Assembly (NCBI GenBank): GCA_020634415.1
Contig: JACKBT010000004.1
Location: forward strand, 1-64,000
DNA: 64,000 nucleotides
Direction of reading: 5' to 3'
Origin: Ardenticatenaceae bacterium
GTDB lineage: Bacteria > Chloroflexota > Anaerolineae > Promineifilales > Promineifilaceae
Part shown: positions 1 through 64,000 of the stretch, in pieces
Position numbering within the stretch: position 1 is the stretch's first letter
Layout: each line of letters begins with the position of its first letter
Translations under genes and position numbers: made by a program
The notes under the pieces: generated by a model
What the model was told of the DNA's origin: nothing
What the model saw: the letters and a program-made list of their open reading frames with translations, nothing else
Databases searched by the model: none

Positions 1-717
1 TGCCTCGGCCAATTCCCACAAAGCACCGGCTAAGCCACCTTCAGTGGGGTCGTGCATGGCCGTCACCTCGCCCGCATCCACCGCCAGTTGCGCCTCGCGC
101 AGCACGCTGATGCCCGGTTCGGTGAGGAAGTTTTGGGCTTGTTGCAGCTCCTCATCGCTTAAAATCCCTTGCAGCCGTTCCGGGAATTCGCGGGCCAAAA
201 TGGCGGTGGCTTCGATGGGAATGCCTTTGGTGAGCAGGATGTGGTCGCCTGCATTCATCTTGTGCGGCGTGATTAGCCTGTCTCGTGTGACTTCGCCGAT
301 GAGTGTGCCCATGAGGATCGGCCGTTCCAAGCCATATGTAATCTCCGTGTGACCGCCAATGAGGGAGATGCCTTTTTCTTCACAGGCAGATACCAGTTGT
401 TGGTTGATGGTGGTGACGAGATCGGCCGTTGTTTGGCCCTCTGGCAGCAGCATTGTGACCATTAGCCAGCGCGGGGTGGCGCCAGTGGTGGCGATGTCGT
501 TGCTGTTCACCTGCACCAGATACCAGCCGATTTCATCGGTGGCAAAGGTGATGGGGTCCGATTTGAAGACGAGCAGGGTGTCGCCCAGCTCAATCACGGC
601 GCAGTCCAGGCCGATGCCCGGTTTGACGATGACGCGCTCATCGAAAACGGGGGCCTGGGCTAACAATTGGGCGAGTAAGGGCGGGGGTAGTTTGCCGAGG
701 GGGAGTGGTGTTGTCAT
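1..717 (-). CDS. AIR synthase-related protein (HypE/PurM superfamily), C-terminus cut off
   Basis: The frame opens at an ATG at 717 and runs 239 codons to the window edge without a stop. Visible elements fit the AIR synthase fold: an N-terminal half with KSDPITF and NSNDIATTG, then IGGHTEIT, and in the C-terminal half DPTEGGLAGALWELAEA, the conserved motif of the AIR_synth_C domain. The family binds ATP and activates carbonyl, carbamoyl or selenide groups (PurM, HypE, SelD, ThiL). HypE-like is the closest feel because of DPTEGGLA, but the diagnostic HypE C-terminal cysteine would lie beyond the edge. No hydrogenase maturation genes are in view, so the substrate is unknown. It may be cotranscribed with the genes upstream on the same strand. 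Confidence 0.75.
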   Translation of the reverse strand, partial: MTTPLPLGKLPPPLLAQLLAQAPVFDERVIVKPGIGLDCAVIELGDTLLVFKSDPITFATDEIGWYLVQVNSNDIATTGATPRWLMVTMLLPEGQTTADLVTTINQQLVSACEEKGISLIGGHTEITYGLERPILMGTLIGEVTRDRLITPHKMNAGDHILLTKGIPIEATAILAREFPERLQGILSDEELQQAQNFLTEPGISVLREAQLAVDAGEVTAMHDPTEGGLAGALWELAEA

Positions 718-732
718 AGGGTGAAGGGTGCA

Positions 733-1272
733 TTATTTATCCAACAATTTGAGAACCGTGTTCCAATTGCGGGTAGTGATGTTTTTGCCAAATTCCTTTT
801 CTAATATGTTCATGGCATCGGTTGTGCGTGCCGTGCCGGTCAGGGTCAGTACGCTGCATATTTCGGTGTCGGTCACAGACAAAATGTGGTAGCTGCCATC
901 CGGTGACTGGTAGGGGATGGGGAGTTGGCTGGTGGGCGGCTGGCTGAGGAAGGTGATGTAGAGGCGGGTTTGATGAGTAACTTCAATCCCCGCAAATGGG
1001 TCAGATGCCACCAATGCTTCCACTGCCTCACGTGTGCGAATCAGCACGGGCACGGGGAAGCCAAAGCTGGCTTCAATGCCTGCTTCGATGGTTTGTTGGA
1101 GCGAGTCTGCCTGAGTTGTGTCAGCTTCAAACAGGACATTGCCTGAGGCCAACAGCGTTTTTACCTTCGTAAACCCCAACTCTGTCAACATTTGGCGCAA
1201 ATCGGCCATTTTGATTTTTTTGTGACCGCCGACGTTGATGCCGCGCAGGAGGGCGATAAACTGTCTTCTCAT
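733..1272 (-). CDS. DUF1697 family protein
   Basis: This encodes 179 residues starting MRRQFIALLRGINVGG, the typical DUF1697 opening, followed by KMADLRQMLTELGF and ASGNVLFEA. Length matches the family (about 170-180 residues). A longer in-frame extension to 1392 uses a TTG and reads through a repeat, so the ATG at 1272, with AAAGGAA about seven bases upstream, is chosen. The biochemical role of the family is not established. It is cytoplasmic, with no signal or membrane segment. The stop lies 16 bases before the start of the AIR-synthase-like gene, so the two are probably one transcript. Confidence 0.85.
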   Translation of the reverse strand: MRRQFIALLRGINVGGHKKIKMADLRQMLTELGFTKVKTLLASGNVLFEADTTQADSLQQTIEAGIEASFGFPVPVLIRTREAVEALVASDPFAGIEVTHQTRLYITFLSQPPTSQLPIPYQSPDGSYHILSVTDTEICSVLTLTGTARTTDAMNILEKEFGKNITTRNWNTVLKLLDK

Positions 1273-1275
1273 CAA

Positions 1276-1347
1276 GTTCCTTTCAGTTCCCCTAAGCTTC
1301 CCTGAGTTCCTCCTAAGGGGGAACTGTGGGGAACTTGGGGAACTTTT
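1276..1347. repeat. Composite repeat of GGGAACT/AGTTCCC units
   Basis: Several copies of a short unit (GTTCC, AGTTCCCC) are followed by the inverted unit (GGGGGAACT, GGGGAACTT), giving potential foldback. A related array lies at 22978-23054 inside a coding region. It sits between the ABC-F stop (1350) and the DUF1697 start. Confidence 0.55.
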
Positions 1348-1349
1348 TT

Positions 1350-2975
1350 CTAGTTGTAGTGGGCTTCGATACGGCCGTTTACCACCCACCAAATCTCCGT
1401 CGCAAAGCGCTCAATAAAATAACGGTCATGCACCACCGCCAAAATCGTGCCGTTGTACTGCGTCAACGCCTGCTCAAAGCGGGTACGCGAGGGGATGTCC
1501 AAATGATTGATCGGCTCGTCCAGCAAAAGAAAGGTACAACCCATCGCCACCAGGCGGGCCAATGCCAGCCGCGCCCGTTCGCCATAGCTCAATTGGGCAT
1601 TGGGGCGAATGGCATCATCACCAGCAAAGAGGAAAAAGTGCAAAAAGGATCGCGCCTCGGTCTGGTTCATGGCCGCCACCGCTTGAATGGTGTCCAGCGG
1701 CGTGCTGTCTGGCTCCAAATTCTCCTGCTCCTGGCTCATGTAGCCCATCTGCACGCTGCTGCCGAGGTGGAACTGACCAGCCAGCGGCGCAATCTGGCCG
1801 GCGATGGTGCGCAGCAGGGTGGTTTTGCCGCTGCCATTCGGCCCCGTCAGCACCACGCGCTGCCCCAGGCTAATCTCCTCGTGGAGATGGGCCAGCAGCG
1901 GCGGCTGGCCGGGATAACCAACGGCCAGATTTTCCAGACGCAGCACATCGCGGCCGATGTAGTCGGCTTCGCCGAATTCCAGCTTCATCTGCCAGCCCTG
2001 TTTGGGCTTTTCGATGCGCTCGTCGGCGGCCAGGTAGCGGTCTAGCTTTTTCTCGCGGGATTTGGCTTTTTTGGCGACTTTTTTGGCGAGGCGGCGCACG
2101 CTGGGCTGGTTGGGCTTGGTGGTGCGTTCCACATGCAGGGCCTGCTCTTTGGTGCGGGCGATGTCCTGCCGCATTTTGCGAATCTCGTAGACCTGATCGC
2201 GGTAGGCGGACAGCAGTTTTTCTTGCTCTTGCAGGTATTGGTCGAGGTAGTCGCTGTAGCTGCCGGGGTAGTCGCGGATGGTTTGGGTTTCGGGGTTGAG
2301 GTCTATGATGCGGGTGACGGTGCGATCCAGGAAGGTGCGGTCGTGGGAGACGATGAGGGCGCCGCCGGGGAAGTCGGCCAGCCAGCTTTCGAGCCATTCG
2401 AGCATTTCGATGTCGAGGTGGTTGGTGGGTTCGTCTAGCAGCAGCAGGTCTGGCTCGTCGAGGATGATGAGGGCCATTGCCAGCCGTGTTTTTTGGCCGC
2501 CGCTAAGGTGCTGCACAGAGAGGTCGGGGTCTATGGTGTGCAGGTTGAAGATGGCGAGGGTGGCTTGGATACGGCCGTTATCCATCCGCCCCAACTTTGC
2601 CAACGCCGCATCATAGGCCAGGTGTAAATCCTCCCGTTCTGGTTCCTCGGCCAGAGCCAGGCCCAACTGCGCCAACTCGGCTTCGATGGCCTCCGGGTCG
2701 CCGACGCGCTGCTGCAAAAGCTGGCCTAAGGTCAGGTTGGGGTCGGGTTCAAAGCCCTGCGCCAGGTAGCCCAGGCGCAAATCGGCGGGGGAGAGGGCCA
2801 TATGACCGCTGTCGGGATGCTCTGCACCGGCCATGATGCGCAGCAGGGTGGTTTTGCCGCTGCCGTTGGGGCCGATGAAGCCGACCCGCTCGCCGGGATT
2901 GACGGTGAAGGTGATGTTTTTGAGGATGGGGTTGAGGTTGTAGCTTTTGCTGATTTGGTGCGCGGTGATCGCCAT
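1350..2975 (-). CDS. ABC-F family ATP-binding protein
   Basis: 541 residues with two ABC ATPase domains in tandem and no membrane segments, the arrangement of ABC-F translation factors (EttA, Uup, YkpA types). First domain: Walker A GPNGSGKTT at 35-43, signature LSGGQKTRLA, Walker B LLLDEPTNHLD. Second domain: GPNGSGKTTLL, LSYGERARLA and LLDEPINHLD, where Ile replaces the usual Thr. A long basic coiled linker rich in Lys/Arg (RRLAKKVAKKAKSR) separates them, as expected for the P-site tRNA interaction motif. These proteins act on stalled ribosomes. Some confer resistance to ribosome-targeting antibiotics, but nothing here indicates that. The start at 2975 (MAITAHQIS) is preferred over an upstream TTG. 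Confidence 0.88.
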   Translation of the reverse strand: MAITAHQISKSYNLNPILKNITFTVNPGERVGFIGPNGSGKTTLLRIMAGAEHPDSGHMALSPADLRLGYLAQGFEPDPNLTLGQLLQQRVGDPEAIEAELAQLGLALAEEPEREDLHLAYDAALAKLGRMDNGRIQATLAIFNLHTIDPDLSVQHLSGGQKTRLAMALIILDEPDLLLLDEPTNHLDIEMLEWLESWLADFPGGALIVSHDRTFLDRTVTRIIDLNPETQTIRDYPGSYSDYLDQYLQEQEKLLSAYRDQVYEIRKMRQDIARTKEQALHVERTTKPNQPSVRRLAKKVAKKAKSREKKLDRYLAADERIEKPKQGWQMKLEFGEADYIGRDVLRLENLAVGYPGQPPLLAHLHEEISLGQRVVLTGPNGSGKTTLLRTIAGQIAPLAGQFHLGSSVQMGYMSQEQENLEPDSTPLDTIQAVAAMNQTEARSFLHFFLFAGDDAIRPNAQLSYGERARLALARLVAMGCTFLLLDEPINHLDIPSRTRFEQALTQYNGTILAVVHDRYFIERFATEIWWVVNGRIEAHYN

Positions 2976-3020
2976 AGTGGGGCAAGGATAGTGGAAAGCC
3001 GCTTTTCCTGCCAATTTTGG

Positions 3021-3079
3021 GGAGACTGGAGATTGGAGACTGGAGGCTGGAAGTCGCTAGTCTCCAATCTCCAGTCTCC
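3021..3079. repeat. GGAGACTGGAGATT hairpin repeat, copy 1
   Basis: Perfect 21-base arms at 3021-3041 and 3059-3079 around a 17-base loop. The arms are made of tandem units of the form GGAGACT/GGAGATT. It lies between the malic enzyme stop and the ABC-F start. Related copies are at 19623, 27021, 30002, 45102, 48889, 50232, 51195 and 55411. Confidence 0.9.
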
Positions 3080-3091
3080 TCCTAAACATTG

Positions 3092-4744
3092 TTAATTGCT
3101 GTTGAGGTAATTGGGATAGTCGGGTTCGTACATGTGGGCACGAACGGCGGCGGCTAAATCGGCGGGTTCGGGGGTGGTTGCCAGGCCGGTTTGATAGGCG
3201 ATGGTGGCGACGGCGGTGGCGATTTTGGCCGATACGTCTCGGATTTTAGCCAGGGGTGGGTAGATACGGCCGTTTGCCAAATCAGCTTCCTCTACCTCTG
3301 CCGCCAGTGTCTTGGCTGCGGCCATAAACATCTCATCCGTCACCAGCCGCGCCCCGCTGACGACAATGCCCAGCCCGACACCGGGGAAGATGTAGGCGTT
3401 GTTGCCCTGGGCGGGGAAGAAGGTTTGCCCATTGAAGACGACCGTATCGAAGGGGCTGCCGCTGGCGAAGATGGCCCGGCCATTTGTCCAACGGTAGGCT
3501 TCTTCGGCGGTGCATTCGGATTTGGAGGTGGGGTTGGAGAGGGAGAAGACCATCGGCCGTTCGTTCCACTCCAGCATGGCTTCTAGGACGGGTTGGGTGA
3601 ACATGCTGGGCTGCCCCGATGCGCCGATGATGGCGGTGGGTTTGAGAGCTTGTACGGCACTGAGGAAGTCGGGCAAAAATTCGTGGTCGTGGGCAAACGG
3701 CCGTTTGTAATCACCCAAATCCTGCCGACTGCTCACCACTAAGCCCCGCGAATCCACAAACCAGCAGCGCAGTCTGGCTTCGGCTTCACTCAAGCCTTCC
3801 TCCATCATGGCCGAGACGGTGAGATTGGCAATGCCTGTGCCTGCTTCGCCTGCGCCTAAGAAGAGCAGTTTTTGGTCACTCAGTTTGCCGCCGGTGATGC
3901 GTAAGGCGGAGTAGAGGCCGGCCAGGGTGACGGCGGCTGTGCCTTGAATGTCGTCGTTGAAGGAGCAGACGCGGTTGCGGTAGGTTTCCAGCAGGTGGAA
4001 GGCGTTGTTGGTGCCGAAGTCTTCAAATTGGATGAGGGCATGGGGGTAGCGGGCGGTAACGGCCGTTATAAACTCCTCCACAAACGCCTCATACTCCTGG
4101 CCGCGCAGCCGCCGTTGGGGCAGGCCAATGTATAGCGGATCGTCCAACAGTGTTTGCCGATTTGTGCCCACGTCCAGGGTGATGGGCAATGTTTGGGAGG
4201 GCGGGATGCCAGCGCAGGCGGTGTAGAGCGAGAGTTTGCCTACGGGGATGCCCATGCCGTTTGCGCCTAAATCACCCAGGCCCAAAATGCGCTCGCCATC
4301 GGTGACGACGATGACGCGCACGTCATCGTGCTGCCAGTTGGCGACGATTTCAGCGATGTGGCCTCGGTCTTCGGCCGAAATGTAGAGGCCGCGTGGCCGA
4401 CGGAAGATATGCCCATATTCCTGGCAGCCCTGGCCGACGGTGGGGGTGTAGATGATGGGCATCATTTTGTCTAGATTGTCTATGACCACGCGGTAGAAGA
4501 GGGTTTCGTTGCGGTCTTCTAGGGCGATCATGTAGATGTATTTTTCTAGATCGTTGATTTTGCGCTCGAAGTTGTCCATGACGCGCTGTACCTGGACGGC
4601 TTGACTGCCGATGCGTGGCGGCACAAGCCCGCGTAAACAGAAGGCATCGCGTTCGTGGGCGGTAAAGGCAGTGCCTTTGTTTAATTCGGGGTTATGCAAT
4701 AACGCCACGCCATGTGGGAAATCGGAAATTTGTTGTTCTTTCAT
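3092..4744 (-). CDS. NAD-dependent malic enzyme
   Basis: 550 residues, the size of the large bacterial and eukaryotic-type malic enzyme (MaeA/SfcA class). It oxidatively decarboxylates L-malate to pyruvate with reduction of NAD(P), linking the TCA cycle to pyruvate in the cytoplasm. Recognisable parts: the N-terminal domain with GTAFTAHERDAFCLRGL, the catalytic Tyr in PIIYTPTVG (Tyr100), GANGMGIPVGKLSLY with the catalytic Lys170, the metal-site region FEDFGTNNAF, and the nucleotide-binding LGAGEAGTGIANL. The ATG at 4744 has AAGGAC upstream. Cofactor preference cannot be fixed by eye; NAD is the norm for this architecture. The gene is flanked by repeats on both sides and looks monocistronic. 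Confidence 0.92.
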   Translation of the reverse strand: MKEQQISDFPHGVALLHNPELNKGTAFTAHERDAFCLRGLVPPRIGSQAVQVQRVMDNFERKINDLEKYIYMIALEDRNETLFYRVVIDNLDKMMPIIYTPTVGQGCQEYGHIFRRPRGLYISAEDRGHIAEIVANWQHDDVRVIVVTDGERILGLGDLGANGMGIPVGKLSLYTACAGIPPSQTLPITLDVGTNRQTLLDDPLYIGLPQRRLRGQEYEAFVEEFITAVTARYPHALIQFEDFGTNNAFHLLETYRNRVCSFNDDIQGTAAVTLAGLYSALRITGGKLSDQKLLFLGAGEAGTGIANLTVSAMMEEGLSEAEARLRCWFVDSRGLVVSSRQDLGDYKRPFAHDHEFLPDFLSAVQALKPTAIIGASGQPSMFTQPVLEAMLEWNERPMVFSLSNPTSKSECTAEEAYRWTNGRAIFASGSPFDTVVFNGQTFFPAQGNNAYIFPGVGLGIVVSGARLVTDEMFMAAAKTLAAEVEEADLANGRIYPPLAKIRDVSAKIATAVATIAYQTGLATTPEPADLAAAVRAHMYEPDYPNYLNSN

Positions 4745-4820
4745 GTTTGTCCTTTTTATGGGCCTGATACGGCCGTTTCAATAAATTTATGCGGCTCTTG
4801 GTGGTTTTGTGGGGCTGCAC

Positions 4821-4846
4821 GGGCGGGCACAAGGCCACGCCCCTAC
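4821..4846. repeat. Dispersed 26-base repeat shared with 16765-16790 (inverted)
   Basis: Starts GGGCGGGCACAAGG and ends CCACGCCCCTAC. An exact inverted copy is at 16765-16790, where it continues to a fuller palindrome-like GTAGGGGC...GCCCCTAC. It lies in the malic enzyme leader region. Confidence 0.8.
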
Positions 4847-4899
4847 GCCAGCATTCATCAAAGAGCCATATTTGTAGGTAAGTTTGATGTTTATATTGG

Positions 4900-5097
4900 T
4901 TACGAGTGATGATGGTTGGAGATGCCCGCGTAAACGGCCGCTCCCAAAGCCAAAATGAGCAAGGCGGCAGCAATGGTGAGGGGCAGGGTGAGTGCACCCA
5001 GGGAGGCCCAAACCATTGTTGGTAAAAATGCCATGATCAGGGCGGCGATGATGGCGGTGAGGATCGCTAGCAATAAACCAAGAATGTCAATACCCAT
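4900..5097 (-). CDS. Small two-helix membrane protein
   Basis: 65 residues, almost entirely hydrophobic. A first helix covers about residues 5-27 and a second about 30-57, with a short His-rich tail (SNHHHS). The ATG at 5097 is preceded by AAGGAAA at good spacing, which supports a real gene. I do not recognise a family. It resembles the many small YtxH/DUF-like membrane peptides of Gram-positive and Chloroflexota genomes. It lies 15 bases upstream of nothing on its own strand except the malic enzyme leader, so its role cannot be read from context. Confidence 0.65.
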   Translation of the reverse strand: MGIDILGLLLAILTAIIAALIMAFLPTMVWASLGALTLPLTIAAALLILALGAAVYAGISNHHHS

Positions 5098-5112
5098 TGA
5101 ATCGTTTCCTTT

Positions 5113-6126
5113 TTAAGCAGCAACGGCTAATTCTGGCCAGGCTTTGGCGGCCCGGCCGTTTTCGCGCAGCCAACAGGCAGTGGTGTGTTTTGTGCCCACG
5201 CGGAAGAGGGGAGGAACGGCCGTTAAACATTTCTCCATGGCATACGGGCAGCGTGGGGCAAAGGGACAGTGTGTGAACTCCTGTCTTAAATCGGGCGGCA
5301 GCCCCTCAATTGAAGCCAGCCGCCGCTTTTGCCTGGCATCAACGGTGGGAATAGATTGGAGAAGGGCTTTGGTGTAGGGATGGGTGGTACGGGTGTACAA
5401 ACTGCTCACTTCGGCCATTTCCACAATATAACCGGCATACATCACCGCCACCTTTTGTACTAGGCCCGCCACCACGCCCATATCATGCGTAATCCAGATG
5501 ATGGCCATGCCCAGCTTTTGTTGTAGCTGTTTCACCAACTCGACAATCTGGGCCTGGATGGTGACATCCAGGGCGGTCGTAGGTTCGTCGGCGATGAGGA
5601 TGGCCGGGTTGCAGGAGAGGGCCATGGCGATCATGATGCGCTGCCGCTGTCCGCCGGAGAATTGGTGGGGATAATCAGATAGACGGTTTTCGGCATCGGG
5701 CAGGCCGACAAGGTTTAGCAGTTCGACGGCGCGTTTTTTGGCTTCGTGGTTGTTCATGTGCAGATGGAGTTTGAGTCCTTCCATGAGTTGGAAGCCAATG
5801 GTGAGAACTGGATTGAGACAGGTGACGGGGTCTTGGAAGATCATGCTGATTTCGCGGCCACGAATGTGGCGCATTTCTTCGGCTGAGATTTTGAGGAGAT
5901 TACGGCCGTTGTACCACACTTCACCTCCTTCTACCCGTCCGGGCGGCATAGGAATCAGCCCCAAAAGCGACAAGACGCTTACCGATTTGCCGCAGCCGCT
6001 TTCCCCTACCAGGGCCATAGATTCCCCTTCGTCCAGAGTGTAGGAGATGCCGTTGACGGCGTTGACAATGCCTTCTTCCGTATAAAATTTTGTTACCAGG
6101 TTTTTCACCTCGAGTAAATGTGTCAT
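5113..6126 (-). CDS. Oligopeptide/dipeptide ABC transporter ATP-binding protein (OppD/DppD type)
   Basis: 337 residues with a single ABC ATPase domain. Walker A GESGCGKS is at 41-48, signature FSGGQRQRI starts at 156, Walker B ILIADEPTTALD follows, and the D-loop/switch His is in WITHDMGVV. The C-terminal extension carries THCPFAPRCPYAMEKC, the cysteine pattern of the oligopeptide-transporter C-terminal domain, where it can hold an Fe-S cluster. Such ATPases energise uptake of peptides, nickel or oligosaccharides with two permeases, a partner OppF ATPase and a binding protein. None of these is adjacent: the next genes are a tiny membrane protein and a kinase. It is therefore an orphan subunit that must serve permeases encoded elsewhere. 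Confidence 0.9.
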   Translation of the reverse strand: MTHLLEVKNLVTKFYTEEGIVNAVNGISYTLDEGESMALVGESGCGKSVSVLSLLGLIPMPPGRVEGGEVWYNGRNLLKISAEEMRHIRGREISMIFQDPVTCLNPVLTIGFQLMEGLKLHLHMNNHEAKKRAVELLNLVGLPDAENRLSDYPHQFSGGQRQRIMIAMALSCNPAILIADEPTTALDVTIQAQIVELVKQLQQKLGMAIIWITHDMGVVAGLVQKVAVMYAGYIVEMAEVSSLYTRTTHPYTKALLQSIPTVDARQKRRLASIEGLPPDLRQEFTHCPFAPRCPYAMEKCLTAVPPLFRVGTKHTTACWLRENGRAAKAWPELAVAA

Positions 6127-6449
6127 GTTAACCCCCTGCCAGACTTACGCCGTTGGGTCAATGAAACAGGTTTGTTCGGTATGGTCAGATGGGGCTTGTT
6201 TGAATGTGGGGTGGAGAGATTTTGTCTGGCGGGTTGGGTTCTCTCTGTGCAGTAGGCTCCCATCTTGACAATAGGTTATTAAGCACCTATTAGTCTGCCA
6301 TAAGCGGGGATGGGGGCGTAGTGATGAATAGCATATTCGCTCAAGCCGAAAGTCATCACAGCTAACGCCTGTGTGCTGATGGGCATAGAAAGGGGTGTGT
6401 TTTTATTTCGATTGAAGATGAGAGCAGCGGTTTTAGGCTATTGCTTTGA
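6127..6449. other. 323-base spacer, no gene seen
   Basis: Contains the leader of the OppD-type gene and the trailer of the kinase gene. I find no convincing reading frame, terminator hairpin or known repeat here. It lacks the ACGGCCGT palindrome found in most neighbouring stretches. Confidence 0.5.
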
Positions 6450-9128
6450 TCAATAGAGGTATGGCTGCACGACGCTCAATAAAGTATCTAAGTGGTAGGG
6501 TTTTTGTAAGAAGGGGATGGTGTCGCCAAAACGGCCGAAAATCTCTGTTTCGCTGAAGCCAGAGGAGATGATGATGTGTACGGCGGCATTGATCTGCTTG
6601 ATTTTTGTGTATGTTTCTTCGCTGCTTATGCCGGGCATGGATAAGTCGAGCAGGATGAGTTTGATTTTCTCCTGATGTTGTTGGTAGACGGCGAGTCCCT
6701 CTTCGCCATTGACGGCCGTTATGGTTTCAATGCCGTTTGTGTGTAGGATATCGGTGACGGCATCGAGAACGGCCGTTTCGTCATCAATGACCAAAATAAC
6801 ACCTTGTTCCACCCCTTTTTCCTCGGCTTCGGCAACCGTTGGCTGTAGTTGAACAACCAAATCTTCAGATGGGGCGGGGAAGATAACGGTAAAAGTTGTA
6901 CCGACACCAACCGCACTGTCTACATGCAACCCGCCTTTGTGGCCTCGAATGATGCCTAGCACAGCGGCGAGACCTAACCCACGCCCTGTGAATTTGGTTG
7001 TAAAAAAGGGATCGAAGATTTTGGATATGGTTTCCTTATCCATCCCACAGCCGTTATCCTCAATTGTCATACTCACGTACCGACCGGATGCTAGAGGTAT
7101 GCTGGTATATTGCCAAAAACGGCCGTCATCTTCTGCCAACTCTTGAACCCCCGTCATAATCCTCACAATACCGTTTTTGCCCTCCATAGATTCTGCGGCA
7201 TTAATGATCAAATTCATGATCACCTGCTGAATCTGACCTTGATCCCCTTCTATTAAGGGCAATGGGTCTGGTAGACCCCAAACGAGTTCAACTTGTTTGG
7301 GCAAAGCCACCTGAAACAAGTTGAGATTTTCCTGAATGAACGCATTTAGATAGATAGTCTTGCGTTGAAAATGCCCGCGCCCCGAATAAGCCAACATTTG
7401 CCGCGTTAAATCCGCAGCACGCTCGGCCGCCTTGATGGCTTTCTGAATGTGAGGTGAAGCTGTGCTGCCTGATGGCAATTTAGACATGGCCACCGAAGAT
7501 TGGGCCATCATCGCCATCAACAAGTTGTTGAAATCATGAGCAATGCCACCGGCTAATATTCCCAGGCTTTTTAACTTTTCTGAGTGGCGCAGCGCATCTT
7601 CAGTTTTTCGGCGCTCCGTAATATCGCGTATGATCGCCAATTGATGGGGCTTCCCATGGTAAATAATCATCGTCCCATGCAGCTCAACATCAAGTGGCGT
7701 GCCATCCTGACAAACATTAATAATATCGGCGTAGAAATATTCATCTGGGGCGATTGCCCCCCGCAATTTTGGCAAGATATTGTGGTAATCGGGGTGTATG
7801 ATTTTCTCTGGTGGCAGACCAACAAAGGTATCATTTGAATAGCCATGCATCTGGCAAGCTGCGGCGTTGGCTTCCACGATGATGCCGGCTTCATTGATAA
7901 TGATCAGGCCATCTGTAACCGCTTCAAAAATGCCACGATACTGTTTTTCACTCTCCATTAAGGCTTGCTCAGTTCTCTGCTTGGCGGCCAGGTTTTCTAC
8001 AAAGGTGTTGAACCATTGCACAAGTTCTCCGATTTCATCTTGGCTGCGAACTTGCAGGCGTGCCTGTTCGTTGAGTGTGCCATCCTGGTGTTCTTGAAAA
8101 CGCTGGGTGATTTGCTGAATGGGTGTAACAACGTCTCGGCTGTAGAGCAGTGCGGCTAGACCCACAATAAATAGGCTGATGATGACGGCAACGGCCGTTG
8201 CCATGCCAATTACCGACGTTTTAGCGGTAAGCGTACTAATGGGGATCAGGCTCATAATGATCCAATCATTGATATCAGAGTGGATGTGATTGATATACAT
8301 TGGCTGCCCATCAAGCACAGACTCAAAAGAGCTAACTTGTTGCCCTGGCATCTGACCATGCTCCGCCAACACCGATAATAAATCTGGATCAATTTGATGG
8401 CCGATAGTTTCCTTGTCGGGATGATAAATAATCCTGTTTTTGCCATCCACAACCATTAAATAAGCCCCTTCGCCCAGCTTTATACGATTAAAATGATCAT
8501 ATAAATAATCAACATTGTAGTTGACAAGGATGAGAGCCGATGGTTCTTGGGCCAGAGTCGAACGATCAATCCGCGTTAAAACTTTAGCGGCCGTAATCAC
8601 CTTTCTGTGGGCCGAATTTACATTGACGTTATCTTCAATGCCTATCCAAAGCACAAACTGGTCGCTGTTAATCGTCTCGGCAAAGATTTTGTCTTTTACA
8701 TCCGTCCGAATACTGGCTACATTCAGCGTGTCGCCGACATGATAGTGCTGGTCATTCACCGTAAAAATGTCTATAGACACCAACCCTTCCAAATTGGAGT
8801 AATTGTTCAGTATATAGCCAATACGTGCTTGGGTGGCTAAGTTGGTGAAGGTATCATCTGAAGCCGTTTCATCATTCAATGTATTGGTAATGTCTTCAAC
8901 ACTAGAAAGGTTGGCAATAAGACTGTCAATTTGGGCCAATTGCAGATGTAAATATTCTTGTTGGTTGATAACAAACTCCGACGCATATTTTGTTGACTCT
9001 TCAAGCAATACGGAGCGGGAAATGCGATAGGAACTAATACCGACAACCAATAAGGGAATAATGCTTAGGAAGATCAAATACCCAATAAATTTTTGAATGA
9101 TGTTAGGTTTTAGTAATGGGCGAGTCAT
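6450..9128 (-). CDS. Membrane hybrid sensor histidine kinase (Cache-HAMP-PAS-HisKA-HATPase-REC)
   Basis: 892 residues. Transmembrane helix 1 at about 12-34, an extracytoplasmic Cache-like sensor at about 40-300, helix 2 at about 304-330, HAMP to about 385, and PAS at about 395-505. The dimerisation domain has phospho-acceptor His531 in GGIAHDFNN. The ATPase domain has an N-box near 638-648, G1 DNGCGM at 691-696 and G2 GRGLGL at 715-720. A C-terminal receiver has phospho-acceptor Asp828 (LLDLSMPG) and conserved Lys in FLQKPY. The layout means autophosphorylation, then transfer to its own receiver. The binding-protein gene just upstream on the same strand suggests it reads ligand occupancy of that protein, as LuxQ reads LuxP. 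No output regulator is adjacent. Confidence 0.93.
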   Translation of the reverse strand: MTRPLLKPNIIQKFIGYLIFLSIIPLLVVGISSYRISRSVLLEESTKYASEFVINQQEYLHLQLAQIDSLIANLSSVEDITNTLNDETASDDTFTNLATQARIGYILNNYSNLEGLVSIDIFTVNDQHYHVGDTLNVASIRTDVKDKIFAETINSDQFVLWIGIEDNVNVNSAHRKVITAAKVLTRIDRSTLAQEPSALILVNYNVDYLYDHFNRIKLGEGAYLMVVDGKNRIIYHPDKETIGHQIDPDLLSVLAEHGQMPGQQVSSFESVLDGQPMYINHIHSDINDWIIMSLIPISTLTAKTSVIGMATAVAVIISLFIVGLAALLYSRDVVTPIQQITQRFQEHQDGTLNEQARLQVRSQDEIGELVQWFNTFVENLAAKQRTEQALMESEKQYRGIFEAVTDGLIIINEAGIIVEANAAACQMHGYSNDTFVGLPPEKIIHPDYHNILPKLRGAIAPDEYFYADIINVCQDGTPLDVELHGTMIIYHGKPHQLAIIRDITERRKTEDALRHSEKLKSLGILAGGIAHDFNNLLMAMMAQSSVAMSKLPSGSTASPHIQKAIKAAERAADLTRQMLAYSGRGHFQRKTIYLNAFIQENLNLFQVALPKQVELVWGLPDPLPLIEGDQGQIQQVIMNLIINAAESMEGKNGIVRIMTGVQELAEDDGRFWQYTSIPLASGRYVSMTIEDNGCGMDKETISKIFDPFFTTKFTGRGLGLAAVLGIIRGHKGGLHVDSAVGVGTTFTVIFPAPSEDLVVQLQPTVAEAEEKGVEQGVILVIDDETAVLDAVTDILHTNGIETITAVNGEEGLAVYQQHQEKIKLILLDLSMPGISSEETYTKIKQINAAVHIIISSGFSETEIFGRFGDTIPFLQKPYHLDTLLSVVQPYLY

Positions 9129-9162
9129 ATTTGTCTTGTCCTATATTGGCCTGACTTTGCCA

Positions 9163-9220
9163 AGAAGTTCAACTTTTTCTTAACAGTTCAACGCCCTCAT
9201 CGGCCAAAAGTTGAACTTCT
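9163..9220. promoter_or_regulatory. 15-base perfect inverted repeat between binding protein and kinase genes
   Basis: AGAAGTTCAACTTTT (9163-9177) is matched by its exact reverse complement at 9206-9220, with a 28-base spacer that holds a further GTTCAAC. It could be an attenuating hairpin, an mRNA stabiliser or a double operator in the 206-base gap upstream of the kinase. No T-run follows on the minus strand. Confidence 0.55.
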
Positions 9221-9334
9221 ACAAGCTTTTTTGTAAGCGTTCAGTTAGCGAAAAATCCTCCGGAAGCTTTCTCGAGGGAAAACCACCGGGAGGGTGAACG
9301 GTTACGCTTTTTTAACGATGTCCTTCATGATGAT

Positions 9335-10306
9335 CTAGTCTACATTATCAGCGTTTACAACCAACACATCCACAAATGTTTCTGGCGGCAGCGACTCGCC
9401 TGCCAGGGCTTTTACCGCATATTGAATTCCCAAATAGCCTTGTTGGGCGGCTTGCTGATCAATGGACACAGCTAAGTTTCCCTCACGAATGGCTTGTTTT
9501 GCTTCCTCCAATGCGTCGAAGGCAGCTACAAGCACATCGGATTTCCCACTTTCTTCGAGGTATTTCAAGGCGCCTAAGGCCATCATATCGTTGGCACAGA
9601 AAATGGCTCCAATATCGGGGTTTGCCGCAAACAGGTTCAGAGTGACTTCATAACTTTCATCAATTTTCCAGTTTGCGGTTTCTGTGGCAACTAAGGTGAT
9701 GTTGGTGTTTTCATTAAAGGCTTGTATGGCCCCGGCTTTGCGGTCTTCTGCATTTTGGGCATCACGAATGCCTTCGATGATGATGGCTTTGGTGGGCGTA
9801 TCAATCATATCGCTGATGTATTTGGCGGAAAGGTAGGCTCCCTGTTGGTTATTGACACTGATGAAGGGGACATTCTCTAGACCGAGTGACTGTGAATAGT
9901 CACGGTCGAGCCGATTGTCAATGTTGATGACAACAATGCCGGCATCTTGTGCTTTTTTCAGAACGGGGATCAGTTTTAGCGAATCGCCAGGGGCGATAAC
10001 GATAGCGTCTACCTGCTGCCTGATAAGTTCATCTACTATTTCAATCTGCTGCTCAATGGAGGTTTCTTGAGCGGCCGTTTTGACAATAAGGTGAATGCCG
10101 AGTTCAGCTTCTGCCTGGCGTGCGCCCTTTTCCATCTCCACAAAAAAGGGGTTGGTTAGGGTTTTCATGACCAGAGCAATGGTTGGTGCGGTTGCAGATG
10201 AATCTGCTTCGCTGGCGGGGGGCGAGGGGGGAGCAAGGTTGGCATTGGTGCAGCCCGCCGGTAGGGTAAGAAATACGAAAAGGAGGGTTAGGTAATACTT
10301 TTTCAT
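9335..10306 (-). CDS. Periplasmic sugar-binding lipoprotein (RbsB/LuxP-like, type 1 periplasmic fold)
   Basis: 323 residues. A lipoprotein signal peptide with lipobox LPAG-Cys19 is followed by a Thr/Ser/Pro-rich tether. The mature part matches the Peripla_BP_4 family: IALVMKTLTNPFF, VDAIVIAPGDS, GIVVINIDNR, and in the C-lobe DIGAIFCANDMMALGAL, the characteristic FCANDxxALG motif. Such proteins bind pentoses, hexoses or AI-2 outside the membrane. No permease or sugar ATPase gene lies nearby. The next gene downstream on the strand encodes the Cache hybrid kinase, so a sensing rather than uptake role is inferred. The ATG at 10306 follows a 186-base spacer shared with the divergent thioredoxin-like gene. 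Confidence 0.9.
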   Translation of the reverse strand: MKKYYLTLLFVFLTLPAGCTNANLAPPSPPASEADSSATAPTIALVMKTLTNPFFVEMEKGARQAEAELGIHLIVKTAAQETSIEQQIEIVDELIRQQVDAIVIAPGDSLKLIPVLKKAQDAGIVVINIDNRLDRDYSQSLGLENVPFISVNNQQGAYLSAKYISDMIDTPTKAIIIEGIRDAQNAEDRKAGAIQAFNENTNITLVATETANWKIDESYEVTLNLFAANPDIGAIFCANDMMALGALKYLEESGKSDVLVAAFDALEEAKQAIREGNLAVSIDQQAAQQGYLGIQYAVKALAGESLPPETFVDVLVVNADNVD

Positions 10307-10492
10307 GGTTAAACAAAGTTAATATGAATGACTTCCTGATATCGAGACCTTTCAAAATGCTGCTATGTGATGCAAGCCAGTTAAGCTAATGTAAAGCGAA
10401 TTATAAAGCGTATGGGGCAATAAGGGGATGTTTGCGTGGAATAAGGGGAGCATTGACCAATTGTTGGGTAAGTTGCTCACTTGTTATAACAT

Positions 10493-11593
10493 ATGACCAT
10501 GACTGGGCTGTTGGATAAACCGATTGTACGGATGCCAGAGTTGGTGGGGGAATTGTGGCTGAACGGGGAACGGCCGTTTACCCGCCAAACCCTGCGTGGA
10601 CAAGTTGTTCTCATAGATTTTTGGGACTATGCCTGTGTCAACTGCATCCGCACCCTGCCCTATTTGCGTGAATGGCACAAACGATACGCGCACAAAGGTC
10701 TGGTCGTCATCGGCATTCACACGCCAGAGTTCAAATTTGCCCAATTGCAGCCGCAGGTGCAAACGGCCGTAACCGAACACCAAATTAGCTACCCCATCCT
10801 GCTCGACAATCAATACGAAAACTGGTCCCGCTTTGCCATCAAAGCCTGGCCCACCAAAATCCTCATTGATGCCCATGGTTATATCCGCTATCAGCGGCAG
10901 GGTGAAGGGTATTATCGTGAAACGGAACTAGCCATACAAACCCTGCTGCGTCAGCGCGATGCCAATGTGGTGCTGCCCGATCTGCTGCCGCCGCTGCGGG
11001 AAGAGGATGCCCCTGGCGCGGTTTGTTACCGGCCCACGCCGGAGCTGTATGCGGGCTACCAGGGTGGGGGGCTGTTTGGCGGCGGACTGGGCAATCCAGA
11101 GGGGTATGTGCCGCAAAATCCTATGTTTTACAAGCTGCCAGAAAAACGGCCGATTGGTCAATTCTACGTCGAAGGGGTGTGGCGAGCCTGGCCGGAGGCC
11201 CTGGCCTATGCCGGGCAAGAAGGCGGGCGCATTGTGTTGCCCTACAGCGCGGCCACAGTCAATGCCGTTCTATCTCCCTCGGCTGATTCGGTGGAGTTGA
11301 TGCTGGATTTACGGCCGTCTGCGGCCGAGCCTGTGGTGGTGGTGCAGCAAGACGGCCGTTATCTCACCCCTGCCAACGCCGGGCCAGATATCGAATTTGC
11401 CGATGATGGCATCAGTTTCGTGCGCATCACCCGCGCCCGCATGGTGCAGCTTGTCAACAACAACAGCTACGAATCTCACGAACTAAACCTCACTTTTCAA
11501 GCGACGGGCCTATGCCTTTATGCTTTCACCTTCACCAGTTGTGTGGCTCCCTACGCCACGCCCGACCACCCCGATACTTTCCAGGTACATTGA
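10493..11593 (+). CDS. Thioredoxin-like protein with DipZ-type CxNC active site
   Basis: 366 residues. The N-terminal thioredoxin/AhpC-TSA domain (about 25-160) carries the redox pair Cys48-Val-Asn-Cys51 in YACVNCIRTLPYL, followed by VVIGIHTPEF and the cis-Pro region KAWPTKILID. This resembles the C-terminal part of mycobacterial DipZ, which has the same order: thioredoxin domain, then a carbohydrate-binding-like beta domain. The last 150 residues would be that second domain (SVELMLDLRPS, FTFTSCVAPYA). No signal peptide or membrane helix is seen, so action in the cytoplasm or at the membrane through a partner is likely. The two ATGs at 10493 and 10499 are equally possible; no clear Shine-Dalgarno is seen. 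It is transcribed alone. Confidence 0.8.
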   Translation: MTMTGLLDKPIVRMPELVGELWLNGERPFTRQTLRGQVVLIDFWDYACVNCIRTLPYLREWHKRYAHKGLVVIGIHTPEFKFAQLQPQVQTAVTEHQISYPILLDNQYENWSRFAIKAWPTKILIDAHGYIRYQRQGEGYYRETELAIQTLLRQRDANVVLPDLLPPLREEDAPGAVCYRPTPELYAGYQGGGLFGGGLGNPEGYVPQNPMFYKLPEKRPIGQFYVEGVWRAWPEALAYAGQEGGRIVLPYSAATVNAVLSPSADSVELMLDLRPSAAEPVVVVQQDGRYLTPANAGPDIEFADDGISFVRITRARMVQLVNNNSYESHELNLTFQATGLCLYAFTFTSCVAPYATPDHPDTFQVH

Positions 11594-11615
11594 ACCTATT
11601 GGGCTTAATCGCCTA

Positions 11616-11644
11616 TTGGCAAAATGGGAATTTTGGTCTAATCT
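11616..11644 (+). promoter_or_regulatory. Candidate sigma-70 promoter for the Flp pilin gene
   Basis: TTGGCA (11616-11621), a 17-base spacer and TAATCT (11639-11644). Transcription from here would give a leader of roughly 40 bases before the strong AAGGAGGT at 11676-11683. Confidence 0.5.
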
Positions 11645-11689
11645 AACTCTCATTTATTCGTTCGTTTATAATTTTAAGGAGGTCTTATC

Positions 11690-11860
11690 ATGTTGTTTTT
11701 ACATCGAGAAGACGGACAGGCTCTGGTTGAGTATGGGCTGGTGTTGATTCTGGTTGCAATTGCAATCGTGGCGGTGCTGGTTCTGCTGGGGCCGCAGATT
11801 GGTAATGTGTACAGTCGCATCATCGTCTGCGTTCCACCAACGCCCGTCTGCACAGGTTAG
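11690..11860 (+). CDS. Flp-type pilin (type IVb, Tad family), 56 residues
   Basis: A short gene supported by AAGGAGGT (11676-11683) six bases before the ATG, an upstream promoter candidate and a perfect terminator just after the stop. The protein has an eight-residue basic/acidic leader, then the class III pilin cleavage site G9/QALVE (Glu at +5), then a 25-residue hydrophobic helix and a short tail with two cysteines (IIVCVPPTPVC). Flp pilins are cut by a TadV/CpaA-type prepilin peptidase and assembled into thin adhesive Tad pili at the cytoplasmic membrane. No tad assembly genes are present in the window, so the machinery must be elsewhere. The two tail cysteines could form a disulfide or be modified. 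Confidence 0.85.
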   Translation: MLFLHREDGQALVEYGLVLILVAIAIVAVLVLLGPQIGNVYSRIIVCVPPTPVCTG

Positions 11861-11878
11861 GTATTATTTTTCCCTTAG

Positions 11879-11910
11879 AAAAAAGCCTCACAAATTTGTG
11901 AGGCTTTTTT
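11879..11910 (+). terminator. Rho-independent terminator of the Flp pilin gene
   Basis: A perfect 32-base palindrome, GC-rich core GCCTCACAAA and its complement, flanked by A and T runs, 18 bases after the pilin stop. The symmetry allows function on both strands. Confidence 0.9.
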
Positions 11911-11977
11911 CTTGCCCGCCCTCGACGCTTTCTCGACGGCTTTCCTGTATGATACCTGTATCTTCTTGATCCTCTTA

Positions 11978-12019
11978 GCAAACACCCGACTGAAAAGTGG
12001 CAGTCGGGTGTTTGCTTTA
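11978..12019 (+). terminator. Second hairpin terminator upstream of the zinc-ribbon gene
   Basis: 15-base perfect arms (11978-11992, 12001-12015) around an 8-base loop, followed by TTTATT. No gene lies between this and the preceding terminator, so it could be a back-up terminator or an element in the leader of the next gene. Confidence 0.65.
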
Positions 12020-12056
12020 TTACGTCATTACGCAATTACGTAATATAATTTCTCGT

Positions 12057-12593
12057 ATGACCATTCCTTCTCTGGAAACAATCACCTCTTATCTGACGAT
12101 TATTGCCGCCATTATGGGGGCACTCTTTGCGGCTCTATGGCTGAGCCTGATTATTTGGGCTTTTCGGGATATGCGGCTGCGTTCGCGTGACCCCTTTGCC
12201 CAGATGTTAGCGGCCGTTTTAGTAGCGGCTCTGCCCGGCGTAGGCATCATCATTTACCTCATCTTGCGTCCACCGGAAACATTGGCCGAAGCTTATGAAC
12301 GCGCTTTGGAAGAAGAAGCCCTCTTACAGGAAATTGAAGAAAAACCGCACTGCCCTGGCTGTTCGCGTATGGTGGACGAGCGCTGGATTTTGTGCCCCCA
12401 CTGCCATACCCGCCTCAAAAAGGCTTGCCCTGATTGCAATTCGCTGATGGAGTTGCAATGGAATCTATGCCCCTTCTGTGGCAATCAGCACGTTGATCCG
12501 TATCATGTGGATTTGCCAGCGGCAGAGGCAGAACCCCCCAATGAGGAGGCGGAAACGGCCGTTTCCCCACCCACACCTCTCCCTTCAGAATAA
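12057..12593 (+). CDS. Membrane protein with double zinc ribbon
   Basis: 178 residues from the ATG at 12057; a longer frame to 11997 would start inside the terminator stem. Two hydrophobic segments lie at about 10-35 and 50-70, followed by an acidic stretch (ERALEEEALLQEIEE). The soluble tail carries four CPxC knuckles at Cys99/102, 113/116, 124/127 and 138/141, which pair into two zinc ribbons. The N-terminal part resembles phospholipase-D-nuclease-like (PLDc_N) membrane modules of Chloroflexota. The C-terminus is acidic and Pro-rich. Function is unknown; a membrane-anchored protein- or nucleic-acid-binding adaptor is a reasonable inference. It ends at a terminator shared with the convergent TerC gene. 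Confidence 0.75.
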   Translation: MTIPSLETITSYLTIIAAIMGALFAALWLSLIIWAFRDMRLRSRDPFAQMLAAVLVAALPGVGIIIYLILRPPETLAEAYERALEEEALLQEIEEKPHCPGCSRMVDERWILCPHCHTRLKKACPDCNSLMELQWNLCPFCGNQHVDPYHVDLPAAEAEPPNEEAETAVSPPTPLPSE

Positions 12594-12595
12594 AT

Positions 12596-12624
12596 AAAAA
12601 GCCGGGTCAACCCCGGCTTTTTTT
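12596..12624. terminator. Bidirectional terminator between zinc-ribbon and TerC genes
   Basis: GCCGGG (12601-12606) pairs with CCCGGC (12612-12617). An A-run precedes and seven T follow, so it can act on both converging genes. Confidence 0.88.
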
Positions 12625-12631
12625 CTAAAAC

Positions 12632-13411
12632 CTAATCCCCACCTTCCGACAAGGTGGGCTGATTGTGCAACTTTACTGGCCTTTGTGACCTGGTCCGCAC
12701 ACGCATATTCAAAATCTCCACACCAAAAGAGAAGGCCATGGCAAAGTAGGCATAATTCTTTAAGTGCAAATCATGGGCCGCTTCGGGATTCCAGCCTTCA
12801 ATGACCAACAGAGAACCAATCAAAATGAGGAAAGAAAGGGCCAGCATCTTCATGGTGGGATGACGCTCGACAAAGCTGCTGACTGGCCCGGCAAAGAAGA
12901 CCATAATCGCGGCAGCTATGATGATGGCGGCGATCATGATAGTGAGGTTGTTGGCAATACCAACGGCCGTTATCACTGAATCCAATGAGAAAACCACATC
13001 AACCAAAACAATTTGCGCGATCACCGCACCTAATGTGGTCACAGCCTTCCCCGTGCCATGCTTATCATGCTCCTCCACCTCCAACTTCTCGTGAATCTCG
13101 TAGGTACTCTTGCCAATCAGGAACAGCCCGCCCAATAACAGCACCAAATCCTTACCACTCACAGCATTACTAAAAATTGTAAAAACGATAAAACTATCCA
13201 ACGACTGCACCCAGCGAATTGCCAGCAAAAGAATGACACGGCTGATAACCGCTAACCCCAAACCCAACTGCCGCCCCATAGCTCGTTGAGATTCTGGTAA
13301 TTTACCCGATAAGATAGAAATGAAAATAACATTATCTATCCCCAAAACTACTTCCAAAGACAACAATGTCAAAAACGCCACGAGATTTTCAGTTGTAAAC
13401 AGACCTTCCAT
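12632..13411 (-). CDS. TerC family integral membrane protein
   Basis: 259 residues with about seven hydrophobic helices. Family hallmarks are the acidic residues within membrane motifs: EVVLGIDNVIF (Asp26) and VVFSLDSVITAVG (Asp144), plus GRQLGLGLAVISR and the cytoplasmic loop EEHDKHG. TerC proteins (YgdQ, Alx, MeeF/MeeY groups) are linked to tellurite resistance and, more recently, to manganese export and metalation of secreted enzymes. ATG at 13411 with GGAGAG upstream. It lies downstream of a Ca2+/H+ antiporter gene on the same strand with a 56-base gap, which suggests a joint role in divalent cation homeostasis. Confidence 0.92.
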   Translation of the reverse strand: MEGLFTTENLVAFLTLLSLEVVLGIDNVIFISILSGKLPESQRAMGRQLGLGLAVISRVILLLAIRWVQSLDSFIVFTIFSNAVSGKDLVLLLGGLFLIGKSTYEIHEKLEVEEHDKHGTGKAVTTLGAVIAQIVLVDVVFSLDSVITAVGIANNLTIMIAAIIIAAAIMVFFAGPVSSFVERHPTMKMLALSFLILIGSLLVIEGWNPEAAHDLHLKNYAYFAMAFSFGVEILNMRVRTRSQRPVKLHNQPTLSEGGD

Positions 13412-13467
13412 GTGTATTCTCTCCAGTAAGATGTTTTCTAATTTATACCCAATACATGGTCAATTGC

Positions 13468-14535
13468 CTAAACAAAAAAGAAGGCAACCCCTAACAAGAT
13501 ATATAAAGCCAATAACTGCGCTCCTTCCAGCCAATTGGAACGGCCGTCTTTGAACACAAACACACCCACAATACCCGCCGAAGCCAGCGCCACCATCTCA
13601 AAAACATTAAAACTCAGGGCCAACTCTTTACCCATAAGAGCCGCCACAATCACCAGCACCGGGGCCACAAACAGGGCGATTTGCAAACTGGAACCGAGCG
13701 CAATTTCCATACTCAACGTCATCTGGTTTTTCATCGCCACTTGCACGGCCACCAGATGCTCGGCGGCATTACCCACCAAAGGCACGATGATGATACCCAC
13801 AAAGAATTCGCTCCAGCCCAACTGCTCCACCACATGCTCAACCGATTCGACCAGCAGTTCACTCATAAAAACGATGGCAATCGTAGCGGCGGCGAGGACA
13901 ATAACGGCCGTTCTCACCGACCACTTCGCCTCATGCCCATGCGCCGACTCCCGCGACATCGGATCATCCGCATCTTGCGCCGTAAACGAATAATAAATAC
14001 CCAACCCATAAATCACAATCATCACAATCGCCACCCCCAGGCTAAAGGGCAGCAAAGCCTCATGATGCTCCACATCAATAAACTCCCCAAAAACGGCCGG
14101 AATCAGCAAAGCCACCACCGCCAGCATCATCATCGTCGCATTCGATGTCGCCTGCTCCGCATTAAACGTCTGCCGGCCATTCTTCAACCCACCCAACAGC
14201 ACACTCAGCCCCAACACCAGCAGCAAATTCCCCAAAATAGAACCCGTAATGGAAGCCAGCACCAATTCCAGCACGCCCTCCCTAATCGCCACAATCGTAA
14301 TGATCAACTCCGCCGCATTCCCCAGCGTGGCGTTGAGCAAACCGCCAATCTTCGGCCCCGTGCGCACCGTCAGCTCCTCCGTTGCCTCCCCAATAAAACC
14401 AGCCAACGGAATAATCGCCACCGCCGCCGCCATAAACTGCCCCACATCGCCTAACCCAATCGAACCCGCCAAAAAAGCAAAAGGAATTGCCAACAATAGA
14501 ACATAGCGATAGTCAAACTTGAAATTCTTCAACAT
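13468..14535 (-). CDS. Calcium/proton antiporter (CaCA superfamily, CAX type)
   Basis: 355 residues, about eleven hydrophobic segments in two inverted halves. The two alpha repeats are plain: NATLGNAAELIITIVA (GNAAEL at 72-77) and PLVGNAAEHLVAVQVA (GNAAEH at 255-260). The acidic loop EFIDVEHHEALL and a long hydrophilic loop (AQDADDPMSRES) separate the halves. CAX proteins export Ca2+ in exchange for protons. The start at 14535 (MLKNFKFDY) has AGGAGAGG upstream. The longer frame to 14607 would translate a palindromic repeat and is rejected. Likely cotranscribed with the TerC gene. Confidence 0.92.
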   Translation of the reverse strand: MLKNFKFDYRYVLLLAIPFAFLAGSIGLGDVGQFMAAAVAIIPLAGFIGEATEELTVRTGPKIGGLLNATLGNAAELIITIVAIREGVLELVLASITGSILGNLLLVLGLSVLLGGLKNGRQTFNAEQATSNATMMMLAVVALLIPAVFGEFIDVEHHEALLPFSLGVAIVMIVIYGLGIYYSFTAQDADDPMSRESAHGHEAKWSVRTAVIVLAAATIAIVFMSELLVESVEHVVEQLGWSEFFVGIIIVPLVGNAAEHLVAVQVAMKNQMTLSMEIALGSSLQIALFVAPVLVIVAALMGKELALSFNVFEMVALASAGIVGVFVFKDGRSNWLEGAQLLALYILLGVAFFFV

Positions 14536-14560
14536 GCCTCTCCTGAAAATGATGGTGCAA

Positions 14561-14607
14561 GTGGCAGGTGGCAGGTGGCAAGTTACTTGCCACCTGCCAC
14601 CTGCCAC
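14561..14607. repeat. GTGGCAGGTGGCAGG foldback repeat
   Basis: A 47-base near-perfect palindrome: 23-base arms (14561-14583, 14585-14607) around a single base. Each arm is itself built from direct repeats of the unit GGCAGGT. It lies between the antiporter start and the PPK2 stop. Confidence 0.92.
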
Positions 14608-14641
14608 ACATCCTCCTATTCTATCACGCCTCTTGTACGTG

Positions 14642-15448
14642 TCAGATAATCACAACGTTGCTTAAATCATCTTCGTTCTGTGGATACTGTGGGTTCATCC
14701 TCTGGCAAGCGGTCACAATTGCCCGCATAATAGCCAGGTTGCGATACCACTTCTGGTCAGCCGGAATCACGTGCCAGGGGGCATATTCCGTCGTGCAATG
14801 GTTCACCATATCCTCAAACGCCGCCATATAATCATCCCATAACTTGCGCTTCTCCAAATCGCCCACATCAAACTTCCAATGCTTGCTGGGGTCATCCAGC
14901 CGCGCTTGCAGCCGCTCCTTCTGTTCCTCTTTGGAAATGTGCAAATAAAATTTGAGAATGGTCGTGCCACTGTCCGTCAGCAGCTTCTCAAACTGGTTGA
15001 TTTGCTCATAACGGGGCCGCCACACACGTTCCGGCACAATGTGATGCACCCGCACCACCAGTACATCTTCATAATGGGAGCGGTTAAAAATGCCGATCAT
15101 GCCCTTCCCCGGCACAGCTTTGTGAATCCGCCACAAAAAATCGTGGGCCAACTCCTCATGGGTGGGTACTTTGAAAGGTGTTACGCGCACCCCTTGTGGG
15201 TTCACTCCTTTGGTGACGTTGCGAATAGTGCCATCTTTGCCGCCAGCGTCGTTGGCTTGCAGCACAATAAGCAGCTTTTGTTTGCCCTCTGCATACAGAC
15301 GCTGCTGCCACTCAATGAACTCGTCGCGTAAGGCTTTGAATTCGTCAACGGCCGTTGCCTTCCCCCCCTCATAAAAATCCTCACCTCTCGTCGAGATGTC
15401 GCTCAGATGGATAGACTGTCCTGGCTGAAGTTGGTGAATTGCTGTCAT
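14642..15448 (-). CDS. Polyphosphate kinase 2 family protein
   Basis: 268 residues, the size of a one-domain PPK2. It transfers phosphate from polyphosphate to a nucleoside mono- or diphosphate in the cytoplasm. The Walker A region is LQANDAGGKDGTIRNV (Asp67, Lys71, Asp72). The Walker B region is GIFNRSHYEDVLVVRVH, and the lid module contains RLDDPSKHWKF and DLEKRKLWDDYMAAFEDM. The C-terminal APWHVIPADQKWYRNLA is also standard. Whether AMP or ADP is the acceptor cannot be fixed by eye. The ATG at 15448 is preceded by AGGAGAGACG. It is monocistronic between spacer repeats. Confidence 0.92.
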   Translation of the reverse strand: MTAIHQLQPGQSIHLSDISTRGEDFYEGGKATAVDEFKALRDEFIEWQQRLYAEGKQKLLIVLQANDAGGKDGTIRNVTKGVNPQGVRVTPFKVPTHEELAHDFLWRIHKAVPGKGMIGIFNRSHYEDVLVVRVHHIVPERVWRPRYEQINQFEKLLTDSGTTILKFYLHISKEEQKERLQARLDDPSKHWKFDVGDLEKRKLWDDYMAAFEDMVNHCTTEYAPWHVIPADQKWYRNLAIMRAIVTACQRMNPQYPQNEDDLSNVVII

Positions 15449-15522
15449 ACGTCTCTCCTTAATGTTCTAACGAATTGCAATGTGCCAATTATACTGGTAA
15501 ACAGTGAAGAGCCGGTACCCAC

Positions 15523-15547
15523 CAATCGTCAATCGTCAATCGTAAAT
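15523..15547. repeat. CAATCGT tandem repeat (AATCGTC units)
   Basis: About three and a half tandem copies of a seven-base unit. A related array with the same unit lies at 16661-16692, so the two arrays bracket the wrecked nuclease gene. Confidence 0.7.
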
Positions 15548-15564
15548 TCTGTTATACTCTGCCT

Positions 15565-16544
15565 ATGAGCGGCATCAGCAATCCACACGACAAATTCTTC
15601 AAAGAAACCTTCACCCGTATGGAGATGGCGCGGGATTTCTTTGCCAACTATTTGCCGGAAGAGATAACGGCCGTTCTCAACCTCGACAGCCTCACCTTAC
15701 AATCCGGCAGCTTTGTAGACCCCGACCTACAAGAACAGTTCGCCGATTTGCTTTATCGTGTCAACCTGCAAGATGAGAGTGAAGTCTACCTCTACCTGCT
15801 GCTGGAACACAAAAGCTACCCCGACCCTCTGACACCCTTTCAACTGCTGCGTTACCTCGTCCGCATATGGGAACGGGACAGCCGCGAAGGGGAATCCTTG
15901 CGCCCCATTGTGCCAGTAGCGGTTTATCGGCCGAGAGCGGTGGCAGTGGCTTTGGACTTTGGTGAGTTGTTTACGGGGCTGGTGTTACGCCGTTTTGGCC
16001 CAGCTTCCGCTACCAGTTACAAGATTTATCTGGCCTGAGTGATGAAGAGATTCGGGGCAAGCCTTGCTGCAAGCGGTCTGTTGGCGATGAAATATATTTT
16101 GACCCAGCCATGAACGGCCGTTTTGGAGAATATTGTCTCTGTTCCATGAATTAACCAGCACCAAGCCAGCACTGAATATTGGAGACGATCTTGTATTATG
16201 TAGGCAACGCCAGCACCCATCTGCACGGCAGGATATAACCATAGTTCGAGGTATTAGAGACAGGGGTGATATTATACAAACAGTAGCCGATTTTGATTGA
16301 TCAAGGCATTGAGCGAGGTATCCAGCAAGGCATTGAGCAAGGCATTGAACAAGGTCTTGAGCAAGGTCGCCTCAAAATGGTGCAGGAAGATATTTTGGAT
16401 CTGTTGGTTATCCACTTTGAGGCTGTGGCTGATGAGTTGGTCGAAGCGATAGAGGCCATTACCGACTTTCCCCTCTTGCGTCAATTACACCGGGAAGCAG
16501 CAAGCAGTTACCTGGCCACCTTCATTGAAAAGCTAGCAGCATGA
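15565..16544 (+). pseudogene. Rpn family recombination-promoting nuclease/transposase-like, multiply frameshifted
   Basis: The first 150 codons are intact and match the Rpn (Transposase_31, PD-(D/E)xK) family: NPHDKFFKETF, FFANYLPEE and the catalytic set Asp61...Glu81-His-Lys83 in LLLEHKSYPD, then QLLRYLVRIWE. The frame is lost near 15990. Translating other frames recovers family pieces in order: YQLQDLSGLSDEEIRG, then ALLQA, MKYI, DPAMNGR, SLFHELTSTKPA, and after a stop near 16300 the typical C-terminal tail with tandem GIEQGIEQG repeats to 16544. At least three separate lesions are needed, so this is a decayed gene rather than a single sequencing error. Intact relatives are nucleases that raise recombination or act as transposase-like proteins. 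Confidence 0.82.
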
Positions 16545-16660
16545 CAAAGTTGAATGATCTGATGCTATGGTGTAGCAAAAGATGACAATGGGTGGGAGTA
16601 ATGACCGGTAGTCGAATAGTCTGGTAGTCCAGGATCAATAGTCGGTGGGGAAACGGCTCC

Positions 16661-16692
16661 CAATCGTAAATCGTCAATCGCAAATCGTAAAT
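16661..16692. repeat. CAATCGTAAATCGT tandem repeat
   Basis: Four tandem units of CAATCGT/AAATCGT. Same unit as the array at 15523. Confidence 0.65.
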
Positions 16693-16764
16693 GGAGAACG
16701 GCCTTTAGTGTCGCCCACTTGCCCTCAGCTTCGCCCAAGACCAATACAGCAGCTAATCCCATCT

Positions 16765-16794
16765 GTAGGGGCGTGGCCTTGTGCCCGCCCCTAC
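16765..16794. repeat. Dispersed GTAGGGGC...GCCCCTAC repeat
   Basis: 30 bases with inverted ends (GTAGGGGC and GCCCCTAC). Its first 26 bases are the exact reverse complement of 4821-4846. Confidence 0.8.
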
Positions 16795-16810
16795 AAATCC
16801 ACCTTAAACA

Positions 16811-16845
16811 AAAAAGCCGAGTTTCACACAGAAACTCGGCTTTTT
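16811..16845. terminator. Bidirectional terminator downstream of acs
   Basis: 15-base perfect arms (16811-16825, 16831-16845), core GCCGAGTTTC, five-base loop, A-run and T-run at the ends. It serves the minus-strand acetyl-CoA synthetase gene and the plus-strand remnant. Confidence 0.92.
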
Positions 16846-16863
16846 AATTACTCAATTATCCAA

Positions 16864-18913
16864 TTACCCTGAGAAAACCTCTTCATCCCCCTGCACCATC
16901 AACCGCACCTCCTCCACAACCTCAGGATTCGCCAGCGTCGTCACATCGCCCACATCCGTGCCGTTGGAAATAGCCGCCAGCACCCGGCGCATAATCTTGC
17001 CAGAGCGCGTCTTCGGCATATCTGGCACAATGTACACATGCTTGGGGCGGGCAATCTTGCCGATGGTCTCCTCAATAGACTTCATCACCGCATTTTCAAT
17101 GGCCTTGCTCGGCAAAATGCCCGGTTTCAAAGAGACGTAAATATCGGAACTTTTCCGCGCAACTCGTCGGCAACAGGCACAACCGAGGCTTCTGCCACTT
17201 CATTCACCGACAAACAGGCCGACTCCAATTCCTTTGTTCCCAAACGGTGTCCGGCCACATTGATCACATCATCCACACGACCCAAAATGCGATAATAACC
17301 ATCAGCCGCTCGCACGGCCGCATCGCCAGGGAAATAGGGCCAGTCACGCCAATCCTTGCTCTCAGGATTCTTGCAATATTTGGCGTAATACGTGTTCACA
17401 TACCGATCACGGTTGCCCCAAATTGTTTGGAAGGCCCCCGGCCAGGGATTTTGAATACAGATATTGCCCGCTGTCGCGGGTTCCGTAACTTCCTCACCAT
17501 CTTCATCATAAATAATGGGGTGAATGCCGGGCATGGCGGGGCCAGCACTACCGGGCTTCATGGGGTGCAGCGCGGGCATGGTGCTGCACAAAAAGCCACC
17601 CGTCTCCGTCTGCCACCAGGTGTCCACAATGGCTGCTTCCCTTTGCCCACTACTTCATGATACCAACGCCACACTTGTGGCTCGATGGGTTCACCACAGT
17701 GGTCATGTGCTTGAAATGGTAAGTTATATTTGGCTGGTTCATCTGGCCCGGCTTTACGCAGCATACGCACCGTTGTTGGCGCGGTGTGGAAGATGTTCAC
17801 ATCCAACTGCTCGGCGATGCGCCAGGCGCGGCCCGCATCGGGGTAGGTGGGCACACCTTCATACATGACACTGGTGGCACCCAAAGCCAAAGGCCCGTAA
17901 ACAATGTAAGAATGCCCCGTAATCCAGCCAATGTCGGCCATACACCAATAAACGTCGTTGGGGTGAATGTCCTGTACAAATTTGGAGGTGGCGGCGGCGT
18001 AAGCCAGATAGCCGCCAGTGCTGTGTTGGCAGCCTTTGGGACGGCCTGTTGTGCCGCTGGTGTACATCAAAAATAGGGGAGCTTCGGCGGGCAACTGCAC
18101 TGGGTCAACGCGCTGGCCGCGATAACTGGGCAGCATGTCGTTGACGAACTGATCGCGTCCTTCCACCATCGGCACTTCTGAGGAGTAGCTGCCGGGGTAA
18201 CGCTGCCAGACGAGTACGGTGTCTACGGTTTGGTTTTCGGAAGCGGCCGTTTCCACCGCAATATCCGCTTTCTCTTTGTGGCTCAACAATTTGCCACCAC
18301 GATAATAAGCATCCATCGTGATGAGCACCCGGCTGCCCGAATCGGCGGCGCGTTCGCCGCAAGCCTTGCCACTAAAGCCACCAAATACCACCGAATGAAT
18401 CACGCCCAAACGAGCGCAAGCCAGCATCGTAATCGGCAGTTCAGGCACCATTGGCATGTGGATGGTGACACGATCCCCCGTCTTCAAACCGGCCGCGTCT
18501 TGCAGCAAGGCGGCAAACTCATTCACGCGCACATACAACTCCTGGTACGTAATGGCGGCATGGGGTTCATCTTCCGGCTCTGGCACCCAGATGAGGGCAG
18601 CTTTGTTTTTGTGCTGTTCTAGATGACGATCAACGCAGTTGTAGGAGGCATTGATTTTGCCACCGACGAACCATTTCCAACAAGGCGCGTCGCTGGTATC
18701 CAGCGTGGTATGCCAATATTGATACCAGTCCAGCAAATCAGCATATTCTTTGAAGCATTCGGGGAAATTGTCAAGGCTAAATCGCTCATAAAGGCCGGGG
18801 TCGGTCATGTTGGCCTGGGCGATAAATTGTGAGGAGGGATGAAAATATTCCTCTTCCTGCCAGTGTACCGCAATTTGGGCTTCACTGACTGCAAATTGAT
18901 CTTGTCCACTCAT
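16864..18913 (-). pseudogene. acs: Acetyl-CoA synthetase with two single-base frameshifts
   Basis: Three consecutive frames together make one full-length AMP-forming acetyl-CoA synthetase (about 680 codons). It would activate acetate with ATP and CoA in the cytoplasm. Frame 1 (18913 to about 17630) holds the N-terminal domain, the AMP-binding loop YTSGTTGRPKG and DIGWITGHSY. Frame 2 (about 17630 to 17145) resumes with DTWWQTETGG and continues to VADELRGKVP. Frame 3 ends with the catalytic-lysine motif PKTRSGKIMRR. Each break is mended by adding one base after a CC pair (near 17630 and 17146). Either both are sequencing or assembly errors and the gene is functional, or it is a recent pseudogene. 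All catalytic motifs are intact. ATG at 18913 with AAGGAAGG upstream. Confidence 0.85.
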
Positions 18914-19009
18914 CGTTTCACCTTCCTTCTTGAATTATTTTTGGGGAATGGGGGGATGATAGTGAGGAAAAGAGGAGTTGTCAAACGGGAGAGGAGGGTG
19001 GGTAAAACG

Positions 19010-19052
19010 TAAAACGTAAAACGTAAACGGGCCATTTACGTTTTACGTTTTA
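19010..19052. repeat. TAAAACGTAAAACG foldback repeat
   Basis: 18-base perfect arms (19010-19027, 19035-19052) around a seven-base loop. The arms are tandem AAAACGT units. A related smaller copy lies at 56251-56289. Confidence 0.9.
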
Positions 19053-19060
19053 TGCTTTGT

Positions 19061-19615
19061 CTAGCGATAAACGCCTTCAATAATTGCCTCTCCGTCGAGG
19101 ATTTCCAGGCGGGTGATTTCGATGGGCAGGGAGAGTTGGTCGTAGATGCCCTGGGCTTGGGCCACGAGGGCGACGACGGGGGCAGGGGCGTTGGCGTTGC
19201 CCACGCGCAGTTCATGAATGGTGGCGATGGGTTTGCCGTTGATGACGGCGATGGTGGCACGGCCGGACACGGCCGTTTCCAATCCCATCACCCGCACATA
19301 ACCACCCCCTTCCACCTCATTGTTGCCCAAAAAGCGAATCTGCGGATGGCTGAAAGGGATATTGGGGCGCGGCGCAATGAACCAGGTGATCGTCTGCATC
19401 GTCTCCAGTTCATTGACGCGCACGCTAAACGGTTCGCCCGCTGCATCCCGCGCCTGCCAATGCTCGCGCACGGCGGCTACATCGGGGTGGAGAAGGGGAT
19501 CAACGGCCGTTAACGTCTCCGTCGCCACCGTCAACCAGGCAAAGCCATTAGCAAGAAGCAGGGCCAGGGCAATGAAGAGGTTTTTGTGTGTGAAAAGTAG
19601 TTTGAATCGTTTCAT
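19061..19615 (-). CDS. Hypothetical membrane-anchored protein
   Basis: 184 residues. A basic N-terminus (MKRFKLLFTHK) and one hydrophobic helix at about 12-32 form a signal anchor or uncleaved signal, so the rest is probably outside the cytoplasmic membrane. The ectodomain has a beta-rich look (SVRVNELETMQTITWFI, VRVMGLETAV, TIAVINGKPIATIHELRV) with a final alpha/beta part (LPIEITRLEILDGEAIIEGVYR). I do not recognise the family. It is the last gene of a likely unit with the 1745-residue membrane protein: same strand, 70 bases downstream, with a hairpin repeat between them. Confidence 0.65.
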   Translation of the reverse strand: MKRFKLLFTHKNLFIALALLLANGFAWLTVATETLTAVDPLLHPDVAAVREHWQARDAAGEPFSVRVNELETMQTITWFIAPRPNIPFSHPQIRFLGNNEVEGGGYVRVMGLETAVSGRATIAVINGKPIATIHELRVGNANAPAPVVALVAQAQGIYDQLSLPIEITRLEILDGEAIIEGVYR

Positions 19616-19622
19616 AGTTCTG

Positions 19623-19684
19623 GAGGAGACTAGGGACTGGAGACTAGAGACTCATTAGTCTCCAATCTCTAGTCTCCAGTCTCT
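19623..19684. repeat. GGAGACT hairpin repeat, copy 2
   Basis: Tandem GGGACTGGAGACTAGAGACT on the left is matched by AGTCTCCAATCTCTAGTCTC on the right. It ends two bases before the stop of the large membrane protein. Confidence 0.85.
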
Positions 19685-19685
19685 C

Positions 19686-22600
19686 TTACTCCCAATCTTC
19701 AAGTTTCAACTTCCACTCTTGGGCAAACTGCAGCACCTTCTCGCGCCGCTGCTCGATGAGGATGCCGGCGGCCAGCAGGGCTGCACCCAAAATGAAGAAA
19801 ACGTAGGTTTCCAGGTTGAATAATGGTTCGATGAGTTGGCCGAGAACGGCCGTTATCACCCCACCCATCCCCGCATACAACAGCCGCCGCAGCCGCCGCA
19901 CACTGCCCAGCCAGACCAAAAACAGCCCTTCCAGCATCATCAGCACCGCATAAGCCAGCCCCCAAGGTCCAAACGATTGCCACAAAGCCGAGCCAAACAT
20001 CAGCACAATCGCGGCGCGATCAATCCAACTTGCCAGATTACGACTGCCCTGTGTCCATTCCAGCCAGGCCACGCCAAAGAGGTAAAGCGAAGCGGGCAGC
20101 GCATAATATTGCAGCTCCGTCTGCTGCTGCACATACAGCAGCCACACACTCCAGGCCGCAAACAGCAGCCAGACCGAGCCATAACCCAGCCCACGCCGCC
20201 GTTCTACAAAAGCGGCCGCCAGGTAAAACAGCCCCAAGACCGAGAAAACAGCCACCACCATCGCTGCCTGATCCATCATGCGAGTGGTAGCAATGGGCGG
20301 CAGATCGAAAATGGCGAAGGGCAAGGATATGAGCACGGTGCTGCCCCGCGACAAGGTAAGCAGCAGGCTGATGAGGGAGATGAGCCAGGCGGTGCGGCGC
20401 AACGGCCGTTGCCAGAGGGCGAGGAGTGAGGGGCGAGGGGCGAGAGGTGAGAGGGAATGTTCGCCCTTCGCCCATCTGCCTTCGCTCCTCGCACCATACA
20501 ACAGCCCATACCCGGCAATGCCATACAACGCCGCCACCACCGCGAAGGCGGTGGGCATATTCAGGCTCGGCAAATTCAGCCAGTCCAGATATTGTGCAGA
20601 GACCAGCCAGCCCAACGCCAGCGGCACATAAAGCAGCCATTCCGTCTGCCAAAATACGGCCAGCGTGGCGATGATGAGGGCATTGAGCAGGGTCACGAGG
20701 ATGCCAAAGCCGTCATTTTCCAGCGTGTAAAGCTGGCTGAAGGCGAGATTAATGGACAAAATGGCGAAAAACGGCCGTGACCAACCAAACCACCAACTAT
20801 CCCCACTGGCAAAGGGCGATGGCTCTTGCCGCAGCTTTTGCACCAGCAGCCCCATCGCTGCGGTAGCTATTGTCATGGGCATGAAGACCAGAGCGACAAC
20901 GGAAGCACTATCAGGAGTGGGGAAGAGCCAGGCCAGGGTGATGATGTAGGTGAACTGCAGCCATACCCAGGCCGCCAACAGCAGGCCGCGCACGCGGAAG
21001 CGGAAGAGATAGTAGGTGAATACGGCCGTTCCCAACCCCAACAGAACCACATAGTGCCACTCCTCTGGGCTATACGTGCCAGGGAAGCTGCTAATGAGCG
21101 TCAAAAATGGCACAAGGGTGGTAACGGCCAGGGCAATAAGGTGGAAGGGCATGGCCCACCAGCGCGAAAGCCGTGCCCAAACGGCCGTCGGCCAACGCCC
21201 CGGCTGATACCAGGGGAAACGCCCCAACTGCTTGGGCTGGCCCGTTTGCGGTTCAATGCCCCACAAGTTGTCCAGGTAATAACCCAGCAGCATGAAGGCC
21301 AAGACAAGCGGCCACCAGGCCCACCACGGTCGCACGGTAAAGGGCAGCGCATCCAGCCCGCGCCCATAGGCCCCCACCAGCAGCAAAGCGGCCCCTGTCA
21401 TCAACACAGGTCGGCGCAAGGTAACGGCCGTTGCCACCCACACCACCGCCCCTAAGCCCAAACCAATCGCACTCCCATCGCGCCAACCCAACGCCACCAG
21501 CACCAAGAAATAGGCCATAAGGTATGGCGGTAATCTGTAATTGACCATTGACCATTGACCATTGACCATTGACCATTTCTCCAGGCTGGCAGCCGTGAGC
21601 AATAACAGCACACTCAACACCACCCACTGCTCATTATAGAACGGTGCTGCCCAACGGCCGTCTGCCTGCCCCGCCAAATCGCCTAAAAGCGCCCAGGGCA
21701 CCACCACCAACAGCGTGGCCAACCAGGCAAAACGCTCCTTTTTGTAGAGATAGGCACTCAGTGCATACAACCCCACAATCAGGAAGAGGGCCAGGATAGA
21801 CCAGCTTTGGCGGGTGACACCGCCGCCCAACCAGAGGAGATTACGGATTAAGGCCAGACCAATTGTGCCTAATGAAACCATCCAGGCCGATGTGAGCAAC
21901 GGCCGTCTATACAAACGCCACGCCCGCCGCCAAAAACCACCCTTCACCGTGCGGGCCAGATGGAGCAGCCCACGCTCGGCCACCACCAGGCCAATCGCCA
22001 AAAGCGCGGCCAACGCCGCCGAACGGCCGCTGCCCCGGCTGAACGCCTTAATCACCAAACCGCCTGCCAGCACCCCCGCCCAAATGCCCAGATGCCCCCA
22101 GCCCGCCAGATTGGTCTCCCAGGCGTAGAGCAAGAAGCTGCTGCCCAACAAGACGTAGGTCAGCGACACCCAGAGCAGGGCCAGGTCGTTGTCCCAATCC
22201 CGCGCCATGTTGAGCAGGCTCCACAGCACAGCCACCATTGCCAACATCAGGGCGGCAATAATGAGCGGTTCCAGGCCATTGGCCCGCACCCGGCCGCTGT
22301 CTGTCAGCCATTTGGCGGCTATCATATAGGCCAGAATCATGGCGGCCAGGGCGGGTAACAACACCTGATCACTAACCCCCAGCCAGTCCAGCCCGCTCAG
22401 CCAGCCAGCGGCCAGCAAGATGCCGCCTAAAAAGGTGCCAAGGCCACGCCAACGGGGCATGAGATGGGCGGTGGTGAAGTGGAAAAGGGCGGCGGTGAGG
22501 AGAACGGCCGTAAATACCCACTGCTCATAAAAAATGAGGCCAAAACCAAAGGCCGCCACTGTGCCGAAGTGTGCCGTTACCTGCCAGGGCGCACCATAGG

Positions 22601-24923
22601 CCCACCGCAACCGACGCAAGCGTGTGCCCAACAGCAGCAGCCCCCAGGCCAACGCGGCATAGGCCAGTGGCAGATAATCGCGTGACCATTCGGCCTGGTT
22701 GCGCCAAAACAGCCCCAACCAGGGCAGAATGGAGAGGGCGGTCAGCCATTGGAAGAGAGTGGCTGTAGGGAAACGTTGCAGGAGGCGGTGGTGGAGCATG
22801 GTTTGCAGGCCGGGGTGTTGACGGCCGTTAGCCACATAAGCCAGCCAGCCATTCACGCCTACCCAATTGCCCAACGCATAAACCAACAAATGCTGCTCGC
22901 CAAACAGCAGCGGTGGCAGCATCGCCAGCCCCGCCAACAGCCAACCCGCGCCAAACAAAACCGCACTGCTCCCCTCCGGCAAGCTCCCCCAAACTCCCCC
23001 AAGCTCCCCTGAGTTCCCCATTTTGGGGGAACTGGGAGGAACTGAGGGGAACTTCGCACCGCTTTTTGCGTCAAGCCAAACGGCCGCGGCCACATGCAGC
23101 ACTGCCAGCAGCGTCCACGACAGGGCTACTTCGGCGGGGGCCGCGCCCTGGCTGCCCTGCGACATGGTTGCGCCCATCATCAGGAAGAGGCTCATTAGCC
23201 ACAAGTGACGCGCCTGCTGCCAGAGAACGGCCGTCCCCACCATCGTCGCCGCCAGCCAGAGGTGGACAAAGCGGGCAATGTCGGGCTGGGTCAGCGGCCA
23301 CAGGGCAGAGAGGGCCACCAAGGCCCAACCAACCCACAGGACGGAACGGCCGTATGCCGGAAATGTTTCGTCATCGTCGTGCTGCCTCAGCCAATAGCCA
23401 ACAGTGAGATAAACCGGGATGAGGATGGCCCAACCGAGGGCCAAATAGGCGCGGTTGATGACTGTCGGCCAATCCAGGCTGAAGAAGACGGCGATGGGGA
23501 AGGTGAGGGCGGCGGCCAGGACGAGGGAGCGCAGCCGGTAGCGGCGCACCATTAACACCAGCGTGCCGCCGCCGAGCCACCAACTGACAGCCAGAGCCAC
23601 ATAAAAAGCAGCGGGGCGGTTTTGGATGAGGTAGCCCCAGCCTGCGCCGAGGAGCATGACGGGAACGGCCGTTGCCAGGGCCATGCGCCCCAGCGGCGCG
23701 GCAAAAATGCGCCAATCGGCCTTGCCTCGGCGGCAGAGTTCACTGCCAATGGCTAAGGCCATAGCCGTACCCACCGCGCCTGCCTGCCACCAGTCAACGG
23801 GGAGGTTGAGCCAGTTCATGGTGGCGACGGTCAGGCTGGTGGCGGCCAGGGCCACCAAATAGCCAAAAAACTCGGCTTGCAGGCTGACGGTTAGCAGCAG
23901 GTAGAGGCCGAGGCAGACGGTGGAAGCGGCCAGCCAGACGGTGGGCCAGCTGTGGGCGGGGAAGCCGCCGGAGAGGTAGTAGACGAGGAAGTCGAGGGGT
24001 ACGAGGAAGCTGGCGACGGCAATGATGGCGTTGCCGGATTCATGCAGCCCTTGTTTGACGCGCACAAACCAGCCGAGGGTGAAGAAGACGGCCGTTACGC
24101 TGACTAAAACCGTGCCCTGAATGAGGGGCGAGAAGGTGTTCCAATTGCTGGCAACCCAGGAGACGGCGGAGGCGAAGAGCAGTAGTGCGCCCAAAAAGAG
24201 GATGGCTTTGAGGGTGCGCTCGGAGAGAAGGCTGTCCCAGAAGCGTTCCCACGTCCAGGGTGGGCGAGGGGGAGCGGAGGGGCGAGGTGGGAGGGGCGAG
24301 GGGGGAGGGGCGAGAGGCGATGGGGTTGGGTGGGGGCGTATGCCGGATTGGTATTCGATTTCGAGGAGTTGGGCGGTGATTTCGGCGAGGGCCAGTTCGT
24401 AATGGGTGGGGCTGAGGTGGCCGAGGCTGTGCAGTTTTTCGATGGTTTTGCGCACGAAATCGAGTTTGTCCCACTGCTGCATGAGCTGTTTTTGCGGGGA
24501 GGGTGTGCTGTTGTCGGGGGGCGCATCGCGCAGTTGGTCGTAGAGGGTGGTGATTTTGTCTTGGGTTTGGCTGCGGAGGGAACGGCCGTTTTCGGGTGAC
24601 AGCCAGCCTTCGCCAATCCAATGACTAATTTTGTTGGTGAGGTAGGTGAAGTGGGCTAACTGGGTGCGGAGGGATTGGGCTTCAACGGCCGTTGGCGGCG
24701 GCGGCCGTAAACCCAGTTCAACTTCTACTTCGCGTTTTTGCGCCTCGTAGCGGGCCTCCAAAGGGGCCAGCAGGGTGCGAGCCAATGTCCAGGTTCCCAT
24801 TTCGGTGAGCAGGAAGTTGAGATTGGACAGCCGTTCCAGCGCGGGGGTACTGCCGCTGTAGCCGCAGCCGGGGCAGAAGGGTCGGTAGTTGAGGGTGGCG
24901 GTATGGCACTGTGGGCATTGCAT
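19686..24923 (-). CDS. Giant polytopic membrane protein with N-terminal zinc ribbon (1745 residues)
   Basis: Residues 1-25 form a zinc ribbon (CPQC and CPGC pairs). Residues 30-200 are a helical soluble part, and a Pro-rich linker at about 200-222 follows. The remaining 1500 residues are several dozen consecutive hydrophobic helices with short loops. The motif ILFLGALLLFASAVSWVASNW just after the linker and the overall plan recall DUF2157/DUF2339 membrane proteins, but the length is far greater. Function is unknown. Three low-complexity inserts are translated repeats: a Pro/Ser insert and SLSPLAPRPS from GAGGGGCGAG arrays, a seven-residue period MVNGQWS from a seven-base tandem repeat, and SVPPSSPKMGNSGELGG from a GGGAACT array. 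Codon use alternates in patches between G/T-rich and C/A-rich. Confidence 0.8.
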   Translation of the reverse strand: MQCPQCHTATLNYRPFCPGCGYSGSTPALERLSNLNFLLTEMGTWTLARTLLAPLEARYEAQKREVEVELGLRPPPPTAVEAQSLRTQLAHFTYLTNKISHWIGEGWLSPENGRSLRSQTQDKITTLYDQLRDAPPDNSTPSPQKQLMQQWDKLDFVRKTIEKLHSLGHLSPTHYELALAEITAQLLEIEYQSGIRPHPTPSPLAPPPSPLPPRPSAPPRPPWTWERFWDSLLSERTLKAILFLGALLLFASAVSWVASNWNTFSPLIQGTVLVSVTAVFFTLGWFVRVKQGLHESGNAIIAVASFLVPLDFLVYYLSGGFPAHSWPTVWLAASTVCLGLYLLLTVSLQAEFFGYLVALAATSLTVATMNWLNLPVDWWQAGAVGTAMALAIGSELCRRGKADWRIFAAPLGRMALATAVPVMLLGAGWGYLIQNRPAAFYVALAVSWWLGGGTLVLMVRRYRLRSLVLAAALTFPIAVFFSLDWPTVINRAYLALGWAILIPVYLTVGYWLRQHDDDETFPAYGRSVLWVGWALVALSALWPLTQPDIARFVHLWLAATMVGTAVLWQQARHLWLMSLFLMMGATMSQGSQGAAPAEVALSWTLLAVLHVAAAVWLDAKSGAKFPSVPPSSPKMGNSGELGGVWGSLPEGSSAVLFGAGWLLAGLAMLPPLLFGEQHLLVYALGNWVGVNGWLAYVANGRQHPGLQTMLHHRLLQRFPTATLFQWLTALSILPWLGLFWRNQAEWSRDYLPLAYAALAWGLLLLGTRLRRLRWAYGAPWQVTAHFGTVAAFGFGLIFYEQWVFTAVLLTAALFHFTTAHLMPRWRGLGTFLGGILLAAGWLSGLDWLGVSDQVLLPALAAMILAYMIAAKWLTDSGRVRANGLEPLIIAALMLAMVAVLWSLLNMARDWDNDLALLWVSLTYVLLGSSFLLYAWETNLAGWGHLGIWAGVLAGGLVIKAFSRGSGRSAALAALLAIGLVVAERGLLHLARTVKGGFWRRAWRLYRRPLLTSAWMVSLGTIGLALIRNLLWLGGGVTRQSWSILALFLIVGLYALSAYLYKKERFAWLATLLVVVPWALLGDLAGQADGRWAAPFYNEQWVVLSVLLLLTAASLEKWSMVNGQWSMVNYRLPPYLMAYFLVLVALGWRDGSAIGLGLGAVVWVATAVTLRRPVLMTGAALLLVGAYGRGLDALPFTVRPWWAWWPLVLAFMLLGYYLDNLWGIEPQTGQPKQLGRFPWYQPGRWPTAVWARLSRWWAMPFHLIALAVTTLVPFLTLISSFPGTYSPEEWHYVVLLGLGTAVFTYYLFRFRVRGLLLAAWVWLQFTYIITLAWLFPTPDSASVVALVFMPMTIATAAMGLLVQKLRQEPSPFASGDSWWFGWSRPFFAILSINLAFSQLYTLENDGFGILVTLLNALIIATLAVFWQTEWLLYVPLALGWLVSAQYLDWLNLPSLNMPTAFAVVAALYGIAGYGLLYGARSEGRWAKGEHSLSPLAPRPSLLALWQRPLRRTAWLISLISLLLTLSRGSTVLISLPFAIFDLPPIATTRMMDQAAMVVAVFSVLGLFYLAAAFVERRRGLGYGSVWLLFAAWSVWLLYVQQQTELQYYALPASLYLFGVAWLEWTQGSRNLASWIDRAAIVLMFGSALWQSFGPWGLAYAVLMMLEGLFLVWLGSVRRLRRLLYAGMGGVITAVLGQLIEPLFNLETYVFFILGAALLAAGILIEQRREKVLQFAQEWKLKLEDWE
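20419..20456. repeat. GAGGGGCGAG tandem array inside the large membrane gene
   Basis: Tandem GGGGCGA/GAGGTGA units, translated as SPLAPRPSLLAL-like sequence. Related arrays lie at 24261-24321 and 41461-41509. Confidence 0.7.
21541..21577. repeat. TTGACCA seven-base tandem repeat, about five units, in frame
   Basis: 37 bases of uninterrupted TTGACCA units. Three units make 21 bases, so the frame is kept and the protein shows a seven-residue period (MVNGQWS). Unit-number change would shift the frame unless it were by threes, so this is a potential phase-variable site. Confidence 0.88.
22978..23054. repeat. GGGAACT composite repeat inside the large membrane gene
   Basis: CTCCCCCAAACTCCCC units followed by the inverted GGGGGAACTGGGAGGAACT. 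Same family as 1276-1347. Translated in frame as a Ser/Pro/Gly-rich insert. Confidence 0.75.
24261..24321. repeat. GGGCGAGGGG tandem array inside the large membrane gene
   Basis: G/A-rich tandem units that encode the Pro/Ser linker (APPPSPLPPRPSAPP) between the soluble head and the first membrane helix. Confidence 0.7.
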
Positions 24924-25354
24924 GGGTCACCTCTTGTCGGTTTTTCTGTGATCGGTCATCGGATTACCGATGACGGGTAATGTGGATATTCAGTAGATCG
25001 AAACAGATCACGAGTGTGTTGTAGAGCGATTTTGCAAATCGCTCAGACGATTTACAAAATCGCTCTACAAGGTGATCTACTGATATTGTAAAAGATGGGT
25101 GCTGTGCGATACAAGGGCTTGGGAACGGCCGTTCACGCACTCAAGTGCTTGTCAGTTATCAAATCAACACCTCGCTGCCTGCAATTATGACAGAACAAGG
25201 CTCTACTTTCTCGACGGCATCGCTACGTTGGGAGTAGGATATTGCGGTTTGTATGCGGAAATGTGGCAAGACTGTGCGATATTATGCGGGGGTTCGCGGA
25301 GGTTCCGGCTAAAGCCTCCACTCCGACAATCCTCGAAAAAACGGAGTCGAGGCT
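24924..25354. other. 431-base spacer with a MITE-like element and a hairpin
   Basis: Contains the MITE-like element (24991-25082), one ACGGCCGT palindrome (25125-25132) and an imperfect inverted repeat (25305-25362). A 99-codon plus-strand frame here is not gene-like and overlaps the helicase end. It is the leader of the large membrane protein gene. Confidence 0.65.
24991..25082. mobile_element. MITE-like element, copy 1 (92 bases)
   Basis: Terminal inverted repeats CAGTAGATC and GATCTACTG enclose an inner foldback (TTGTAGAGCGATTTTG with its complement). The flanks are ATATT on both sides (24986-24990 and 25083-25087), a candidate five-base target duplication. An inverted relative of about 96 bases is at 51882-51977; the two share the terminal ~40 bases almost fully. 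No coding capacity. Confidence 0.75.
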
Positions 25355-25362
25355 TCAGCCGG
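25305..25362. repeat. Imperfect 20-base inverted repeat at the helicase 3' end
   Basis: CCGGCTAAAGCCTCCACTCC (25305-25324) pairs with 25343-25362 at 18 of 20 positions. The right arm includes the helicase stop codon. It may act as an mRNA end hairpin. Confidence 0.65.
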
Positions 25363-27628
25363 TTTTGGATTTCAAGTAGCGATACAACACGCCGATGACG
25401 GTGGCTGGCTCGGCTTCTCGTTCGCGGTTGTATTGGCGGGTGGCTCGGCTGCGGCTGAGGTGCAGATAGCGGCGGGCGCGGGTGATGCCCACGTAGAGCA
25501 GTCGCAGCCGCTCGCTGATAATTTCGATGTGGGCTGATTCGGTAGCGGTGCGTCCTTCAAAAATGCCCGCTTCCCCCTTCATTAAATAGTTCAATTGGGC
25601 CGTTGCTTCGGCGGTGGGGTCGCCGCCAAGAAAGTCGTGTACGCCGAGGAAGGCGGCATCGAGATTGCCCGGAATCCAAAAGCCATCTATGCCCACGAGG
25701 TAGACGGCATCCCACTCCAGCCCTTTGGCGCTGTGCTGGGTGGTGAGGGTGAGGCGGCCTGGTTTGGGTTCGTAGCCATAGTCGGTGGGGGAGACGACGG
25801 GCAGGCGGCGGCGGCCTGTGGCAATGCCTTCCAACTCGGCCACCAGTTCGGGCAGGCGCAGTTCGGGTTGGGCATCGCGCCAGCCGCGCAGGGTGGTGGC
25901 GATTTGGTAAGCCAGGGCCAAATCGGCTTCGTGAACCTCATCGCCCCAGGCAAATAGTTCGTCGCCGAGGGCTAGAGCGAGGTCGTCAATGGGTAACGGC
26001 CGTAAATCAAACATCCTGCGCAAAAAAGTAACCAGCCGCTCCACATGGCGTAAATCATCTTCTGTGGCAATGCCCGCTGGCAGCCCGGTTTCCACATCAT
26101 CTTCCTGCCAGGGGAAGAGCAGGGCTTCGGGGCGGTGGGTGCTGCGCAGGATGGTGTGGAAGCGTTCCAGGTTTTCGCTGGGGCCGGGGGCGGCGGGATG
26201 GCCGAGGGCGTGCAGGCTGGCGTGGGCGTTGACCAGAGCGCGGGTGTCCAGGGGATCGGCCAGCAGGGCCAGGATGGCGTGCATGGCGGCGGCGATTTCT
26301 CGTTCCTGGCTGCCGCCGCGCAGCAAATTGTCGTAATCGGCGCCGATTTCGTCTAAATGCTCGGCGACGGCGTGGCCCATTTGGTTGGTGGGGACGAGGA
26401 TGGCGAGGGTGTGCTGGGGGTTGTCCTTCGCGTAGCGAATGGCGGCTTTGGCGATGGCGGGCAGTTCTTCATCTTCGCGGTGCTTGAAGACGCGGATTTC
26501 GATTTTGGCTTCGCTGTCGGGTGGGTTGGGTTGAGCATCGCCGGGGGGTGTGGGCAGGATGTCTTGGCGGCGGAAGGTGTTTTCGCGCACTTCGAGGACG
26601 GGGTGGTTGTCTATGACCCAGTGCAGGACGTGGTTGGCAGCGTTGAGGATGAGGGGGGCGCAGCGGCCGCTGTTGGGTAACGGCCGTTCTACCACCCCCT
26701 CCTGCTCGATGAAGGCATTAAAAAAGCGGGGATGGGCGGCGGTGAAGGTGCTGGTGATGGCCTGGTTGGGGTCGCCGACGCGCACCAGATTGCCATTGGG
26801 GCCGGTGAGGGCGGAGAGCAGGATTTCTTGGAGGGGTACGCTGTCTTGGGCTTCGTCTTCCAACACGTAGGGCCAGCGTTGGCGTAGTTCTTCGGCCAGA
26901 GACGGCCGTTGTTCCAACAAATCTACGGCTTGCCAGATGAGGTCGTCAAAGTCGTAGGCGGCCTGGCGGTGGAGGATGGATTGGTAACGGCCGTAGATGC
27001 CGGTTAGCATTTGTAGCAGGGGGGACTGGGAGACTGGAGACTGGAGACTGCCAGTCTCTAGTCCCCAGTCTCTTAGTCTCTCCATAATCACCTCTGGCTG
27101 ATACCGCTCATTCTTGGCGGCGCGGATGAAGGTTTTGGCGGTGCTTTCGGTGATGCTGCGCCAGCGGGCTTTCATTTGGGGGCTGTCGTCGGGCAGGAAG
27201 GCATGCCAGAGGTCAGGATTGTTTTCGATCCAGGCATCTACGGCGCGGGCCAGGAAGTGGGTGCTTTGCCCTTCGTCGAGAACGATGAAGGCGTTTTCGC
27301 CATCGCCCAGACCGCGTTGGGAGACGTTGACGATTTCCAGGGCGAGGCTGTGCAGGGTGCGCACGTCGAAGCCGACGGGGAAGATGCCCATTTCGTCGAG
27401 CCGTTTGCGGATGTTGTTTTTGAAGTTGTCTACGCTGGCGTTGAGGTAGGTGACGATGAGGATGCGCTGCCCGGTGTCGGGGTTGAGACGGCCGTCGGCG
27501 ATTAATTGGGCGGCGAGCAGGGAGAGGGTGAAGGTTTTGCCGCTGCCGGGCACGGCGCTGACGGCCATACGGCCGTTGGTGTATTCTAAAATGGCTTGCT
27601 GTGCCGGTCGGAGTTGGATATCGGTCAT
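25355..27628 (-). CDS. UvrD/Rep superfamily I DNA helicase
   Basis: 757 residues. Superfamily I motifs in order: I AVPGSGKT (25-32), Ia VTYLNASVDNFKNNIRKRL, II LEDEAQDS (a variant of the usual DExx), III RVGDPNQAI, IV region LAILVPTNQMGHAVA, V TTQHSAKGLEWDAVYL and VI LLYVGITRARRYLHLS. It unwinds DNA 3' to 5' using ATP, likely in repair or replication restart. Residues about 182-203 (LETGSLQSPVSQSP) are not part of the helicase fold. They are a GGAGACT hairpin repeat read in frame within the 1B region. The C-terminus is short and lacks a nuclease domain. ATG at 27628. Confidence 0.9.
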   Translation of the reverse strand: MTDIQLRPAQQAILEYTNGRMAVSAVPGSGKTFTLSLLAAQLIADGRLNPDTGQRILIVTYLNASVDNFKNNIRKRLDEMGIFPVGFDVRTLHSLALEIVNVSQRGLGDGENAFIVLDEGQSTHFLARAVDAWIENNPDLWHAFLPDDSPQMKARWRSITESTAKTFIRAAKNERYQPEVIMERLRDWGLETGSLQSPVSQSPLLQMLTGIYGRYQSILHRQAAYDFDDLIWQAVDLLEQRPSLAEELRQRWPYVLEDEAQDSVPLQEILLSALTGPNGNLVRVGDPNQAITSTFTAAHPRFFNAFIEQEGVVERPLPNSGRCAPLILNAANHVLHWVIDNHPVLEVRENTFRRQDILPTPPGDAQPNPPDSEAKIEIRVFKHREDEELPAIAKAAIRYAKDNPQHTLAILVPTNQMGHAVAEHLDEIGADYDNLLRGGSQEREIAAAMHAILALLADPLDTRALVNAHASLHALGHPAAPGPSENLERFHTILRSTHRPEALLFPWQEDDVETGLPAGIATEDDLRHVERLVTFLRRMFDLRPLPIDDLALALGDELFAWGDEVHEADLALAYQIATTLRGWRDAQPELRLPELVAELEGIATGRRRLPVVSPTDYGYEPKPGRLTLTTQHSAKGLEWDAVYLVGIDGFWIPGNLDAAFLGVHDFLGGDPTAEATAQLNYLMKGEAGIFEGRTATESAHIEIISERLRLLYVGITRARRYLHLSRSRATRQYNREREAEPATVIGVLYRYLKSKTG
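27021..27083. repeat. GGAGACT hairpin repeat, copy 3, inside the helicase gene
   Basis: GGGGACTGGGAGACTGGAGA on the left and its inverted counterpart on the right (CCAGTCTCTAGTCCCCAGTC). Length and phase keep the reading frame open. Confidence 0.9.
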
Positions 27629-27631
27629 GAG

Positions 27632-27694
27632 GTAATTGGGTAATGGGGTAATTGGGTAATTGGTCGTTACTCAATTACCCAATTACTTAATTAC
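27632..27694. repeat. GTAATTGGGTAA foldback repeat
   Basis: 12-base perfect arms at 27649-27660 and 27675-27686, within a wider array of GTAATTGG units. It spans the gap between the helicase start and the cytochrome stop and overlaps the last codons of the latter. Confidence 0.85.
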
Positions 27695-29909
27695 TCCTCG
27701 TAATAAAAGGCAAGTACAGTCGGTTATCAATATCTGGGGCGGTAAGGGTGATGGTGTGGGTGGCGGTGACTTGGTTGACACCGTTGCTGGCGGTGAGGGT
27801 GATGGTTTGGCTGCCAGCCAGCGGCCAGGTGTAGGTGATGTTGTCGCTGGTGTCCCAGGCGAGGTGGGTGGTGGTGGTTTGGCCGTCGGCCATCCAGGTG
27901 TAGCTGAGGGGCAGGGTGGTGGTGAGGGGGAGCAGGTTGGCCTGGAAGCTGTAGGCGGTGTGGGTGGTGCCGGTGAGGGGGCCGCTGAGGGTAACGGCCG
28001 TTGGCAGTAAGGGATAGTCACAAATGGCCGGATAGCTGCTGTTTAGCTGTCTCATGTCGGGTAAGGATTGGCTCGTGGCACTGGTGGTGAAATCCATAGC
28101 GGCCATGATTTCGGGGCGGCTGCGTTCGGTCTGTTCCCACAAATCGTAGAGGATGTCGCCATTGTTGCCAGCGGGGTTGGGGTTGTTGTCGCGCAGGAAT
28201 TCGATGTACTCTTTGCTGGCGACCTGGTGCATAAGGCGCACTGTGCCGGTGACGACGCTGCTCGGCAGGTTGTAGAGGGTGGTGTCCCAGTATTGCTCGT
28301 TGGCGTAGAGGGTGGATGAGGGACGGCCGTTAGCATATGGAGCCGCACCTTGTTCGGCAAAAGCGGCGAAATCATACCCACGCGGCGGAATGCGATTGTC
28401 GCAGATGATGACGTTGTTGAGGACGAAGTGGAATGAGTGCCCCACTTCTAGCCCCAACTGTGCCGCCAGATCGGGCGAGAGGCCGTGCAGGGATTCGTAA
28501 ACTTTTAAGGTAGGGTCGGTATGGTAGCCGCTGAGATCGGCTGTGCCTACATTATACGCGCCGGATGTGTACACTAATGTCCCATTGATGTCGTAACCCT
28601 CCACTTGCAGCCACATGCGCCGTCCTTCCACATAGCCGCTGGGCAGCTTGTGCCCGCTCTGGTTGGTGACGGTGACGACGAGGGTGTCGCCGATTTTGGT
28701 GGCGGCGAGGGTGGCCGCGTTTTGCAGCATGTAGCGTGCCCGCAGTGTGCCTGATATGAGAGCCTGTGCCCGCATTTCGGCCTGGACGGTGCCGGTGTAG
28801 GTGCTGCTGAACACGGGATGCAGGGGTAGGATTTGGGGAACCCAGGTGTTGGCCCCTGTGAGATCGTGCAGGGGGTAGTTGGGGCGCGGGGTGTTGGGCT
28901 GGCCGGGCCAGATGCCGCCTGTGCCGGTGATGGCCCGCATGTGGCAATCTTGGCAGGTGGAGACGTAATCGTTGTTGCCGCCGAACTGCGGCGCGTAGAT
29001 GCCGCCGGGGGTGTTGTAGCTGCTTAAGGCCCATTCGCTGAAGGTGCGCTCGATGGGGAAGGGATCAACGAGATCACTGGCTTGGCCGAGGGGGTTGAGC
29101 TGGTAGCTTTGGGTGGTTTCGTCCCAGGAAAAGACGGGGTTGTCTATGTTGTGGCAGCTGCCACAGAGGAGGCTTTCGGTGTGGTAGGGGGATTGCAGGG
29201 TGGCGGAGATGTTGATGGCGAGGTGGGGGTCGAAGCCGAGGGTGTCGGTGACGTTGAGGGGGCCGCGCCGGTGGTCGAGGGGGTCTACGATGATGGAGGC
29301 GTTGCCGGGGAAGGTGACGGGGGCGGTGATGGCGGCCAGGACTTCTAGATCGCGGGCAGGGTTTTCGTTGGTGTAGAAGGGGTCTACCATGCGGTGGCAG
29401 ACTTCGCATTGTACGCCTTCGAGGTCGTCGGGGGTGAAGTTGCTGGTGTCGCTGGTGGGGGCATGACGGGCATCTAGCCAGCCGCGTGGCACGTGGCAGC
29501 GCAGGCAAAAATCACCGCTGAAGGCGGCATCGGCGTTGGCGATGTCGAGGGCGGCATAAAAGAGGGGGTCACGCCCGGCCTGGGCCATCATGCTGCCGAA
29601 CCAGGCGGACCAGGTTTCGGTGCCAGCGGGTTGGATGGTTTGCTGGCTGTAGCCATCGCCATGGCAGAAGGTGCAGTTTTCGGGGGCGATGATTTCGGCT
29701 TGAATTTGACCGGGTTGGGTGCCGGGCAGGAAGAAGTCTTGGCGGGTGGTGGGGACGCGGGCATTGCTGGTTTGGGGGTGAAGGGTGGGATGGTTGGGGG
29801 GTAAAGCGGCCGTGGCTGTGGGCAAGGGCATGAGCAAAAGGGCAAAGGTGAGGCCGGTTAGGATTAGGACAGTGCCAACAATTAATAAAAGTGAAGGAAG
29901 TCGTCTCAT
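27687..29909 (-). CDS. Secreted five-heme c-type cytochrome with C-terminal Ig/PKD-like domain
   Basis: 740 residues. A signal peptide or anchor covers 1-36. Five CxxCH heme-c motifs are at Cys79-His83, Cys135-His139, Cys168-His172, Cys249-His253 and Cys319-His323. The spacing suits a cytochrome c-554/NrfB-like multiheme module (residues 60-330). The middle (340-620) is beta-rich with TLVVTVTNQSGHKLPSGY, a motif I associate with multiheme cytochromes. The last 90 residues form a PKD/Ig-like domain (LSYTWMADGQ, TITLTASNGV) and end RLYLPFITRSN. It should work outside the membrane in electron transfer. No cytochrome maturation or partner oxidoreductase gene is adjacent. It is divergently arranged with a glycosidase-like gene. 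Confidence 0.87.
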   Translation of the reverse strand: MRRLPSLLLIVGTVLILTGLTFALLLMPLPTATAALPPNHPTLHPQTSNARVPTTRQDFFLPGTQPGQIQAEIIAPENCTFCHGDGYSQQTIQPAGTETWSAWFGSMMAQAGRDPLFYAALDIANADAAFSGDFCLRCHVPRGWLDARHAPTSDTSNFTPDDLEGVQCEVCHRMVDPFYTNENPARDLEVLAAITAPVTFPGNASIIVDPLDHRRGPLNVTDTLGFDPHLAINISATLQSPYHTESLLCGSCHNIDNPVFSWDETTQSYQLNPLGQASDLVDPFPIERTFSEWALSSYNTPGGIYAPQFGGNNDYVSTCQDCHMRAITGTGGIWPGQPNTPRPNYPLHDLTGANTWVPQILPLHPVFSSTYTGTVQAEMRAQALISGTLRARYMLQNAATLAATKIGDTLVVTVTNQSGHKLPSGYVEGRRMWLQVEGYDINGTLVYTSGAYNVGTADLSGYHTDPTLKVYESLHGLSPDLAAQLGLEVGHSFHFVLNNVIICDNRIPPRGYDFAAFAEQGAAPYANGRPSSTLYANEQYWDTTLYNLPSSVVTGTVRLMHQVASKEYIEFLRDNNPNPAGNNGDILYDLWEQTERSRPEIMAAMDFTTSATSQSLPDMRQLNSSYPAICDYPLLPTAVTLSGPLTGTTHTAYSFQANLLPLTTTLPLSYTWMADGQTTTTHLAWDTSDNITYTWPLAGSQTITLTASNGVNQVTATHTITLTAPDIDNRLYLPFITRSN

Positions 29910-30001
29910 TGAAGGTTCCAGTGGTGGGCATGATTACTTTTCTAGCTGGTTTGCTATTATAATCTCGCCCGTTTGTTAAGGCATGGGAATTTAAACTTAC
30001 A

Positions 30002-30047
30002 AGAGATTGGAGACTGGAGGCTAGAGACTACCTAGTCTCCAATCTCT
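30002..30047. repeat. GGAGATT hairpin repeat, copy 4
   Basis: 14-base perfect arms (30002-30015, 30034-30047), in the divergent spacer between the cytochrome and glycosidase-like genes, 17 bases before the latter's ATG. Confidence 0.9.
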
Positions 30048-30064
30048 TGTCTCTAATTTCAGTT

Positions 30065-31810
30065 ATGAAGCAATCAGGTTTGAAGCTGTTCGTATTTTTA
30101 CTGGCAATTGTGGTTTTGGTCAATGGCTTGGCGGGCCAGCCGGTGAGCCGGGCGCAGGGGGTGATTGACCCGCGCTTTGGGGCGATTGAATCTTTTTGGG
30201 CACCGCAGGAAGCGGCCGATTTGGGTGTGGGCTGGGAGCGGATTTTGTTTTACTGGAGCGAAATTCAGCCTACGGGGCCGGGGGATTGGAATACGCTGCA
30301 TGTGTTGGAGGAGTGGTTGGCGGAGGCGAATGGGCAGGGGCGCACGATTGTGGGGCTGTTGAAGAATACGCCGGCCTGGGCGACGGATGGTCAGCCTTTT
30401 TCGGGGGTGCCGCGTGGGCTTTATTTGCCGGTGGATGATCCGGGTAATTTGTGGGCGACGTATTTGCGGCAGGTGGCGGCTTATTATGGGCCGCGGGGGG
30501 TGCATCATTGGATTATTTGGAATGAGCCGGATATTGCGCCGGATGTGTATGGGCATGAGTTTAGTGGGACGACGCAGGATTATTATCAGTTGGTGAAGGT
30601 GGCGTATCAGGTGTTGAAAACGGCCGATCCAGAGGCAGTGATTCACCTAGGAGGCATGACATATTGGCATGACCCAAGTTATTTGCGCCGTTTTTTGGGA
30701 GTGGTAACGGCCGATCCCACGGCCGCCGAGAATAACTATTATTTTGACATCATCACCTACCATATTTATTTTCGGCCGGAGACGATTTATTCGATTGTGG
30801 GGGGGGGCTTTTCTTTGCAGCAGGAGTTGGGGATTCCGTTTAAGCCGATTTGGGTGAATGAGACGAATGCGCGGCCTAGTATGGACCCGGAGTGGCCGGT
30901 GCAGGTGCAGTCGTTTCCGGTGGATTTGGAGCAGCAGGCCTGGTACATTGTGCAGGCTCATGCGGTGGGTTTTAATGCGGGGGCGGCGCGGATGGGGGTG
31001 TATAAGCTGGTGGATATTAATATGGCGCCGGGGGATGAGTCGTGGGGGTTGATACGGCCGTATGATTTCAGTAAACGTCCCGCTTATTATGCCTATGAGA
31101 CGACGATTAAGTATCTGAGTGGGTTTACTTATCCGGTGCGGCGGGAGCAGGGGGATGGGTATTATATTTTTACGTTTAACCGCCCGGAGGGGGTGACGCG
31201 GGTGATGTGGGCGCGAACGCCAACGGCCGTTACGCTGCGTGTGCCTGCTTTGGCTGATTCGGCTTTGCTGGTAACGGCCGTTGGTGAGACCACCACCATT
31301 GTGCCGGAGAATGGGGTGTATACGATTGATCTGGCGGGGATGCGCTGCCATGCGGAATGTTATATGGGGGGGCCGCCGCTCTTTTTGGTGGAGGCGGGGG
31401 TAGTGGCCGAGGGTGTGACGGCGGCGCAGCCTTCTGTGCCGACCCCTACGGCGGCAATGACGGCCACGGCAACGGCCGTTCCGCCCACCGCTACGATTAC
31501 GCCTACGGTTACGGCCACAGCCACAGCTTTGCCTACCGCAACCCCGACGCAGCCGCCGACGGCTACGAACACGGCCACGCCGACGGCAACCCCCATGACG
31601 GAACCGACGCTGACGAAGACGGCCACGCCGACTGAGGTGATGGAAGTGGCGCAGGTGATGGAGGTGGAAACGGCCGTACCCGCTACACCGACCGCAGCTT
31701 CGCCTGCAATGTCAGAGACGCAAACCTCGGCTTTCTCATCCTGGTGGTTATTGGCCGCGGCTGCCGTTGGGGGTGGGGTGCTGCTGGGCCTGGCGCGGAG
31801 GCGGAAATAA
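30065..31810 (+). CDS. Surface glycoside hydrolase-like protein (clan A TIM barrel) with Thr/Pro stalk and C-terminal anchor
   Basis: 581 residues from the ATG at 30065 (an upstream TTG lies in a repeat). A signal peptide covers 1-30. The catalytic-type barrel runs over about 33-390 with the acid/base motif IIWNEPD (Glu154) and the likely nucleophile in PIWVNETNARP (Glu266), as in GH39/GH5-like clan A enzymes. A beta domain follows to about 460. Residues 460-545 are a Thr/Ala/Pro stalk (TATATAVPPTATITP type), probably glycosylated. The last 25 residues are a hydrophobic helix then ARRRK, a membrane stop. It should cleave or bind polysaccharide at the cell surface. Substrate unknown. It ends at a strong terminator. 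Confidence 0.85.
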   Translation: MKQSGLKLFVFLLAIVVLVNGLAGQPVSRAQGVIDPRFGAIESFWAPQEAADLGVGWERILFYWSEIQPTGPGDWNTLHVLEEWLAEANGQGRTIVGLLKNTPAWATDGQPFSGVPRGLYLPVDDPGNLWATYLRQVAAYYGPRGVHHWIIWNEPDIAPDVYGHEFSGTTQDYYQLVKVAYQVLKTADPEAVIHLGGMTYWHDPSYLRRFLGVVTADPTAAENNYYFDIITYHIYFRPETIYSIVGGGFSLQQELGIPFKPIWVNETNARPSMDPEWPVQVQSFPVDLEQQAWYIVQAHAVGFNAGAARMGVYKLVDINMAPGDESWGLIRPYDFSKRPAYYAYETTIKYLSGFTYPVRREQGDGYYIFTFNRPEGVTRVMWARTPTAVTLRVPALADSALLVTAVGETTTIVPENGVYTIDLAGMRCHAECYMGGPPLFLVEAGVVAEGVTAAQPSVPTPTAAMTATATAVPPTATITPTVTATATALPTATPTQPPTATNTATPTATPMTEPTLTKTATPTEVMEVAQVMEVETAVPATPTAASPAMSETQTSAFSSWWLLAAAAVGGGVLLGLARRRK

Positions 31811-31847
31811 AAAAACCTCAGAGGGCAGCCAACCCTCTGAGGTTTTT
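31811..31847. terminator. Bidirectional terminator after the glycosidase-like gene
   Basis: 15-base perfect arms (31811-31825, 31833-31847), core CCTCAGAGGG, with A-run and T-run ends. Shared with the convergent pilin-like gene. Confidence 0.92.
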
Positions 31848-31872
31848 AAGAGAATCTGGTAACGGGCCGCAG

Positions 31873-32874
31873 TTAATTCATGGCCCAGCTTACAGCGGCG
31901 TTAAATAGTATCCAGCCAGCCCCCGTCAGGTTATCAGCACCATCATCCGAAAGGAAAAAGCCAACTCGTCGTGCTGGTGCATTCAATCCCACCATCGAAG
32001 AGCCAGTTGTATACCCAAAGATAACCCATTGCGTCGAATCGTCATCTACATGGGCGATTTTAACAGCATTGCTGCTGGGTTTACCCCAGGTGAGTGTGTC
32101 ATTCGATGAATAGACCTGTCTATCGCCGTTGGGCAACCCACCAGCCATGGCATGGCCGCTGTTGGTAATCACCACGTCCACTTCAGTAGGCTCTGTTCCT
32201 TCATCGCTCGTCATTTTCATATTGTCGAGCAAGGCATTTTCCCATAACAACACAGGTACGGTGACATTGCGGAACTCATTTCCAACGGTATTAGAATTGA
32301 CACTGGAAGAGATAATGACTAAATCCCGTCCGTTGGCATCAGAGTCTTGAGCATCACTGTCATCCATTACCAAAACGGTATGACCGAGGGCGGTTAATTG
32401 CGCAATGACAGCATCATCTCCATCACTCGGATTGTTATCATTGCCGACCACGAACAGAATATTCGGTATGGAAGGTGTTTGGGTGGGCGTGGGCGTGTTG
32501 GTGGTGGTAGCTGTGGGGGTGTTGGTGGGTGTGCTGGTATTGGTGGGTGTAGGGGAGATCACTGGCGTTTCCGTCGCCGTTGCGGTGGCAGATGGCGGTG
32601 GGGTGGCACTGGGTGTGACATTGGGGTCTGTGGTGGCGGTTGGGATAGGGGTGCCTGGCGGTGTGTAGGCCAGCAGCGAGGGTGGGGCTACGGGCGCATT
32701 GTCCACAAACCGGGAAAAGACATTGCCGATGGCCGGTTCCAAGACGTTGATAATGACGACGACAGCCAGGGCGACCAGAAGTAGAATCAGGGCATATTCA
32801 GTAACGCCCTGACCTTGTTCAGGATGCTTGTGGCTTGTTTGACTTGTTTGTTTTTTGCATGAACCTTGAAACAT
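31873..32874 (-). CDS. Flp-type pilin N-terminus fused to a large extracellular alpha/beta domain
   Basis: 333 residues. A basic leader ends at the class III cleavage site G21/QGVTE (Glu at +5), followed by a hydrophobic helix (residues 28-50). This matches the 56-residue Flp pilin at 11690, including a shared PxIGNVxSR after the helix. Then comes a Thr/Pro linker (about 70-138), and a C-terminal domain of about 195 residues: IPNILFVVGNDNNPSDGD, LTALGHTVLVMDD, DLVIISSSVNSNTVGNEF, VPVLLWENALLDNM. That pattern looks like a flavodoxin or class I amidotransferase-like fold without a visible catalytic Cys. I infer a pilin-anchored surface domain. ATG at 32874 with AGAGGACAT upstream. Confidence 0.8.
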   Translation of the reverse strand: MFQGSCKKQTSQTSHKHPEQGQGVTEYALILLLVALAVVVIINVLEPAIGNVFSRFVDNAPVAPPSLLAYTPPGTPIPTATTDPNVTPSATPPPSATATATETPVISPTPTNTSTPTNTPTATTTNTPTPTQTPSIPNILFVVGNDNNPSDGDDAVIAQLTALGHTVLVMDDSDAQDSDANGRDLVIISSSVNSNTVGNEFRNVTVPVLLWENALLDNMKMTSDEGTEPTEVDVVITNSGHAMAGGLPNGDRQVYSSNDTLTWGKPSSNAVKIAHVDDDSTQWVIFGYTTGSSMVGLNAPARRVGFFLSDDGADNLTGAGWILFNAAVSWAMN

Positions 32875-32918
32875 AATGATGTCCTCTTGCTGTACATGTA
32901 TTGATAATAACGATACCG

Positions 32919-32965
32919 ACCCGAAGGGTTGATGAGGTGATGTTACGGCCTAAAACCCTTCGGGT
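32919..32965. repeat. Perfect 12-base inverted repeat ACCCGAAGGGTT
   Basis: Arms at 32919-32930 and 32954-32965 in the gap between the TadG-like and Flp-fusion genes. There is no T-run, so a processing or stabilising hairpin is more likely than a terminator. Confidence 0.7.
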
Positions 32966-32995
32966 GATGAATCTATTCTTGTTATACCTGTCGCA

Positions 32996-34783
32996 TTACT
33001 TCACCAGATAAGGTGCGCCAGTGATGCTGATTTGCCAGACATAGGTGTCGTGGGCACCCGCACGATAGTTGGCCATTAAACGGCCGCCATAGAAAGGCGT
33101 ACAATCATCTGGGTTGGGATTGTTATAATCACAATTTTCCAGATCGCCGGGCACCGTGATCAGGTAGGGTGGATTGAGCCACTTGTTATTACAACTGGGA
33201 AAGCAGCGGCTGTTGGCCGGCACACCGTCCGGATCTGTCCCGCCATCGGCAAAGGTAAAAGACCAGTCCTCTTTGGCTATCGAATCAAAGAAGAAGGTGA
33301 TAGGGGCTTGTGTGCCAGAGTCGGGATCAAACAAACGGATAAAGAGCCTTTCCCCGGCATAGTTGGGGTTGATATAGACCAGGGGAATATCTACACGATT
33401 GCTGGTGTTGGAGTTCATGGGCAGCGTGCCAATGGCAAATACGGCCGCGCCGCGGGAATCATGCGCCCCCGGATTGTCGAGTACAGTGATGTTCCGCTCA
33501 TTGCCCTGGCTGGAAACGGAGCCAATGTAATCATTGGGGCCAGCCCATATCTCGTAGCCATTTTCCGAAGAGCCAGCGATGGTGGTTACATCCATATAAA
33601 TGTAACGGTTGCCTGTACCTTGTTCTACCAAGATTTGAGGCACATCGCCTGTGTTGGGGTCTAGCTTAATTTCAAAGTCGCCAAAATCGGCGGGTACGAC
33701 CTGATTACGGCCAAGTCCTGGTGGTGCTCCAGGGGAAACCCAGTACAAATCGGTATCATGAGGGGCAATGTTGTCTTTGCGCCCCGTGTAGGCAGCCAGG
33801 GGGATTTCTTGGATAGTACCATCATTGTTTTGTTTATAGTACCAAAGCTCATAGAGAGTGTTTGTGTTGTTGTTCACATTGTAACCACCATTGGCATCAC
33901 AACTGGGTGTGGGGCGGCGGTTTTCATCTACACGTCCAAACCAGAAAGGATTCAATTGATCTAACGTCACATCTGGCGGGTTAACCAGCGTGTCCTCGTC
34001 GGTGTCTATAATGCAGGGCTGCATACGATTGCTGTCTGGGCAGCTCTTGTTGGCAGTAGGCGACAGGCCATTGGAAGCCGCGTAGTTGGTGCGAATAACC
34101 GTGTAGCTGTTGGTGGCAGCATTCGAGGAGTCGGGATCAAATATCTCCACCCGCAAAACATCATCGGGATAGTTAGAAGGCACAAGAATGCGGTAGCGAT
34201 AGGTGTATGTACCCGCTGGGGAGCCAGGGGGACGGAAGGTGCTGTTGAAGGGCGAGTAGGGGTCGCCCATGCTGGTGCAGGCACTGGGGCCGAAAAGGGC
34301 CTGATTGGAGGTGCTTAATTTACCTGTTTCAACTCTGGCGCCTGCGTAGATGTCGGTGAGGGGGAAGAAGGCGGCGGTGGCCGACTTTCTTAAGGATACT
34401 TCATCCCAACCAATGACTCTTAAAAAGAACAAGTCTACTCGCCAGGTGACGGTGACGGCATAAGCTGTTTCCTGGATAACGGTCAGGTAGGTCTGGCTTT
34501 CCATCGTGGTGGCGACTGTATCGGTGATGGGGATGTTGTTGGAGCTGAGGAACCGCTCGGCTTTTTCATCAGCTACGCTTATGTCACCCCCCATGAGTTC
34601 GACGACACCGGCCAGGGCTGCCGCATCTACGCCAGCTTGCAGTTGGGAGTTTTTGGCAAAGACGAAGCCAACGTCTACGGCAATGCCGACGAAGGCGAGC
34701 AGCCCGATCATGGCGGCGGCAATAAGAACCAGACTTTGCCCTCGTTCTGAAAATAGTTGGCGGGAAAAGAATTTATGTCGCAT
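32996..34783 (-). CDS. TadG-like surface protein (Flp pilus-assembly TadE/G-like N-terminus)
   Basis: 595 residues. The N-terminus has RGQSLVLIAAAMIGLLAFVGIAVDVGFVFAKNSQLQAGVDAAALAG, i.e. the putative Flp-pilus TadE/G-like domain: Gly-Gln cleavage-like site, one helix and the QLQxxxDAAALAG amphipathic segment (shown here in pieces of the same helix, residues 14-60). The +5 position is Leu, not Glu, as is usual for TadG. The large ectodomain is rich in Asn, Asp, Pro and Tyr and shows a recurring pattern of beta strands (YRYRILVPSNYP, VRVEIFDPDS and FIRLFDPDSG), which suggests two related beta domains. It ends TYVWQISITGAPYLVK. Likely a minor pseudopilin with an adhesive or structural ectodomain. 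ATG at 34783 with AAAGGTAAC. Confidence 0.8.
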   Translation of the reverse strand: MRHKFFSRQLFSERGQSLVLIAAAMIGLLAFVGIAVDVGFVFAKNSQLQAGVDAAALAGVVELMGGDISVADEKAERFLSSNNIPITDTVATTMESQTYLTVIQETAYAVTVTWRVDLFFLRVIGWDEVSLRKSATAAFFPLTDIYAGARVETGKLSTSNQALFGPSACTSMGDPYSPFNSTFRPPGSPAGTYTYRYRILVPSNYPDDVLRVEIFDPDSSNAATNSYTVIRTNYAASNGLSPTANKSCPDSNRMQPCIIDTDEDTLVNPPDVTLDQLNPFWFGRVDENRRPTPSCDANGGYNVNNNTNTLYELWYYKQNNDGTIQEIPLAAYTGRKDNIAPHDTDLYWVSPGAPPGLGRNQVVPADFGDFEIKLDPNTGDVPQILVEQGTGNRYIYMDVTTIAGSSENGYEIWAGPNDYIGSVSSQGNERNITVLDNPGAHDSRGAAVFAIGTLPMNSNTSNRVDIPLVYINPNYAGERLFIRLFDPDSGTQAPITFFFDSIAKEDWSFTFADGGTDPDGVPANSRCFPSCNNKWLNPPYLITVPGDLENCDYNNPNPDDCTPFYGGRLMANYRAGAHDTYVWQISITGAPYLVK

Positions 34784-34836
34784 AGCGTTACCTTTACAGA
34801 ATGTAACGGCCGTTGTGAAGACGGCCGTTCACATCA

Positions 34837-36144
34837 TTAAGACTGTCCACAAGAAGTATCCCAGCGGATAAACTCAGCCAAAATCCAAGAAGAACCACTA
34901 CCTTGACTCAAGTTATGACCCAAAAGCCGAAATACCGCAAAACCCTTCAACTTGAAATATTCATTCCCCTGATTCGTATGGGGAGAAGGTGGGTTAGAAC
35001 CAGGATCATAGCCCCACACAATCAGGCGGAGATAACGATTTTTCGTGATGTGGTCATTGATCGTGCTTCGTACCCCATTGGAATTCACCGAGCCAGTCTC
35101 CACAGTGACCCAATCACCAATATTCATCCCCAAGTCAGAGGTATCTAAAGGATTGACATAGCCACGCACCACATGATTGTAGAGAGGCGTAGCCTGCTGC
35201 CCGCCATCCCCATGATTCGCATAATCTCGCGCATTGCCAGGCCAGTCCAGGCTGTCGGCCAGGGTGTTGCTGCTGGCGTTAATGCCGTTGTTCCAAACCA
35301 GCCAGCCAAAACTACCCGATCCCGTTCCATTTTGTACCTTATAGATATACCCTTCATGGGCATCCTCCAGAGGAATATCGGGCACATTACGATAAAACTG
35401 AGTATAGGTAGGCTTTGGGCTGCTAGAATGGAAATCATTTGGCGCCGGGAAGGGGTTGGGATTGTTGTTAGGCAGTTGTGATAGCGGCGGGTATACGGAA
35501 CGAATACCTTCCTCTACAGCAATGGGGAAACCATCACAGCCGCCCGTCTCATCAAACTCTGTGCTAAACACACGCATCACATTCAAACCCTTTACCGAAT
35601 TAAAACCGATGAGGGCGGGAATAGCCTGCAAGCCCAGAATAGACTCAATATCGTGAACCAGATACGTACCCACAAACTCCAAACCAGCCGCCTTTGAAGC
35701 ATCACCCAGTTGTAACTCTGAGACTACTTCTTGCTTGATCTCATCTTCATCAACATCCGTGTATGCTTTGGTGTGGCCGATGCCATAAACATGGGTGAAC
35801 TCCCACTCTTCGCAGCATTGCCCGCCGCCATTCCCATTTTGGTTGGCAGGGGTCAGTTTGCCTCGAATGGACCACATATCCCATACGCCCTCGCTCAAGT
35901 CCAACGTTGCGGTCACAGAGTTGAGGGCGATAATCGGAATAGCCTCATCGTCACCTCCTTGTGAAGAGTAGCGGGTGCTGGCGCGGGCGGCATTGCTCAC
36001 GCGGTTTTGGGTGATGGCTAAATGGCTAACTTCCACAACCCCGGCCAGGATGATTAAAAAGATAGGGAAGAAGAGGGCTACCTCTACTAAGCTTTGGCCT
36101 CTCTCCTGCCTGTTTAAGATGTGTGATGTGACTCGTTGTATCAT
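34837..36144 (-). CDS. TadE-like pseudopilin with extended ectodomain
   Basis: 435 residues. The N-terminus reads NRQERG/QSLVEVALFF: Gly16 before Gln17 and Glu21 at +5, then a hydrophobic helix (22-42) and SNAARASTRYSSQGGDDE, the TadE family signature. TadE proteins are minor pseudopilins processed by the prepilin peptidase. Normal members are 150-200 residues; this one carries about 270 extra residues ending in a beta-rich segment (RYLRLIVWGYDPGSNPP, YFKLKGFAVFRLLG). It is flanked by further pilin-like genes on the same strand (gaps 53 and 96 bases), so it is part of one surface-structure operon. ATG at 36144 with AGGAGAT. Confidence 0.82.
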   Translation of the reverse strand: MIQRVTSHILNRQERGQSLVEVALFFPIFLIILAGVVEVSHLAITQNRVSNAARASTRYSSQGGDDEAIPIIALNSVTATLDLSEGVWDMWSIRGKLTPANQNGNGGGQCCEEWEFTHVYGIGHTKAYTDVDEDEIKQEVVSELQLGDASKAAGLEFVGTYLVHDIESILGLQAIPALIGFNSVKGLNVMRVFSTEFDETGGCDGFPIAVEEGIRSVYPPLSQLPNNNPNPFPAPNDFHSSSPKPTYTQFYRNVPDIPLEDAHEGYIYKVQNGTGSGSFGWLVWNNGINASSNTLADSLDWPGNARDYANHGDGGQQATPLYNHVVRGYVNPLDTSDLGMNIGDWVTVETGSVNSNGVRSTINDHITKNRYLRLIVWGYDPGSNPPSPHTNQGNEYFKLKGFAVFRLLGHNLSQGSGSSWILAEFIRWDTSCGQS

Positions 36145-36240
36145 TGTTTCATCTCCTAAATACTTTACTTCTACAGACTCCTTTACTCATCTAGTAAATC
36201 GGCCAGGTACACGAACTCATACTTATACATTTGTTGATCG

Positions 36241-36909
36241 TTAATCACTTATCGGCCCTTCTACAACTTCACCTGAGGTTGCATCAATGCGCATGGTCAG
36301 TGAATGAAGGGTTTGTTCACTAAAGGAAGATATAAACCATTCCATGCGCCCTGCTTCATTGCTGGTTGAAAGTCTCATGGTTAAGGTGGTGACACCATTA
36401 CTAAGCATAAAATCTTCACCACCTTGATTCAGGAACTGGGTAATTACCTCGTCACTGTCTAGCTGCCAACCACTGGCCGACAAAACCGGTGCAGTGGTTT
36501 GGTAGGAGGCCGTACTCAAGAGGGTGGCCACATTTTCTACCACAGAGACTAACGCACTGCTGCCTGTTTGGGGTGAGTAGAAGGTAAAGCTCCAAGTTGT
36601 TTCACCTTTCAATAAATCCTGCGGTTTTGTGCCTTGCGGCCAGGTCGCATCTGCGTTCAGCAGGGCGGCATCGCCCTGCCAGGTGGCGGCAACACTCTGG
36701 GCGGCGGCAAAGGCTACCTTAGCCGTTTGCCCCGCAAAGACGGATGTGGGGGCAATGTCGTTGGCTCTGGCAGAAATGACAGTCGCCGAACTGGCTGGCC
36801 CGGTTGGGTTATTACGGTTGGGTCGCAGCCAAAGCATCGCTGAAAAAACGGCGACGACAATCAGCAAGATAACCAAAATGATGCCTAAACTCCACTCTAA
36901 CCTGTTCAT
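36241..36909 (-). CDS. Hypothetical single-pass membrane protein
   Basis: 222 residues. A short N-terminus (MNRLEWS), one helix at about 7-29 and LRPNRNN form a type II anchor. The ectodomain of about 190 residues begins with SSATVISARANDIAPTS and holds regular alternating strands ending in HSLTMRIDATSGEVVEGPIS, which resembles the last strands of a PepSY-like module. I do not recognise a family. It lies between the TadE-like gene and the sialidase-like gene, same strand, with 85-96-base gaps, and is likely cotranscribed. A role in assembly or quality control of the surface structure is a guess from position only. Confidence 0.6.
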   Translation of the reverse strand: MNRLEWSLGIILVILLIVVAVFSAMLWLRPNRNNPTGPASSATVISARANDIAPTSVFAGQTAKVAFAAAQSVAATWQGDAALLNADATWPQGTKPQDLLKGETTWSFTFYSPQTGSSALVSVVENVATLLSTASYQTTAPVLSASGWQLDSDEVITQFLNQGGEDFMLSNGVTTLTMRLSTSNEAGRMEWFISSFSEQTLHSLTMRIDATSGEVVEGPISD

Positions 36910-36994
36910 GTAGGTTCTTTTAAGGAGGCTCGAAGCGTTTGCCCAAAGTGACTAGAAGGTAGAACGTTTCGAGCCTGAATAACTAAAATGGTGA

Positions 36995-38344
36995 TTATCG
37001 GGCTACCACTGGCAGATAAAGATTGAAGGGCGGTGGTGTGCCGCGCCGATAAAATATTTGCCGGGTTGAGCCATCATCTCCTGTCTGTTCATAGACGATA
37101 TGTACATGGTCGTCTGTAGCCACCAGGCTGGTGTGCAGGGATTGGTTTTGGGAGGAGGTGACCCCATCACGGCCGTTTGCCGCCCAGGCATCACAACTGT
37201 TTACACCCAAAAGAATTTCATTCTCCTCCAGCGTATCATCAATCCCATGAAAATAAACATGCGTACAGCCCCGAATCTTTAGGATGTCAGAAACGATGTA
37301 TTTAGGTGAATTGTCATTGACACTCACAACCTCACCCGAAATACTCACATCATCAGTCCAATTAGAACTGCTTTGACAAGAGTTGTAGCAGGTTGCATAG
37401 TGAACCCATTGAGAATCATTTAAGTCTTCATCTTCCCAAAAGGTGGTAAAGGCCACATGGACACGGTTGCCATCCGTCAGAATGACCATGCGCCGTGCTG
37501 ACCGGCTGTCGGCGGGAAACGGGCCGCTTGCTTCACTCACATCCCCGACGCGCACCGGCGTAGACCAATTGATAGATGAGCCAGCCACTGTCCCCTTAGT
37601 GTAATAGATGAAAGAACCTGTTTGGGGGTGAACACTATCCGTCTGCTCCCAGGCCACATGTAAATTGCCATTGTCATCCACGTCTACATCGGCAAAAAGG
37701 GCTTCAACATTATCTGGCGAGATCGCATTTTCACTCGACCAGGTATTACCGCCGTCAGTGGAGCGTCTGTGCCAAACTTGCGTCAAGCCAAAATCGGCCG
37801 CTGTCCAAATCAGGTCTAGTGTGTTGCTGCCACTAGCCACAATTTGTGGGCTAGAAGCTTGAACGATGGCATTGTAGATGGGTGTGGGAGAGTTGTTGCC
37901 CCAATTCCCTTCCTTAGAATACATGATCGTATTGTTTGCCTCGACCCAGACCGCATGACCCACATTGTTGGCATCTATTTCTATGTTTACCTCTAAAGAG
38001 TTAAATGCCTCGCCTAAGCTGGTATGAATGGGCGCAGGCGAAGACCAGCTTTGCCCGCCATTGGTGGAGCGGCTAAAGTAAGGGTCTTTGTCGTTGCCAC
38101 TGCCCATTTTGCGATTGTAGACAATGATAAGTTTGTTGCCATTGGAACCAGCGGCTATATACGGCCGATCGTTCACATTCGGGTTGGCCGTGTCCGATAT
38201 CAGCACAGGCGAAGAGACATCCCAATCCGGCGCGTGGGGTATATCCCGCACCACAACATCCGCATCAGCTCGACCTGACAGGTAAACGGTCAGGCCCAAG
38301 AGCACAACAAGGGGCAGAAATCTTTTCAGGTTAGACTGTATCAT
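36995..38344 (-). CDS. Secreted sialidase-like beta-propeller protein with Asp-box repeats
   Basis: 449 residues from the ATG at 38344. That ATG overlaps the stop of the upstream TadE-like gene by four bases (ATGA), which predicts translational coupling. An upstream TTG in frame is rejected because AGGGAGC favours the ATG. Signal peptide at 1-29. Asp-box (BNR) motifs RSTNGGQSWSSP and RSTDGGNTWSS mark a six-bladed sialidase-type propeller, with further blade-like repeats (NLHVAWEQTD, RVHVAFTTFW, HVHIVYEQTG). Sialidase catalytic residues (Arg triad, Tyr, Glu) could not be confirmed, so binding rather than hydrolysis is possible. The C-terminus is FNLYLPVVAR, the same kind of tail as on the cytochrome. 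Confidence 0.82.
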   Translation of the reverse strand: MIQSNLKRFLPLVVLLGLTVYLSGRADADVVVRDIPHAPDWDVSSPVLISDTANPNVNDRPYIAAGSNGNKLIIVYNRKMGSGNDKDPYFSRSTNGGQSWSSPAPIHTSLGEAFNSLEVNIEIDANNVGHAVWVEANNTIMYSKEGNWGNNSPTPIYNAIVQASSPQIVASGSNTLDLIWTAADFGLTQVWHRRSTDGGNTWSSENAISPDNVEALFADVDVDDNGNLHVAWEQTDSVHPQTGSFIYYTKGTVAGSSINWSTPVRVGDVSEASGPFPADSRSARRMVILTDGNRVHVAFTTFWEDEDLNDSQWVHYATCYNSCQSSSNWTDDVSISGEVVSVNDNSPKYIVSDILKIRGCTHVYFHGIDDTLEENEILLGVNSCDAWAANGRDGVTSSQNQSLHTSLVATDDHVHIVYEQTGDDGSTRQIFYRRGTPPPFNLYLPVVAR

Positions 38345-40452
38345 GGACAAGCTCCCTGCAACATAAAGATATTAACCAATGGATCGGGTGGCGTAATGCC
38401 CGTGCGATTACCAAAGAAAAATGCACCATCTAATTCATAACAAGATGTCACCGTGTAGGTGCCCGCAGGAACATTTGTGAACTGATAGAAACCATTATTA
38501 TCTGTATACATCGAAGCGATGGGGTTTGATGAACCATTAATCAAGGTCACCAAGGCGCGATAAGCAGGCACCCAGTTTGTGATACGCACCCGAACAATAC
38601 CGCTAATGGTATCAATATCATTACCACCCGGTGTCGGTGAAGGAGTGGGTGTGTTGGCAGGAGTGACATAATCCACTGTTAATGGTGCTGAGATATTGTT
38701 TGTTTCAATGTCTTCATTGACTTGCAGCACCGAATCTACCATACCCTGTATCACATGGTTTTCGGGTGAATTGGTAAACCCTAAGGGTGAGGTAATCGTC
38801 ACCACCCGCGTGGACTGCCCTGGCATATTACTAATCGCTGTAAAACCATCACTCATACTGAGAGGAATGCTAATGGTTCCCGGCGGAACGGGAATGGGAG
38901 TCATCGCAGGGTCAATAAAGAGGTCTACGAAGAACAGTTGGGCAATATCAACATCACCCGTGTTGCTGATGGTGAAGCTGAATTGAACGGGCTGATAGGC
39001 CACAATGGGAGGCGTGCTTACCAACACCGGCGGGCCTACGATCAACAAGTCTTCGGGCGCGGGGGTTGGTGTATTGGTGGGGCCAGGTGTGGGCGTGGGC
39101 ACTGTGGGACAGGGAGCCGTGAGCGGCTTGCTGATCACACTGCCGGGGTATGGCTGACTGCTGGAAGCAGCCTTCACGACGTAGGTGTTGCCATCAACCA
39201 CACTGCGCGTCCAACTGACAGAAAAAGTACCGCCGCTGGTGGACACAGATTGGATGAAGGTATCAGAACCTGTAACTGGATCATACCAGTAGAGGAAGAC
39301 GGTGGGATCAGACCAGTTGCCACCTACCACATTAAAGGTTGCGCTGGGTGCATTACCACAGGTGGGCAAAAGTTGGATGAATGGCCCGGTTGGGGTGGCT
39401 GTGGGTGATGGTGTGGGCGTATAGGTGGGTGTAGAGGTGGGGGCCGGTGAGGGTGTCAAGCTGGGTGTGGGGGTAGATGTACCCAATTGAACGATTTTGG
39501 TGTCGAAAGAACCATTGTCCAGGTTTTCGGCCATGATGACATGCCCACCCACCAACGGAGGATTGAGTGTGTTGGGGGCGGAGAAGTCGGCAAAGCCATC
39601 ACAAGCATGGTTGGGGACAGCGATGAAGATGTCTGTGCCTAACTGAGCGCCTGTGGTCAGGTCAACAATGCGTACCGTATCGCCAGCATCACCAGTCACA
39701 AAGACGGATGTCCAACCTTCGACGGCATCTCCTTCAAATTTGATAGGGCAGATATCGGGCGTTGCGGTGGGGGTATTGGTGGATGATGGTGTGGATGTAG
39801 GTGTGGCCCCCGGTGTGTTGGTGGGTGTGCTGGTGGGTGTATTGGTGGGTGAGGGGGTGACACCGGCGGTAGGTAGTGGTGGTAAAGGCGGTGGCAGCCC
39901 CTGCCCTTGTTGCCCAGCGTTGGTCTGTTGGCCGAAGTTCTCGTTGTTCATAGTGACTTGACCAAAGACAGGGATGGAGGGGACGATGGGCCGGAGAAGG
40001 GGGGTAAGAATGGGCACGCGGCGCATGATGCGGACGGTGACGGGCCGACCCGGTGCGCCGGCGAAATTTGACCAATATTCGGTGCCGTTACTGGCGGCTC
40101 CCCAGACTTCTATGAGGTAATAGTTGTCGTCTTCAAAGATTCCTGAAGTTTCGTTGAGGTTTAAGCCAGACATGGCCGTATGGGTGCGGCTGATGACGGA
40201 AGCGACTCGTAAAAAGTCACCTCCTGGCGTGCACAGGTAGTCGTATTTGGGCAGGCTTTGGACAGCGCAGGTGGGATCGAATTGCCCGGTGATGGCGTAG
40301 CGGACACCTTCTCTGGCGGCTGACTGGATGGTAATCCAGTTCCATAGAATGTGGCTGGCTTCTATAATGATGAAGATGATCATGAGCAGCACGGTGGCAA
40401 TGAGGGCGAATTCAACGAGTGCTTGACCTTGTGTTTGTTTTGTTTGTCTCAT
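38341..40452 (-). CDS. TadE-like pseudopilin fused to adhesin-type domains (703 residues)
   Basis: N-terminus QG/QALVEFALIATVLLMIIF (Gly9 before Gln10, Glu14 at +5), helix at 15-37, then WNWITIQSAAREGVRYA, the TadE signature. A Pro/Thr linker (about 200-245) leads to a beta domain, another Thr/Pro linker, a domain with PFIQLLPTCGNAPS and FLYWYDPVTGSDTF, a CARDB-like domain (APEDLLIVGPPVLVSTPP, FSFTISNTGDVDIAQ), and a final Cna-B/SdrD-like domain (YTDNNGFYQFTNVPAGTYTVT). The last three parts recur in the protein at 45218. This is an elongated tip or stalk pseudopilin. The stop overlaps the sialidase-like ATG. The leader of 266 bases separates it from the divergent regulator gene. Confidence 0.82.
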   Translation of the reverse strand: MRQTKQTQGQALVEFALIATVLLMIIFIIIEASHILWNWITIQSAAREGVRYAITGQFDPTCAVQSLPKYDYLCTPGGDFLRVASVISRTHTAMSGLNLNETSGIFEDDNYYLIEVWGAASNGTEYWSNFAGAPGRPVTVRIMRRVPILTPLLRPIVPSIPVFGQVTMNNENFGQQTNAGQQGQGLPPPLPPLPTAGVTPSPTNTPTSTPTNTPGATPTSTPSSTNTPTATPDICPIKFEGDAVEGWTSVFVTGDAGDTVRIVDLTTGAQLGTDIFIAVPNHACDGFADFSAPNTLNPPLVGGHVIMAENLDNGSFDTKIVQLGTSTPTPSLTPSPAPTSTPTYTPTPSPTATPTGPFIQLLPTCGNAPSATFNVVGGNWSDPTVFLYWYDPVTGSDTFIQSVSTSGGTFSVSWTRSVVDGNTYVVKAASSSQPYPGSVISKPLTAPCPTVPTPTPGPTNTPTPAPEDLLIVGPPVLVSTPPIVAYQPVQFSFTISNTGDVDIAQLFFVDLFIDPAMTPIPVPPGTISIPLSMSDGFTAISNMPGQSTRVVTITSPLGFTNSPENHVIQGMVDSVLQVNEDIETNNISAPLTVDYVTPANTPTPSPTPGGNDIDTISGIVRVRITNWVPAYRALVTLINGSSNPIASMYTDNNGFYQFTNVPAGTYTVTSCYELDGAFFFGNRTGITPPDPLVNIFMLQGACP

Positions 40453-40616
40453 GGTCTGTCCGTTTGTCCTAAATTAGAGAGTTGTTGTTTGAATAATTTG
40501 TATAAATTCAAGTGAAAAATTATAACATTACAGCAATCTAAGTTTAGTTGTTTAGCGAATATTTCCTACTTCTGCATAAAGATGCTAAAACTATTGTTAT
40601 GTGAATGATAACAGGT

Positions 40617-40626
40617 AACGGCCGTT
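40617..40626. repeat. Representative of the iterated palindrome AACGGCCGTT
   Basis: A perfect 10-base palindrome in non-coding DNA between two divergent genes. The same word or its ACGGCCGT core occurs throughout the window, e.g. 2571, 3266, 3697, 4059, 12963, 19846, 21022, 22821, 25125, 26680, 42781, 44911, 48185, 50494, 52406 and 60997 (core starts). Left of most copies the plus strand is G/T-rich, right of them C/A-rich. Confidence 0.9.
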
Positions 40627-40721
40627 TCCGGCCTTTTCATCCATTGCTGTTATCATACCAGTGCAATGCCAATCAAGTGTTGATCTGGCGTTGATCGAGC
40701 GTTTATTTTGGATTTGGCGTG

Positions 40722-42350
40722 ATGACAAAAGTACTAAAATTGGCTCTGTTGGGCCGTTTGCAGCTTAGTTGGAACGAACAGCCAATCAGTGATCTGGTAT
40801 CGGCAAAGGCCCAGGCACTGCTCTGTTACCTGGCGGTGACAGGGCAGGCGCATTCGCGGCAGGCGTTGGCGGGACTGCTGTGGGGCGAACTGCCAGAGGC
40901 GGATGCGCGACGGAATTTGCGCGGCGTGATTATGAAGCTGCGCCAGTTTGTGGAGCCGAATCTGACGATTACTAACCAGACATTGGCTTTTGACCGCAGC
41001 AGTGCCTATTGGTTGGACGTGGAGCATTTGCATGAGGCGGTGGCCCAGGCGAAAACGGCCGAAACTGGGCGGCTGCGCCAGGTGATGGGGCTGTATCGGG
41101 GGGAGTTTATGGCTGATTTTCAGGTGGGGTATGCCCCGGCGTTTGAGGATTGGCTGGCCTGGCAGCGGACGCATTTGCAGGAGATGGCGCTGACGGGATA
41201 CGGCCGTTTAGCCCAACTTTACGCTGATGAAGGACAGTATCAACTGGGTATTGACCAACTGCGGCGGCTGTTGCAGATTGATGCCGTGCGTGAAGAGGCG
41301 CACAGGCAGTTGATGCAGTTGTTGGCCCTCAATGGGCAGCGGGCGTTGGCCCTGACGCAGTATGATTTGTGCCGCGATGTGCTGCAAAGTGAGTTGGGGG
41401 TGGAGCCGAGCTGGGAAACGGCCGATCTGGCTGAGCGTATTCGGAGTGGGGGGGGGAAAAGAGAGGAGAGAGGAGAGAGGAGAGAGGAGAGGGGAGAGGG
41501 GAGAGAGGAAGAGCCGCCGGTGTTTATGGCGGGGCCGCCTATTTTGTATCCGGCGCGGTTTTTTGGACGGCAGCGGGAGGTGGCGCGTTTGTTTAATTTG
41601 TTGAAGAGACGGCCGTTACAAAATGGAGCCATCATCGGGCCACGACGCAGCGGCAAGACCTCTCTGCTGCATTATCTTAAAACCATCACCACGGCCCTGC
41701 CTGGGCAACTGCGGCCGGAACAGCGGCAAGATTGGCTGGCCCAGCCGCAGGCGTATGGCTGGGTGTTTGTGGATTTTCAGGATCACCGGTTGGGTGAGTT
41801 GGCGAATTTGCTGCCTTATTTGTTGGAGCAGATGGGCTTGCCTGTGCCGGAACCTTGTCGTTTGGATGATTTTTTGGATGTGGTGAGCGGCCAGTTGCAG
41901 CGGCCAACGGTGGTGTTATTTGATGAGATGGAAGTGGCTTTGCAGCGGTATCCTGAATTGGATGATGCTTTTTGGGAGAGTTTGCGCTCGCTGGCGACGA
42001 ATCAGGTGCAGGGTAATCTGGCCTTTATTTTGTCGTCGGCGGAACGGCCGTATGATCTGGCCCAACATAGTGGGTATGGCTCGCCTTTTTTCAACATTTT
42101 TGGCTATATGGCAACCTTGGGGCCACTGACCGAGGCCGAAGCGCGGGAGTTGATTGCCAGTTCGCCGCTGCCTTTTACGCCGGAAGATGGGGAATGGATG
42201 TTGGCCGAAAGCGGCCGTTGGCCGATTCTGCTGCAAATCCTTTGCCGGGAAGGGCTGCTGGCCAGGGAAGAGGGCGAAACGGGTGATGGCTGGCGTGAAG
42301 ATGCCCTGCGCCAGATGTCGCCTTTTAGCAGGTTGCTGCATGAGACATGA
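40722..42350 (+). CDS. SARP/BTAD transcriptional regulator fused to an AAA/STAND-type ATPase
   Basis: 542 residues from the ATG at 40722. An N-terminal winged helix (LALLGRLQLSWNEQP, LVSAKAQALLCYLAV, LLWGELPEADARRNLR) precedes a bacterial transcriptional activator domain at about 97-240 (GEFMADFQVGYAPAFEDWLAWQR, as separate helices). A low-complexity linker at 243-264 is a translated GAGAGG array. The ATPase domain has P-loop GPRRSGKT (306-313) and Walker B VVLFDEME. Regulators of this kind (AfsR/DnrI type) activate transcription under control of nucleotide state. The next gene overlaps its end by 11 bases, so a membrane ATPase is its partner. It sits between two blocks of surface-protein genes, its likely targets. 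Confidence 0.87.
   Translation: MTKVLKLALLGRLQLSWNEQPISDLVSAKAQALLCYLAVTGQAHSRQALAGLLWGELPEADARRNLRGVIMKLRQFVEPNLTITNQTLAFDRSSAYWLDVEHLHEAVAQAKTAETGRLRQVMGLYRGEFMADFQVGYAPAFEDWLAWQRTHLQEMALTGYGRLAQLYADEGQYQLGIDQLRRLLQIDAVREEAHRQLMQLLALNGQRALALTQYDLCRDVLQSELGVEPSWETADLAERIRSGGGKREERGERREERGEGREEEPPVFMAGPPILYPARFFGRQREVARLFNLLKRRPLQNGAIIGPRRSGKTSLLHYLKTITTALPGQLRPEQRQDWLAQPQAYGWVFVDFQDHRLGELANLLPYLLEQMGLPVPEPCRLDDFLDVVSGQLQRPTVVLFDEMEVALQRYPELDDAFWESLRSLATNQVQGNLAFILSSAERPYDLAQHSGYGSPFFNIFGYMATLGPLTEAEARELIASSPLPFTPEDGEWMLAESGRWPILLQILCREGLLAREEGETGDGWREDALRQMSPFSRLLHET
41461..41509. repeat. GAGAGGAGA tandem array in the regulator gene
   Basis: 49 bases of purine-only tandem units encoding a Glu/Arg linker. 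Related in style to the arrays at 20419 and 24261. Confidence 0.8.
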
Positions 42351-45072
42351 GGGTATATACACGGATGCGCCCGCGCTGCACCGCAACCTGATTGTGGGTA
42401 GTTTGCAGCTTCTCTTTTGGCTGTTTTTTCATCCCTCCGCCTGGCGCAACCACATTCGCCGGATCGATCCCCACTTATCGCCCAACTTCTGTTTTGCTGA
42501 ACTGCGCCGCCAGCAGTGGCGGGAGTTTTCTTTTTTGCGTCTGCTGCTGATGAGTGCCCTTATCTGGCCGCTGTTGGTGGGTTTGCTGGTGGGGCTGGTT
42601 TTGTGGCTGGTGGGTTTGCCCGCGCCGAGCATCGTTTTGGGCATCATTATTGGCCTGGCGTTGGGGATTGTGACCAGTTCGGCGGTGAGTTTGGTGGGGA
42701 GTGTGCCTATTGGCGTGGCGATGGGTATGGCGGTGGCGGTGGTGACGGGGGTGGGCAGCGGCCTGGTGTTTGGGGCGACAACGGCCGTTGCCCTGGAAAC
42801 GGCCGCGAACACCACCCTTACCCTTAGCACTATTATCGGGCTGGCGGGAGGGCTGGCGGGGGGATTGGGCTTTGGCGTGGCGGCGGGGCTGACCAGTTCG
42901 GCGGGGACTGCGCCTAATATTTCCATCATGCGCCGCATTTCGGGGGCGGTGATTGGCATTGTGATTGGGGCGATTAGCGGCCGTTTGGCCAACGTTATAG
43001 CCGAGCAGTGGATGGCGGTGCTGATTTTGGGTGTCCCCTTTGGGCTGGCGATTGGCTGGCGCACGGGTAGTTGGCAGCGGGGCGCGGCAGCGGGTTTGGT
43101 GGTGGCTGTTTTGGGGGTTTTGGCGGCGCTGTTGGCGGAAACGGCCGTTTTAGGCACGCTTATGGGCACGTTGGGCTTGGTCATTTTGCTTGGCTCCCTC
43201 TTTGCGTTGCCCTATGTGCTGGCCGAACGGGTAGCGGGGCCAGCGGCGGGAGCTTTGGCGGGAGCTTTGGGCAGCGGCGGCGGCATCTTTCTCTTTGTGT
43301 CGCCCGACCAGCCTTCGGATCAGCTGCTGTTGTTTAGTCTGGTGGGGGTGTTGTTGGGTCTGACGTTGGCCTGGTGGCGGCCTGTGGTGATGTATCCGTT
43401 GGTGGCGGCCTGGAATTTGCTGCTGCTGCGGCTGGATGAGCGGCGGCTGCCGCAGGCACGGCCATCGCTGCTGCCCTGGCACTCGGCTTTTTGGGATGAG
43501 GCGCAGCGGTTGTCGCTCATCAGCCTGGATGCCCATTTGTTGTTGGTGATGGCGTACCGGCCGCGAGAGGGGGTGTTGGCATTGGATTATCTGAGTGCGA
43601 GCCGCCAGCGGTGGGCGGCGCAGGCGGCGCAGATTGAGTGGGATGCGCGGCTGTTGGCGGAGTGTGGGGAGATAACGGCCGTTAGCGGAGCTTATGAACA
43701 ATTAGGCGCGGGAGAATTAACCGGCCCGGCCAGTGCTTTGCTGCGCAGCTTCAGCCGCATCAGCCAAGATGTGGGCGCGGCTTTGCGCCAGGAAAGTGCC
43801 TATAACCAGCGCCTGGCCTTGAGTGCGGTTGAGGATCGGCTGGATGGATTGGTGCGGGAGTTGACGCGCAGTAATGAGCGGTATGCGGCCCGTTTTCGGC
43901 CGATTGCTGGACAGTGGCGGCAAGTTGTTAGTGAACAGAGCCAGAAGTTGGCCGAGGAGGCTGAACTGCGGCAGGAGATTGACAGCCCCTACATCATCGG
44001 TGTGCCGCTGACGGAACAGCAGGAGATTTTTGTGGGCCGCCATGAGATTAGTGCGCGGATTGAGCAACTGCTGCTGGACCGCCGCCAGCCGCCGCTTTTT
44101 TTGTATGGGCAGCGGCGGGTGGGTAAGACATCATTGCTGAATAATTTGGGGCGGCTGCTGCCGAGTACGATTGTGCCGCTGTTTGTGGATTTGCAGGGGC
44201 CTGCTTCGCGTGCCCGCAATGAGGCGGGCTTTTTGTATAATGTGACGCGCAGTATGCGCCAGTCGGCGGAACGGCAGCGGGGAATGCGGTTTCCCGATTT
44301 GGATCAGGAGGCGTTAACGGCCGATCCCTTTACCCGGTTTGAGGAGTGGCTGGATGCGGTGGAGGCTGTCTTGGGGGACAATTTGGCGCTGCTGATGTTG
44401 GATGAGTTTGAGGTGTTGGAGGGGGCTTTTGCCAAAGGGCGGTTTGAGGAGGAGGCGATTTTGGGGACGCTGCGCCATCTGATTCAGCACCGGCCCCGTT
44501 TTAAGGTGTTGATTTCGGGTTCGCATACGTTGGATGAGTTTCAGCGATGGGCGAGTTATTTGATTAATGTGCAGGTGATTCATATTGGTTATTTGGGGGA
44601 GGCGGAGACGCGGCAGTTGGTGGAGAAGCCGGTGGTGGGGTTTGCGCTGCGTTATGAGGCAGCGGCCAGCCAGCATGTGCTGGGCCTGACTCGCGGCCAT
44701 CCTTTTTTGGTGCAGTTGTTGTGTGCGGAGGTGGTGGCGTTGAAGAATGAGCAGCCGCCGGAGGTGCGGCGGCTGGCGGGGGTGGAGGATGTGGAAACGG
44801 CCGTTTCTTCGGCATTGGATCATGGCAGTTTCTTTTTTGCCGATATTCAGCGTAACCAGGTGAATCCGGTGGAGCAAGAGGTTTTGCGTTTGTTGGCGCG
44901 TGGAGGGGGAACGGCCGTTGCGCGGCAGCAGCTTGTGGCGTATTTCCCCAGTCTGATGGCCTTAGAAGAAGCACTGGTTAAATTGCAGCAGCGTGAACTA
45001 ATTGAACCAGTTGCGGATGGGTATCGTTTCCAGATTGAGTTGGTGCGCCGCTGGTTCGCGGCTCAGGTTTGA
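42340..45072 (+). CDS. Membrane protein with C-terminal STAND/AAA ATPase domain
   Basis: 910 residues from the ATG at 42340, which overlaps the regulator stop by 11 bases. Residues about 60-360 are roughly ten hydrophobic, Gly/Ala/Val-rich helices. A soluble coiled segment (LRQESAYNQRLALSAVEDRLDG region split over 480-560) links to an ATPase: EIFVGRHEISARIEQLL, P-loop GQRRVGKTS (about 590), Walker B LALLMLDEFEVLE (about 684), sensor LISGSHTLDEF, then winged-helix-like sequence to the end (EEALVKLQQRELIE). It fits the archaeal-ATPase/STAND group with GxRRxGKTS. The partner regulator has the same P-loop style. I infer a membrane signal transducer working with the regulator. Confidence 0.83.
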   Translation: MRHEGIYTDAPALHRNLIVGSLQLLFWLFFHPSAWRNHIRRIDPHLSPNFCFAELRRQQWREFSFLRLLLMSALIWPLLVGLLVGLVLWLVGLPAPSIVLGIIIGLALGIVTSSAVSLVGSVPIGVAMGMAVAVVTGVGSGLVFGATTAVALETAANTTLTLSTIIGLAGGLAGGLGFGVAAGLTSSAGTAPNISIMRRISGAVIGIVIGAISGRLANVIAEQWMAVLILGVPFGLAIGWRTGSWQRGAAAGLVVAVLGVLAALLAETAVLGTLMGTLGLVILLGSLFALPYVLAERVAGPAAGALAGALGSGGGIFLFVSPDQPSDQLLLFSLVGVLLGLTLAWWRPVVMYPLVAAWNLLLLRLDERRLPQARPSLLPWHSAFWDEAQRLSLISLDAHLLLVMAYRPREGVLALDYLSASRQRWAAQAAQIEWDARLLAECGEITAVSGAYEQLGAGELTGPASALLRSFSRISQDVGAALRQESAYNQRLALSAVEDRLDGLVRELTRSNERYAARFRPIAGQWRQVVSEQSQKLAEEAELRQEIDSPYIIGVPLTEQQEIFVGRHEISARIEQLLLDRRQPPLFLYGQRRVGKTSLLNNLGRLLPSTIVPLFVDLQGPASRARNEAGFLYNVTRSMRQSAERQRGMRFPDLDQEALTADPFTRFEEWLDAVEAVLGDNLALLMLDEFEVLEGAFAKGRFEEEAILGTLRHLIQHRPRFKVLISGSHTLDEFQRWASYLINVQVIHIGYLGEAETRQLVEKPVVGFALRYEAAASQHVLGLTRGHPFLVQLLCAEVVALKNEQPPEVRRLAGVEDVETAVSSALDHGSFFFADIQRNQVNPVEQEVLRLLARGGGTAVARQQLVAYFPSLMALEEALVKLQQRELIEPVADGYRFQIELVRRWFAAQV

Positions 45073-45101
45073 CCGGTAAAGGGCCAGTGGCTGCAGGGTG
45101 G

Positions 45102-45166
45102 AGTGGGGATTAGAGATTGGAGACTGGAGATTGGGGATTGACCAATCTCTCATCTCTAATCTCCCC
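45102..45166. repeat. GGAGATT hairpin repeat, copy 5
   Basis: GGGGATTAGAGATTGGAGACTGG units on the left and CCAATCTCTCATCTCTAATC on the right, just after the membrane ATPase stop. Confidence 0.87.
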
Positions 45167-45217
45167 AAAATGAGGCAGTTGTCGTCCTGAAGGCATAAAC
45201 TGATTACCAATTTTGGT

Positions 45218-46381
45218 TTACGGGCAGGGGCCGGGTAGGAGAAAGATGTTGGCTAAGGGTTCTGGAACTGCAACGCCCGTGTTGCTGCCACTGTAAAAAG
45301 AGCCATCAAGTTCGTAACAGGCGGTGACGGTATAGGTGTCGAGGGACAGGCTGTTGAATTGGTAGAAGCCATAATGGTCGGAGAATGTTGTAGCCACAGG
45401 TGTCCCTCCGCTGTCGAGCAGTGTAACCAGGGCGCGGTAGGCTGGTTCCCAAGTAACGGTGCGGATGCGGATGAGGCCCTGGAGGGTGTTGTCTGGGCCT
45501 GGGGTGGGGGTGAGGGTGGGTGTGGGGGCGGGGGTGACGTGGCTGATAACGGCCGTTGCAATATTGTTTGTCTCATCACCTTCGGAGACTGTTCCTACGG
45601 AGTCTACCATGGCATAAACCAGGTGTGTTTCGGGGGTATTGCCAAAGCCAAGCGGGGCGGTGATGGTGATGAGTTTGCTGCTGTTGAGGGGGAGGGAGGA
45701 AACGGCCGTATACCCATCACTCAAAGGCAACGGAATCGAAATCGTCCCCGTTGGTACAGGAATCCCCGGATCGATAAACAAATCCGCATAAAAGAGATGA
45801 TTCACAGACGTATTGCCCGTATTGCTGATAACGGCGCGGAACTGGACTGGCTGGTAAGCCACAATGGGCGGCGTACTCACCAGTTCTAGCTGCCCGATCT
45901 GCAAATCAGGGAGCGCGGTGCAGGGAACACTAAATGGCTTTTGCACGACATTGTTGGGGTAAGTCTGGCTGTCGGAGGCCGCTTTGACCACATATGTCGT
46001 GTTGTTGTTCACACTGCGCGTCCAATTCACAGCAAAAGCACCGCCGTTGGGTGATACTGATTGGATAAAAGTGTCATTGCCTGTTGTGGGATCATACCAA
46101 TAGAGGTAAACAGTGGGGTCCGGCCAGTTGCCACCCACAATGTGGAAGTTGGCTGAGGGGGGATTGCCGCAGTCGGGTAGAAGCTGCAAAAATGGCCCCG
46201 AAGGTGTTGCGGTTACAGTGGGTGTGGCCGTAACCGTCGGTGTGGCTGTCAACATAGCCACTGCTTGAGAATTGGTATCTGCTTCTGAAACGGAAACAGC
46301 CCAGGCCAGCAAAATAGCCATGAGCATAAATGTGGTAAATAAAAGATGGTTTTTTCTGATGTGAGATTGGGGGAAAAACAT
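45218..46381 (-). CDS. Secreted protein with CARDB-like and Cna-B/SdrD-like domains
   Basis: 387 residues from the ATG at 46381, chosen over one 12 bases upstream because GAGAGG lies just before it. Signal peptide or anchor to about residue 35, then a Thr/Pro stretch (LTATPTVTATPT). The rest repeats the C-terminal half of the pseudopilin at 38341 domain for domain: PFLQLLPDCGNPPS, LYWYDPTTGNDTF, LVSTPPIVAYQPVQF, ISNTGNTSVNHLF, YGFYQFNSLSLDTYTVT and a shared end (GPCP versus GACP). So the same ectodomain exists both in pilin-anchored and in freely secreted form. Function probably adhesive or structural. Confidence 0.82.
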   Translation of the reverse strand: MFFPQSHIRKNHLLFTTFMLMAILLAWAVSVSEADTNSQAVAMLTATPTVTATPTVTATPSGPFLQLLPDCGNPPSANFHIVGGNWPDPTVYLYWYDPTTGNDTFIQSVSPNGGAFAVNWTRSVNNNTTYVVKAASDSQTYPNNVVQKPFSVPCTALPDLQIGQLELVSTPPIVAYQPVQFRAVISNTGNTSVNHLFYADLFIDPGIPVPTGTISIPLPLSDGYTAVSSLPLNSSKLITITAPLGFGNTPETHLVYAMVDSVGTVSEGDETNNIATAVISHVTPAPTPTLTPTPGPDNTLQGLIRIRTVTWEPAYRALVTLLDSGGTPVATTFSDHYGFYQFNSLSLDTYTVTACYELDGSFYSGSNTGVAVPEPLANIFLLPGPCP

Positions 46382-46782
46382 GTTGCCTCTCATGGTGAGA
46401 ATTCGGTTAAAACACAGAGCTGGCTAAATCATTTGGGTCTGTGGTGGGGGAATGCCCGTATGAAGATAGTAACCTGGCCCGCACCTGAGCTTCGGCTCTT
46501 GGGGGCCAATTGCTGCGAAATGGCTTTTTCCGATAAGCGGCTTTTGTTGTAACATTGGGCAACCTGTTAAAACTATGGCCCATCTGTTAGCAAAAATGTC
46601 TGGTTTGGTGAAGATGGTTTCTGATACTGTGGCGATACTGCTCAGGGCGTTGACGATTCACATTATACGGGCGGCTCGCTAATTTACCGTTGATTGGGCG
46701 TTTTTTGACCGTTGACTTGGGTGAAAAATAGTATGTATGGCACAAATTCCCCTAAATTCCCACAATTTCTGGAGGTATATCG
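46382..46782. other. 401-base divergent spacer
   Basis: Leader of the secreted CARDB protein (minus) and the E1 gene (plus). Apart from the promoter candidate at 46705 I see no gene; a 68-codon plus-strand frame has no start signal and is rejected. Confidence 0.6.
46705..46734 (+). promoter_or_regulatory. Candidate sigma-70 promoter of the E1 gene
   Basis: TTGACC (46705-46710), 18-base spacer, TAGTAT (46729-46734). It would give a leader of about 40 bases before the TTG start at 46783. Confidence 0.5.
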
Positions 46783-48846
46783 TTGACTAAGAAAGTACAT
46801 CCCGCTTTTGATTGGCAAGAAGTGGTGCGGCTGGCTCTGACATCGCGCATTATGGATGAGTTGGAAGAGAATGAGTTGACCCCGAAAGGGCATGTGAATT
46901 ATCAATTTTCGGCGCGAGGGCATGAGCTGGGGCAACTGTTGGTTAGCCAGTTGTTGAATCGGCCGTTTGATGCCGCTGCTGTTTATTATCGTTCACGGCC
47001 GTTTATGCTAGGCACAGGTCTCACTTTGCCCGAAGCCCTGCGCGGCGACATGGCAAAGGCCAGCAGCCTGAGCGGTGGGCGTGATGTGGGTGTGGTGTTT
47101 AGCATGGAACGGCGGCAGCGTGCCCTGGTGCTGCCTATGTGTGGTGATGTGGGGTCGCAATACACGCCCGCTGTGGGCTGGGCACAGGCCATCCGTTACC
47201 GCGTTGAGCAGTTGGGCGAAAAGAAGTTGCAGGACAGCATTGCCGTTGTTTTTGGCGGCGATGGCTCTGTGGCAACTAATGGCTTTTGGTCGGCGTTGAC
47301 GATTAGTACCACCTTGAGGCTGCCTTTGCTGTTTGTGATTGAGGACAATGGTTACGCCATCTCGGTGAAAGGCCCTTTGCAAACACCGGGGCATAATATC
47401 GCTGCCAATCTGGCCTCCTGGCACGATTTGCAAATTTGGCAGGGGGATGGCACCAAACCGGAGGCAACGGCCGATCTTGTGCAAACGGCCGTTGCCTACG
47501 TGCGCCAACACCAGGGGCCAGGTCTGCTGCGGCTCACCGTGCCGCGCCTTTCCGGCCATTCCAGCGTAGACAACCAGGCCTACAAAACCGAGGAAGAAAC
47601 CAAAGCCGAATGGGCGCGAGACCCCATCCCTGCCATCCGCGATTACCTGGTGCCGGCGATGATGAGCGGAGCCGAATGGGAGGAGTTGATGGATTCTGTG
47701 ACCAATGAGGTGCATGAGACGGCCGAACAAACCAAAGCCGAAGCCGCACCTGAGGCCAGAACCGTGACCCATTTTGTCTTTTCCACACCCGACAAGCCGC
47801 AAACTGTGGGCGGCCTGCTGCCTGAGGGTCTCACCATGCCCCAGGGCAATGAAACGATTGAGACGAGCGATCCGCGCCGCATCAACATGATCGAGGCCAT
47901 TCGCCGCACGTTGGATGTGGAGTTGGCGACGAACCCGCGCCTGCTGGTTTTTGGTGAGGATGTGGGTTACAAGGGCGGTGTTCATGCGGCCACTTTAGGT
48001 TTGCAGACGAAGTATGGGGATGGCCGGGTGTTTGACACCAGTTTGAGCGAGGAGGGGATAATCGGCCGTTCGGTGGGTATGGCTCTGGCTGGGTTGATGC
48101 CCGTGCCTGAAATTCAGTTCCGTAAATATGCCGACCCGGCGACGGAGCAGATTAATAACTGTGGCACGGTGCGCTGGCGGACAAACGGCCGTTTCGCCGC
48201 CCCCATCGTCATTCGCATCCCCGGCGGCTACCGCAAAATTGGCGACCCCTGGCACAGTGTTACCAGCGAAGTGACCTTTGCCCATCAACCTGGCTGGCTT
48301 TTTGCCGCTCCTTCCAACGCCGAAGATACCGTTGGCCTCCTGCGCACGGCTCTGCGCGGCAATGATCCTGTCATCTTTTTTGAGCATCGGGCTATGTTGG
48401 ATGCGGCCTGGGCCAGACGGCCGTATCCCGGCCACAACTACATGCTGCCCTTCGGCAAAGCCAAAATCACCCAGGCGGGTAACAATCTGACGGTGGTTAC
48501 TTGGGGGGCGATGGTGGAACGGTGTGAAACGGCCGCTGCCGAAATCGGCGACAGCATCGAAATCATAGACCTGCGTACCCTCGTCCCCTGGGACAAAGAC
48601 CTGGTACTTGAATCCGTTCGCAAAACCAGCAAAGTCCTCATCGTCCATGAAGACATTGGCCTGGGCGGTTTTGGGGCCGAAATCTCGGCCACCATTGCCC
48701 AAGAGGCTCTCATGGATTTGGACGCGCCTGTGCAGCGCGTTACTGCGCCCGCCACGCCCGTGCCGTTCAGCACCCATCTCATGGAAGGCGTGGTTCCCAC
48801 CGTCACCGAAATCCGCGAACGGATGGAGGATTTACTCAGCTTCTAG
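46783..48846 (+). CDS. 2-oxoacid dehydrogenase E1 component, alpha and beta subunits fused
   Basis: 687 residues. It uses a TTG start, set by GGAGGT at 46771-46776 six bases before it; the first in-frame ATG is 24 codons inside the conserved domain. Residues 1-330 are the thiamine-diphosphate alpha part (GGDGSVATNGF at 158-168, IEDNGYAIS). Residues about 370-687 are the beta part (LLVFGEDVGYKGGV, FDTSLSEEGIIG, IIDLRTLVPWDKD, GFGAEISATIAQE). Together they decarboxylate a 2-oxoacid (branched-chain type most likely) and pass the acyl group to lipoate on E2. In most organisms these are two chains. The E2 and E3 genes are not next to it. It is flanked by repeats and appears monocistronic. Confidence 0.9.
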   Translation: MTKKVHPAFDWQEVVRLALTSRIMDELEENELTPKGHVNYQFSARGHELGQLLVSQLLNRPFDAAAVYYRSRPFMLGTGLTLPEALRGDMAKASSLSGGRDVGVVFSMERRQRALVLPMCGDVGSQYTPAVGWAQAIRYRVEQLGEKKLQDSIAVVFGGDGSVATNGFWSALTISTTLRLPLLFVIEDNGYAISVKGPLQTPGHNIAANLASWHDLQIWQGDGTKPEATADLVQTAVAYVRQHQGPGLLRLTVPRLSGHSSVDNQAYKTEEETKAEWARDPIPAIRDYLVPAMMSGAEWEELMDSVTNEVHETAEQTKAEAAPEARTVTHFVFSTPDKPQTVGGLLPEGLTMPQGNETIETSDPRRINMIEAIRRTLDVELATNPRLLVFGEDVGYKGGVHAATLGLQTKYGDGRVFDTSLSEEGIIGRSVGMALAGLMPVPEIQFRKYADPATEQINNCGTVRWRTNGRFAAPIVIRIPGGYRKIGDPWHSVTSEVTFAHQPGWLFAAPSNAEDTVGLLRTALRGNDPVIFFEHRAMLDAAWARRPYPGHNYMLPFGKAKITQAGNNLTVVTWGAMVERCETAAAEIGDSIEIIDLRTLVPWDKDLVLESVRKTSKVLIVHEDIGLGGFGAEISATIAQEALMDLDAPVQRVTAPATPVPFSTHLMEGVVPTVTEIRERMEDLLSF

Positions 48847-48888
48847 AAGTTGCGGCTGCTTAGGTTCGGCCAAGAACAGGCTGGGGCT

Positions 48889-48931
48889 TTTGGAGATTGG
48901 AGACTGGGGATTGGGTAATCTCTGGTCTCTA
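48889..48931. repeat. GGAGATT hairpin repeat, copy 6 (partial)
   Basis: GGAGATTGGAGACTGGGGATT followed by AATCTCTGGTCTCTAG, a shorter and less perfect foldback after the E1 stop. Confidence 0.75.
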
Positions 48932-48961
48932 GCAGTTTGTCGGAGAACCCCAATTTGTAGC

Positions 48962-49103
48962 CGCGAAATCCCTTTCGCGCTCGGGGAACGCGGTAAGGAT
49001 ACCGCGCCTACGACCACTTTTCCGACAGCCTGCTAGTCCTCACCAAACTGGGGAGGGATTTCCGTGAACCTTTGCCATGTTTATGAACGCGGTAAGAAAC
49101 CGC
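48962..49103. repeat. Cluster of small GCGGTAA...TACCGC hairpins
   Basis: CGCGAAATCCCTTTCGCG (48962-48979), GCGGTAAGGATACCGC (48990-49005) and GCGGTAAGAAACCGC (49089-49103). A related perfect hairpin is at 52006-52027. They sit between the E1 and galactonate dehydratase stops. Confidence 0.75.
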
Positions 49104-49105
49104 GA

Positions 49106-50221
49106 CTACCAATCGGCGACGGAGCCATCGGGATGCCAGAGGCGTGGGGTTTCCCAGGAGCCATCGTACAGTTTGTCGGTCAGGGCTGCCTCGTCCACCT
49201 CAATGCCCAGGCCCGGTTTGGTGGGTAGAGGGATATAGCCATCTATGATTTGGAATGGCTCTTTTAGATAGCCTTCGCCCAGGGTGACGTGTTCTTGTAC
49301 CAGGAAGTTGGGGATGCAGGCATCTAGTTGCAGGCAGGCGGCCAGGGCGATGGGGCCAAGGGGGCAGTGGGGAGCGATGGCGCCATAATAACATTCGGCC
49401 ATCGCCGCGATTTTCTTGCATTCGAGGATGCCGCCAGCATGGGAGAGGTCAGGTTGCAGGATAACGGCCGCTTGCTTCTCCAACACTTCTCTAAACTCCC
49501 ACTTTGTAAACAGACGCTCGCCTGTGGCAATGGGGATGGTGGTGCTGCGAGCCACCGTCACCATCGTGTCCACATTCTCTGGCAAAACCGGTTCCTCAAT
49601 AAACATGGGCTGATAGGGTTCCAACGCCCGCGCCAGCCGCACGGCCATCGCCGGACTGACGCGGCCATGAAAGTCTATGCCCACATCCATATGCGGCCCC
49701 ACGGCCTCGCGGATGGCGGCAAAACGCTGCACATTTTCCTCGACAACGGCCGGTGTATCCACAATCTGCATTTGCCCGGTGATGCCCACTTTGAAGGCGG
49801 TAAAGCCGCTGGCAACGCCCACTTTGGCGCTTTCGATGTAGTCGCCGTAGGTGTCGCCGTGCAGCCAGCCGTACATGCGGATGCGGTCGCGGGTGGCGCC
49901 GCCCAGCAGTTGGTAAACGGGTTGGCCCAGCCATTTGCCCACGATGTCCCACAAAGCTTGCTCGATGCCGGACAAGGCACTGGCTAACACTGGCCCGCCG
50001 CGATAGAACTGGCCGCGATGGATGGCCTGCCAATGGTGTTCGATGCGGCGCGGGTCTTGGCCGAGGAGATAACGGCCGATTTCCTGCACCGCTGCCGCCA
50101 CAGTCTGGGAGCGGCCTTCCACTACTGGTTCGCCCCAGCCGACAATGCCTTCATCTGTATGCACCTTCAAAAAGAGCCAGCGGGGTTGGACGTAAAAGGT
50201 TTCGAGTTTGGTTATTTTCAT
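49106..50221 (-). CDS. dgoD: D-galactonate dehydratase
   Basis: 371 residues of the enolase superfamily, closely similar along its length to E. coli DgoD (382 residues) as I recall it: opening MKITKLETFYVQPRWLFLKV, HRGQFYRGGPVL, and residue-for-residue active-site numbering with Asp183 and His185 (GIDFHGR), Glu209 (FIEEPV), Glu235 (TGERL) and His285 (APHCPLGP). It dehydrates D-galactonate to 2-keto-3-deoxygalactonate in the cytoplasm using Mg2+. The sugar kinase, dehydrogenase and RraA-type genes upstream on the strand support a sugar-acid catabolic set, although spacers with repeats separate them. ATG at 50221. Confidence 0.9.
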   Translation of the reverse strand: MKITKLETFYVQPRWLFLKVHTDEGIVGWGEPVVEGRSQTVAAAVQEIGRYLLGQDPRRIEHHWQAIHRGQFYRGGPVLASALSGIEQALWDIVGKWLGQPVYQLLGGATRDRIRMYGWLHGDTYGDYIESAKVGVASGFTAFKVGITGQMQIVDTPAVVEENVQRFAAIREAVGPHMDVGIDFHGRVSPAMAVRLARALEPYQPMFIEEPVLPENVDTMVTVARSTTIPIATGERLFTKWEFREVLEKQAAVILQPDLSHAGGILECKKIAAMAECYYGAIAPHCPLGPIALAACLQLDACIPNFLVQEHVTLGEGYLKEPFQIIDGYIPLPTKPGLGIEVDEAALTDKLYDGSWETPRLWHPDGSVADW

Positions 50222-50231
50222 GATTGGGGAA

Positions 50232-50294
50232 AGGAGACTGGAGGCTAGAGACTGGAGACTGTGAAAGGTCTCTAATCTCTAGTTTCCAGTCTCC
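50232..50294. repeat. GGAGACT hairpin repeat, copy 7
   Basis: GGAGACTGGAGGCTAGAGACTGG units and inverted TCTCTAATCTCTAGTTTCCAG. Its right half is translated as the last residues (GRLETRD) of the sugar kinase, so the repeat supplies that gene's stop codon. Confidence 0.88.
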
Positions 50295-51189
50295 CAATAA
50301 ACTGCTCTACTTCTGCCTTTGTGGGAATGCCAATGCGTGCGCCGATTTTGGTGCAGCAGAGGGCGGCGGTGGCGCTGGCAAGGCGGAGGATGTGGGGCCA
50401 GCTTTGGCCTTGGGCCAGGGCGGCGGCAAAGGCTCCATGAAAGGCATCGCCTGCGCCGGTGCTGTCTACTACGGTGACGGGGTAGGCGGGGAAACGGCCG
50501 TTTTCCCCCGCATGATGCCACAGCACCCCCTCTGCGCCTAAGGTGATGACGACGGTGGGCGTGCCAACGCCTGTTGGCCTAACGGCCGTTAAGCGTTCCA
50601 GTGCCTTTTCCATCTCCGTCTCACCTGTAAATTCCTGCGCAAAATTTTGCGAACAAACGAGATAATCTACCTCTGAGGCGAGGGCCACCGCGCCCGGTTT
50701 GGCGGAATCGGCATCCAGCACGGTGGGGATGCCCTGCGCCCGTGCCCATTGGCAGAGGGGTTGGGCGATAGCCAGTTCGTGGCCGTCTACCAGGATGGCT
50801 TTGGGATGAAGTTGCGTGAAGTCGAGGGTGTGGGCGGGTAACGGCCGTATATCCCCCGCATAATGAATCAGTGAGCGTGTGCCATCTGGTTTTGCCAAAA
50901 TGACCGACAATTTGGTGGCCCCTTCGTAGCGGTAGACAAAATCAGTCAGTACGCCAGCCTCAACCAGCTCTTGCAGATGGCTGTCGCCAAACAGGTCGCT
51001 GCCTAGTTGGGTTAAGAGGGCGGTGCGGCTGCCGAGGCGAACGGCCGTTACCGCCGCATTGGCCGCCAAGCCACCGCCGCAGCTAACCAGGGCCGAAGCA
51101 TAACTTTTGGCATCGGGCAGGGGGTGCTGCTCCACCGCAAAGGTGAGATCGTAACAAGCAACGCCGACGCAGAGGAGATCGAGGTTCAT
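50272..51189 (-). CDS. PfkB family carbohydrate kinase
   Basis: 305 residues, ribokinase fold. N-terminal LLCVGVACYDLTF, the sugar-side GGGLAANAAVTAVRLG and the C-terminal PfkB signature VDSTGAGDAFHGAF with catalytic base Asp248 are all present, as is VVITLGAEGVLW. It phosphorylates a sugar or sugar acid with ATP. Next to dgoD, 2-keto-3-deoxygalactonate or -gluconate is the most likely substrate, but KDG kinase-specific residues cannot be assigned by eye. The last seven residues (GRLETRD) come from a hairpin repeat. ATG at 51189 lies in front of another repeat copy, with GAGAGGAG weakly matching a ribosome site. Confidence 0.85.
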   Translation of the reverse strand: MNLDLLCVGVACYDLTFAVEQHPLPDAKSYASALVSCGGGLAANAAVTAVRLGSRTALLTQLGSDLFGDSHLQELVEAGVLTDFVYRYEGATKLSVILAKPDGTRSLIHYAGDIRPLPAHTLDFTQLHPKAILVDGHELAIAQPLCQWARAQGIPTVLDADSAKPGAVALASEVDYLVCSQNFAQEFTGETEMEKALERLTAVRPTGVGTPTVVITLGAEGVLWHHAGENGRFPAYPVTVVDSTGAGDAFHGAFAAALAQGQSWPHILRLASATAALCCTKIGARIGIPTKAEVEQFIGRLETRD

Positions 51190-51194
51190 GGAAG

Positions 51195-51256
51195 AGAGGA
51201 GACTGGGGACTGGAGACTGGAGACTAGTTAGTCTCTAATCTCTAGTCTCTAATCTC
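51195..51256. repeat. GGAGACT hairpin repeat, copy 8
   Basis: Three tandem GGAGACTG units then inverted AGTCTCTAATCTCTAGTCTC. It fills the gap between the kinase start and the GrpB-like stop. Confidence 0.88.
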
Positions 51257-51839
51257 AAGCACCCGACTTTCCCGGCTGCCAGCCCGTCTCCGCCGCCCAT
51301 TTTTCGGCTAACTGCATGATGAGGTCGCAGGCGGGGTCTTTGATGTCGGCGTAGGCGTGGAGGTTGTCGGGCAGGTAGTGGGCGAGTTGGCGTTTGAGGG
51401 CGGCGTAGGTGTGGGCGGTTGGGGGGTGTTGGCGTAAGTAGTCGCGGAAGAGGAGGGGGTAGCGTTGGTTGAGACGGCCGTTGACGCGAATGTGCAGGTT
51501 GGTTGGCCGCTGCCCGGCGGGGGCCGTACACAGCCGCTTTGCCCACTGCGGGTCTGTGCCGGCATCAGTCTGGCTGTGGTCGGGGTTGTGATCGCGGCGC
51601 ACATCGCTGCGGACGGTGTAGCCCAGCGTGGCTAAGGCCGCTTCGATGGGGGCAAAGTCATCAAAGGAGGCCACTGTTAGCTGCATGTCAATGCGGTCTT
51701 TGGCGGCCAAGCCCGGTACGGAGGTTGAGCCGATATGGTCAATACGCACGGCCAAATCGCCCAAGGCTTGGCGCAAGGCGGAAGCCAAAAGCTGGAAATC
51801 GTGCGGCCAATTCTCCTGATACTCGACAATTTCAACCAT
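51255..51839 (-). CDS. GrpB/UPF0157 family nucleotidyltransferase-like protein
   Basis: 194 residues from the ATG at 51839, chosen because CAGGAGC lies just upstream; longer frames use weak starts and run into a MITE-like element. Family motifs: MVEIVEYQENWPHDF, IDHIGSTSVPGLAAKDRIDMQL (GSTSVPGL at 37-44, followed by the acidic pair of the nucleotidyltransferase fold) and RPTNLHIRVNG, YLRQHPPTAHTYAALKRQLA. The GrpB family has a minimal nucleotidyltransferase fold of unclear substrate; one use is as a C-terminal domain fused to CoaE in some bacteria. It interrupts the sugar-acid genes without an evident link. Confidence 0.87.
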   Translation of the reverse strand: MVEIVEYQENWPHDFQLLASALRQALGDLAVRIDHIGSTSVPGLAAKDRIDMQLTVASFDDFAPIEAALATLGYTVRSDVRRDHNPDHSQTDAGTDPQWAKRLCTAPAGQRPTNLHIRVNGRLNQRYPLLFRDYLRQHPPTAHTYAALKRQLAHYLPDNLHAYADIKDPACDLIMQLAEKWAAETGWQPGKSGA

Positions 51840-51881
51840 GGATGCTCCTGTGTGGCTCATTTGTAGTCGTGTTATTCGTCT

Positions 51882-51977
51882 CAGTAGAGAGAAATCTTTG
51901 TAGAGCGATTTTGCAAATCGCTCGGACGATTTACAAAATCGTCCCACAACACACTCGTGATCTGTTTCGATCTACTG
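51882..51977. mobile_element. MITE-like element, copy 2 (96 bases, inverted relative to copy 1)
   Basis: Begins CAGTAGA and ends GATCTACTG. Its right 43 bases are nearly the reverse complement of the left end of copy 1 (CAGTAGATCGAAACAGATCA). Inner foldback GAGCGATTTTGCAAATCGCTC is shared. No clear target duplication. It lies in the leader of the GrpB-like gene. Confidence 0.72.
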
Positions 51978-52005
51978 GTACTGCGTTCTGAGGTTTACTG
52001 ACCAA

Positions 52006-52027
52006 GACGCGGTATCCTTACCGCGTC
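52006..52027. repeat. GACGCGGTA hairpin
   Basis: Nine-base perfect arms around TCCT. Same family as 48990 and 49089. It lies directly after the dehydrogenase stop (52030, minus strand). Confidence 0.75.
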
Positions 52028-52029
52028 TA

Positions 52030-52995
52030 CTAATCCATTTCGATCACAATTTTGATGGCGCCTTCGTCGTAGGTGCGGTGCAGTTCATAGGCTTCTAAGA
52101 CGCGCTCGAAGGGGAAGCGGTGGGTGAGGATGGGTTTGACATCAATGGTGCCATCGCCGATGAGGTTGAGGGCCATGCGGGTGGAGGTGTGGTGGGGTTC
52201 GCGGGCGGCGTGAACCATTGTTTGCAGGGAGAGGCGTTTGAAGAAGAGTTGGCGGTAGTTGTAGGCGATGACGAGGCTGCGTGGTACGCCGAATTGCAAA
52301 ATGTGCCCGTCTTCTTTGGCCAGATCAATGGCGAGGTTGATGGCTTCGATTTCGCCGGAGGCTTCGATAACGATGTCGGCGAGTTGACCGTGAGTGATGT
52401 CGGCAACGGCCGTTACCCCATCCACTTCCCGATTATGCACCGTGTGCGTTGCGCCATAAAACTTGCTCAGTTGCAGCCGATGGGCTTGCAAGTCTAGGGC
52501 AATGATGCGGGCGGCACCCATGCGCCGCAGCATAAAATTGAACCATAATCCGGCCGAACCTTGCCCGATGACGGCTACATCCTTGCCGATGATGTTGGGC
52601 AAGGTTTTGCAGGCGTAAATGACGGTGCCAATTTGCTGGGCTTGCAGCAGCTCTTCCACCGATTTGTCGGCGGGCAGGGGTAGTACGTTCTCAATGGGGG
52701 CTAAATAATATTCGGCCATGGCGCGATGATCGGGGGCGAGGGTGAGGGCCATGTCGCCGACTTTGAATGGGGAGCCGGGCGCGTCTATGGCCTCGATGTA
52801 GCCGATCATCTCGTGGCCGGTGGTGCCGGGGAGCAGAGGGTAACGTTCTTCGGGGAAGTGGTGCAACATGCCTACATCGCTGCCGCAGAGGGAGAGGCGG
52901 TGGGTGCGCACTAAGGCGTGGCCGGGTTTGATTTCCGGTTTGGGGGTTTCAACAAAGTCGGCGTGGCCGCGAGCGAGGATTTGAACTGCTTTCAT
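52030..52995 (-). CDS. Medium-chain (MDR) alcohol/polyol dehydrogenase-like protein
   Basis: 321 residues. The catalytic-zinc side is recognisable: SLCGSDVG (Cys37) and PGTTGHEMIG (His61, Glu62). The Rossmann part has VAVIGQGSAGLWFNFMLRRMG and IIALDLQAHRL. The structural-zinc loop with four cysteines, normal after the GHE motif, is missing: residues 65-100 contain no cysteine. So it belongs with the shorter zinc-binding dehydrogenase-like enzymes acting on polyols, threonine or sugar acids. Within a set including DgoD and RraA, oxidation of a sugar or sugar acid is the likely job. ATG at 52995. Confidence 0.85.
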   Translation of the reverse strand: MKAVQILARGHADFVETPKPEIKPGHALVRTHRLSLCGSDVGMLHHFPEERYPLLPGTTGHEMIGYIEAIDAPGSPFKVGDMALTLAPDHRAMAEYYLAPIENVLPLPADKSVEELLQAQQIGTVIYACKTLPNIIGKDVAVIGQGSAGLWFNFMLRRMGAARIIALDLQAHRLQLSKFYGATHTVHNREVDGVTAVADITHGQLADIVIEASGEIEAINLAIDLAKEDGHILQFGVPRSLVIAYNYRQLFFKRLSLQTMVHAAREPHHTSTRMALNLIGDGTIDVKPILTHRFPFERVLEAYELHRTYDEGAIKIVIEMD

Positions 52996-53036
52996 GTGAT
53001 ATTGGGAGCAGCATTCGGTTTTCTCGACTGAATACT

Positions 53037-53056
53037 GAATACTGCTTACTGAAAAC
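53037..53056. repeat. ACTGAAT short tandem repeat
   Basis: Two to three near-identical ACTGAAT/ACTGCTT units between the RraA-like stop and the dehydrogenase start. Same style as the other short tandem arrays. Confidence 0.5.
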
Positions 53057-53778
53057 TATCTTTGTCGAGAAACCTGTGCCTTTAGTTGGCCTATTTTGGC
53101 GCGGGCGGCGGCTTGGGCTTCTTTGAAGGTTGCCAGGCTGCCGTGGGGATCGCGCAGGGCGTTGAGGATGATGGCTTCGGCGGCTACGAATTCGTCACCG
53201 ATATCGGCCGTTTCCGCAGCAATATCATGCGGAATGGTAGTGACACCGTTGACATCGGCGTGGAGCAGGTCGTTGGGGTAGATGGTGAGGCCGCCGACGC
53301 GCACGGGGACATGGATTTGGGGGATGTGGGTGTAGCCGTGAGCGCAGATTGTGCCGCCGGTGAAGACGGGGAAGTTGATGGCCCGCACCTGGTCTAGATC
53401 GCGGCCGGCGCCGCTGGTGATGAGGCCGACGGCCCCGAAGCGTTGGTAGGTGCTGCACATGACTTCGCCGAAGGTGGCGGCGACGGGGGGATCGTCTATG
53501 TCTTGGAAGACGACGATGGGGGGGCCATCGAGTTCGGCGAAGCGTTCGGCCTGGTCGGCTATGCTGCCGTAGATGTCTGTGCCGCGTGGGGGGGCATCGG
53601 CGCGGAAGGTGGCGGTGGCGGCGTAGCCGACGATGGGGGGCATTTCGGGGAAGGCGGCGGTGATACGGCCGTTCATATATCCGCTGTTGAACGGCCGTAC
53701 AGCGAACAGTTCAATGATGTTACAGATGGTGGGCGTATCAAATGCGGCCAACTTCTGTAAAACTTCCGATTTGAGCAT
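53056..53778 (-). CDS. RraA family protein (HMG/CHA aldolase-type fold)
   Basis: 240 residues. The RraA/DlpA fold is recognised from FDTPTICNIIELF at the start, VGYAATATFRADAPP, the substrate-site GAGRDLDQVRAINFPVF and the metal-site segment NDLLHADVNGVTTIP. Members either inhibit RNase E (RraA) or act as 4-hydroxy-4-methyl-2-oxoglutarate/oxaloacetate aldolases or decarboxylases. In sugar-acid clusters such as this one, the enzyme role is more likely than RNase control. It is the first gene of the minus-strand group ending at dgoD. ATG at 53778. Confidence 0.85.
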   Translation of the reverse strand: MLKSEVLQKLAAFDTPTICNIIELFAVRPFNSGYMNGRITAAFPEMPPIVGYAATATFRADAPPRGTDIYGSIADQAERFAELDGPPIVVFQDIDDPPVAATFGEVMCSTYQRFGAVGLITSGAGRDLDQVRAINFPVFTGGTICAHGYTHIPQIHVPVRVGGLTIYPNDLLHADVNGVTTIPHDIAAETADIGDEFVAAEAIILNALRDPHGSLATFKEAQAAARAKIGQLKAQVSRQR

Positions 53779-53817
53779 AATCTACTATCCTTTGTTAAAA
53801 TTTGGGTAACTACTAAC

Positions 53818-53870
53818 CCTCCGGGAGGTTTCCATCAAGAAGTTTGCTCCTGGCATAAACCTCCCGGAGG
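53818..53870. repeat. CCTCCGGGAGGTTT inverted repeat with flanking AATTTGGGTAACTAC repeats
   Basis: 14-base perfect arms (53818-53831, 53857-53870). The phrase AAATTTGGGTAACTAC occurs just before and again near 53897, with a third partial copy near 53990, so the spacer to the kinase gene is a nested repeat. Confidence 0.8.
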
Positions 53871-54072
53871 ATCACACCAGAGAGGCTTAGTAGATACAAA
53901 TTTGGGTAACTACAAACCTCTCTGAGATGATCCTCCGGGAAGTGTGCCCCAGGGGAAAGGTCTGATTGAAACCTTCTGGAGGGTAAGCAGTTACAAATTT
54001 GGAACTATATCTTACCTAGTCTATAGCATCTCAGAAATATCCTCCAATATAGATGCGAATTCCTTGAACAGT

Positions 54073-55416
54073 ATGATGAGATTAAGTGAGCAATTGAGCC
54101 AGTTTTGGCAAATCATCCCTGACGAGTATGAATACCTGGCGGCCAAGTTTTGGGCCGAAGAGGAAGCCCGCAACCGCTATCGGGCGCAATATGTGGGGGT
54201 GAGTGCCGGTATTTTGCTGCTCAGTTTTAATATCATTGATTTGATTCGCATTGCTGATGTGCCGATTTTGCTGGGGCTGATTTCGCTGCTGCTGATTGGC
54301 AGTTATGTTTTGGTCACTTTTAATCATCGTGAACCGGTGCGGTGGCTGCCATTTTATCCTCTTTTTGCCACGAGTATGATGCTGACGATTGTGGGGTCTG
54401 TGGTGATTGCCTATCAGTTGCAGGGCATTATGCTGCTGAGTTTGATGCTGTTTCTGGTGAGTGTGGCTTTGCTGCTGATACCGGGGTTTTCTGCCTGGTA
54501 TCTGCTGCCGGCTGTGCCGCTGGCTTTTAGCTATTGGCTGGTTACGCAGTTGATTGACTTGCCTGCGGTGATTACGGCGGCCAATGGGCAGATGTATGCG
54601 GTTTTTATTTTGACACCGATATTGGTAGCCATGTTGAGTCGTGTTTCGGCGCGGCAGCGGTGGCAGGCTTTTGTGGTGCAGCATCAGGTGCAGACGCAGA
54701 AGGCGGCTTTGGAAGAGGCCAATGCACAGTTGCAGCGGCGCAATGAGGAGTTGGATGCTTTTGCGCATACGGTGGCGCATGATTTGAAGAATCCGTTGAA
54801 TATTGTGGTGGGTTACGCGGAGATTTTGCTGGATGATATGCAGATGGAGGGGGATGACCGCTGGCAAGATTTTGTGCAGCAGATTGTGTTGGCGGGGCGG
54901 AAGGGGAATAACATTATTCAAGAGTTGTTGCTGCTGGCGGCGGTGCGTAAGGAGGATGTGGTGGTGCTGCCGCTGGATATGGGGGCGATTGTGGGGCAGG
55001 CGTTGGAGCGGCTTAGTCATCATATTGAGGCGGAGGAGGTGGTGGTGGTGCGGCCGGAGCAGTGGCCGGTGGCGCTGGGGTATGCGGGTTGGGTGGAGGA
55101 GGTGTGGGTGAATTATATTAGTAATGCGATTAAGTATGGGGGACGGCCGTGCCGGGTGGTGTTGGGGGCGAGTGAACGGCCGTCTGGCCTGGTGCGTTTT
55201 TGGGTGCAGGATAATGGTAATGGGCTGTCGGCGGCGGAGCAAGGGCTGTTGTTTACTGAGTTTACGCGGCTGGATCAGGCGCGGGCGAAGGGGCATGGCC
55301 TGGGGCTTTCGATTGTGCGGCGGATTATGGAGAAGTTAAACGGCCGTGTGGGCATTGAAAGCACGGTGGGTGAGGGCAGTACCTTTTATTTTGAGCTGCC
55401 AGGGGTTGAAGAGTAG
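54073..55416 (+). CDS. Membrane sensor histidine kinase
   Basis: 447 residues from the paired ATGs at 54073/54076; the longer frame to 53944 translates repeat sequence and is rejected. Five or six hydrophobic helices (about 42-190) form the sensor part, with no large extracytoplasmic loop. A short coiled coil (EEANAQLQRRNEELDAF) joins the dimerisation domain, with phospho-acceptor His236 in FAHTVAHDLKNPLN. The ATPase domain has N-box NYISNAIKYG, G1 VQDNGNGL and G2 GHGLGLSIVRRIM. There is no receiver, and no response regulator gene lies next to it, so it is an orphan. The stop codon lies within a hairpin repeat. Confidence 0.9.
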   Translation: MMRLSEQLSQFWQIIPDEYEYLAAKFWAEEEARNRYRAQYVGVSAGILLLSFNIIDLIRIADVPILLGLISLLLIGSYVLVTFNHREPVRWLPFYPLFATSMMLTIVGSVVIAYQLQGIMLLSLMLFLVSVALLLIPGFSAWYLLPAVPLAFSYWLVTQLIDLPAVITAANGQMYAVFILTPILVAMLSRVSARQRWQAFVVQHQVQTQKAALEEANAQLQRRNEELDAFAHTVAHDLKNPLNIVVGYAEILLDDMQMEGDDRWQDFVQQIVLAGRKGNNIIQELLLLAAVRKEDVVVLPLDMGAIVGQALERLSHHIEAEEVVVVRPEQWPVALGYAGWVEEVWVNYISNAIKYGGRPCRVVLGASERPSGLVRFWVQDNGNGLSAAEQGLLFTEFTRLDQARAKGHGLGLSIVRRIMEKLNGRVGIESTVGEGSTFYFELPGVEE

Positions 55417-55450
55417 AGATTGGAGAATGACCACTCTCCAATCTCTACTC
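55411..55450. repeat. GAGTAGAGATTGGAGA hairpin repeat, copy 9
   Basis: 16-base perfect arms (55411-55426, 55435-55450). The left arm holds the kinase stop codon (55414-55416). Confidence 0.9.
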
Positions 55451-55492
55451 TCTAATTCGGGAAAACGAACTCAAGGGAGCTTGCCTTGCTGG

Positions 55493-56239
55493 TTAAGGTG
55501 TGACCAGTTCGGGCGGCAGAAAGTCTACGCGGTTTTGGTAGGCCAGCCCCGTGAAGTCGCTGCCGAACTCGAAGCGGGTGATAGCGGTGTTGTGGATGGT
55601 GAAGCGGTAGCGATAGGCGGAATGGTGGTGCAGGTGTTCGGGGGGGAGGTTGTAAACGGCCGTCATAAATCGCTGATAAAAGCCGCCGTGACTGATCAAG
55701 GCCACCCGATCTTCTGTGCTGCCATGTTTTTGCAAAATGGAAGCCAATACCGCTTGAGCGCGGTTCATCGTCTCATCGCGTGGCTCTGGGGGACGATTCC
55801 ACCAACCCTCTTCGCCAACTTCATCGGGCAGGATGAGATCGGGAAATTGAGCCAGGAACTCGGCGCGATTGGGGCCAGGCAGCCCGATTGGCTGTCCGGT
55901 AGTTTCGTCATCCAGATAGATGCCGGTTACTTCGTGGAGGTTGGACAGGGCCATGAGGGGCAGTTGGCAGGCTTGGGCCACGTACATGCCGGTTTGGATG
56001 GTGCGTACCATGAGGGAGCAGTAGAGGTGGGTGAGGCCGAAGCCGTGACGATTGAGGGAGTCGGGGGTGTGACCATTTGGCGAAGAGGTGGTTTGAGCCA
56101 GGAAGTGGGCCAGGTGTTGGGCTTGTTGGTGACCAACGGCCGTTAACATGGGATCCGCCTTCCGGCCCACCGCCGACTGGGTTTCTAACCATAATAAATT
56201 GTTTTCAGATTGGGCATGACGAATGAAATAAAGCTGCAT
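55493..56239 (-). CDS. Histidine phosphatase (phosphoglycerate mutase-like) family protein
   Basis: 248 residues from the ATG at 56239 (MQLYFIRHAQSENN). The longer frame upstream overlaps the GNAT gene and a repeat. The catalytic RHG-type motif is RHAQSENN (Arg7, His8). The second His is in VALISHGGFYQRFM, and LTAVGHQQAQ and the phosphate-pocket Arg in CSLMVRTIQTG also fit. The family removes phosphate from small metabolites or proteins through a phosphohistidine. The inserted WWNRPPEPRDE loop resembles fructose-2,6-bisphosphatase-like members. Substrate unknown. It follows the GNAT gene on the same strand at 44 bases. Confidence 0.88.
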   Translation of the reverse strand: MQLYFIRHAQSENNLLWLETQSAVGRKADPMLTAVGHQQAQHLAHFLAQTTSSPNGHTPDSLNRHGFGLTHLYCSLMVRTIQTGMYVAQACQLPLMALSNLHEVTGIYLDDETTGQPIGLPGPNRAEFLAQFPDLILPDEVGEEGWWNRPPEPRDETMNRAQAVLASILQKHGSTEDRVALISHGGFYQRFMTAVYNLPPEHLHHHSAYRYRFTIHNTAITRFEFGSDFTGLAYQNRVDFLPPELVTP

Positions 56240-56250
56240 GGGGGTGAAAT

Positions 56251-56289
56251 GTAAAGCGTAAAACGTAAAGAACTGTGTGTGTTTTACGC
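56251..56289. repeat. GCGTAAAAC foldback
   Basis: Nine-base arms (56256-56264, 56281-56289) with AAAACGT units, related to 19010-19052. The right arm covers the GNAT stop. Confidence 0.6.
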
Positions 56290-56868
56290 CTGATATAAGA
56301 AAAATTTTTCGGTGCGGCGTGGCACTTGAAGAGTATACTGTTTGGGCATTCCTGCTGCTTCGAGGAGTTGGATTTGCTGGGTGTGGCGGGGATTGGCGGC
56401 AAAGTAAACGGCCGAAAATCGCCACTCCCCCTTAAACCAGTCGCGCAAAGCTGCCAATAATCGCTCATCTAAATGATCCGCCAGACGTGGCTGTTTGACC
56501 CAAAAGCTAACGGTGGCTTCGTCTGGAGCGACATCTTGTAAAACATCGGGGTTTAAGGGTATGGAATTGGTAAGCGGGTTGATGTAGACACAGCCGAGAC
56601 ACTCCGTTTCATCAGGGGTGAGGACAGTGTAGGTAAAGGCAACGCGCTCCTGGTGTTCGCGGTCGTGCATGGCCAGGTCTTCCCAATTTTCCTCGAGGGT
56701 AAAGTCGTCAGTCGGCCAGCTTGTGCCGCTCCACAGCCGCAGCATCTCTTTGCTGACCATGAGAGCCGCATAATCTAATTCAACATGGGCTGTGGTTAAT
56801 GGCTTGCAGACAAACTCATCTGTGCGCAGCAGGGCGGGAATAGGCAGGGGTTCGGGGTAAAATGACAT
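56284..56868 (-). CDS. GNAT family N-acetyltransferase-like protein
   Basis: 194 residues from the ATG at 56868; an upstream TTG (56895) is the alternative. The GNAT fold is suggested by FVCKPLTTAHVELDYAALM, FTYTVLTPDETECLGCVYINPL (the central strand pair), ATVSFWVKQPRLADHLDERLLAALRDWF and the final AANPRHTQQIQLLEAAGM, the usual NxxSxxLxxxxGM-like end. The acetyl-CoA loop (Q/RxxGxG/A) is degenerate here (PRLADHLDE), so enzymatic activity is not assured. Likely cotranscribed with the histidine phosphatase. Confidence 0.72.
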   Translation of the reverse strand: MSFYPEPLPIPALLRTDEFVCKPLTTAHVELDYAALMVSKEMLRLWSGTSWPTDDFTLEENWEDLAMHDREHQERVAFTYTVLTPDETECLGCVYINPLTNSIPLNPDVLQDVAPDEATVSFWVKQPRLADHLDERLLAALRDWFKGEWRFSAVYFAANPRHTQQIQLLEAAGMPKQYTLQVPRRTEKFFLYQA

Positions 56869-57028
56869 GGGCGGTTTATAGTGATTCCTGCTCAATTCGT
56901 CAACTTTATTGCCAGTACGTGACTCACACGATCTTTATTATCTTTTTGCGTTTCATTCACGCAGGGCACCGCCTTGATTGATTACAATTTGGTAACAGGT
57001 TGATTTGAATTATTTTGGAGGTATAGAG

Positions 57029-57121
57029 ATGTATAAAGTAAAGCAATGGGTTGATCGCGTAGTAGTTTCTCGGATGTGCCGACGTTGTGGTCGGCTAGTT
57101 GGTTATTGCACCTGCCGTTAA
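57029..57121 (+). CDS. 30-residue basic Cys-rich protein (candidate zinc knuckle)
   Basis: A very short gene supported by GGAGGT (57017-57022) six bases before the ATG and a terminator hairpin 30 bases after the stop. The protein is MYKVKQWVDRVVVSR followed by a four-cysteine tail, CRRCG...YCTCR (Cys17, Cys20, Cys27, Cys29), with six arginines and two lysines. The CxxC...CxC pattern could bind one zinc ion. I recognise no family. It is convergent with the FtsZ-like gene, 61 bases apart. It could be a nucleic-acid-binding or inhibitory peptide; a ribosomal-protein-like zinc peptide is another option. Confidence 0.6.
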   Translation: MYKVKQWVDRVVVSRMCRRCGRLVGYCTCR

Positions 57122-57151
57122 AGAGTTTGGGAGACAACTTCAACAGCCAAG

Positions 57152-57178
57152 CAGCCAGATGATGAATCTGGCTGTTTT
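57152..57178 (+). terminator. Terminator of the 30-residue gene
   Basis: CAGCCAGAT (57152-57160) and ATCTGGCTG (57166-57174), five-base loop, then TTTTGTTGT. Confidence 0.85.
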
Positions 57179-57182
57179 GTTG

Positions 57183-58079
57183 TCAGTCGAATTTCGATGC
57201 CAGAATTGTAAGGCAGATCGTGTCCCCCATTTCGGGATCAATAAGTGTGCCGAAGGTGAGATTGGCATTGGTGTGAATCTGCTCTTTGATGCGGTTGATG
57301 ATCTCTGTAAATTCCCACAAGTAAAATTTTGCTCCCGTTTGTATTTGCAGAAGAATATTGTGTGCGCCGTGTATGGATAAATCCATTGGTGGGGAGTACA
57401 TGGCATGTTGCACTGCCTGAACTGCTCGATCTGGCCCTGAGGCGCAATGCCCCCCTAAAAAGATTGGCCCATCTGTTTTGAGCACGGTTTGCAGGGCAGA
57501 GAAGTCTATGTTAACGAGGCCGGGACGCAGCAGGGTGCAGATGGCTTTGACGGCCCAGCAGATGTAGTTTTGGGCTGTTTCGGGCATGGGGGAACGGCCG
57601 TTTTCCTCACCTAACCGCGCCAGGGGCAGCAAAATCAGGGCATCCGTCATGGCTCGCAATCGTGTTAGATCATCTGGCACGCTATCTGGCTGCGGCAACT
57701 GCTGGGGCACAGTAGGTGGTGCAACCAGAGCCAGCGTAAAAACGCCCTGTGTTTGCGCTATCTGGGCCGCCAGCAGCGCAATGGCCGCTTCCTGGCGGCT
57801 GACCAGTGCCGAGACAATCATCAACATATGGATGCCATCCAAAAACGGCCGTATATCGGCCGTTAACTTTGCCACATTTGTGGGGATATTTGCAGGATCG
57901 CTGACTGCCGGTGCGGGGGGTGTGGGCGGCATCAAATAATTTTCACTATCCAGACAAGCTAAATTGATATTTCCCCCTCCCATGTCAAGAACCTGATTGA
58001 TAATCTTCTGGCAGCTTTCATCGCCAATTCCGATAACGGAAATCTGAGCTTTATTTGTAAACCGCCGCTCTCTTCTCAT
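57183..58079 (-). CDS. Divergent FtsZ/tubulin-like protein lacking GTP-binding loops
   Basis: 298 residues. The C-terminal two-thirds follows FtsZ closely in order: DALILLPLARL (cf. the NDRLL strand), the T7-like GLVNIDFSALQTVL (187-200), a GHCASGPDRAVQAVQHAMYSPP equivalent to the GxAxGxxRAxxAAxxAIxSPL helix, GAHNILLQIQTG, LWEFTEIINRI, and the final LTFGTLIDPEMGD and ILASKF. In contrast the nucleotide site is gone. T1 is IGIGDESCQ in place of a Gly-rich loop. The tubulin signature GGGTGTG is replaced by SALVSRQEA (about 90-98), and the second T7 aspartate is Ala195. So it can hardly bind or cleave GTP. It may cap or regulate true FtsZ, or form a nucleotide-independent scaffold. ATG at 58079 with AGGGG. 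Confidence 0.78.
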   Translation of the reverse strand: MRRERRFTNKAQISVIGIGDESCQKIINQVLDMGGGNINLACLDSENYLMPPTPPAPAVSDPANIPTNVAKLTADIRPFLDGIHMLMIVSALVSRQEAAIALLAAQIAQTQGVFTLALVAPPTVPQQLPQPDSVPDDLTRLRAMTDALILLPLARLGEENGRSPMPETAQNYICWAVKAICTLLRPGLVNIDFSALQTVLKTDGPIFLGGHCASGPDRAVQAVQHAMYSPPMDLSIHGAHNILLQIQTGAKFYLWEFTEIINRIKEQIHTNANLTFGTLIDPEMGDTICLTILASKFD

Positions 58080-58508
58080 AGTAACCCCTAGATGCTTCTG
58101 ATGTAAGCAGATTTAGTGACACAAAATAAATGGATATGCAAGGGCTTGCAAAGAATCGTGGAGAAACGCTCTGATATTGATGTTAGCCCTCTACAAGCTG
58201 TTTTCTTAACTATTAGCAGAAAACTCCTAGCTGTCAACGTATGCTTGACCTCGAAAGCGGTTTCAAGTACCATTATGATACTTCTGTTGTAGTACCACAA
58301 CCAAATTAAAGGATTAGGGCTTGAAAGGTCGAAGTGTTGCCCCTTCTTTGGGGACCGCTATCGGGGAGGAAAGCGGATTTAACGACCTCGGGAGAAAAGA
58401 GAGTTAACTGTTCGGGAACACCAAATGATCTCGTGGTGTGCCTGTAGTGCTATATGGCACTGTTCATTCTGTTGTGTTCCTCGGCAGTTAGACAGGACAT
58501 TAAAAAGC
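58080..58508. other. 429-base divergent control region between FtsZ-like and STAND-TPR genes
   Basis: A/T-rich compared with its surroundings and free of the AACGGCCGTT word. It holds two adjacent imperfect palindromes (58265-58283 and 58286-58301). A 70-codon minus-strand frame at 58088-58300 has no ribosome site and is not called. Confidence 0.55.
58265..58301. promoter_or_regulatory. Pair of imperfect palindromes, candidate operator
   Basis: AAGTACCATTATGATACTT (58265-58283; symmetric at 16 of 19 positions) followed by GTTGTAGTACCACAAC (58286-58301; 12-14 of 16). Their place midway between two divergent genes suggests a shared regulator-binding site. Confidence 0.35.
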
Positions 58509-61500
58509 ATGGATGCCAGTCTTATCACCGTAGATGACAAGTTGTTCTTGGGGAGAGTTGAGGAGCAAAAACAATTTCGGGCAGCTTTGCAGGAATTGAT
58601 AAATTCTTCAGACAGAGATGAATTACCGTATATTTCTCTTTTATATGGGGATGGGGGCATTGGTAAATCCACATTAGCCAGACGATTCCGCGATATTGCG
58701 ACATTGGAACGGCCGTATGCTGGCTCCTTTCAATATCTGTGGGTGGATTGGGAGGATGAGCGGAAGAAGTTTGCCGCTCTCCAGGTGGGTTCGGCCAATA
58801 TTAGTGCCGAAGTTGTATTTCGGGGGATTCACGCAACGGCCGTTCGCCAAAAATGGGGCCGCCAATTCCCTGCCTATCGCAAAGCCATCAAACAAGCCAA
58901 CGAAGCCGAGAAAAAAGTAGCCCAACTCCTAACGGCCGAATCCCACCCCGACGAAATAGCCATGCTGCGCAGCGTCGGCGTGGCCGCCATCGCCAAAATC
59001 GTGCGGGCCAAAGTACCCTTCATCGGCGACAAAGGCGAACAGATCGCCAAAACCTTTCTCGACGCGGGCATTCAGATTGGGGCCGACCAGGCTGCCAAAA
59101 TGCGCTCCACCCTGGAAACCTACCTGCGTGCCCACCTCAAACCCAATCACTTCGACCACTTCCTCAACCCCAACGAACAGTTGGCCCACGCCCTGGCGCG
59201 AGGGCTGGCCAAAGTGGCTGAACGCAAACGCCTCATCGTCTTCATGGATGCCTACGAACTGGTAGACCGGGCCGATATTTGGGTGCGGGCTGTCATTCGC
59301 GCTGCTGGGCCGCGTGTCTTGTGGGTCATTTGCGACCGCAACGATCTGGTGCGCAGCCGCCAGTTTGGTGATGAATACTTTAAGGGGTACGCTGACGACA
59401 GCCCGCGCCGCTTGCTGGCTTACCAGATGCGGCCGTTGGCTTTGCAAGACATTCGGGCCTATTTTCAGGCGACGGAATTTACCCTGACGGATGCCGAAAT
59501 TGAGGCCATCAGCCAGGTAACACGGGGTATTCCGCTGGCGATTCAGGAAACGGCCGATCTCCTCAAATCGGGCGCATCTCTCAGCGATGTCATTGGCGAC
59601 GACCAGGCCGTGACACCGGGCGGCAAAATTGTGCGCCGCATGACCGAACGCTACATGCAGCACGTCGTGGCCCAGGCTGACACCACCGCCCTCTATGCCC
59701 TGGTGTTGGCGCGGGGCGATATTGAGATATTACGCGCCATGCTCTCCCCCGATAACGGTGCTGATTTTGACCTGGATGGCCTGCTGCACCGGTTGGAACG
59801 GGACTATGCCTCCGTTCATGCCACCCGTGCCCAACTGCATGACGACCCTGCCATGTTTATCCGCGAATATCTGCGGGCCGATGTGCGCCGCACCAGCCAG
59901 GCCATCCGCACGCTGAACGAACGTGCCATTGCCTTTTTGCGCAGCAATCTGGCCGAGTTGGAGAAGCCGCTAGACACCATTGCCGAGCGCTGCCTGGATG
60001 ACAACTGGCTCCAGGCGGTGTTGGATTTGACCCATTACCTCTTGTGGCTGGATGAAAACGAAGCCTGGCGTTGGCTGATGCCCCGTTATGTGGAGGGGAT
60101 GGCTTACCGGCCGGAGCTTTGTGGCGGGTTATGGGCGGTAACGGCCGAATTCCGCGAACAACTCAGCGATGGTGGCCGCCATCTTTACCGCCTGATGCAG
60201 ATGATGCAAAAATCAGCCCTCCCTCTGGAAGCGGAAGCCGATGTTTTGCAAAATTTGTCCTTGCTGTTGCAGCGCGGTTGGTTTGATGGCGATGGCCGGG
60301 AGGAGCGGGTGGCGATTTTGACCTGGCGGCGGGCCGAGGTGCATCGGCGCCAGGGGGAGTTGATGACGGCCGTTGCCCTCTACCACGATCTCATCAACGA
60401 AATGCCCGAACAAGAAAGCCTGCGCCAACTGGTGGCCGAATCGCTGGAGGCTTTGGCCCTGCGTCTGATTTGGCCCGAAGACAACCAGCCCCATTATTCG
60501 GCCGAGGCCGAGCAGTTTTTGCAGCGTGTAACCGAGTGGCTGCCTGAACGCCAGAGTGGCTGGTATTATCTGGGGTTGGTGCAGGAATTGGGTAAGCAGT
60601 TTGAGCCAGCCCGCGCCGCCTATGAACAGGCGCGGAACTTAGATGAGACACACGCGGCCACCTGGAACGCTTTGGGCAATGTGTATGCCCGCTTAGGCCA
60701 GGATAAGGAAGCGGAGGCGGCTTACAATCAGGCCATCAAGCGAGACAAGGGTTATGCCGCGCCGCAGGTGGGTTTGGGGAATCTTTACCTGACGCGGGGC
60801 GAGACGAAGTCGGCCATTCAGGCTTATGAGAAAGCACTCAAGCTGTCGGAAAATCTGGCAGCTTATCATGGCTTGGGCAAGGCGTATCTGGCCATGGCCG
60901 CTTATGATGAGGCTTTGGCAGCGCTGGAGAAGGCGGTGGCGATGGCCCCGGGTTATGCTGTGCTGCACCGTAGTTTGGGCGATGTGTATTTGGGTAACGG
61001 CCGTTATCCTCAAGCCCAAGCCGCCTATCAACAAGCCCTCAACCTGGATGCCCAAGACCTGCCCGCCCTTATTGGTTTGGGGCGGGTTTATGAAGCCACC
61101 GAGCAGTGGACAGAGGCGGCCAACTTGTATCGGCAGGCCATCCAGCAAGAAACCGCATCCGTGTTTCCCCATGTGGGGTTGGGCAATATTTATGCCCATT
61201 TGGAGCGTTATGAAGAGGCCCTGGCTGCCTATCAGCGTGGGGCGTTGGTAGACCCCCACTATGCCCCTGCCTATGAAGGTATGGGCGATGTGAACCGCAG
61301 ATTGGGGCGGGACGAGGAGGCTTTGGCCGCTTATCAGAAGGCCAATGAATTGGCCGAGGCGCCGGTTCACATCAAACTGGGTGAACTGCTGCAGGATTTG
61401 GGTCGGTATGAGGATGCGCTGCAAGCCTTTCAGCAAGAGGTGGCGCAGAACCCGGATGATGCCCGTGCTTATGTGGGGTTGGGACATCAATACCGCGCCC

Positions 61501-64000
61501 TGGGGCAGTGGGATGAGGCGAAGACAGCTTATGAAAAAGCCCTGGCCTTTGCGCCAGAAACGGCCGAATCCCATTATGGCCTGGGCTGTGTGTTGGTGCA
61601 TTCGGGCGATCTGGATAGTGCGCTGCACTGTTTTGAGGTGGCTCTGGCCCGTAAACCGGCCTTTGCCGATGCCCATGCCAGTGTGGGGGATATTTACCGG
61701 CTGCAAGGGCAGTCGGTTCAGGCGTATGAAGCCTATAAACAGGCCGCTCAACTTGATCCCCAAAATGCGGCGGCTTATGCGGGGCTGGCGGCTCTGTTTG
61801 CCGAGACGAAGCGCTGGTCGGAGACGGTGGCGATGTACCATAAGGCAGTGGATTTGCGGCCAACTCAGCCAGACTGGTGGGCGGGGATGGGTAAGGCGCA
61901 TGTGAAGCTGGGCGAGTGGCAGGCGGCGCAGGCGGCGTATGAGAAGGCGGCGGCGTTGAACGGTGATCATTTGGCGGCGCAGGCGGGGTTGGGGGATGTG
62001 TATCATGCGCTGGGGCAGGTGGATGCGGGTTGGCAGGCGTATCAGGCGGTGCTGGCGCAGGAGCCGGATTATGCTTTGTCTTATGCGAATGTGGGGGATT
62101 TGGCGGCGGCGAAGGGGGCGTGGGAAACGGCCGTTTTGGCCTATGAACGGGCTATCGGTCAGGAGGATAATCTGGTTCAGGCGTATACGGGTTTGGGGCG
62201 GGTGTATGGGCAGTTGGGGCATGTGGATAAGGCGATTCAGGCGTATCAGCAGGCGATTCGGCGTAACGGCCGTTCGGCCACTGCTTTTATTGGTTTGGGC
62301 GAACTGTTTTTGGATATGAAACGGCTGCATGATGCGCAACGGGCTTTTGAGCAAGCACGGCAGTTGGCTCCACAGGAGGTGGCGGTGCATGTGGGGTTGG
62401 GGGATGTGTATCGGCTGGCGGGGCGGGCGGATGAGGCTTTGGTGGTGTATGAGGTGGCGCGGGAGCTGTCGCCAACGGCCGTTCGGCCCATGTTAGGCAT
62501 GGCGGCCATTTATCAGCAGATGGGGCGGTTGGAGGCGGCAGCGGTGGTGTATGAGCGGGTGGTGCAGCTTCAGCCGGATTGTGCGGCGGCTTATTGTGGT
62601 TTGGGGCAGATAACGGCCGGGCGTGAACAGTGGCCGGAAGCTCTGCACGCCTATGACACAGCGCTGCACTATGATGCCACACTGGCTGAGGCGCACATTG
62701 GGCGTGGTAACAGTCTCTTGCGGCAAGCGCAGCACGCTGAAGCGTTGGCTGCTTATCAGCGGGCTTTGTCTTTAGCCGAGGTGCATGATTTCCCCTACGG
62801 TAATTTGGGAGATGTGTATACGGCGTTGGGGCAGCAGGAACAGGCGGTTGCCGCCTATCGCCAGGCCCTTGCTGGCGGCGACTATGCCCCGCGCTACTAT
62901 GTGGCGTTGGGCCAATATTACTGTGAGCAGGCGGATTGGGATGCGTCGTTGACGGCGTATAAGAAGGCGTTGGCGGCTGAACCGGCTCTGGTGGCGGCGC
63001 ATGTGGGGTTGGGCAATTTGTATCAGGCTTGCCACCAAAATGAGGCGGCGATTGCGGCGTATGAAACGGCCGTGCGGCACGGGGGTGAATCGCCGGAACT
63101 GTTGGGGCGCATTGGCTTATCCCAATTGGCCTTGGGGCGTGTGGATGAAGCGGTGGCGCAGTTGGAAATGGCTGTGGCTCAAAATAGTTCGGATGAGTTG
63201 CAGCCGGAGTTGGCTTTGGGTTTGGGGCATGGGTATGTGCGCTTGAAGCAGCATGACAAGGCTATTGCGTTTTATGAGCGGGTGCTGGCTGATATGCCGG
63301 ATTCGGCGATGGCGTATGCCGGGTTGGGGACGATTCATTGGCAGCGGGGGCTGATTAAACAGGCTCGTTCTCTGTTTGATAAGGCTCTGGCGGTTGATGA
63401 GAAGTGCGCTGCGTCTTATGCTGGCCTGGGGGATATTTATGCTTATGAGGCGCAGTGGGAGCGGGCGGAGGAGATGTATCAGCGGTCGCTGGCGCTGGAT
63501 GGGCGGCAAGCGGCCGTTTATTTGGGTTTGGCGCAGTTGAAGCGGGAGAGTGGGGAGTGGGAAACGGCCGTTTCCTACTATCAGCAGTCCCTTAGCCTTG
63601 ATAAAAACAGCAGCGAAGCCTATTGGGGGCTGGCCGAAATCTATGCCCAACAGGGCCAGCCCGACGAGGCCATTGCCCATTACCAAACCAGTCTACAACT
63701 GAATAACCACAATGCTCAGGCGCACTATGGCCTGGGTCGGCAGTTGGCCGGGCAGGATGAGGTGACGGCGGCTTTGGCTGAATTTGAACAGGCGGCAGAG
63801 ATTCAGCCGGAATGGGCTGCACCTTACAGCGGTTTGGGTGATATGCACTGGCAGCTTGAGCAGAGAAATGAGGCCATCGCGGCCTATGAGCGGGCTATCA
63901 AATTAGATGCCTCTTTGGCTGACCCGCATGTGGGTTTGGGGCTTATCTATATGGCCTCCCGGCATTATTGGGAGGCGATGGCGATGTTCCAGCAGGCGGT
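58509..64000 (+). CDS. Giant STAND-type NTPase with tandem TPR repeats, C-terminus cut off
   Basis: An open frame of 1830 codons from the ATG at 58509 to the window edge. N-terminal NTPase: FLGRVEEQKQFRAAL, P-loop LYGDGGIGKST (Lys53), Walker B-like RLIVFMDAYELVD, LWVICDRND and a GxP-like RGIPLAIQE. A helical region follows (about 330-680). From about residue 680 to the edge there are roughly 33 TPR units of 34 residues of the type GLGDVYxxLGQxDEAxxAYExAL; the repeats vary in sequence, so they are old. STAND proteins switch on when the repeat domain senses a ligand; known ones act in signalling, apoptosis-like and antiphage responses. No effector domain precedes the NTPase. The gene is divergent from the FtsZ-like gene, with a shared control region. 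Confidence 0.85.
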   Translation, partial: MDASLITVDDKLFLGRVEEQKQFRAALQELINSSDRDELPYISLLYGDGGIGKSTLARRFRDIATLERPYAGSFQYLWVDWEDERKKFAALQVGSANISAEVVFRGIHATAVRQKWGRQFPAYRKAIKQANEAEKKVAQLLTAESHPDEIAMLRSVGVAAIAKIVRAKVPFIGDKGEQIAKTFLDAGIQIGADQAAKMRSTLETYLRAHLKPNHFDHFLNPNEQLAHALARGLAKVAERKRLIVFMDAYELVDRADIWVRAVIRAAGPRVLWVICDRNDLVRSRQFGDEYFKGYADDSPRRLLAYQMRPLALQDIRAYFQATEFTLTDAEIEAISQVTRGIPLAIQETADLLKSGASLSDVIGDDQAVTPGGKIVRRMTERYMQHVVAQADTTALYALVLARGDIEILRAMLSPDNGADFDLDGLLHRLERDYASVHATRAQLHDDPAMFIREYLRADVRRTSQAIRTLNERAIAFLRSNLAELEKPLDTIAERCLDDNWLQAVLDLTHYLLWLDENEAWRWLMPRYVEGMAYRPELCGGLWAVTAEFREQLSDGGRHLYRLMQMMQKSALPLEAEADVLQNLSLLLQRGWFDGDGREERVAILTWRRAEVHRRQGELMTAVALYHDLINEMPEQESLRQLVAESLEALALRLIWPEDNQPHYSAEAEQFLQRVTEWLPERQSGWYYLGLVQELGKQFEPARAAYEQARNLDETHAATWNALGNVYARLGQDKEAEAAYNQAIKRDKGYAAPQVGLGNLYLTRGETKSAIQAYEKALKLSENLAAYHGLGKAYLAMAAYDEALAALEKAVAMAPGYAVLHRSLGDVYLGNGRYPQAQAAYQQALNLDAQDLPALIGLGRVYEATEQWTEAANLYRQAIQQETASVFPHVGLGNIYAHLERYEEALAAYQRGALVDPHYAPAYEGMGDVNRRLGRDEEALAAYQKANELAEAPVHIKLGELLQDLGRYEDALQAFQQEVAQNPDDARAYVGLGHQYRALGQWDEAKTAYEKALAFAPETAESHYGLGCVLVHSGDLDSALHCFEVALARKPAFADAHASVGDIYRLQGQSVQAYEAYKQAAQLDPQNAAAYAGLAALFAETKRWSETVAMYHKAVDLRPTQPDWWAGMGKAHVKLGEWQAAQAAYEKAAALNGDHLAAQAGLGDVYHALGQVDAGWQAYQAVLAQEPDYALSYANVGDLAAAKGAWETAVLAYERAIGQEDNLVQAYTGLGRVYGQLGHVDKAIQAYQQAIRRNGRSATAFIGLGELFLDMKRLHDAQRAFEQARQLAPQEVAVHVGLGDVYRLAGRADEALVVYEVARELSPTAVRPMLGMAAIYQQMGRLEAAAVVYERVVQLQPDCAAAYCGLGQITAGREQWPEALHAYDTALHYDATLAEAHIGRGNSLLRQAQHAEALAAYQRALSLAEVHDFPYGNLGDVYTALGQQEQAVAAYRQALAGGDYAPRYYVALGQYYCEQADWDASLTAYKKALAAEPALVAAHVGLGNLYQACHQNEAAIAAYETAVRHGGESPELLGRIGLSQLALGRVDEAVAQLEMAVAQNSSDELQPELALGLGHGYVRLKQHDKAIAFYERVLADMPDSAMAYAGLGTIHWQRGLIKQARSLFDKALAVDEKCAASYAGLGDIYAYEAQWERAEEMYQRSLALDGRQAAVYLGLAQLKRESGEWETAVSYYQQSLSLDKNSSEAYWGLAEIYAQQGQPDEAIAHYQTSLQLNNHNAQAHYGLGRQLAGQDEVTAALAEFEQAAEIQPEWAAPYSGLGDMHWQLEQRNEAIAAYERAIKLDASLADPHVGLGLIYMASRHYWEAMAMFQQA

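What the first reader, a model, noticed from the sequence alone, without database searches (positions are those of the whole stretch)
1..64000. Strand composition flips at the palindrome AACGGCCGTT throughout the window
At most copies of ACGGCCGT the plus strand is G/T-rich for roughly 50-150 bases on the left and C/A-rich for a similar distance on the right. Clear cases, by start of the core: 2571, 3266, 3697, 4059, 12963, 19846, 21022, 22821, 26680, 48185, 50494, 52406, 60997. It also holds in non-coding DNA (25125, 40618), so it is not a codon effect. Between sites the skew climbs back, giving a sawtooth. Because the word is palindromic, both strands are C-poor reading 5' to 3' into it. That is the footprint expected if DNA is nicked or broken at the word, 5' ends are resected, and exposed 3' single strands lose cytosines by deamination. 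A Chi-like or replication-linked role is another option. I know of no described system with this pattern.
Basis: partly seen in the sequence, partly recalled or inferred. Interest (0 to 1): 0.92.

Follow-up and report, generated by a model that had tools for sequence, protein, structure and literature searches.

The report
Strand-composition flip at an iterated palindrome
Thousands of copies of a short palindromic DNA word each sit at a point where the strand running into the word is rich in G and poor in C, and the pattern follows the word even where related bacteria use a different word, which points to an undescribed process acting on DNA from these sites.

Summary
ACGGCCGT occurs 97 times in the window (about 1 expected). 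Plus-strand GC skew falls across it: anti-symmetric (G-C) at 8-50 bp is 0.118, z = 11, beyond 5000 jittered site sets. In relative G005 it lies at third codon positions in all three reading phases; pooled intergenic sites agree.

The word is a Highly Iterated Palindrome (HIP), a kind known from cyanobacteria; 30 of 56 genomes of the order hold 0.4/kb or more. Relatives with other words (TCGGCCGA, GCGGCCGC, TGCCGGCA) flip at their own word. At orthologous positions lacking the site the flip is near zero. Sites are kept in 191 of 204 aligned cases, against 41-48% of random 8-mers.

Cytosine deamination on resected tails fails in the genus-level test: C-to-T is 1.06x and divergence 1.03x near sites. 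Instead most gains of G rise and gains of C fall. E. coli GATC, CCWGG and Chi lack the flip at 8-50 bp. I favour a site-anchored, strand-asymmetric repair or conversion process; selection on flanks is a close rival. The enzyme is unknown.

The parts
1371..63571 (.). Set of 97 copies of ACGGCCGT (the resident HIP word), about 1.5 per kb, in coding and intergenic DNA
   Evidence: searches list all 97 starts; shuffles give mean 1.0, largest 4
2571..2578 (.). HIP site; 80 bp GC skew left +0.45, right -0.32
3266..3273 (.). HIP site; left +0.40, right -0.36
3697..3704 (.). HIP site; left +0.39, right -0.35
4059..4066 (.). HIP site; left +0.52, right -0.19
12963..12970 (.). HIP site; left +0.19, right -0.39
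19846..19853 (.). HIP site; left +0.24, right -0.57
21022..21029 (.). HIP site; left +0.15, right -0.19
22821..22828 (.). HIP site; left +0.54, right -0.48
25125..25132 (.).
   Evidence: outside the ORFs of at least 120 aa
26680..26687 (.). HIP site; left +0.46, right +0.19 (falls but does not change sign)
40618..40625 (.).
   Evidence: outside the ORFs of at least 120 aa
48185..48192 (.). HIP site; left +0.09, right -0.24
50494..50501 (.). HIP site; left +0.22, right -0.14
52406..52413 (.). HIP site; left +0.29, right -0.16
60997..61004 (.). HIP site; left +0.39, right -0.28

Best explanation
ACGGCCGT is a Highly Iterated Palindrome, of the kind known from cyanobacteria, in a genome that is probably of the phylum Chloroflexota. 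Shown: the word is massively over-represented, is kept at the same positions between related genomes, is replaced by other words in some relatives, and is flanked on each strand by a 5' stretch in which G replaces C. Shown: the flanking bias tracks presence of the site, reaches out as two decays (about 15 bp and about 100 bp), and does not raise divergence. Inferred mechanism: a protein that reads the word, or nearly matched or mispaired versions of it, opens one strand at the site. Repair then renews the strand leading 3' away from the site on each side, over a short or a long patch. The strand running 5' to 3' into the site is the template that is kept, so changes born on it are fixed and changes born on the other strand are erased. 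This shifts the mix of substitutions towards G and away from C without adding many mutations. The same renewal would restore mutated copies of the word, which would explain over-representation, conservation and word switching without strong selection on each site. The enzyme and the nick are not identified.
For: Flip at third codon positions in each reading phase of G005 and in 58 intergenic sites of G005 and the window pooled. It follows the resident word: G013 TCGGCCGA z 14.2 (204 sites), G029 TCGGCCGA z 13.0 (234), G003 GCGGCCGC z 9.6 (248), G025 TGCCGGCA z 6.2 at 2-12 bp (49) and 4.4 at 8-50 bp (48). Orthologous columns: third-position anti-skew 0.162 (s.e. 0.028) with the site, 0.019 (0.018) in word-using genomes lacking that site, 0.026 (0.011) in the other genomes; paired z 5.0 and 5.1. 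It is larger at more widely shared sites: 0.18, 0.30, 0.33. Two-exponential decay of 14.7 and 97.5 bp with no peak at 10-11 bp. Both sides positive in 47 of 47 loci. Divergence ratio 1.03 near versus far; A-to-G 1.28 with T-to-C 0.74, C-to-G 1.33 with G-to-C 0.77, so rises and falls roughly offset in these two pairs. Sites kept in 191 of 204 aligned cases. One-off words are common at the outer base (G005: G 98, T 85, but C 16) and few at inner bases (6-28 each).
Against: No nick, nuclease or binding protein is identified. No family tested separates genomes with the word from those without: C5 methyltransferase 24 of 52, N4/N6 methyltransferase 41 of 52 over cut-off, Vsr 8 of 52, MutL 48 of 52 over cut-off, DndC 5 of 52 over cut-off. 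E. coli GATC (MutH) and CCWGG (Vsr), where such nick-directed repair is known, show no flip at 8-50 bp, so nick-directed repair alone does not suffice. C-to-A rises (1.52) without a matching fall of G-to-T (1.00), and C-to-T and G-to-A hardly change (1.06, 1.01). Conservation and the towards-G pattern are also what selection would give. In the orthology set the flip at sites did not decay by 20-40 codons (0.17), probably because few positions are shared by many genomes.
Confidence: 0.4

Rival explanations
1. Selection on the flanks: the word is a recombination, DNA-uptake or segregation signal, and the strand running into it works better as a C-poor, G-rich single strand (less secondary structure, or better loading of a protein), so third-position and intergenic bases are selected over tens of bases.
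For: The sign fits a 3' tail ending at a palindromic Chi-like site. A-to-G and C-to-G rise, T-to-C and G-to-C fall, with no excess divergence. Sites are conserved far above random 8-mers. Intergenic divergence is lower within 30 bp of sites than at 200-500 bp (0.09-0.14 against 0.14-0.19). Flanks are not self-complementary beyond composition. A RecA preference for TGG repeats and a TG-rich region near Chi are described in PMC3763553 (passages).
Against: It needs effective selection at tens of bases around up to 15,000 sites per genome (counts). Third-position divergence near sites is not consistently reduced (lower against G011 only), G-to-A and G-to-T losses are not reduced, and TGG is not favoured beyond base composition (0.89). 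E. coli Chi has no such profile at 52 sites.
Confidence: 0.33
2. One reading: breaks or nicks at the word, 5' resection, and deamination of cytosines on exposed 3' single strands.
For: Direction of the GC skew and of the weak AT skew.
Against: C-to-T 1.06x (CI 0.91-1.22), divergence 1.03x, AT skew about -0.04; the model needs nearly 4x C-to-T, about 25% more divergence and an AT skew near -0.3. Third-position and intergenic divergence are not raised near sites overall.
Confidence: 0.07
3. A methyl-directed mismatch-repair ratchet as proposed for cyanobacterial HIPs (Elhai 2015), with the flank bias as a by-product.
For: Same kind of word, alternate words by lineage, one-off words mostly at the outer base (PMC4390886, abstract and outline, passages, section 2.4 and the first part of section 3.4).
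Against: G005, G011, G018 and G042 use the word but have no C5 hit and only weak N4/N6 hits (E 4.3e-8, 4.6e-4, 6.2e-5, 5.0e-4); assemblies may be incomplete. E. coli GATC shows no flip at 8-50 bp. The words skew and asymmetr- do not occur in that paper.
Confidence: 0.12
4. The word arises preferentially in places that already have the skew, or the pattern is a coding or word-specific artefact.
For: Sites found in a single genome already show part of the skew (0.18). Genomes without the word show a very small value at the same columns (0.026, s.e. 0.011).
Against: Orthologous positions without the site have almost no skew; it is larger at widely shared sites; it holds for four words with different reading-phase usage and in intergenic DNA; control words are flat in G005.
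Confidence: 0.05

Closest known systems
HIP1 (GCGATCGC) and alternate HIPs of cyanobacteria
   Same: Palindromic octamer near or above one per kb, lineage-specific alternates, deviations mainly at the outer base, extension to a longer palindrome (PMC4390886).
   Different: Other phylum and words; no universal C5 or N4/N6 methyltransferase found here; a strong strand flip. HIP1 shows a same-sign but weaker flip in Trichormus (z 4.5 and 3.8) and Tolypothrix (4.2 and 2.8) plasmid DNA, not significant in two Nostoc, none in Gloeocapsa, Gloeothece or pSYSX at 8-50 bp; GCSGC, given by Elhai as the alternate HIP of PCC 7822, shows none in Gloeothece PCC 7822 (101 sites, z 0.4).
Chi sites of E. coli and their disputed GT-rich islands
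   Same: A short frequent word with an expected GT-rich 3' strand; the sign agrees. Titles of Tracy 1997, Biaudet 1998 and Colbert 1998 were seen only as references in PMC3763553.
   Different: Chi is not a palindrome; 52 E. coli Chi sites show no local decay of skew. Codon usage, which one of those titles offers for the Chi islands, does not explain this flip.
Very-short-patch repair (Vsr at CCWGG) and MutH nicking at GATC
   Same: Word-directed nicking and strand renewal is what I infer here; how Vsr and MutH act is recalled knowledge.
   Different: Vsr in only 8 of 52 genomes; E. coli GATC and CCWGG show no flip at 8-50 bp.
DNA uptake sequences of Neisseriaceae and Pasteurellaceae
   Same: Frequent, suggested to be gained by point mutation and to be spread and restored by biased uptake and recombination, differing between groups (PMC1939737, passages).
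   Different: Here a perfect palindrome with a strand flip; competence was not tested, and uptake sequences were not profiled.

Membership tests
Highly Iterated Palindrome (HIP) | One palindromic octamer grossly over-represented, near one per kb or more | tested here: met
   97 versus 1.0 expected; 30 of 56 genomes of the order at 0.4/kb or more by rounded genome size, up to about 2/kb
Highly Iterated Palindrome (HIP) | Alternate words in related lineages | tested here: met
   TCGGCCGA in G013 and G029, GCGGCCGC in G003, TGCCGGCA in G025
Highly Iterated Palindrome (HIP) | One-off deviations biased to the outer bases | tested here: met
   G005: outer G 98, T 85, C 16; inner variants 6-28 each; weaker in G003 (outer 4-11, inner 0-12)
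Highly Iterated Palindrome (HIP) | Cognate DNA methyltransferase generally present | tested here: inconclusive
   C5 in 24 of 52 genomes, N4/N6 in 41 of 52 over cut-off; G005, G011, G018, G042 lack a strong hit; assemblies may be incomplete and specificity is unknown
Chi recombination site | Oriented, non-palindromic word | tested here: not met
   the word is a perfect palindrome and both sides behave alike
Chi recombination site | Recognised by a RecBCD, AddAB or AdnAB enzyme | not testable with these tools
   needs biochemistry; presence of these enzymes in the relatives was not searched
Vsr-type very short patch repair | Vsr nuclease present with the word | tested here: not met
   PF03852 in 8 of 52: six that use ACGGCCGT and two (G034, G039) that do not
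Phosphorothioate (Dnd) modification | DndC present with the word | tested here: not met
   over cut-off in 5 of 52; all five use the word, but 25 of the 30 users have no hit over cut-off
DNA uptake sequence | Competence and preferential uptake | not tested
   no strain; not searched

The most novel reading that the evidence does not exclude
Highly iterated palindromes are the start points of an undescribed genome-wide process that repeatedly renews the strand leading away from each site, rewriting tens of bases on both sides towards G on the incoming strand, restoring the word itself, and able to change its word between lineages. HIP1 of some cyanobacteria would be a weaker case of the same process.
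Probability: 0.33. Interest if true: 0.95.

Novelty: new variant of a known kind. Interest (0 to 1): 0.86.

Why it matters
What HIP words do is not settled. A strand-specific, distance-dependent footprint gives a handle on mechanism: it says which strand is favoured, over what lengths (about 15 and 100 bp), and that cytosine deamination is not the main cause. Because relatives switch words and the footprint switches with them, the family is a natural experiment for finding the protein that reads the word. It also means that GC skew and codon choice in these genomes depend in part on distance to the nearest word, which matters for anyone using skew or codon bias there.

Tried and rejected
Hairpin or extended inverted repeat: flank bases are not complementary beyond composition (observed 0.267, expected 0.269 at 3-20 bp in G005; 0.295 and 0.281 in the window). 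Helically phased protein contact: no peak at 10-11 bp in the pooled profile of 4376 flanks; the largest of ten periods tried was 15 bp, and small. Lagging-strand priming or replichore effect: left and right excess both positive in 20 of 20 G005, 20 of 20 G008 and 7 of 7 G013 loci. Mutation hotspot and deamination. TGG/RecA preference. Universal C5 or N4/N6 methyltransferase, Vsr, DndC; MutL is nearly universal, so uninformative. Core enrichment alone: 13 genomes without a chosen octamer have CGGCCG anti-skew between -0.039 and 0.031 in their rpo loci, for example G034 0.006 (72 sites) and G052 -0.003 (56 sites) (no errors computed). Even spacing: spacing is close to random, CV 0.95 and 1.08. 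Sites present in only one of two aligned genomes (13 and 21) were too few to tell whether skew precedes or outlives the site.

Results against or weaker than my reading: HIP1 on Gloeocapsa, Gloeothece and pSYSX shows no flip at 8-50 bp, pSYSX is negative at 2-12 bp (z -2.1), and GCSGC in Gloeothece is flat. E. coli GATC, AATT and CCWGG have small effects at 2-12 bp (+0.020, +0.014, -0.025), and two E. coli controls, CAGCTG (103 sites, 0.019, z 2.6) and TGGCCA (31 sites, 0.032, z 2.4), are raised at 8-50 bp. Control GC[CG]GC is -2.2 in Tolypothrix and CAATTG +2.1 in Nostoc C057. The first, rpoB-only orthology pass was noisy, with a flip-like value at 4-8 codons in genomes lacking the site.
Full report
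What was tested. The finding claims that the plus strand is G/T-rich left and C/A-rich right of ACGGCCGT. The window has 97 copies; shuffles give about 1. Averaged anti-symmetric (G-C) at 8-50 bp is 0.118, z = 11.0, positive at 84% of sites; random positions are flat; control palindromes are flat in relative G005 (17 words) but mostly too rare in the window to judge. Moving every site by 150-400 bp in whole codons never exceeds 0.036 in 5000 tries. Verdict: confirmed.

Where it comes from. No genome is held for the window. Its malic enzyme is closest, at 64-70% identity over the nine best loci, mostly to metagenome genomes labelled Anaerolineae, Ardenticatenaceae or Chloroflexi (one of the nine is labelled Myxococcales), so the host is probably Chloroflexota; this is inference from one protein plus the shared word. 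The word is dense in relatives: 30 of 56 genomes of the order hold at least 0.4 per kb by the rounded genome sizes, up to 15,176 copies in one genome.

Not a codon effect. In G005, third-position GC skew in the first 6 bp is +0.29 to +0.64 upstream and -0.30 to -0.67 downstream, depending on reading phase; the window shows the same for the two phases with more than 20 sites; 58 intergenic sites (G005 and window pooled) behave alike. At four-fold sites in G005 C drops from 0.36 to 0.18 and G rises from 0.35 to 0.48 upstream; two-fold sites drift the same way. The gene calls are simple longest-ORF calls.

Word switching. Two genomes use TCGGCCGA, one uses GCGGCCGC and one uses TGCCGGCA, the last noticed because it is the reversed control pattern. 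The flip appears at the resident word in each (z 14.2, 13.0, 9.6; for TGCCGGCA 6.2 and 4.4). Non-resident octamers in these genomes have 3-14 copies and none exceeds z 2.1. TGCCGGCA has another core and lies mostly in other reading phases, yet third positions within 30 bp show +0.47 and -0.36. Genomes rich in CGGCCG but without a chosen octamer show no clear flip.

Causality. In nine alignable genes around rpoB from 40 genomes (24 with ACGGCCGT at 0.4/kb or more in the locus, 16 below, of which G013, G029 and G003 use another word) there are 57 distinct site positions. With the site the third-position value over ten codons is 0.162 (56 columns); word-using genomes without that site give 0.019 (51 columns) and the other genomes 0.026 (54 columns); paired z 5.0 and 5.1. 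It is larger at widely shared sites: 0.18 (21 columns, one genome), 0.30 (15 columns, 2-4 genomes), 0.33 (21 columns, five or more). Caveat: in this set the flip at sites is still 0.17 at 20-40 codons. All 20 word-using loci with a printed value were positive, two of them with only four sites.

Evolution near the word. 200 kb of G008 was compared with syntenic contigs of three relatives; 34,829, 43,967 and 25,865 bases aligned at 88-90% identity. Of 204 aligned sites 191 are kept (69 of 73, 71 of 79, 51 of 52), against 41-48% of random 8-mers; 8, 7 and 8 further sites exist in the relative only. An earlier pass on the rpo loci gave 63 shared to 1 not, 94 to 13, 4 to 0 and 51 to 5. Divergence at third and intergenic positions is about equal near (3-30 bp) and far (100-300 bp), ratio 1.03 (CI 0.93-1.13). 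First and second positions diverge more near sites (mostly 0.07-0.10 against 0.05-0.055), so sites lie in looser protein stretches; intergenic DNA diverges less near sites. In the oriented 5' flank A-to-G (1.28), C-to-G (1.33) and C-to-A (1.52) rise and T-to-C (0.74) and G-to-C (0.77) fall with intervals that exclude 1; C-to-T (1.06), T-to-G (1.22), A-to-C (1.11), G-to-A (1.01) and G-to-T (1.00) do not differ clearly. This excludes deamination as the main cause in these relatives.

Shape. The pooled profile of 4376 flanks from six sources fits two decays, 14.7 and 97.5 bp, with no peak at the helical period. Both sides are positive in each of 47 loci.

Comparison. In 250 kb of E. coli, GATC (1020 sites), CCWGG (659) and Chi (52) have no such profile at 8-50 bp; two of the other palindromes tried, CAGCTG and TGGCCA, are mildly raised (z 2.6, 2.4). 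HIP1 in cyanobacterial plasmids is mixed: positive in Trichormus and Tolypothrix, same sign but not significant in two Nostoc, absent in Gloeocapsa, Gloeothece and pSYSX at 8-50 bp; pooled over seven records z = 3.3; the alternate HIP of PCC 7822, GCSGC, is flat in Gloeothece PCC 7822. No family searched separates word-rich from word-less genomes; five DndC genomes all use the word, but 25 other users lack a hit over cut-off.

Literature. Elhai 2015 (PMC4390886: abstract and outline, passages, section 2.4 and the first part of section 3.4) describes HIPs in cyanobacteria, alternates and a methyl-directed repair model; the words skew and asymmetr- do not occur in it. The listings of searches held no paper that I recognised as describing this flip; for the last I saw 12 of 83. 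One search for the octamer itself returned 196 papers, of which I saw 10 listings, none relevant by title. The library is open-access only, so prior description elsewhere is possible.

Interpretation. The site drives the flank. Two readings fit: strand-asymmetric repair or conversion anchored at the word, which I put first because it explains conservation, over-representation, word switching, tract-like decay and roughly offsetting substitution changes together; and selection for a G-rich, C-poor incoming strand. The data do not separate them cleanly. The nick, the enzyme and any modification are inferred, not shown.

Noticed in passing
L278 (G008:C1:100001-120000), positions 9730-9787, 15472-15553, 17316-17398, 18512-18692, 19397-19484: Short dispersed repeats that hit many places, mostly at about 80-95% identity, in four related genomes.
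   Followed up: no
window 17127-18913: An acetyl-CoA synthetase-like open frame (17558-18913, 451 aa) matches only positions 2-312 of the 384 of the AMP-binding profile, and another minus-strand frame (17127-17627) overlaps its end; possibly a frameshift, the second frame was not searched.
   Followed up: no
window 15565-16038: Short YhgA-like putative transposase frame, matching positions 1-118 of a 203-position profile.
   Followed up: no
window 19686-24923: A 1745 aa open frame with no Pfam match at 1e-5, carrying 16 copies of the word.
   Followed up: no
window 32996-40452: Genes with TadE and Tad (TadE/G-like) domains, a possible Tad pilus cluster.
   Followed up: no
genomes G034, G037, G046, G052 (rpo loci): CGGCCG is 3.8 to 9.7 times its base-composition expectation with no strongly preferred outer base and no clear flip, as if the core were favoured by something else.
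   Followed up: partly
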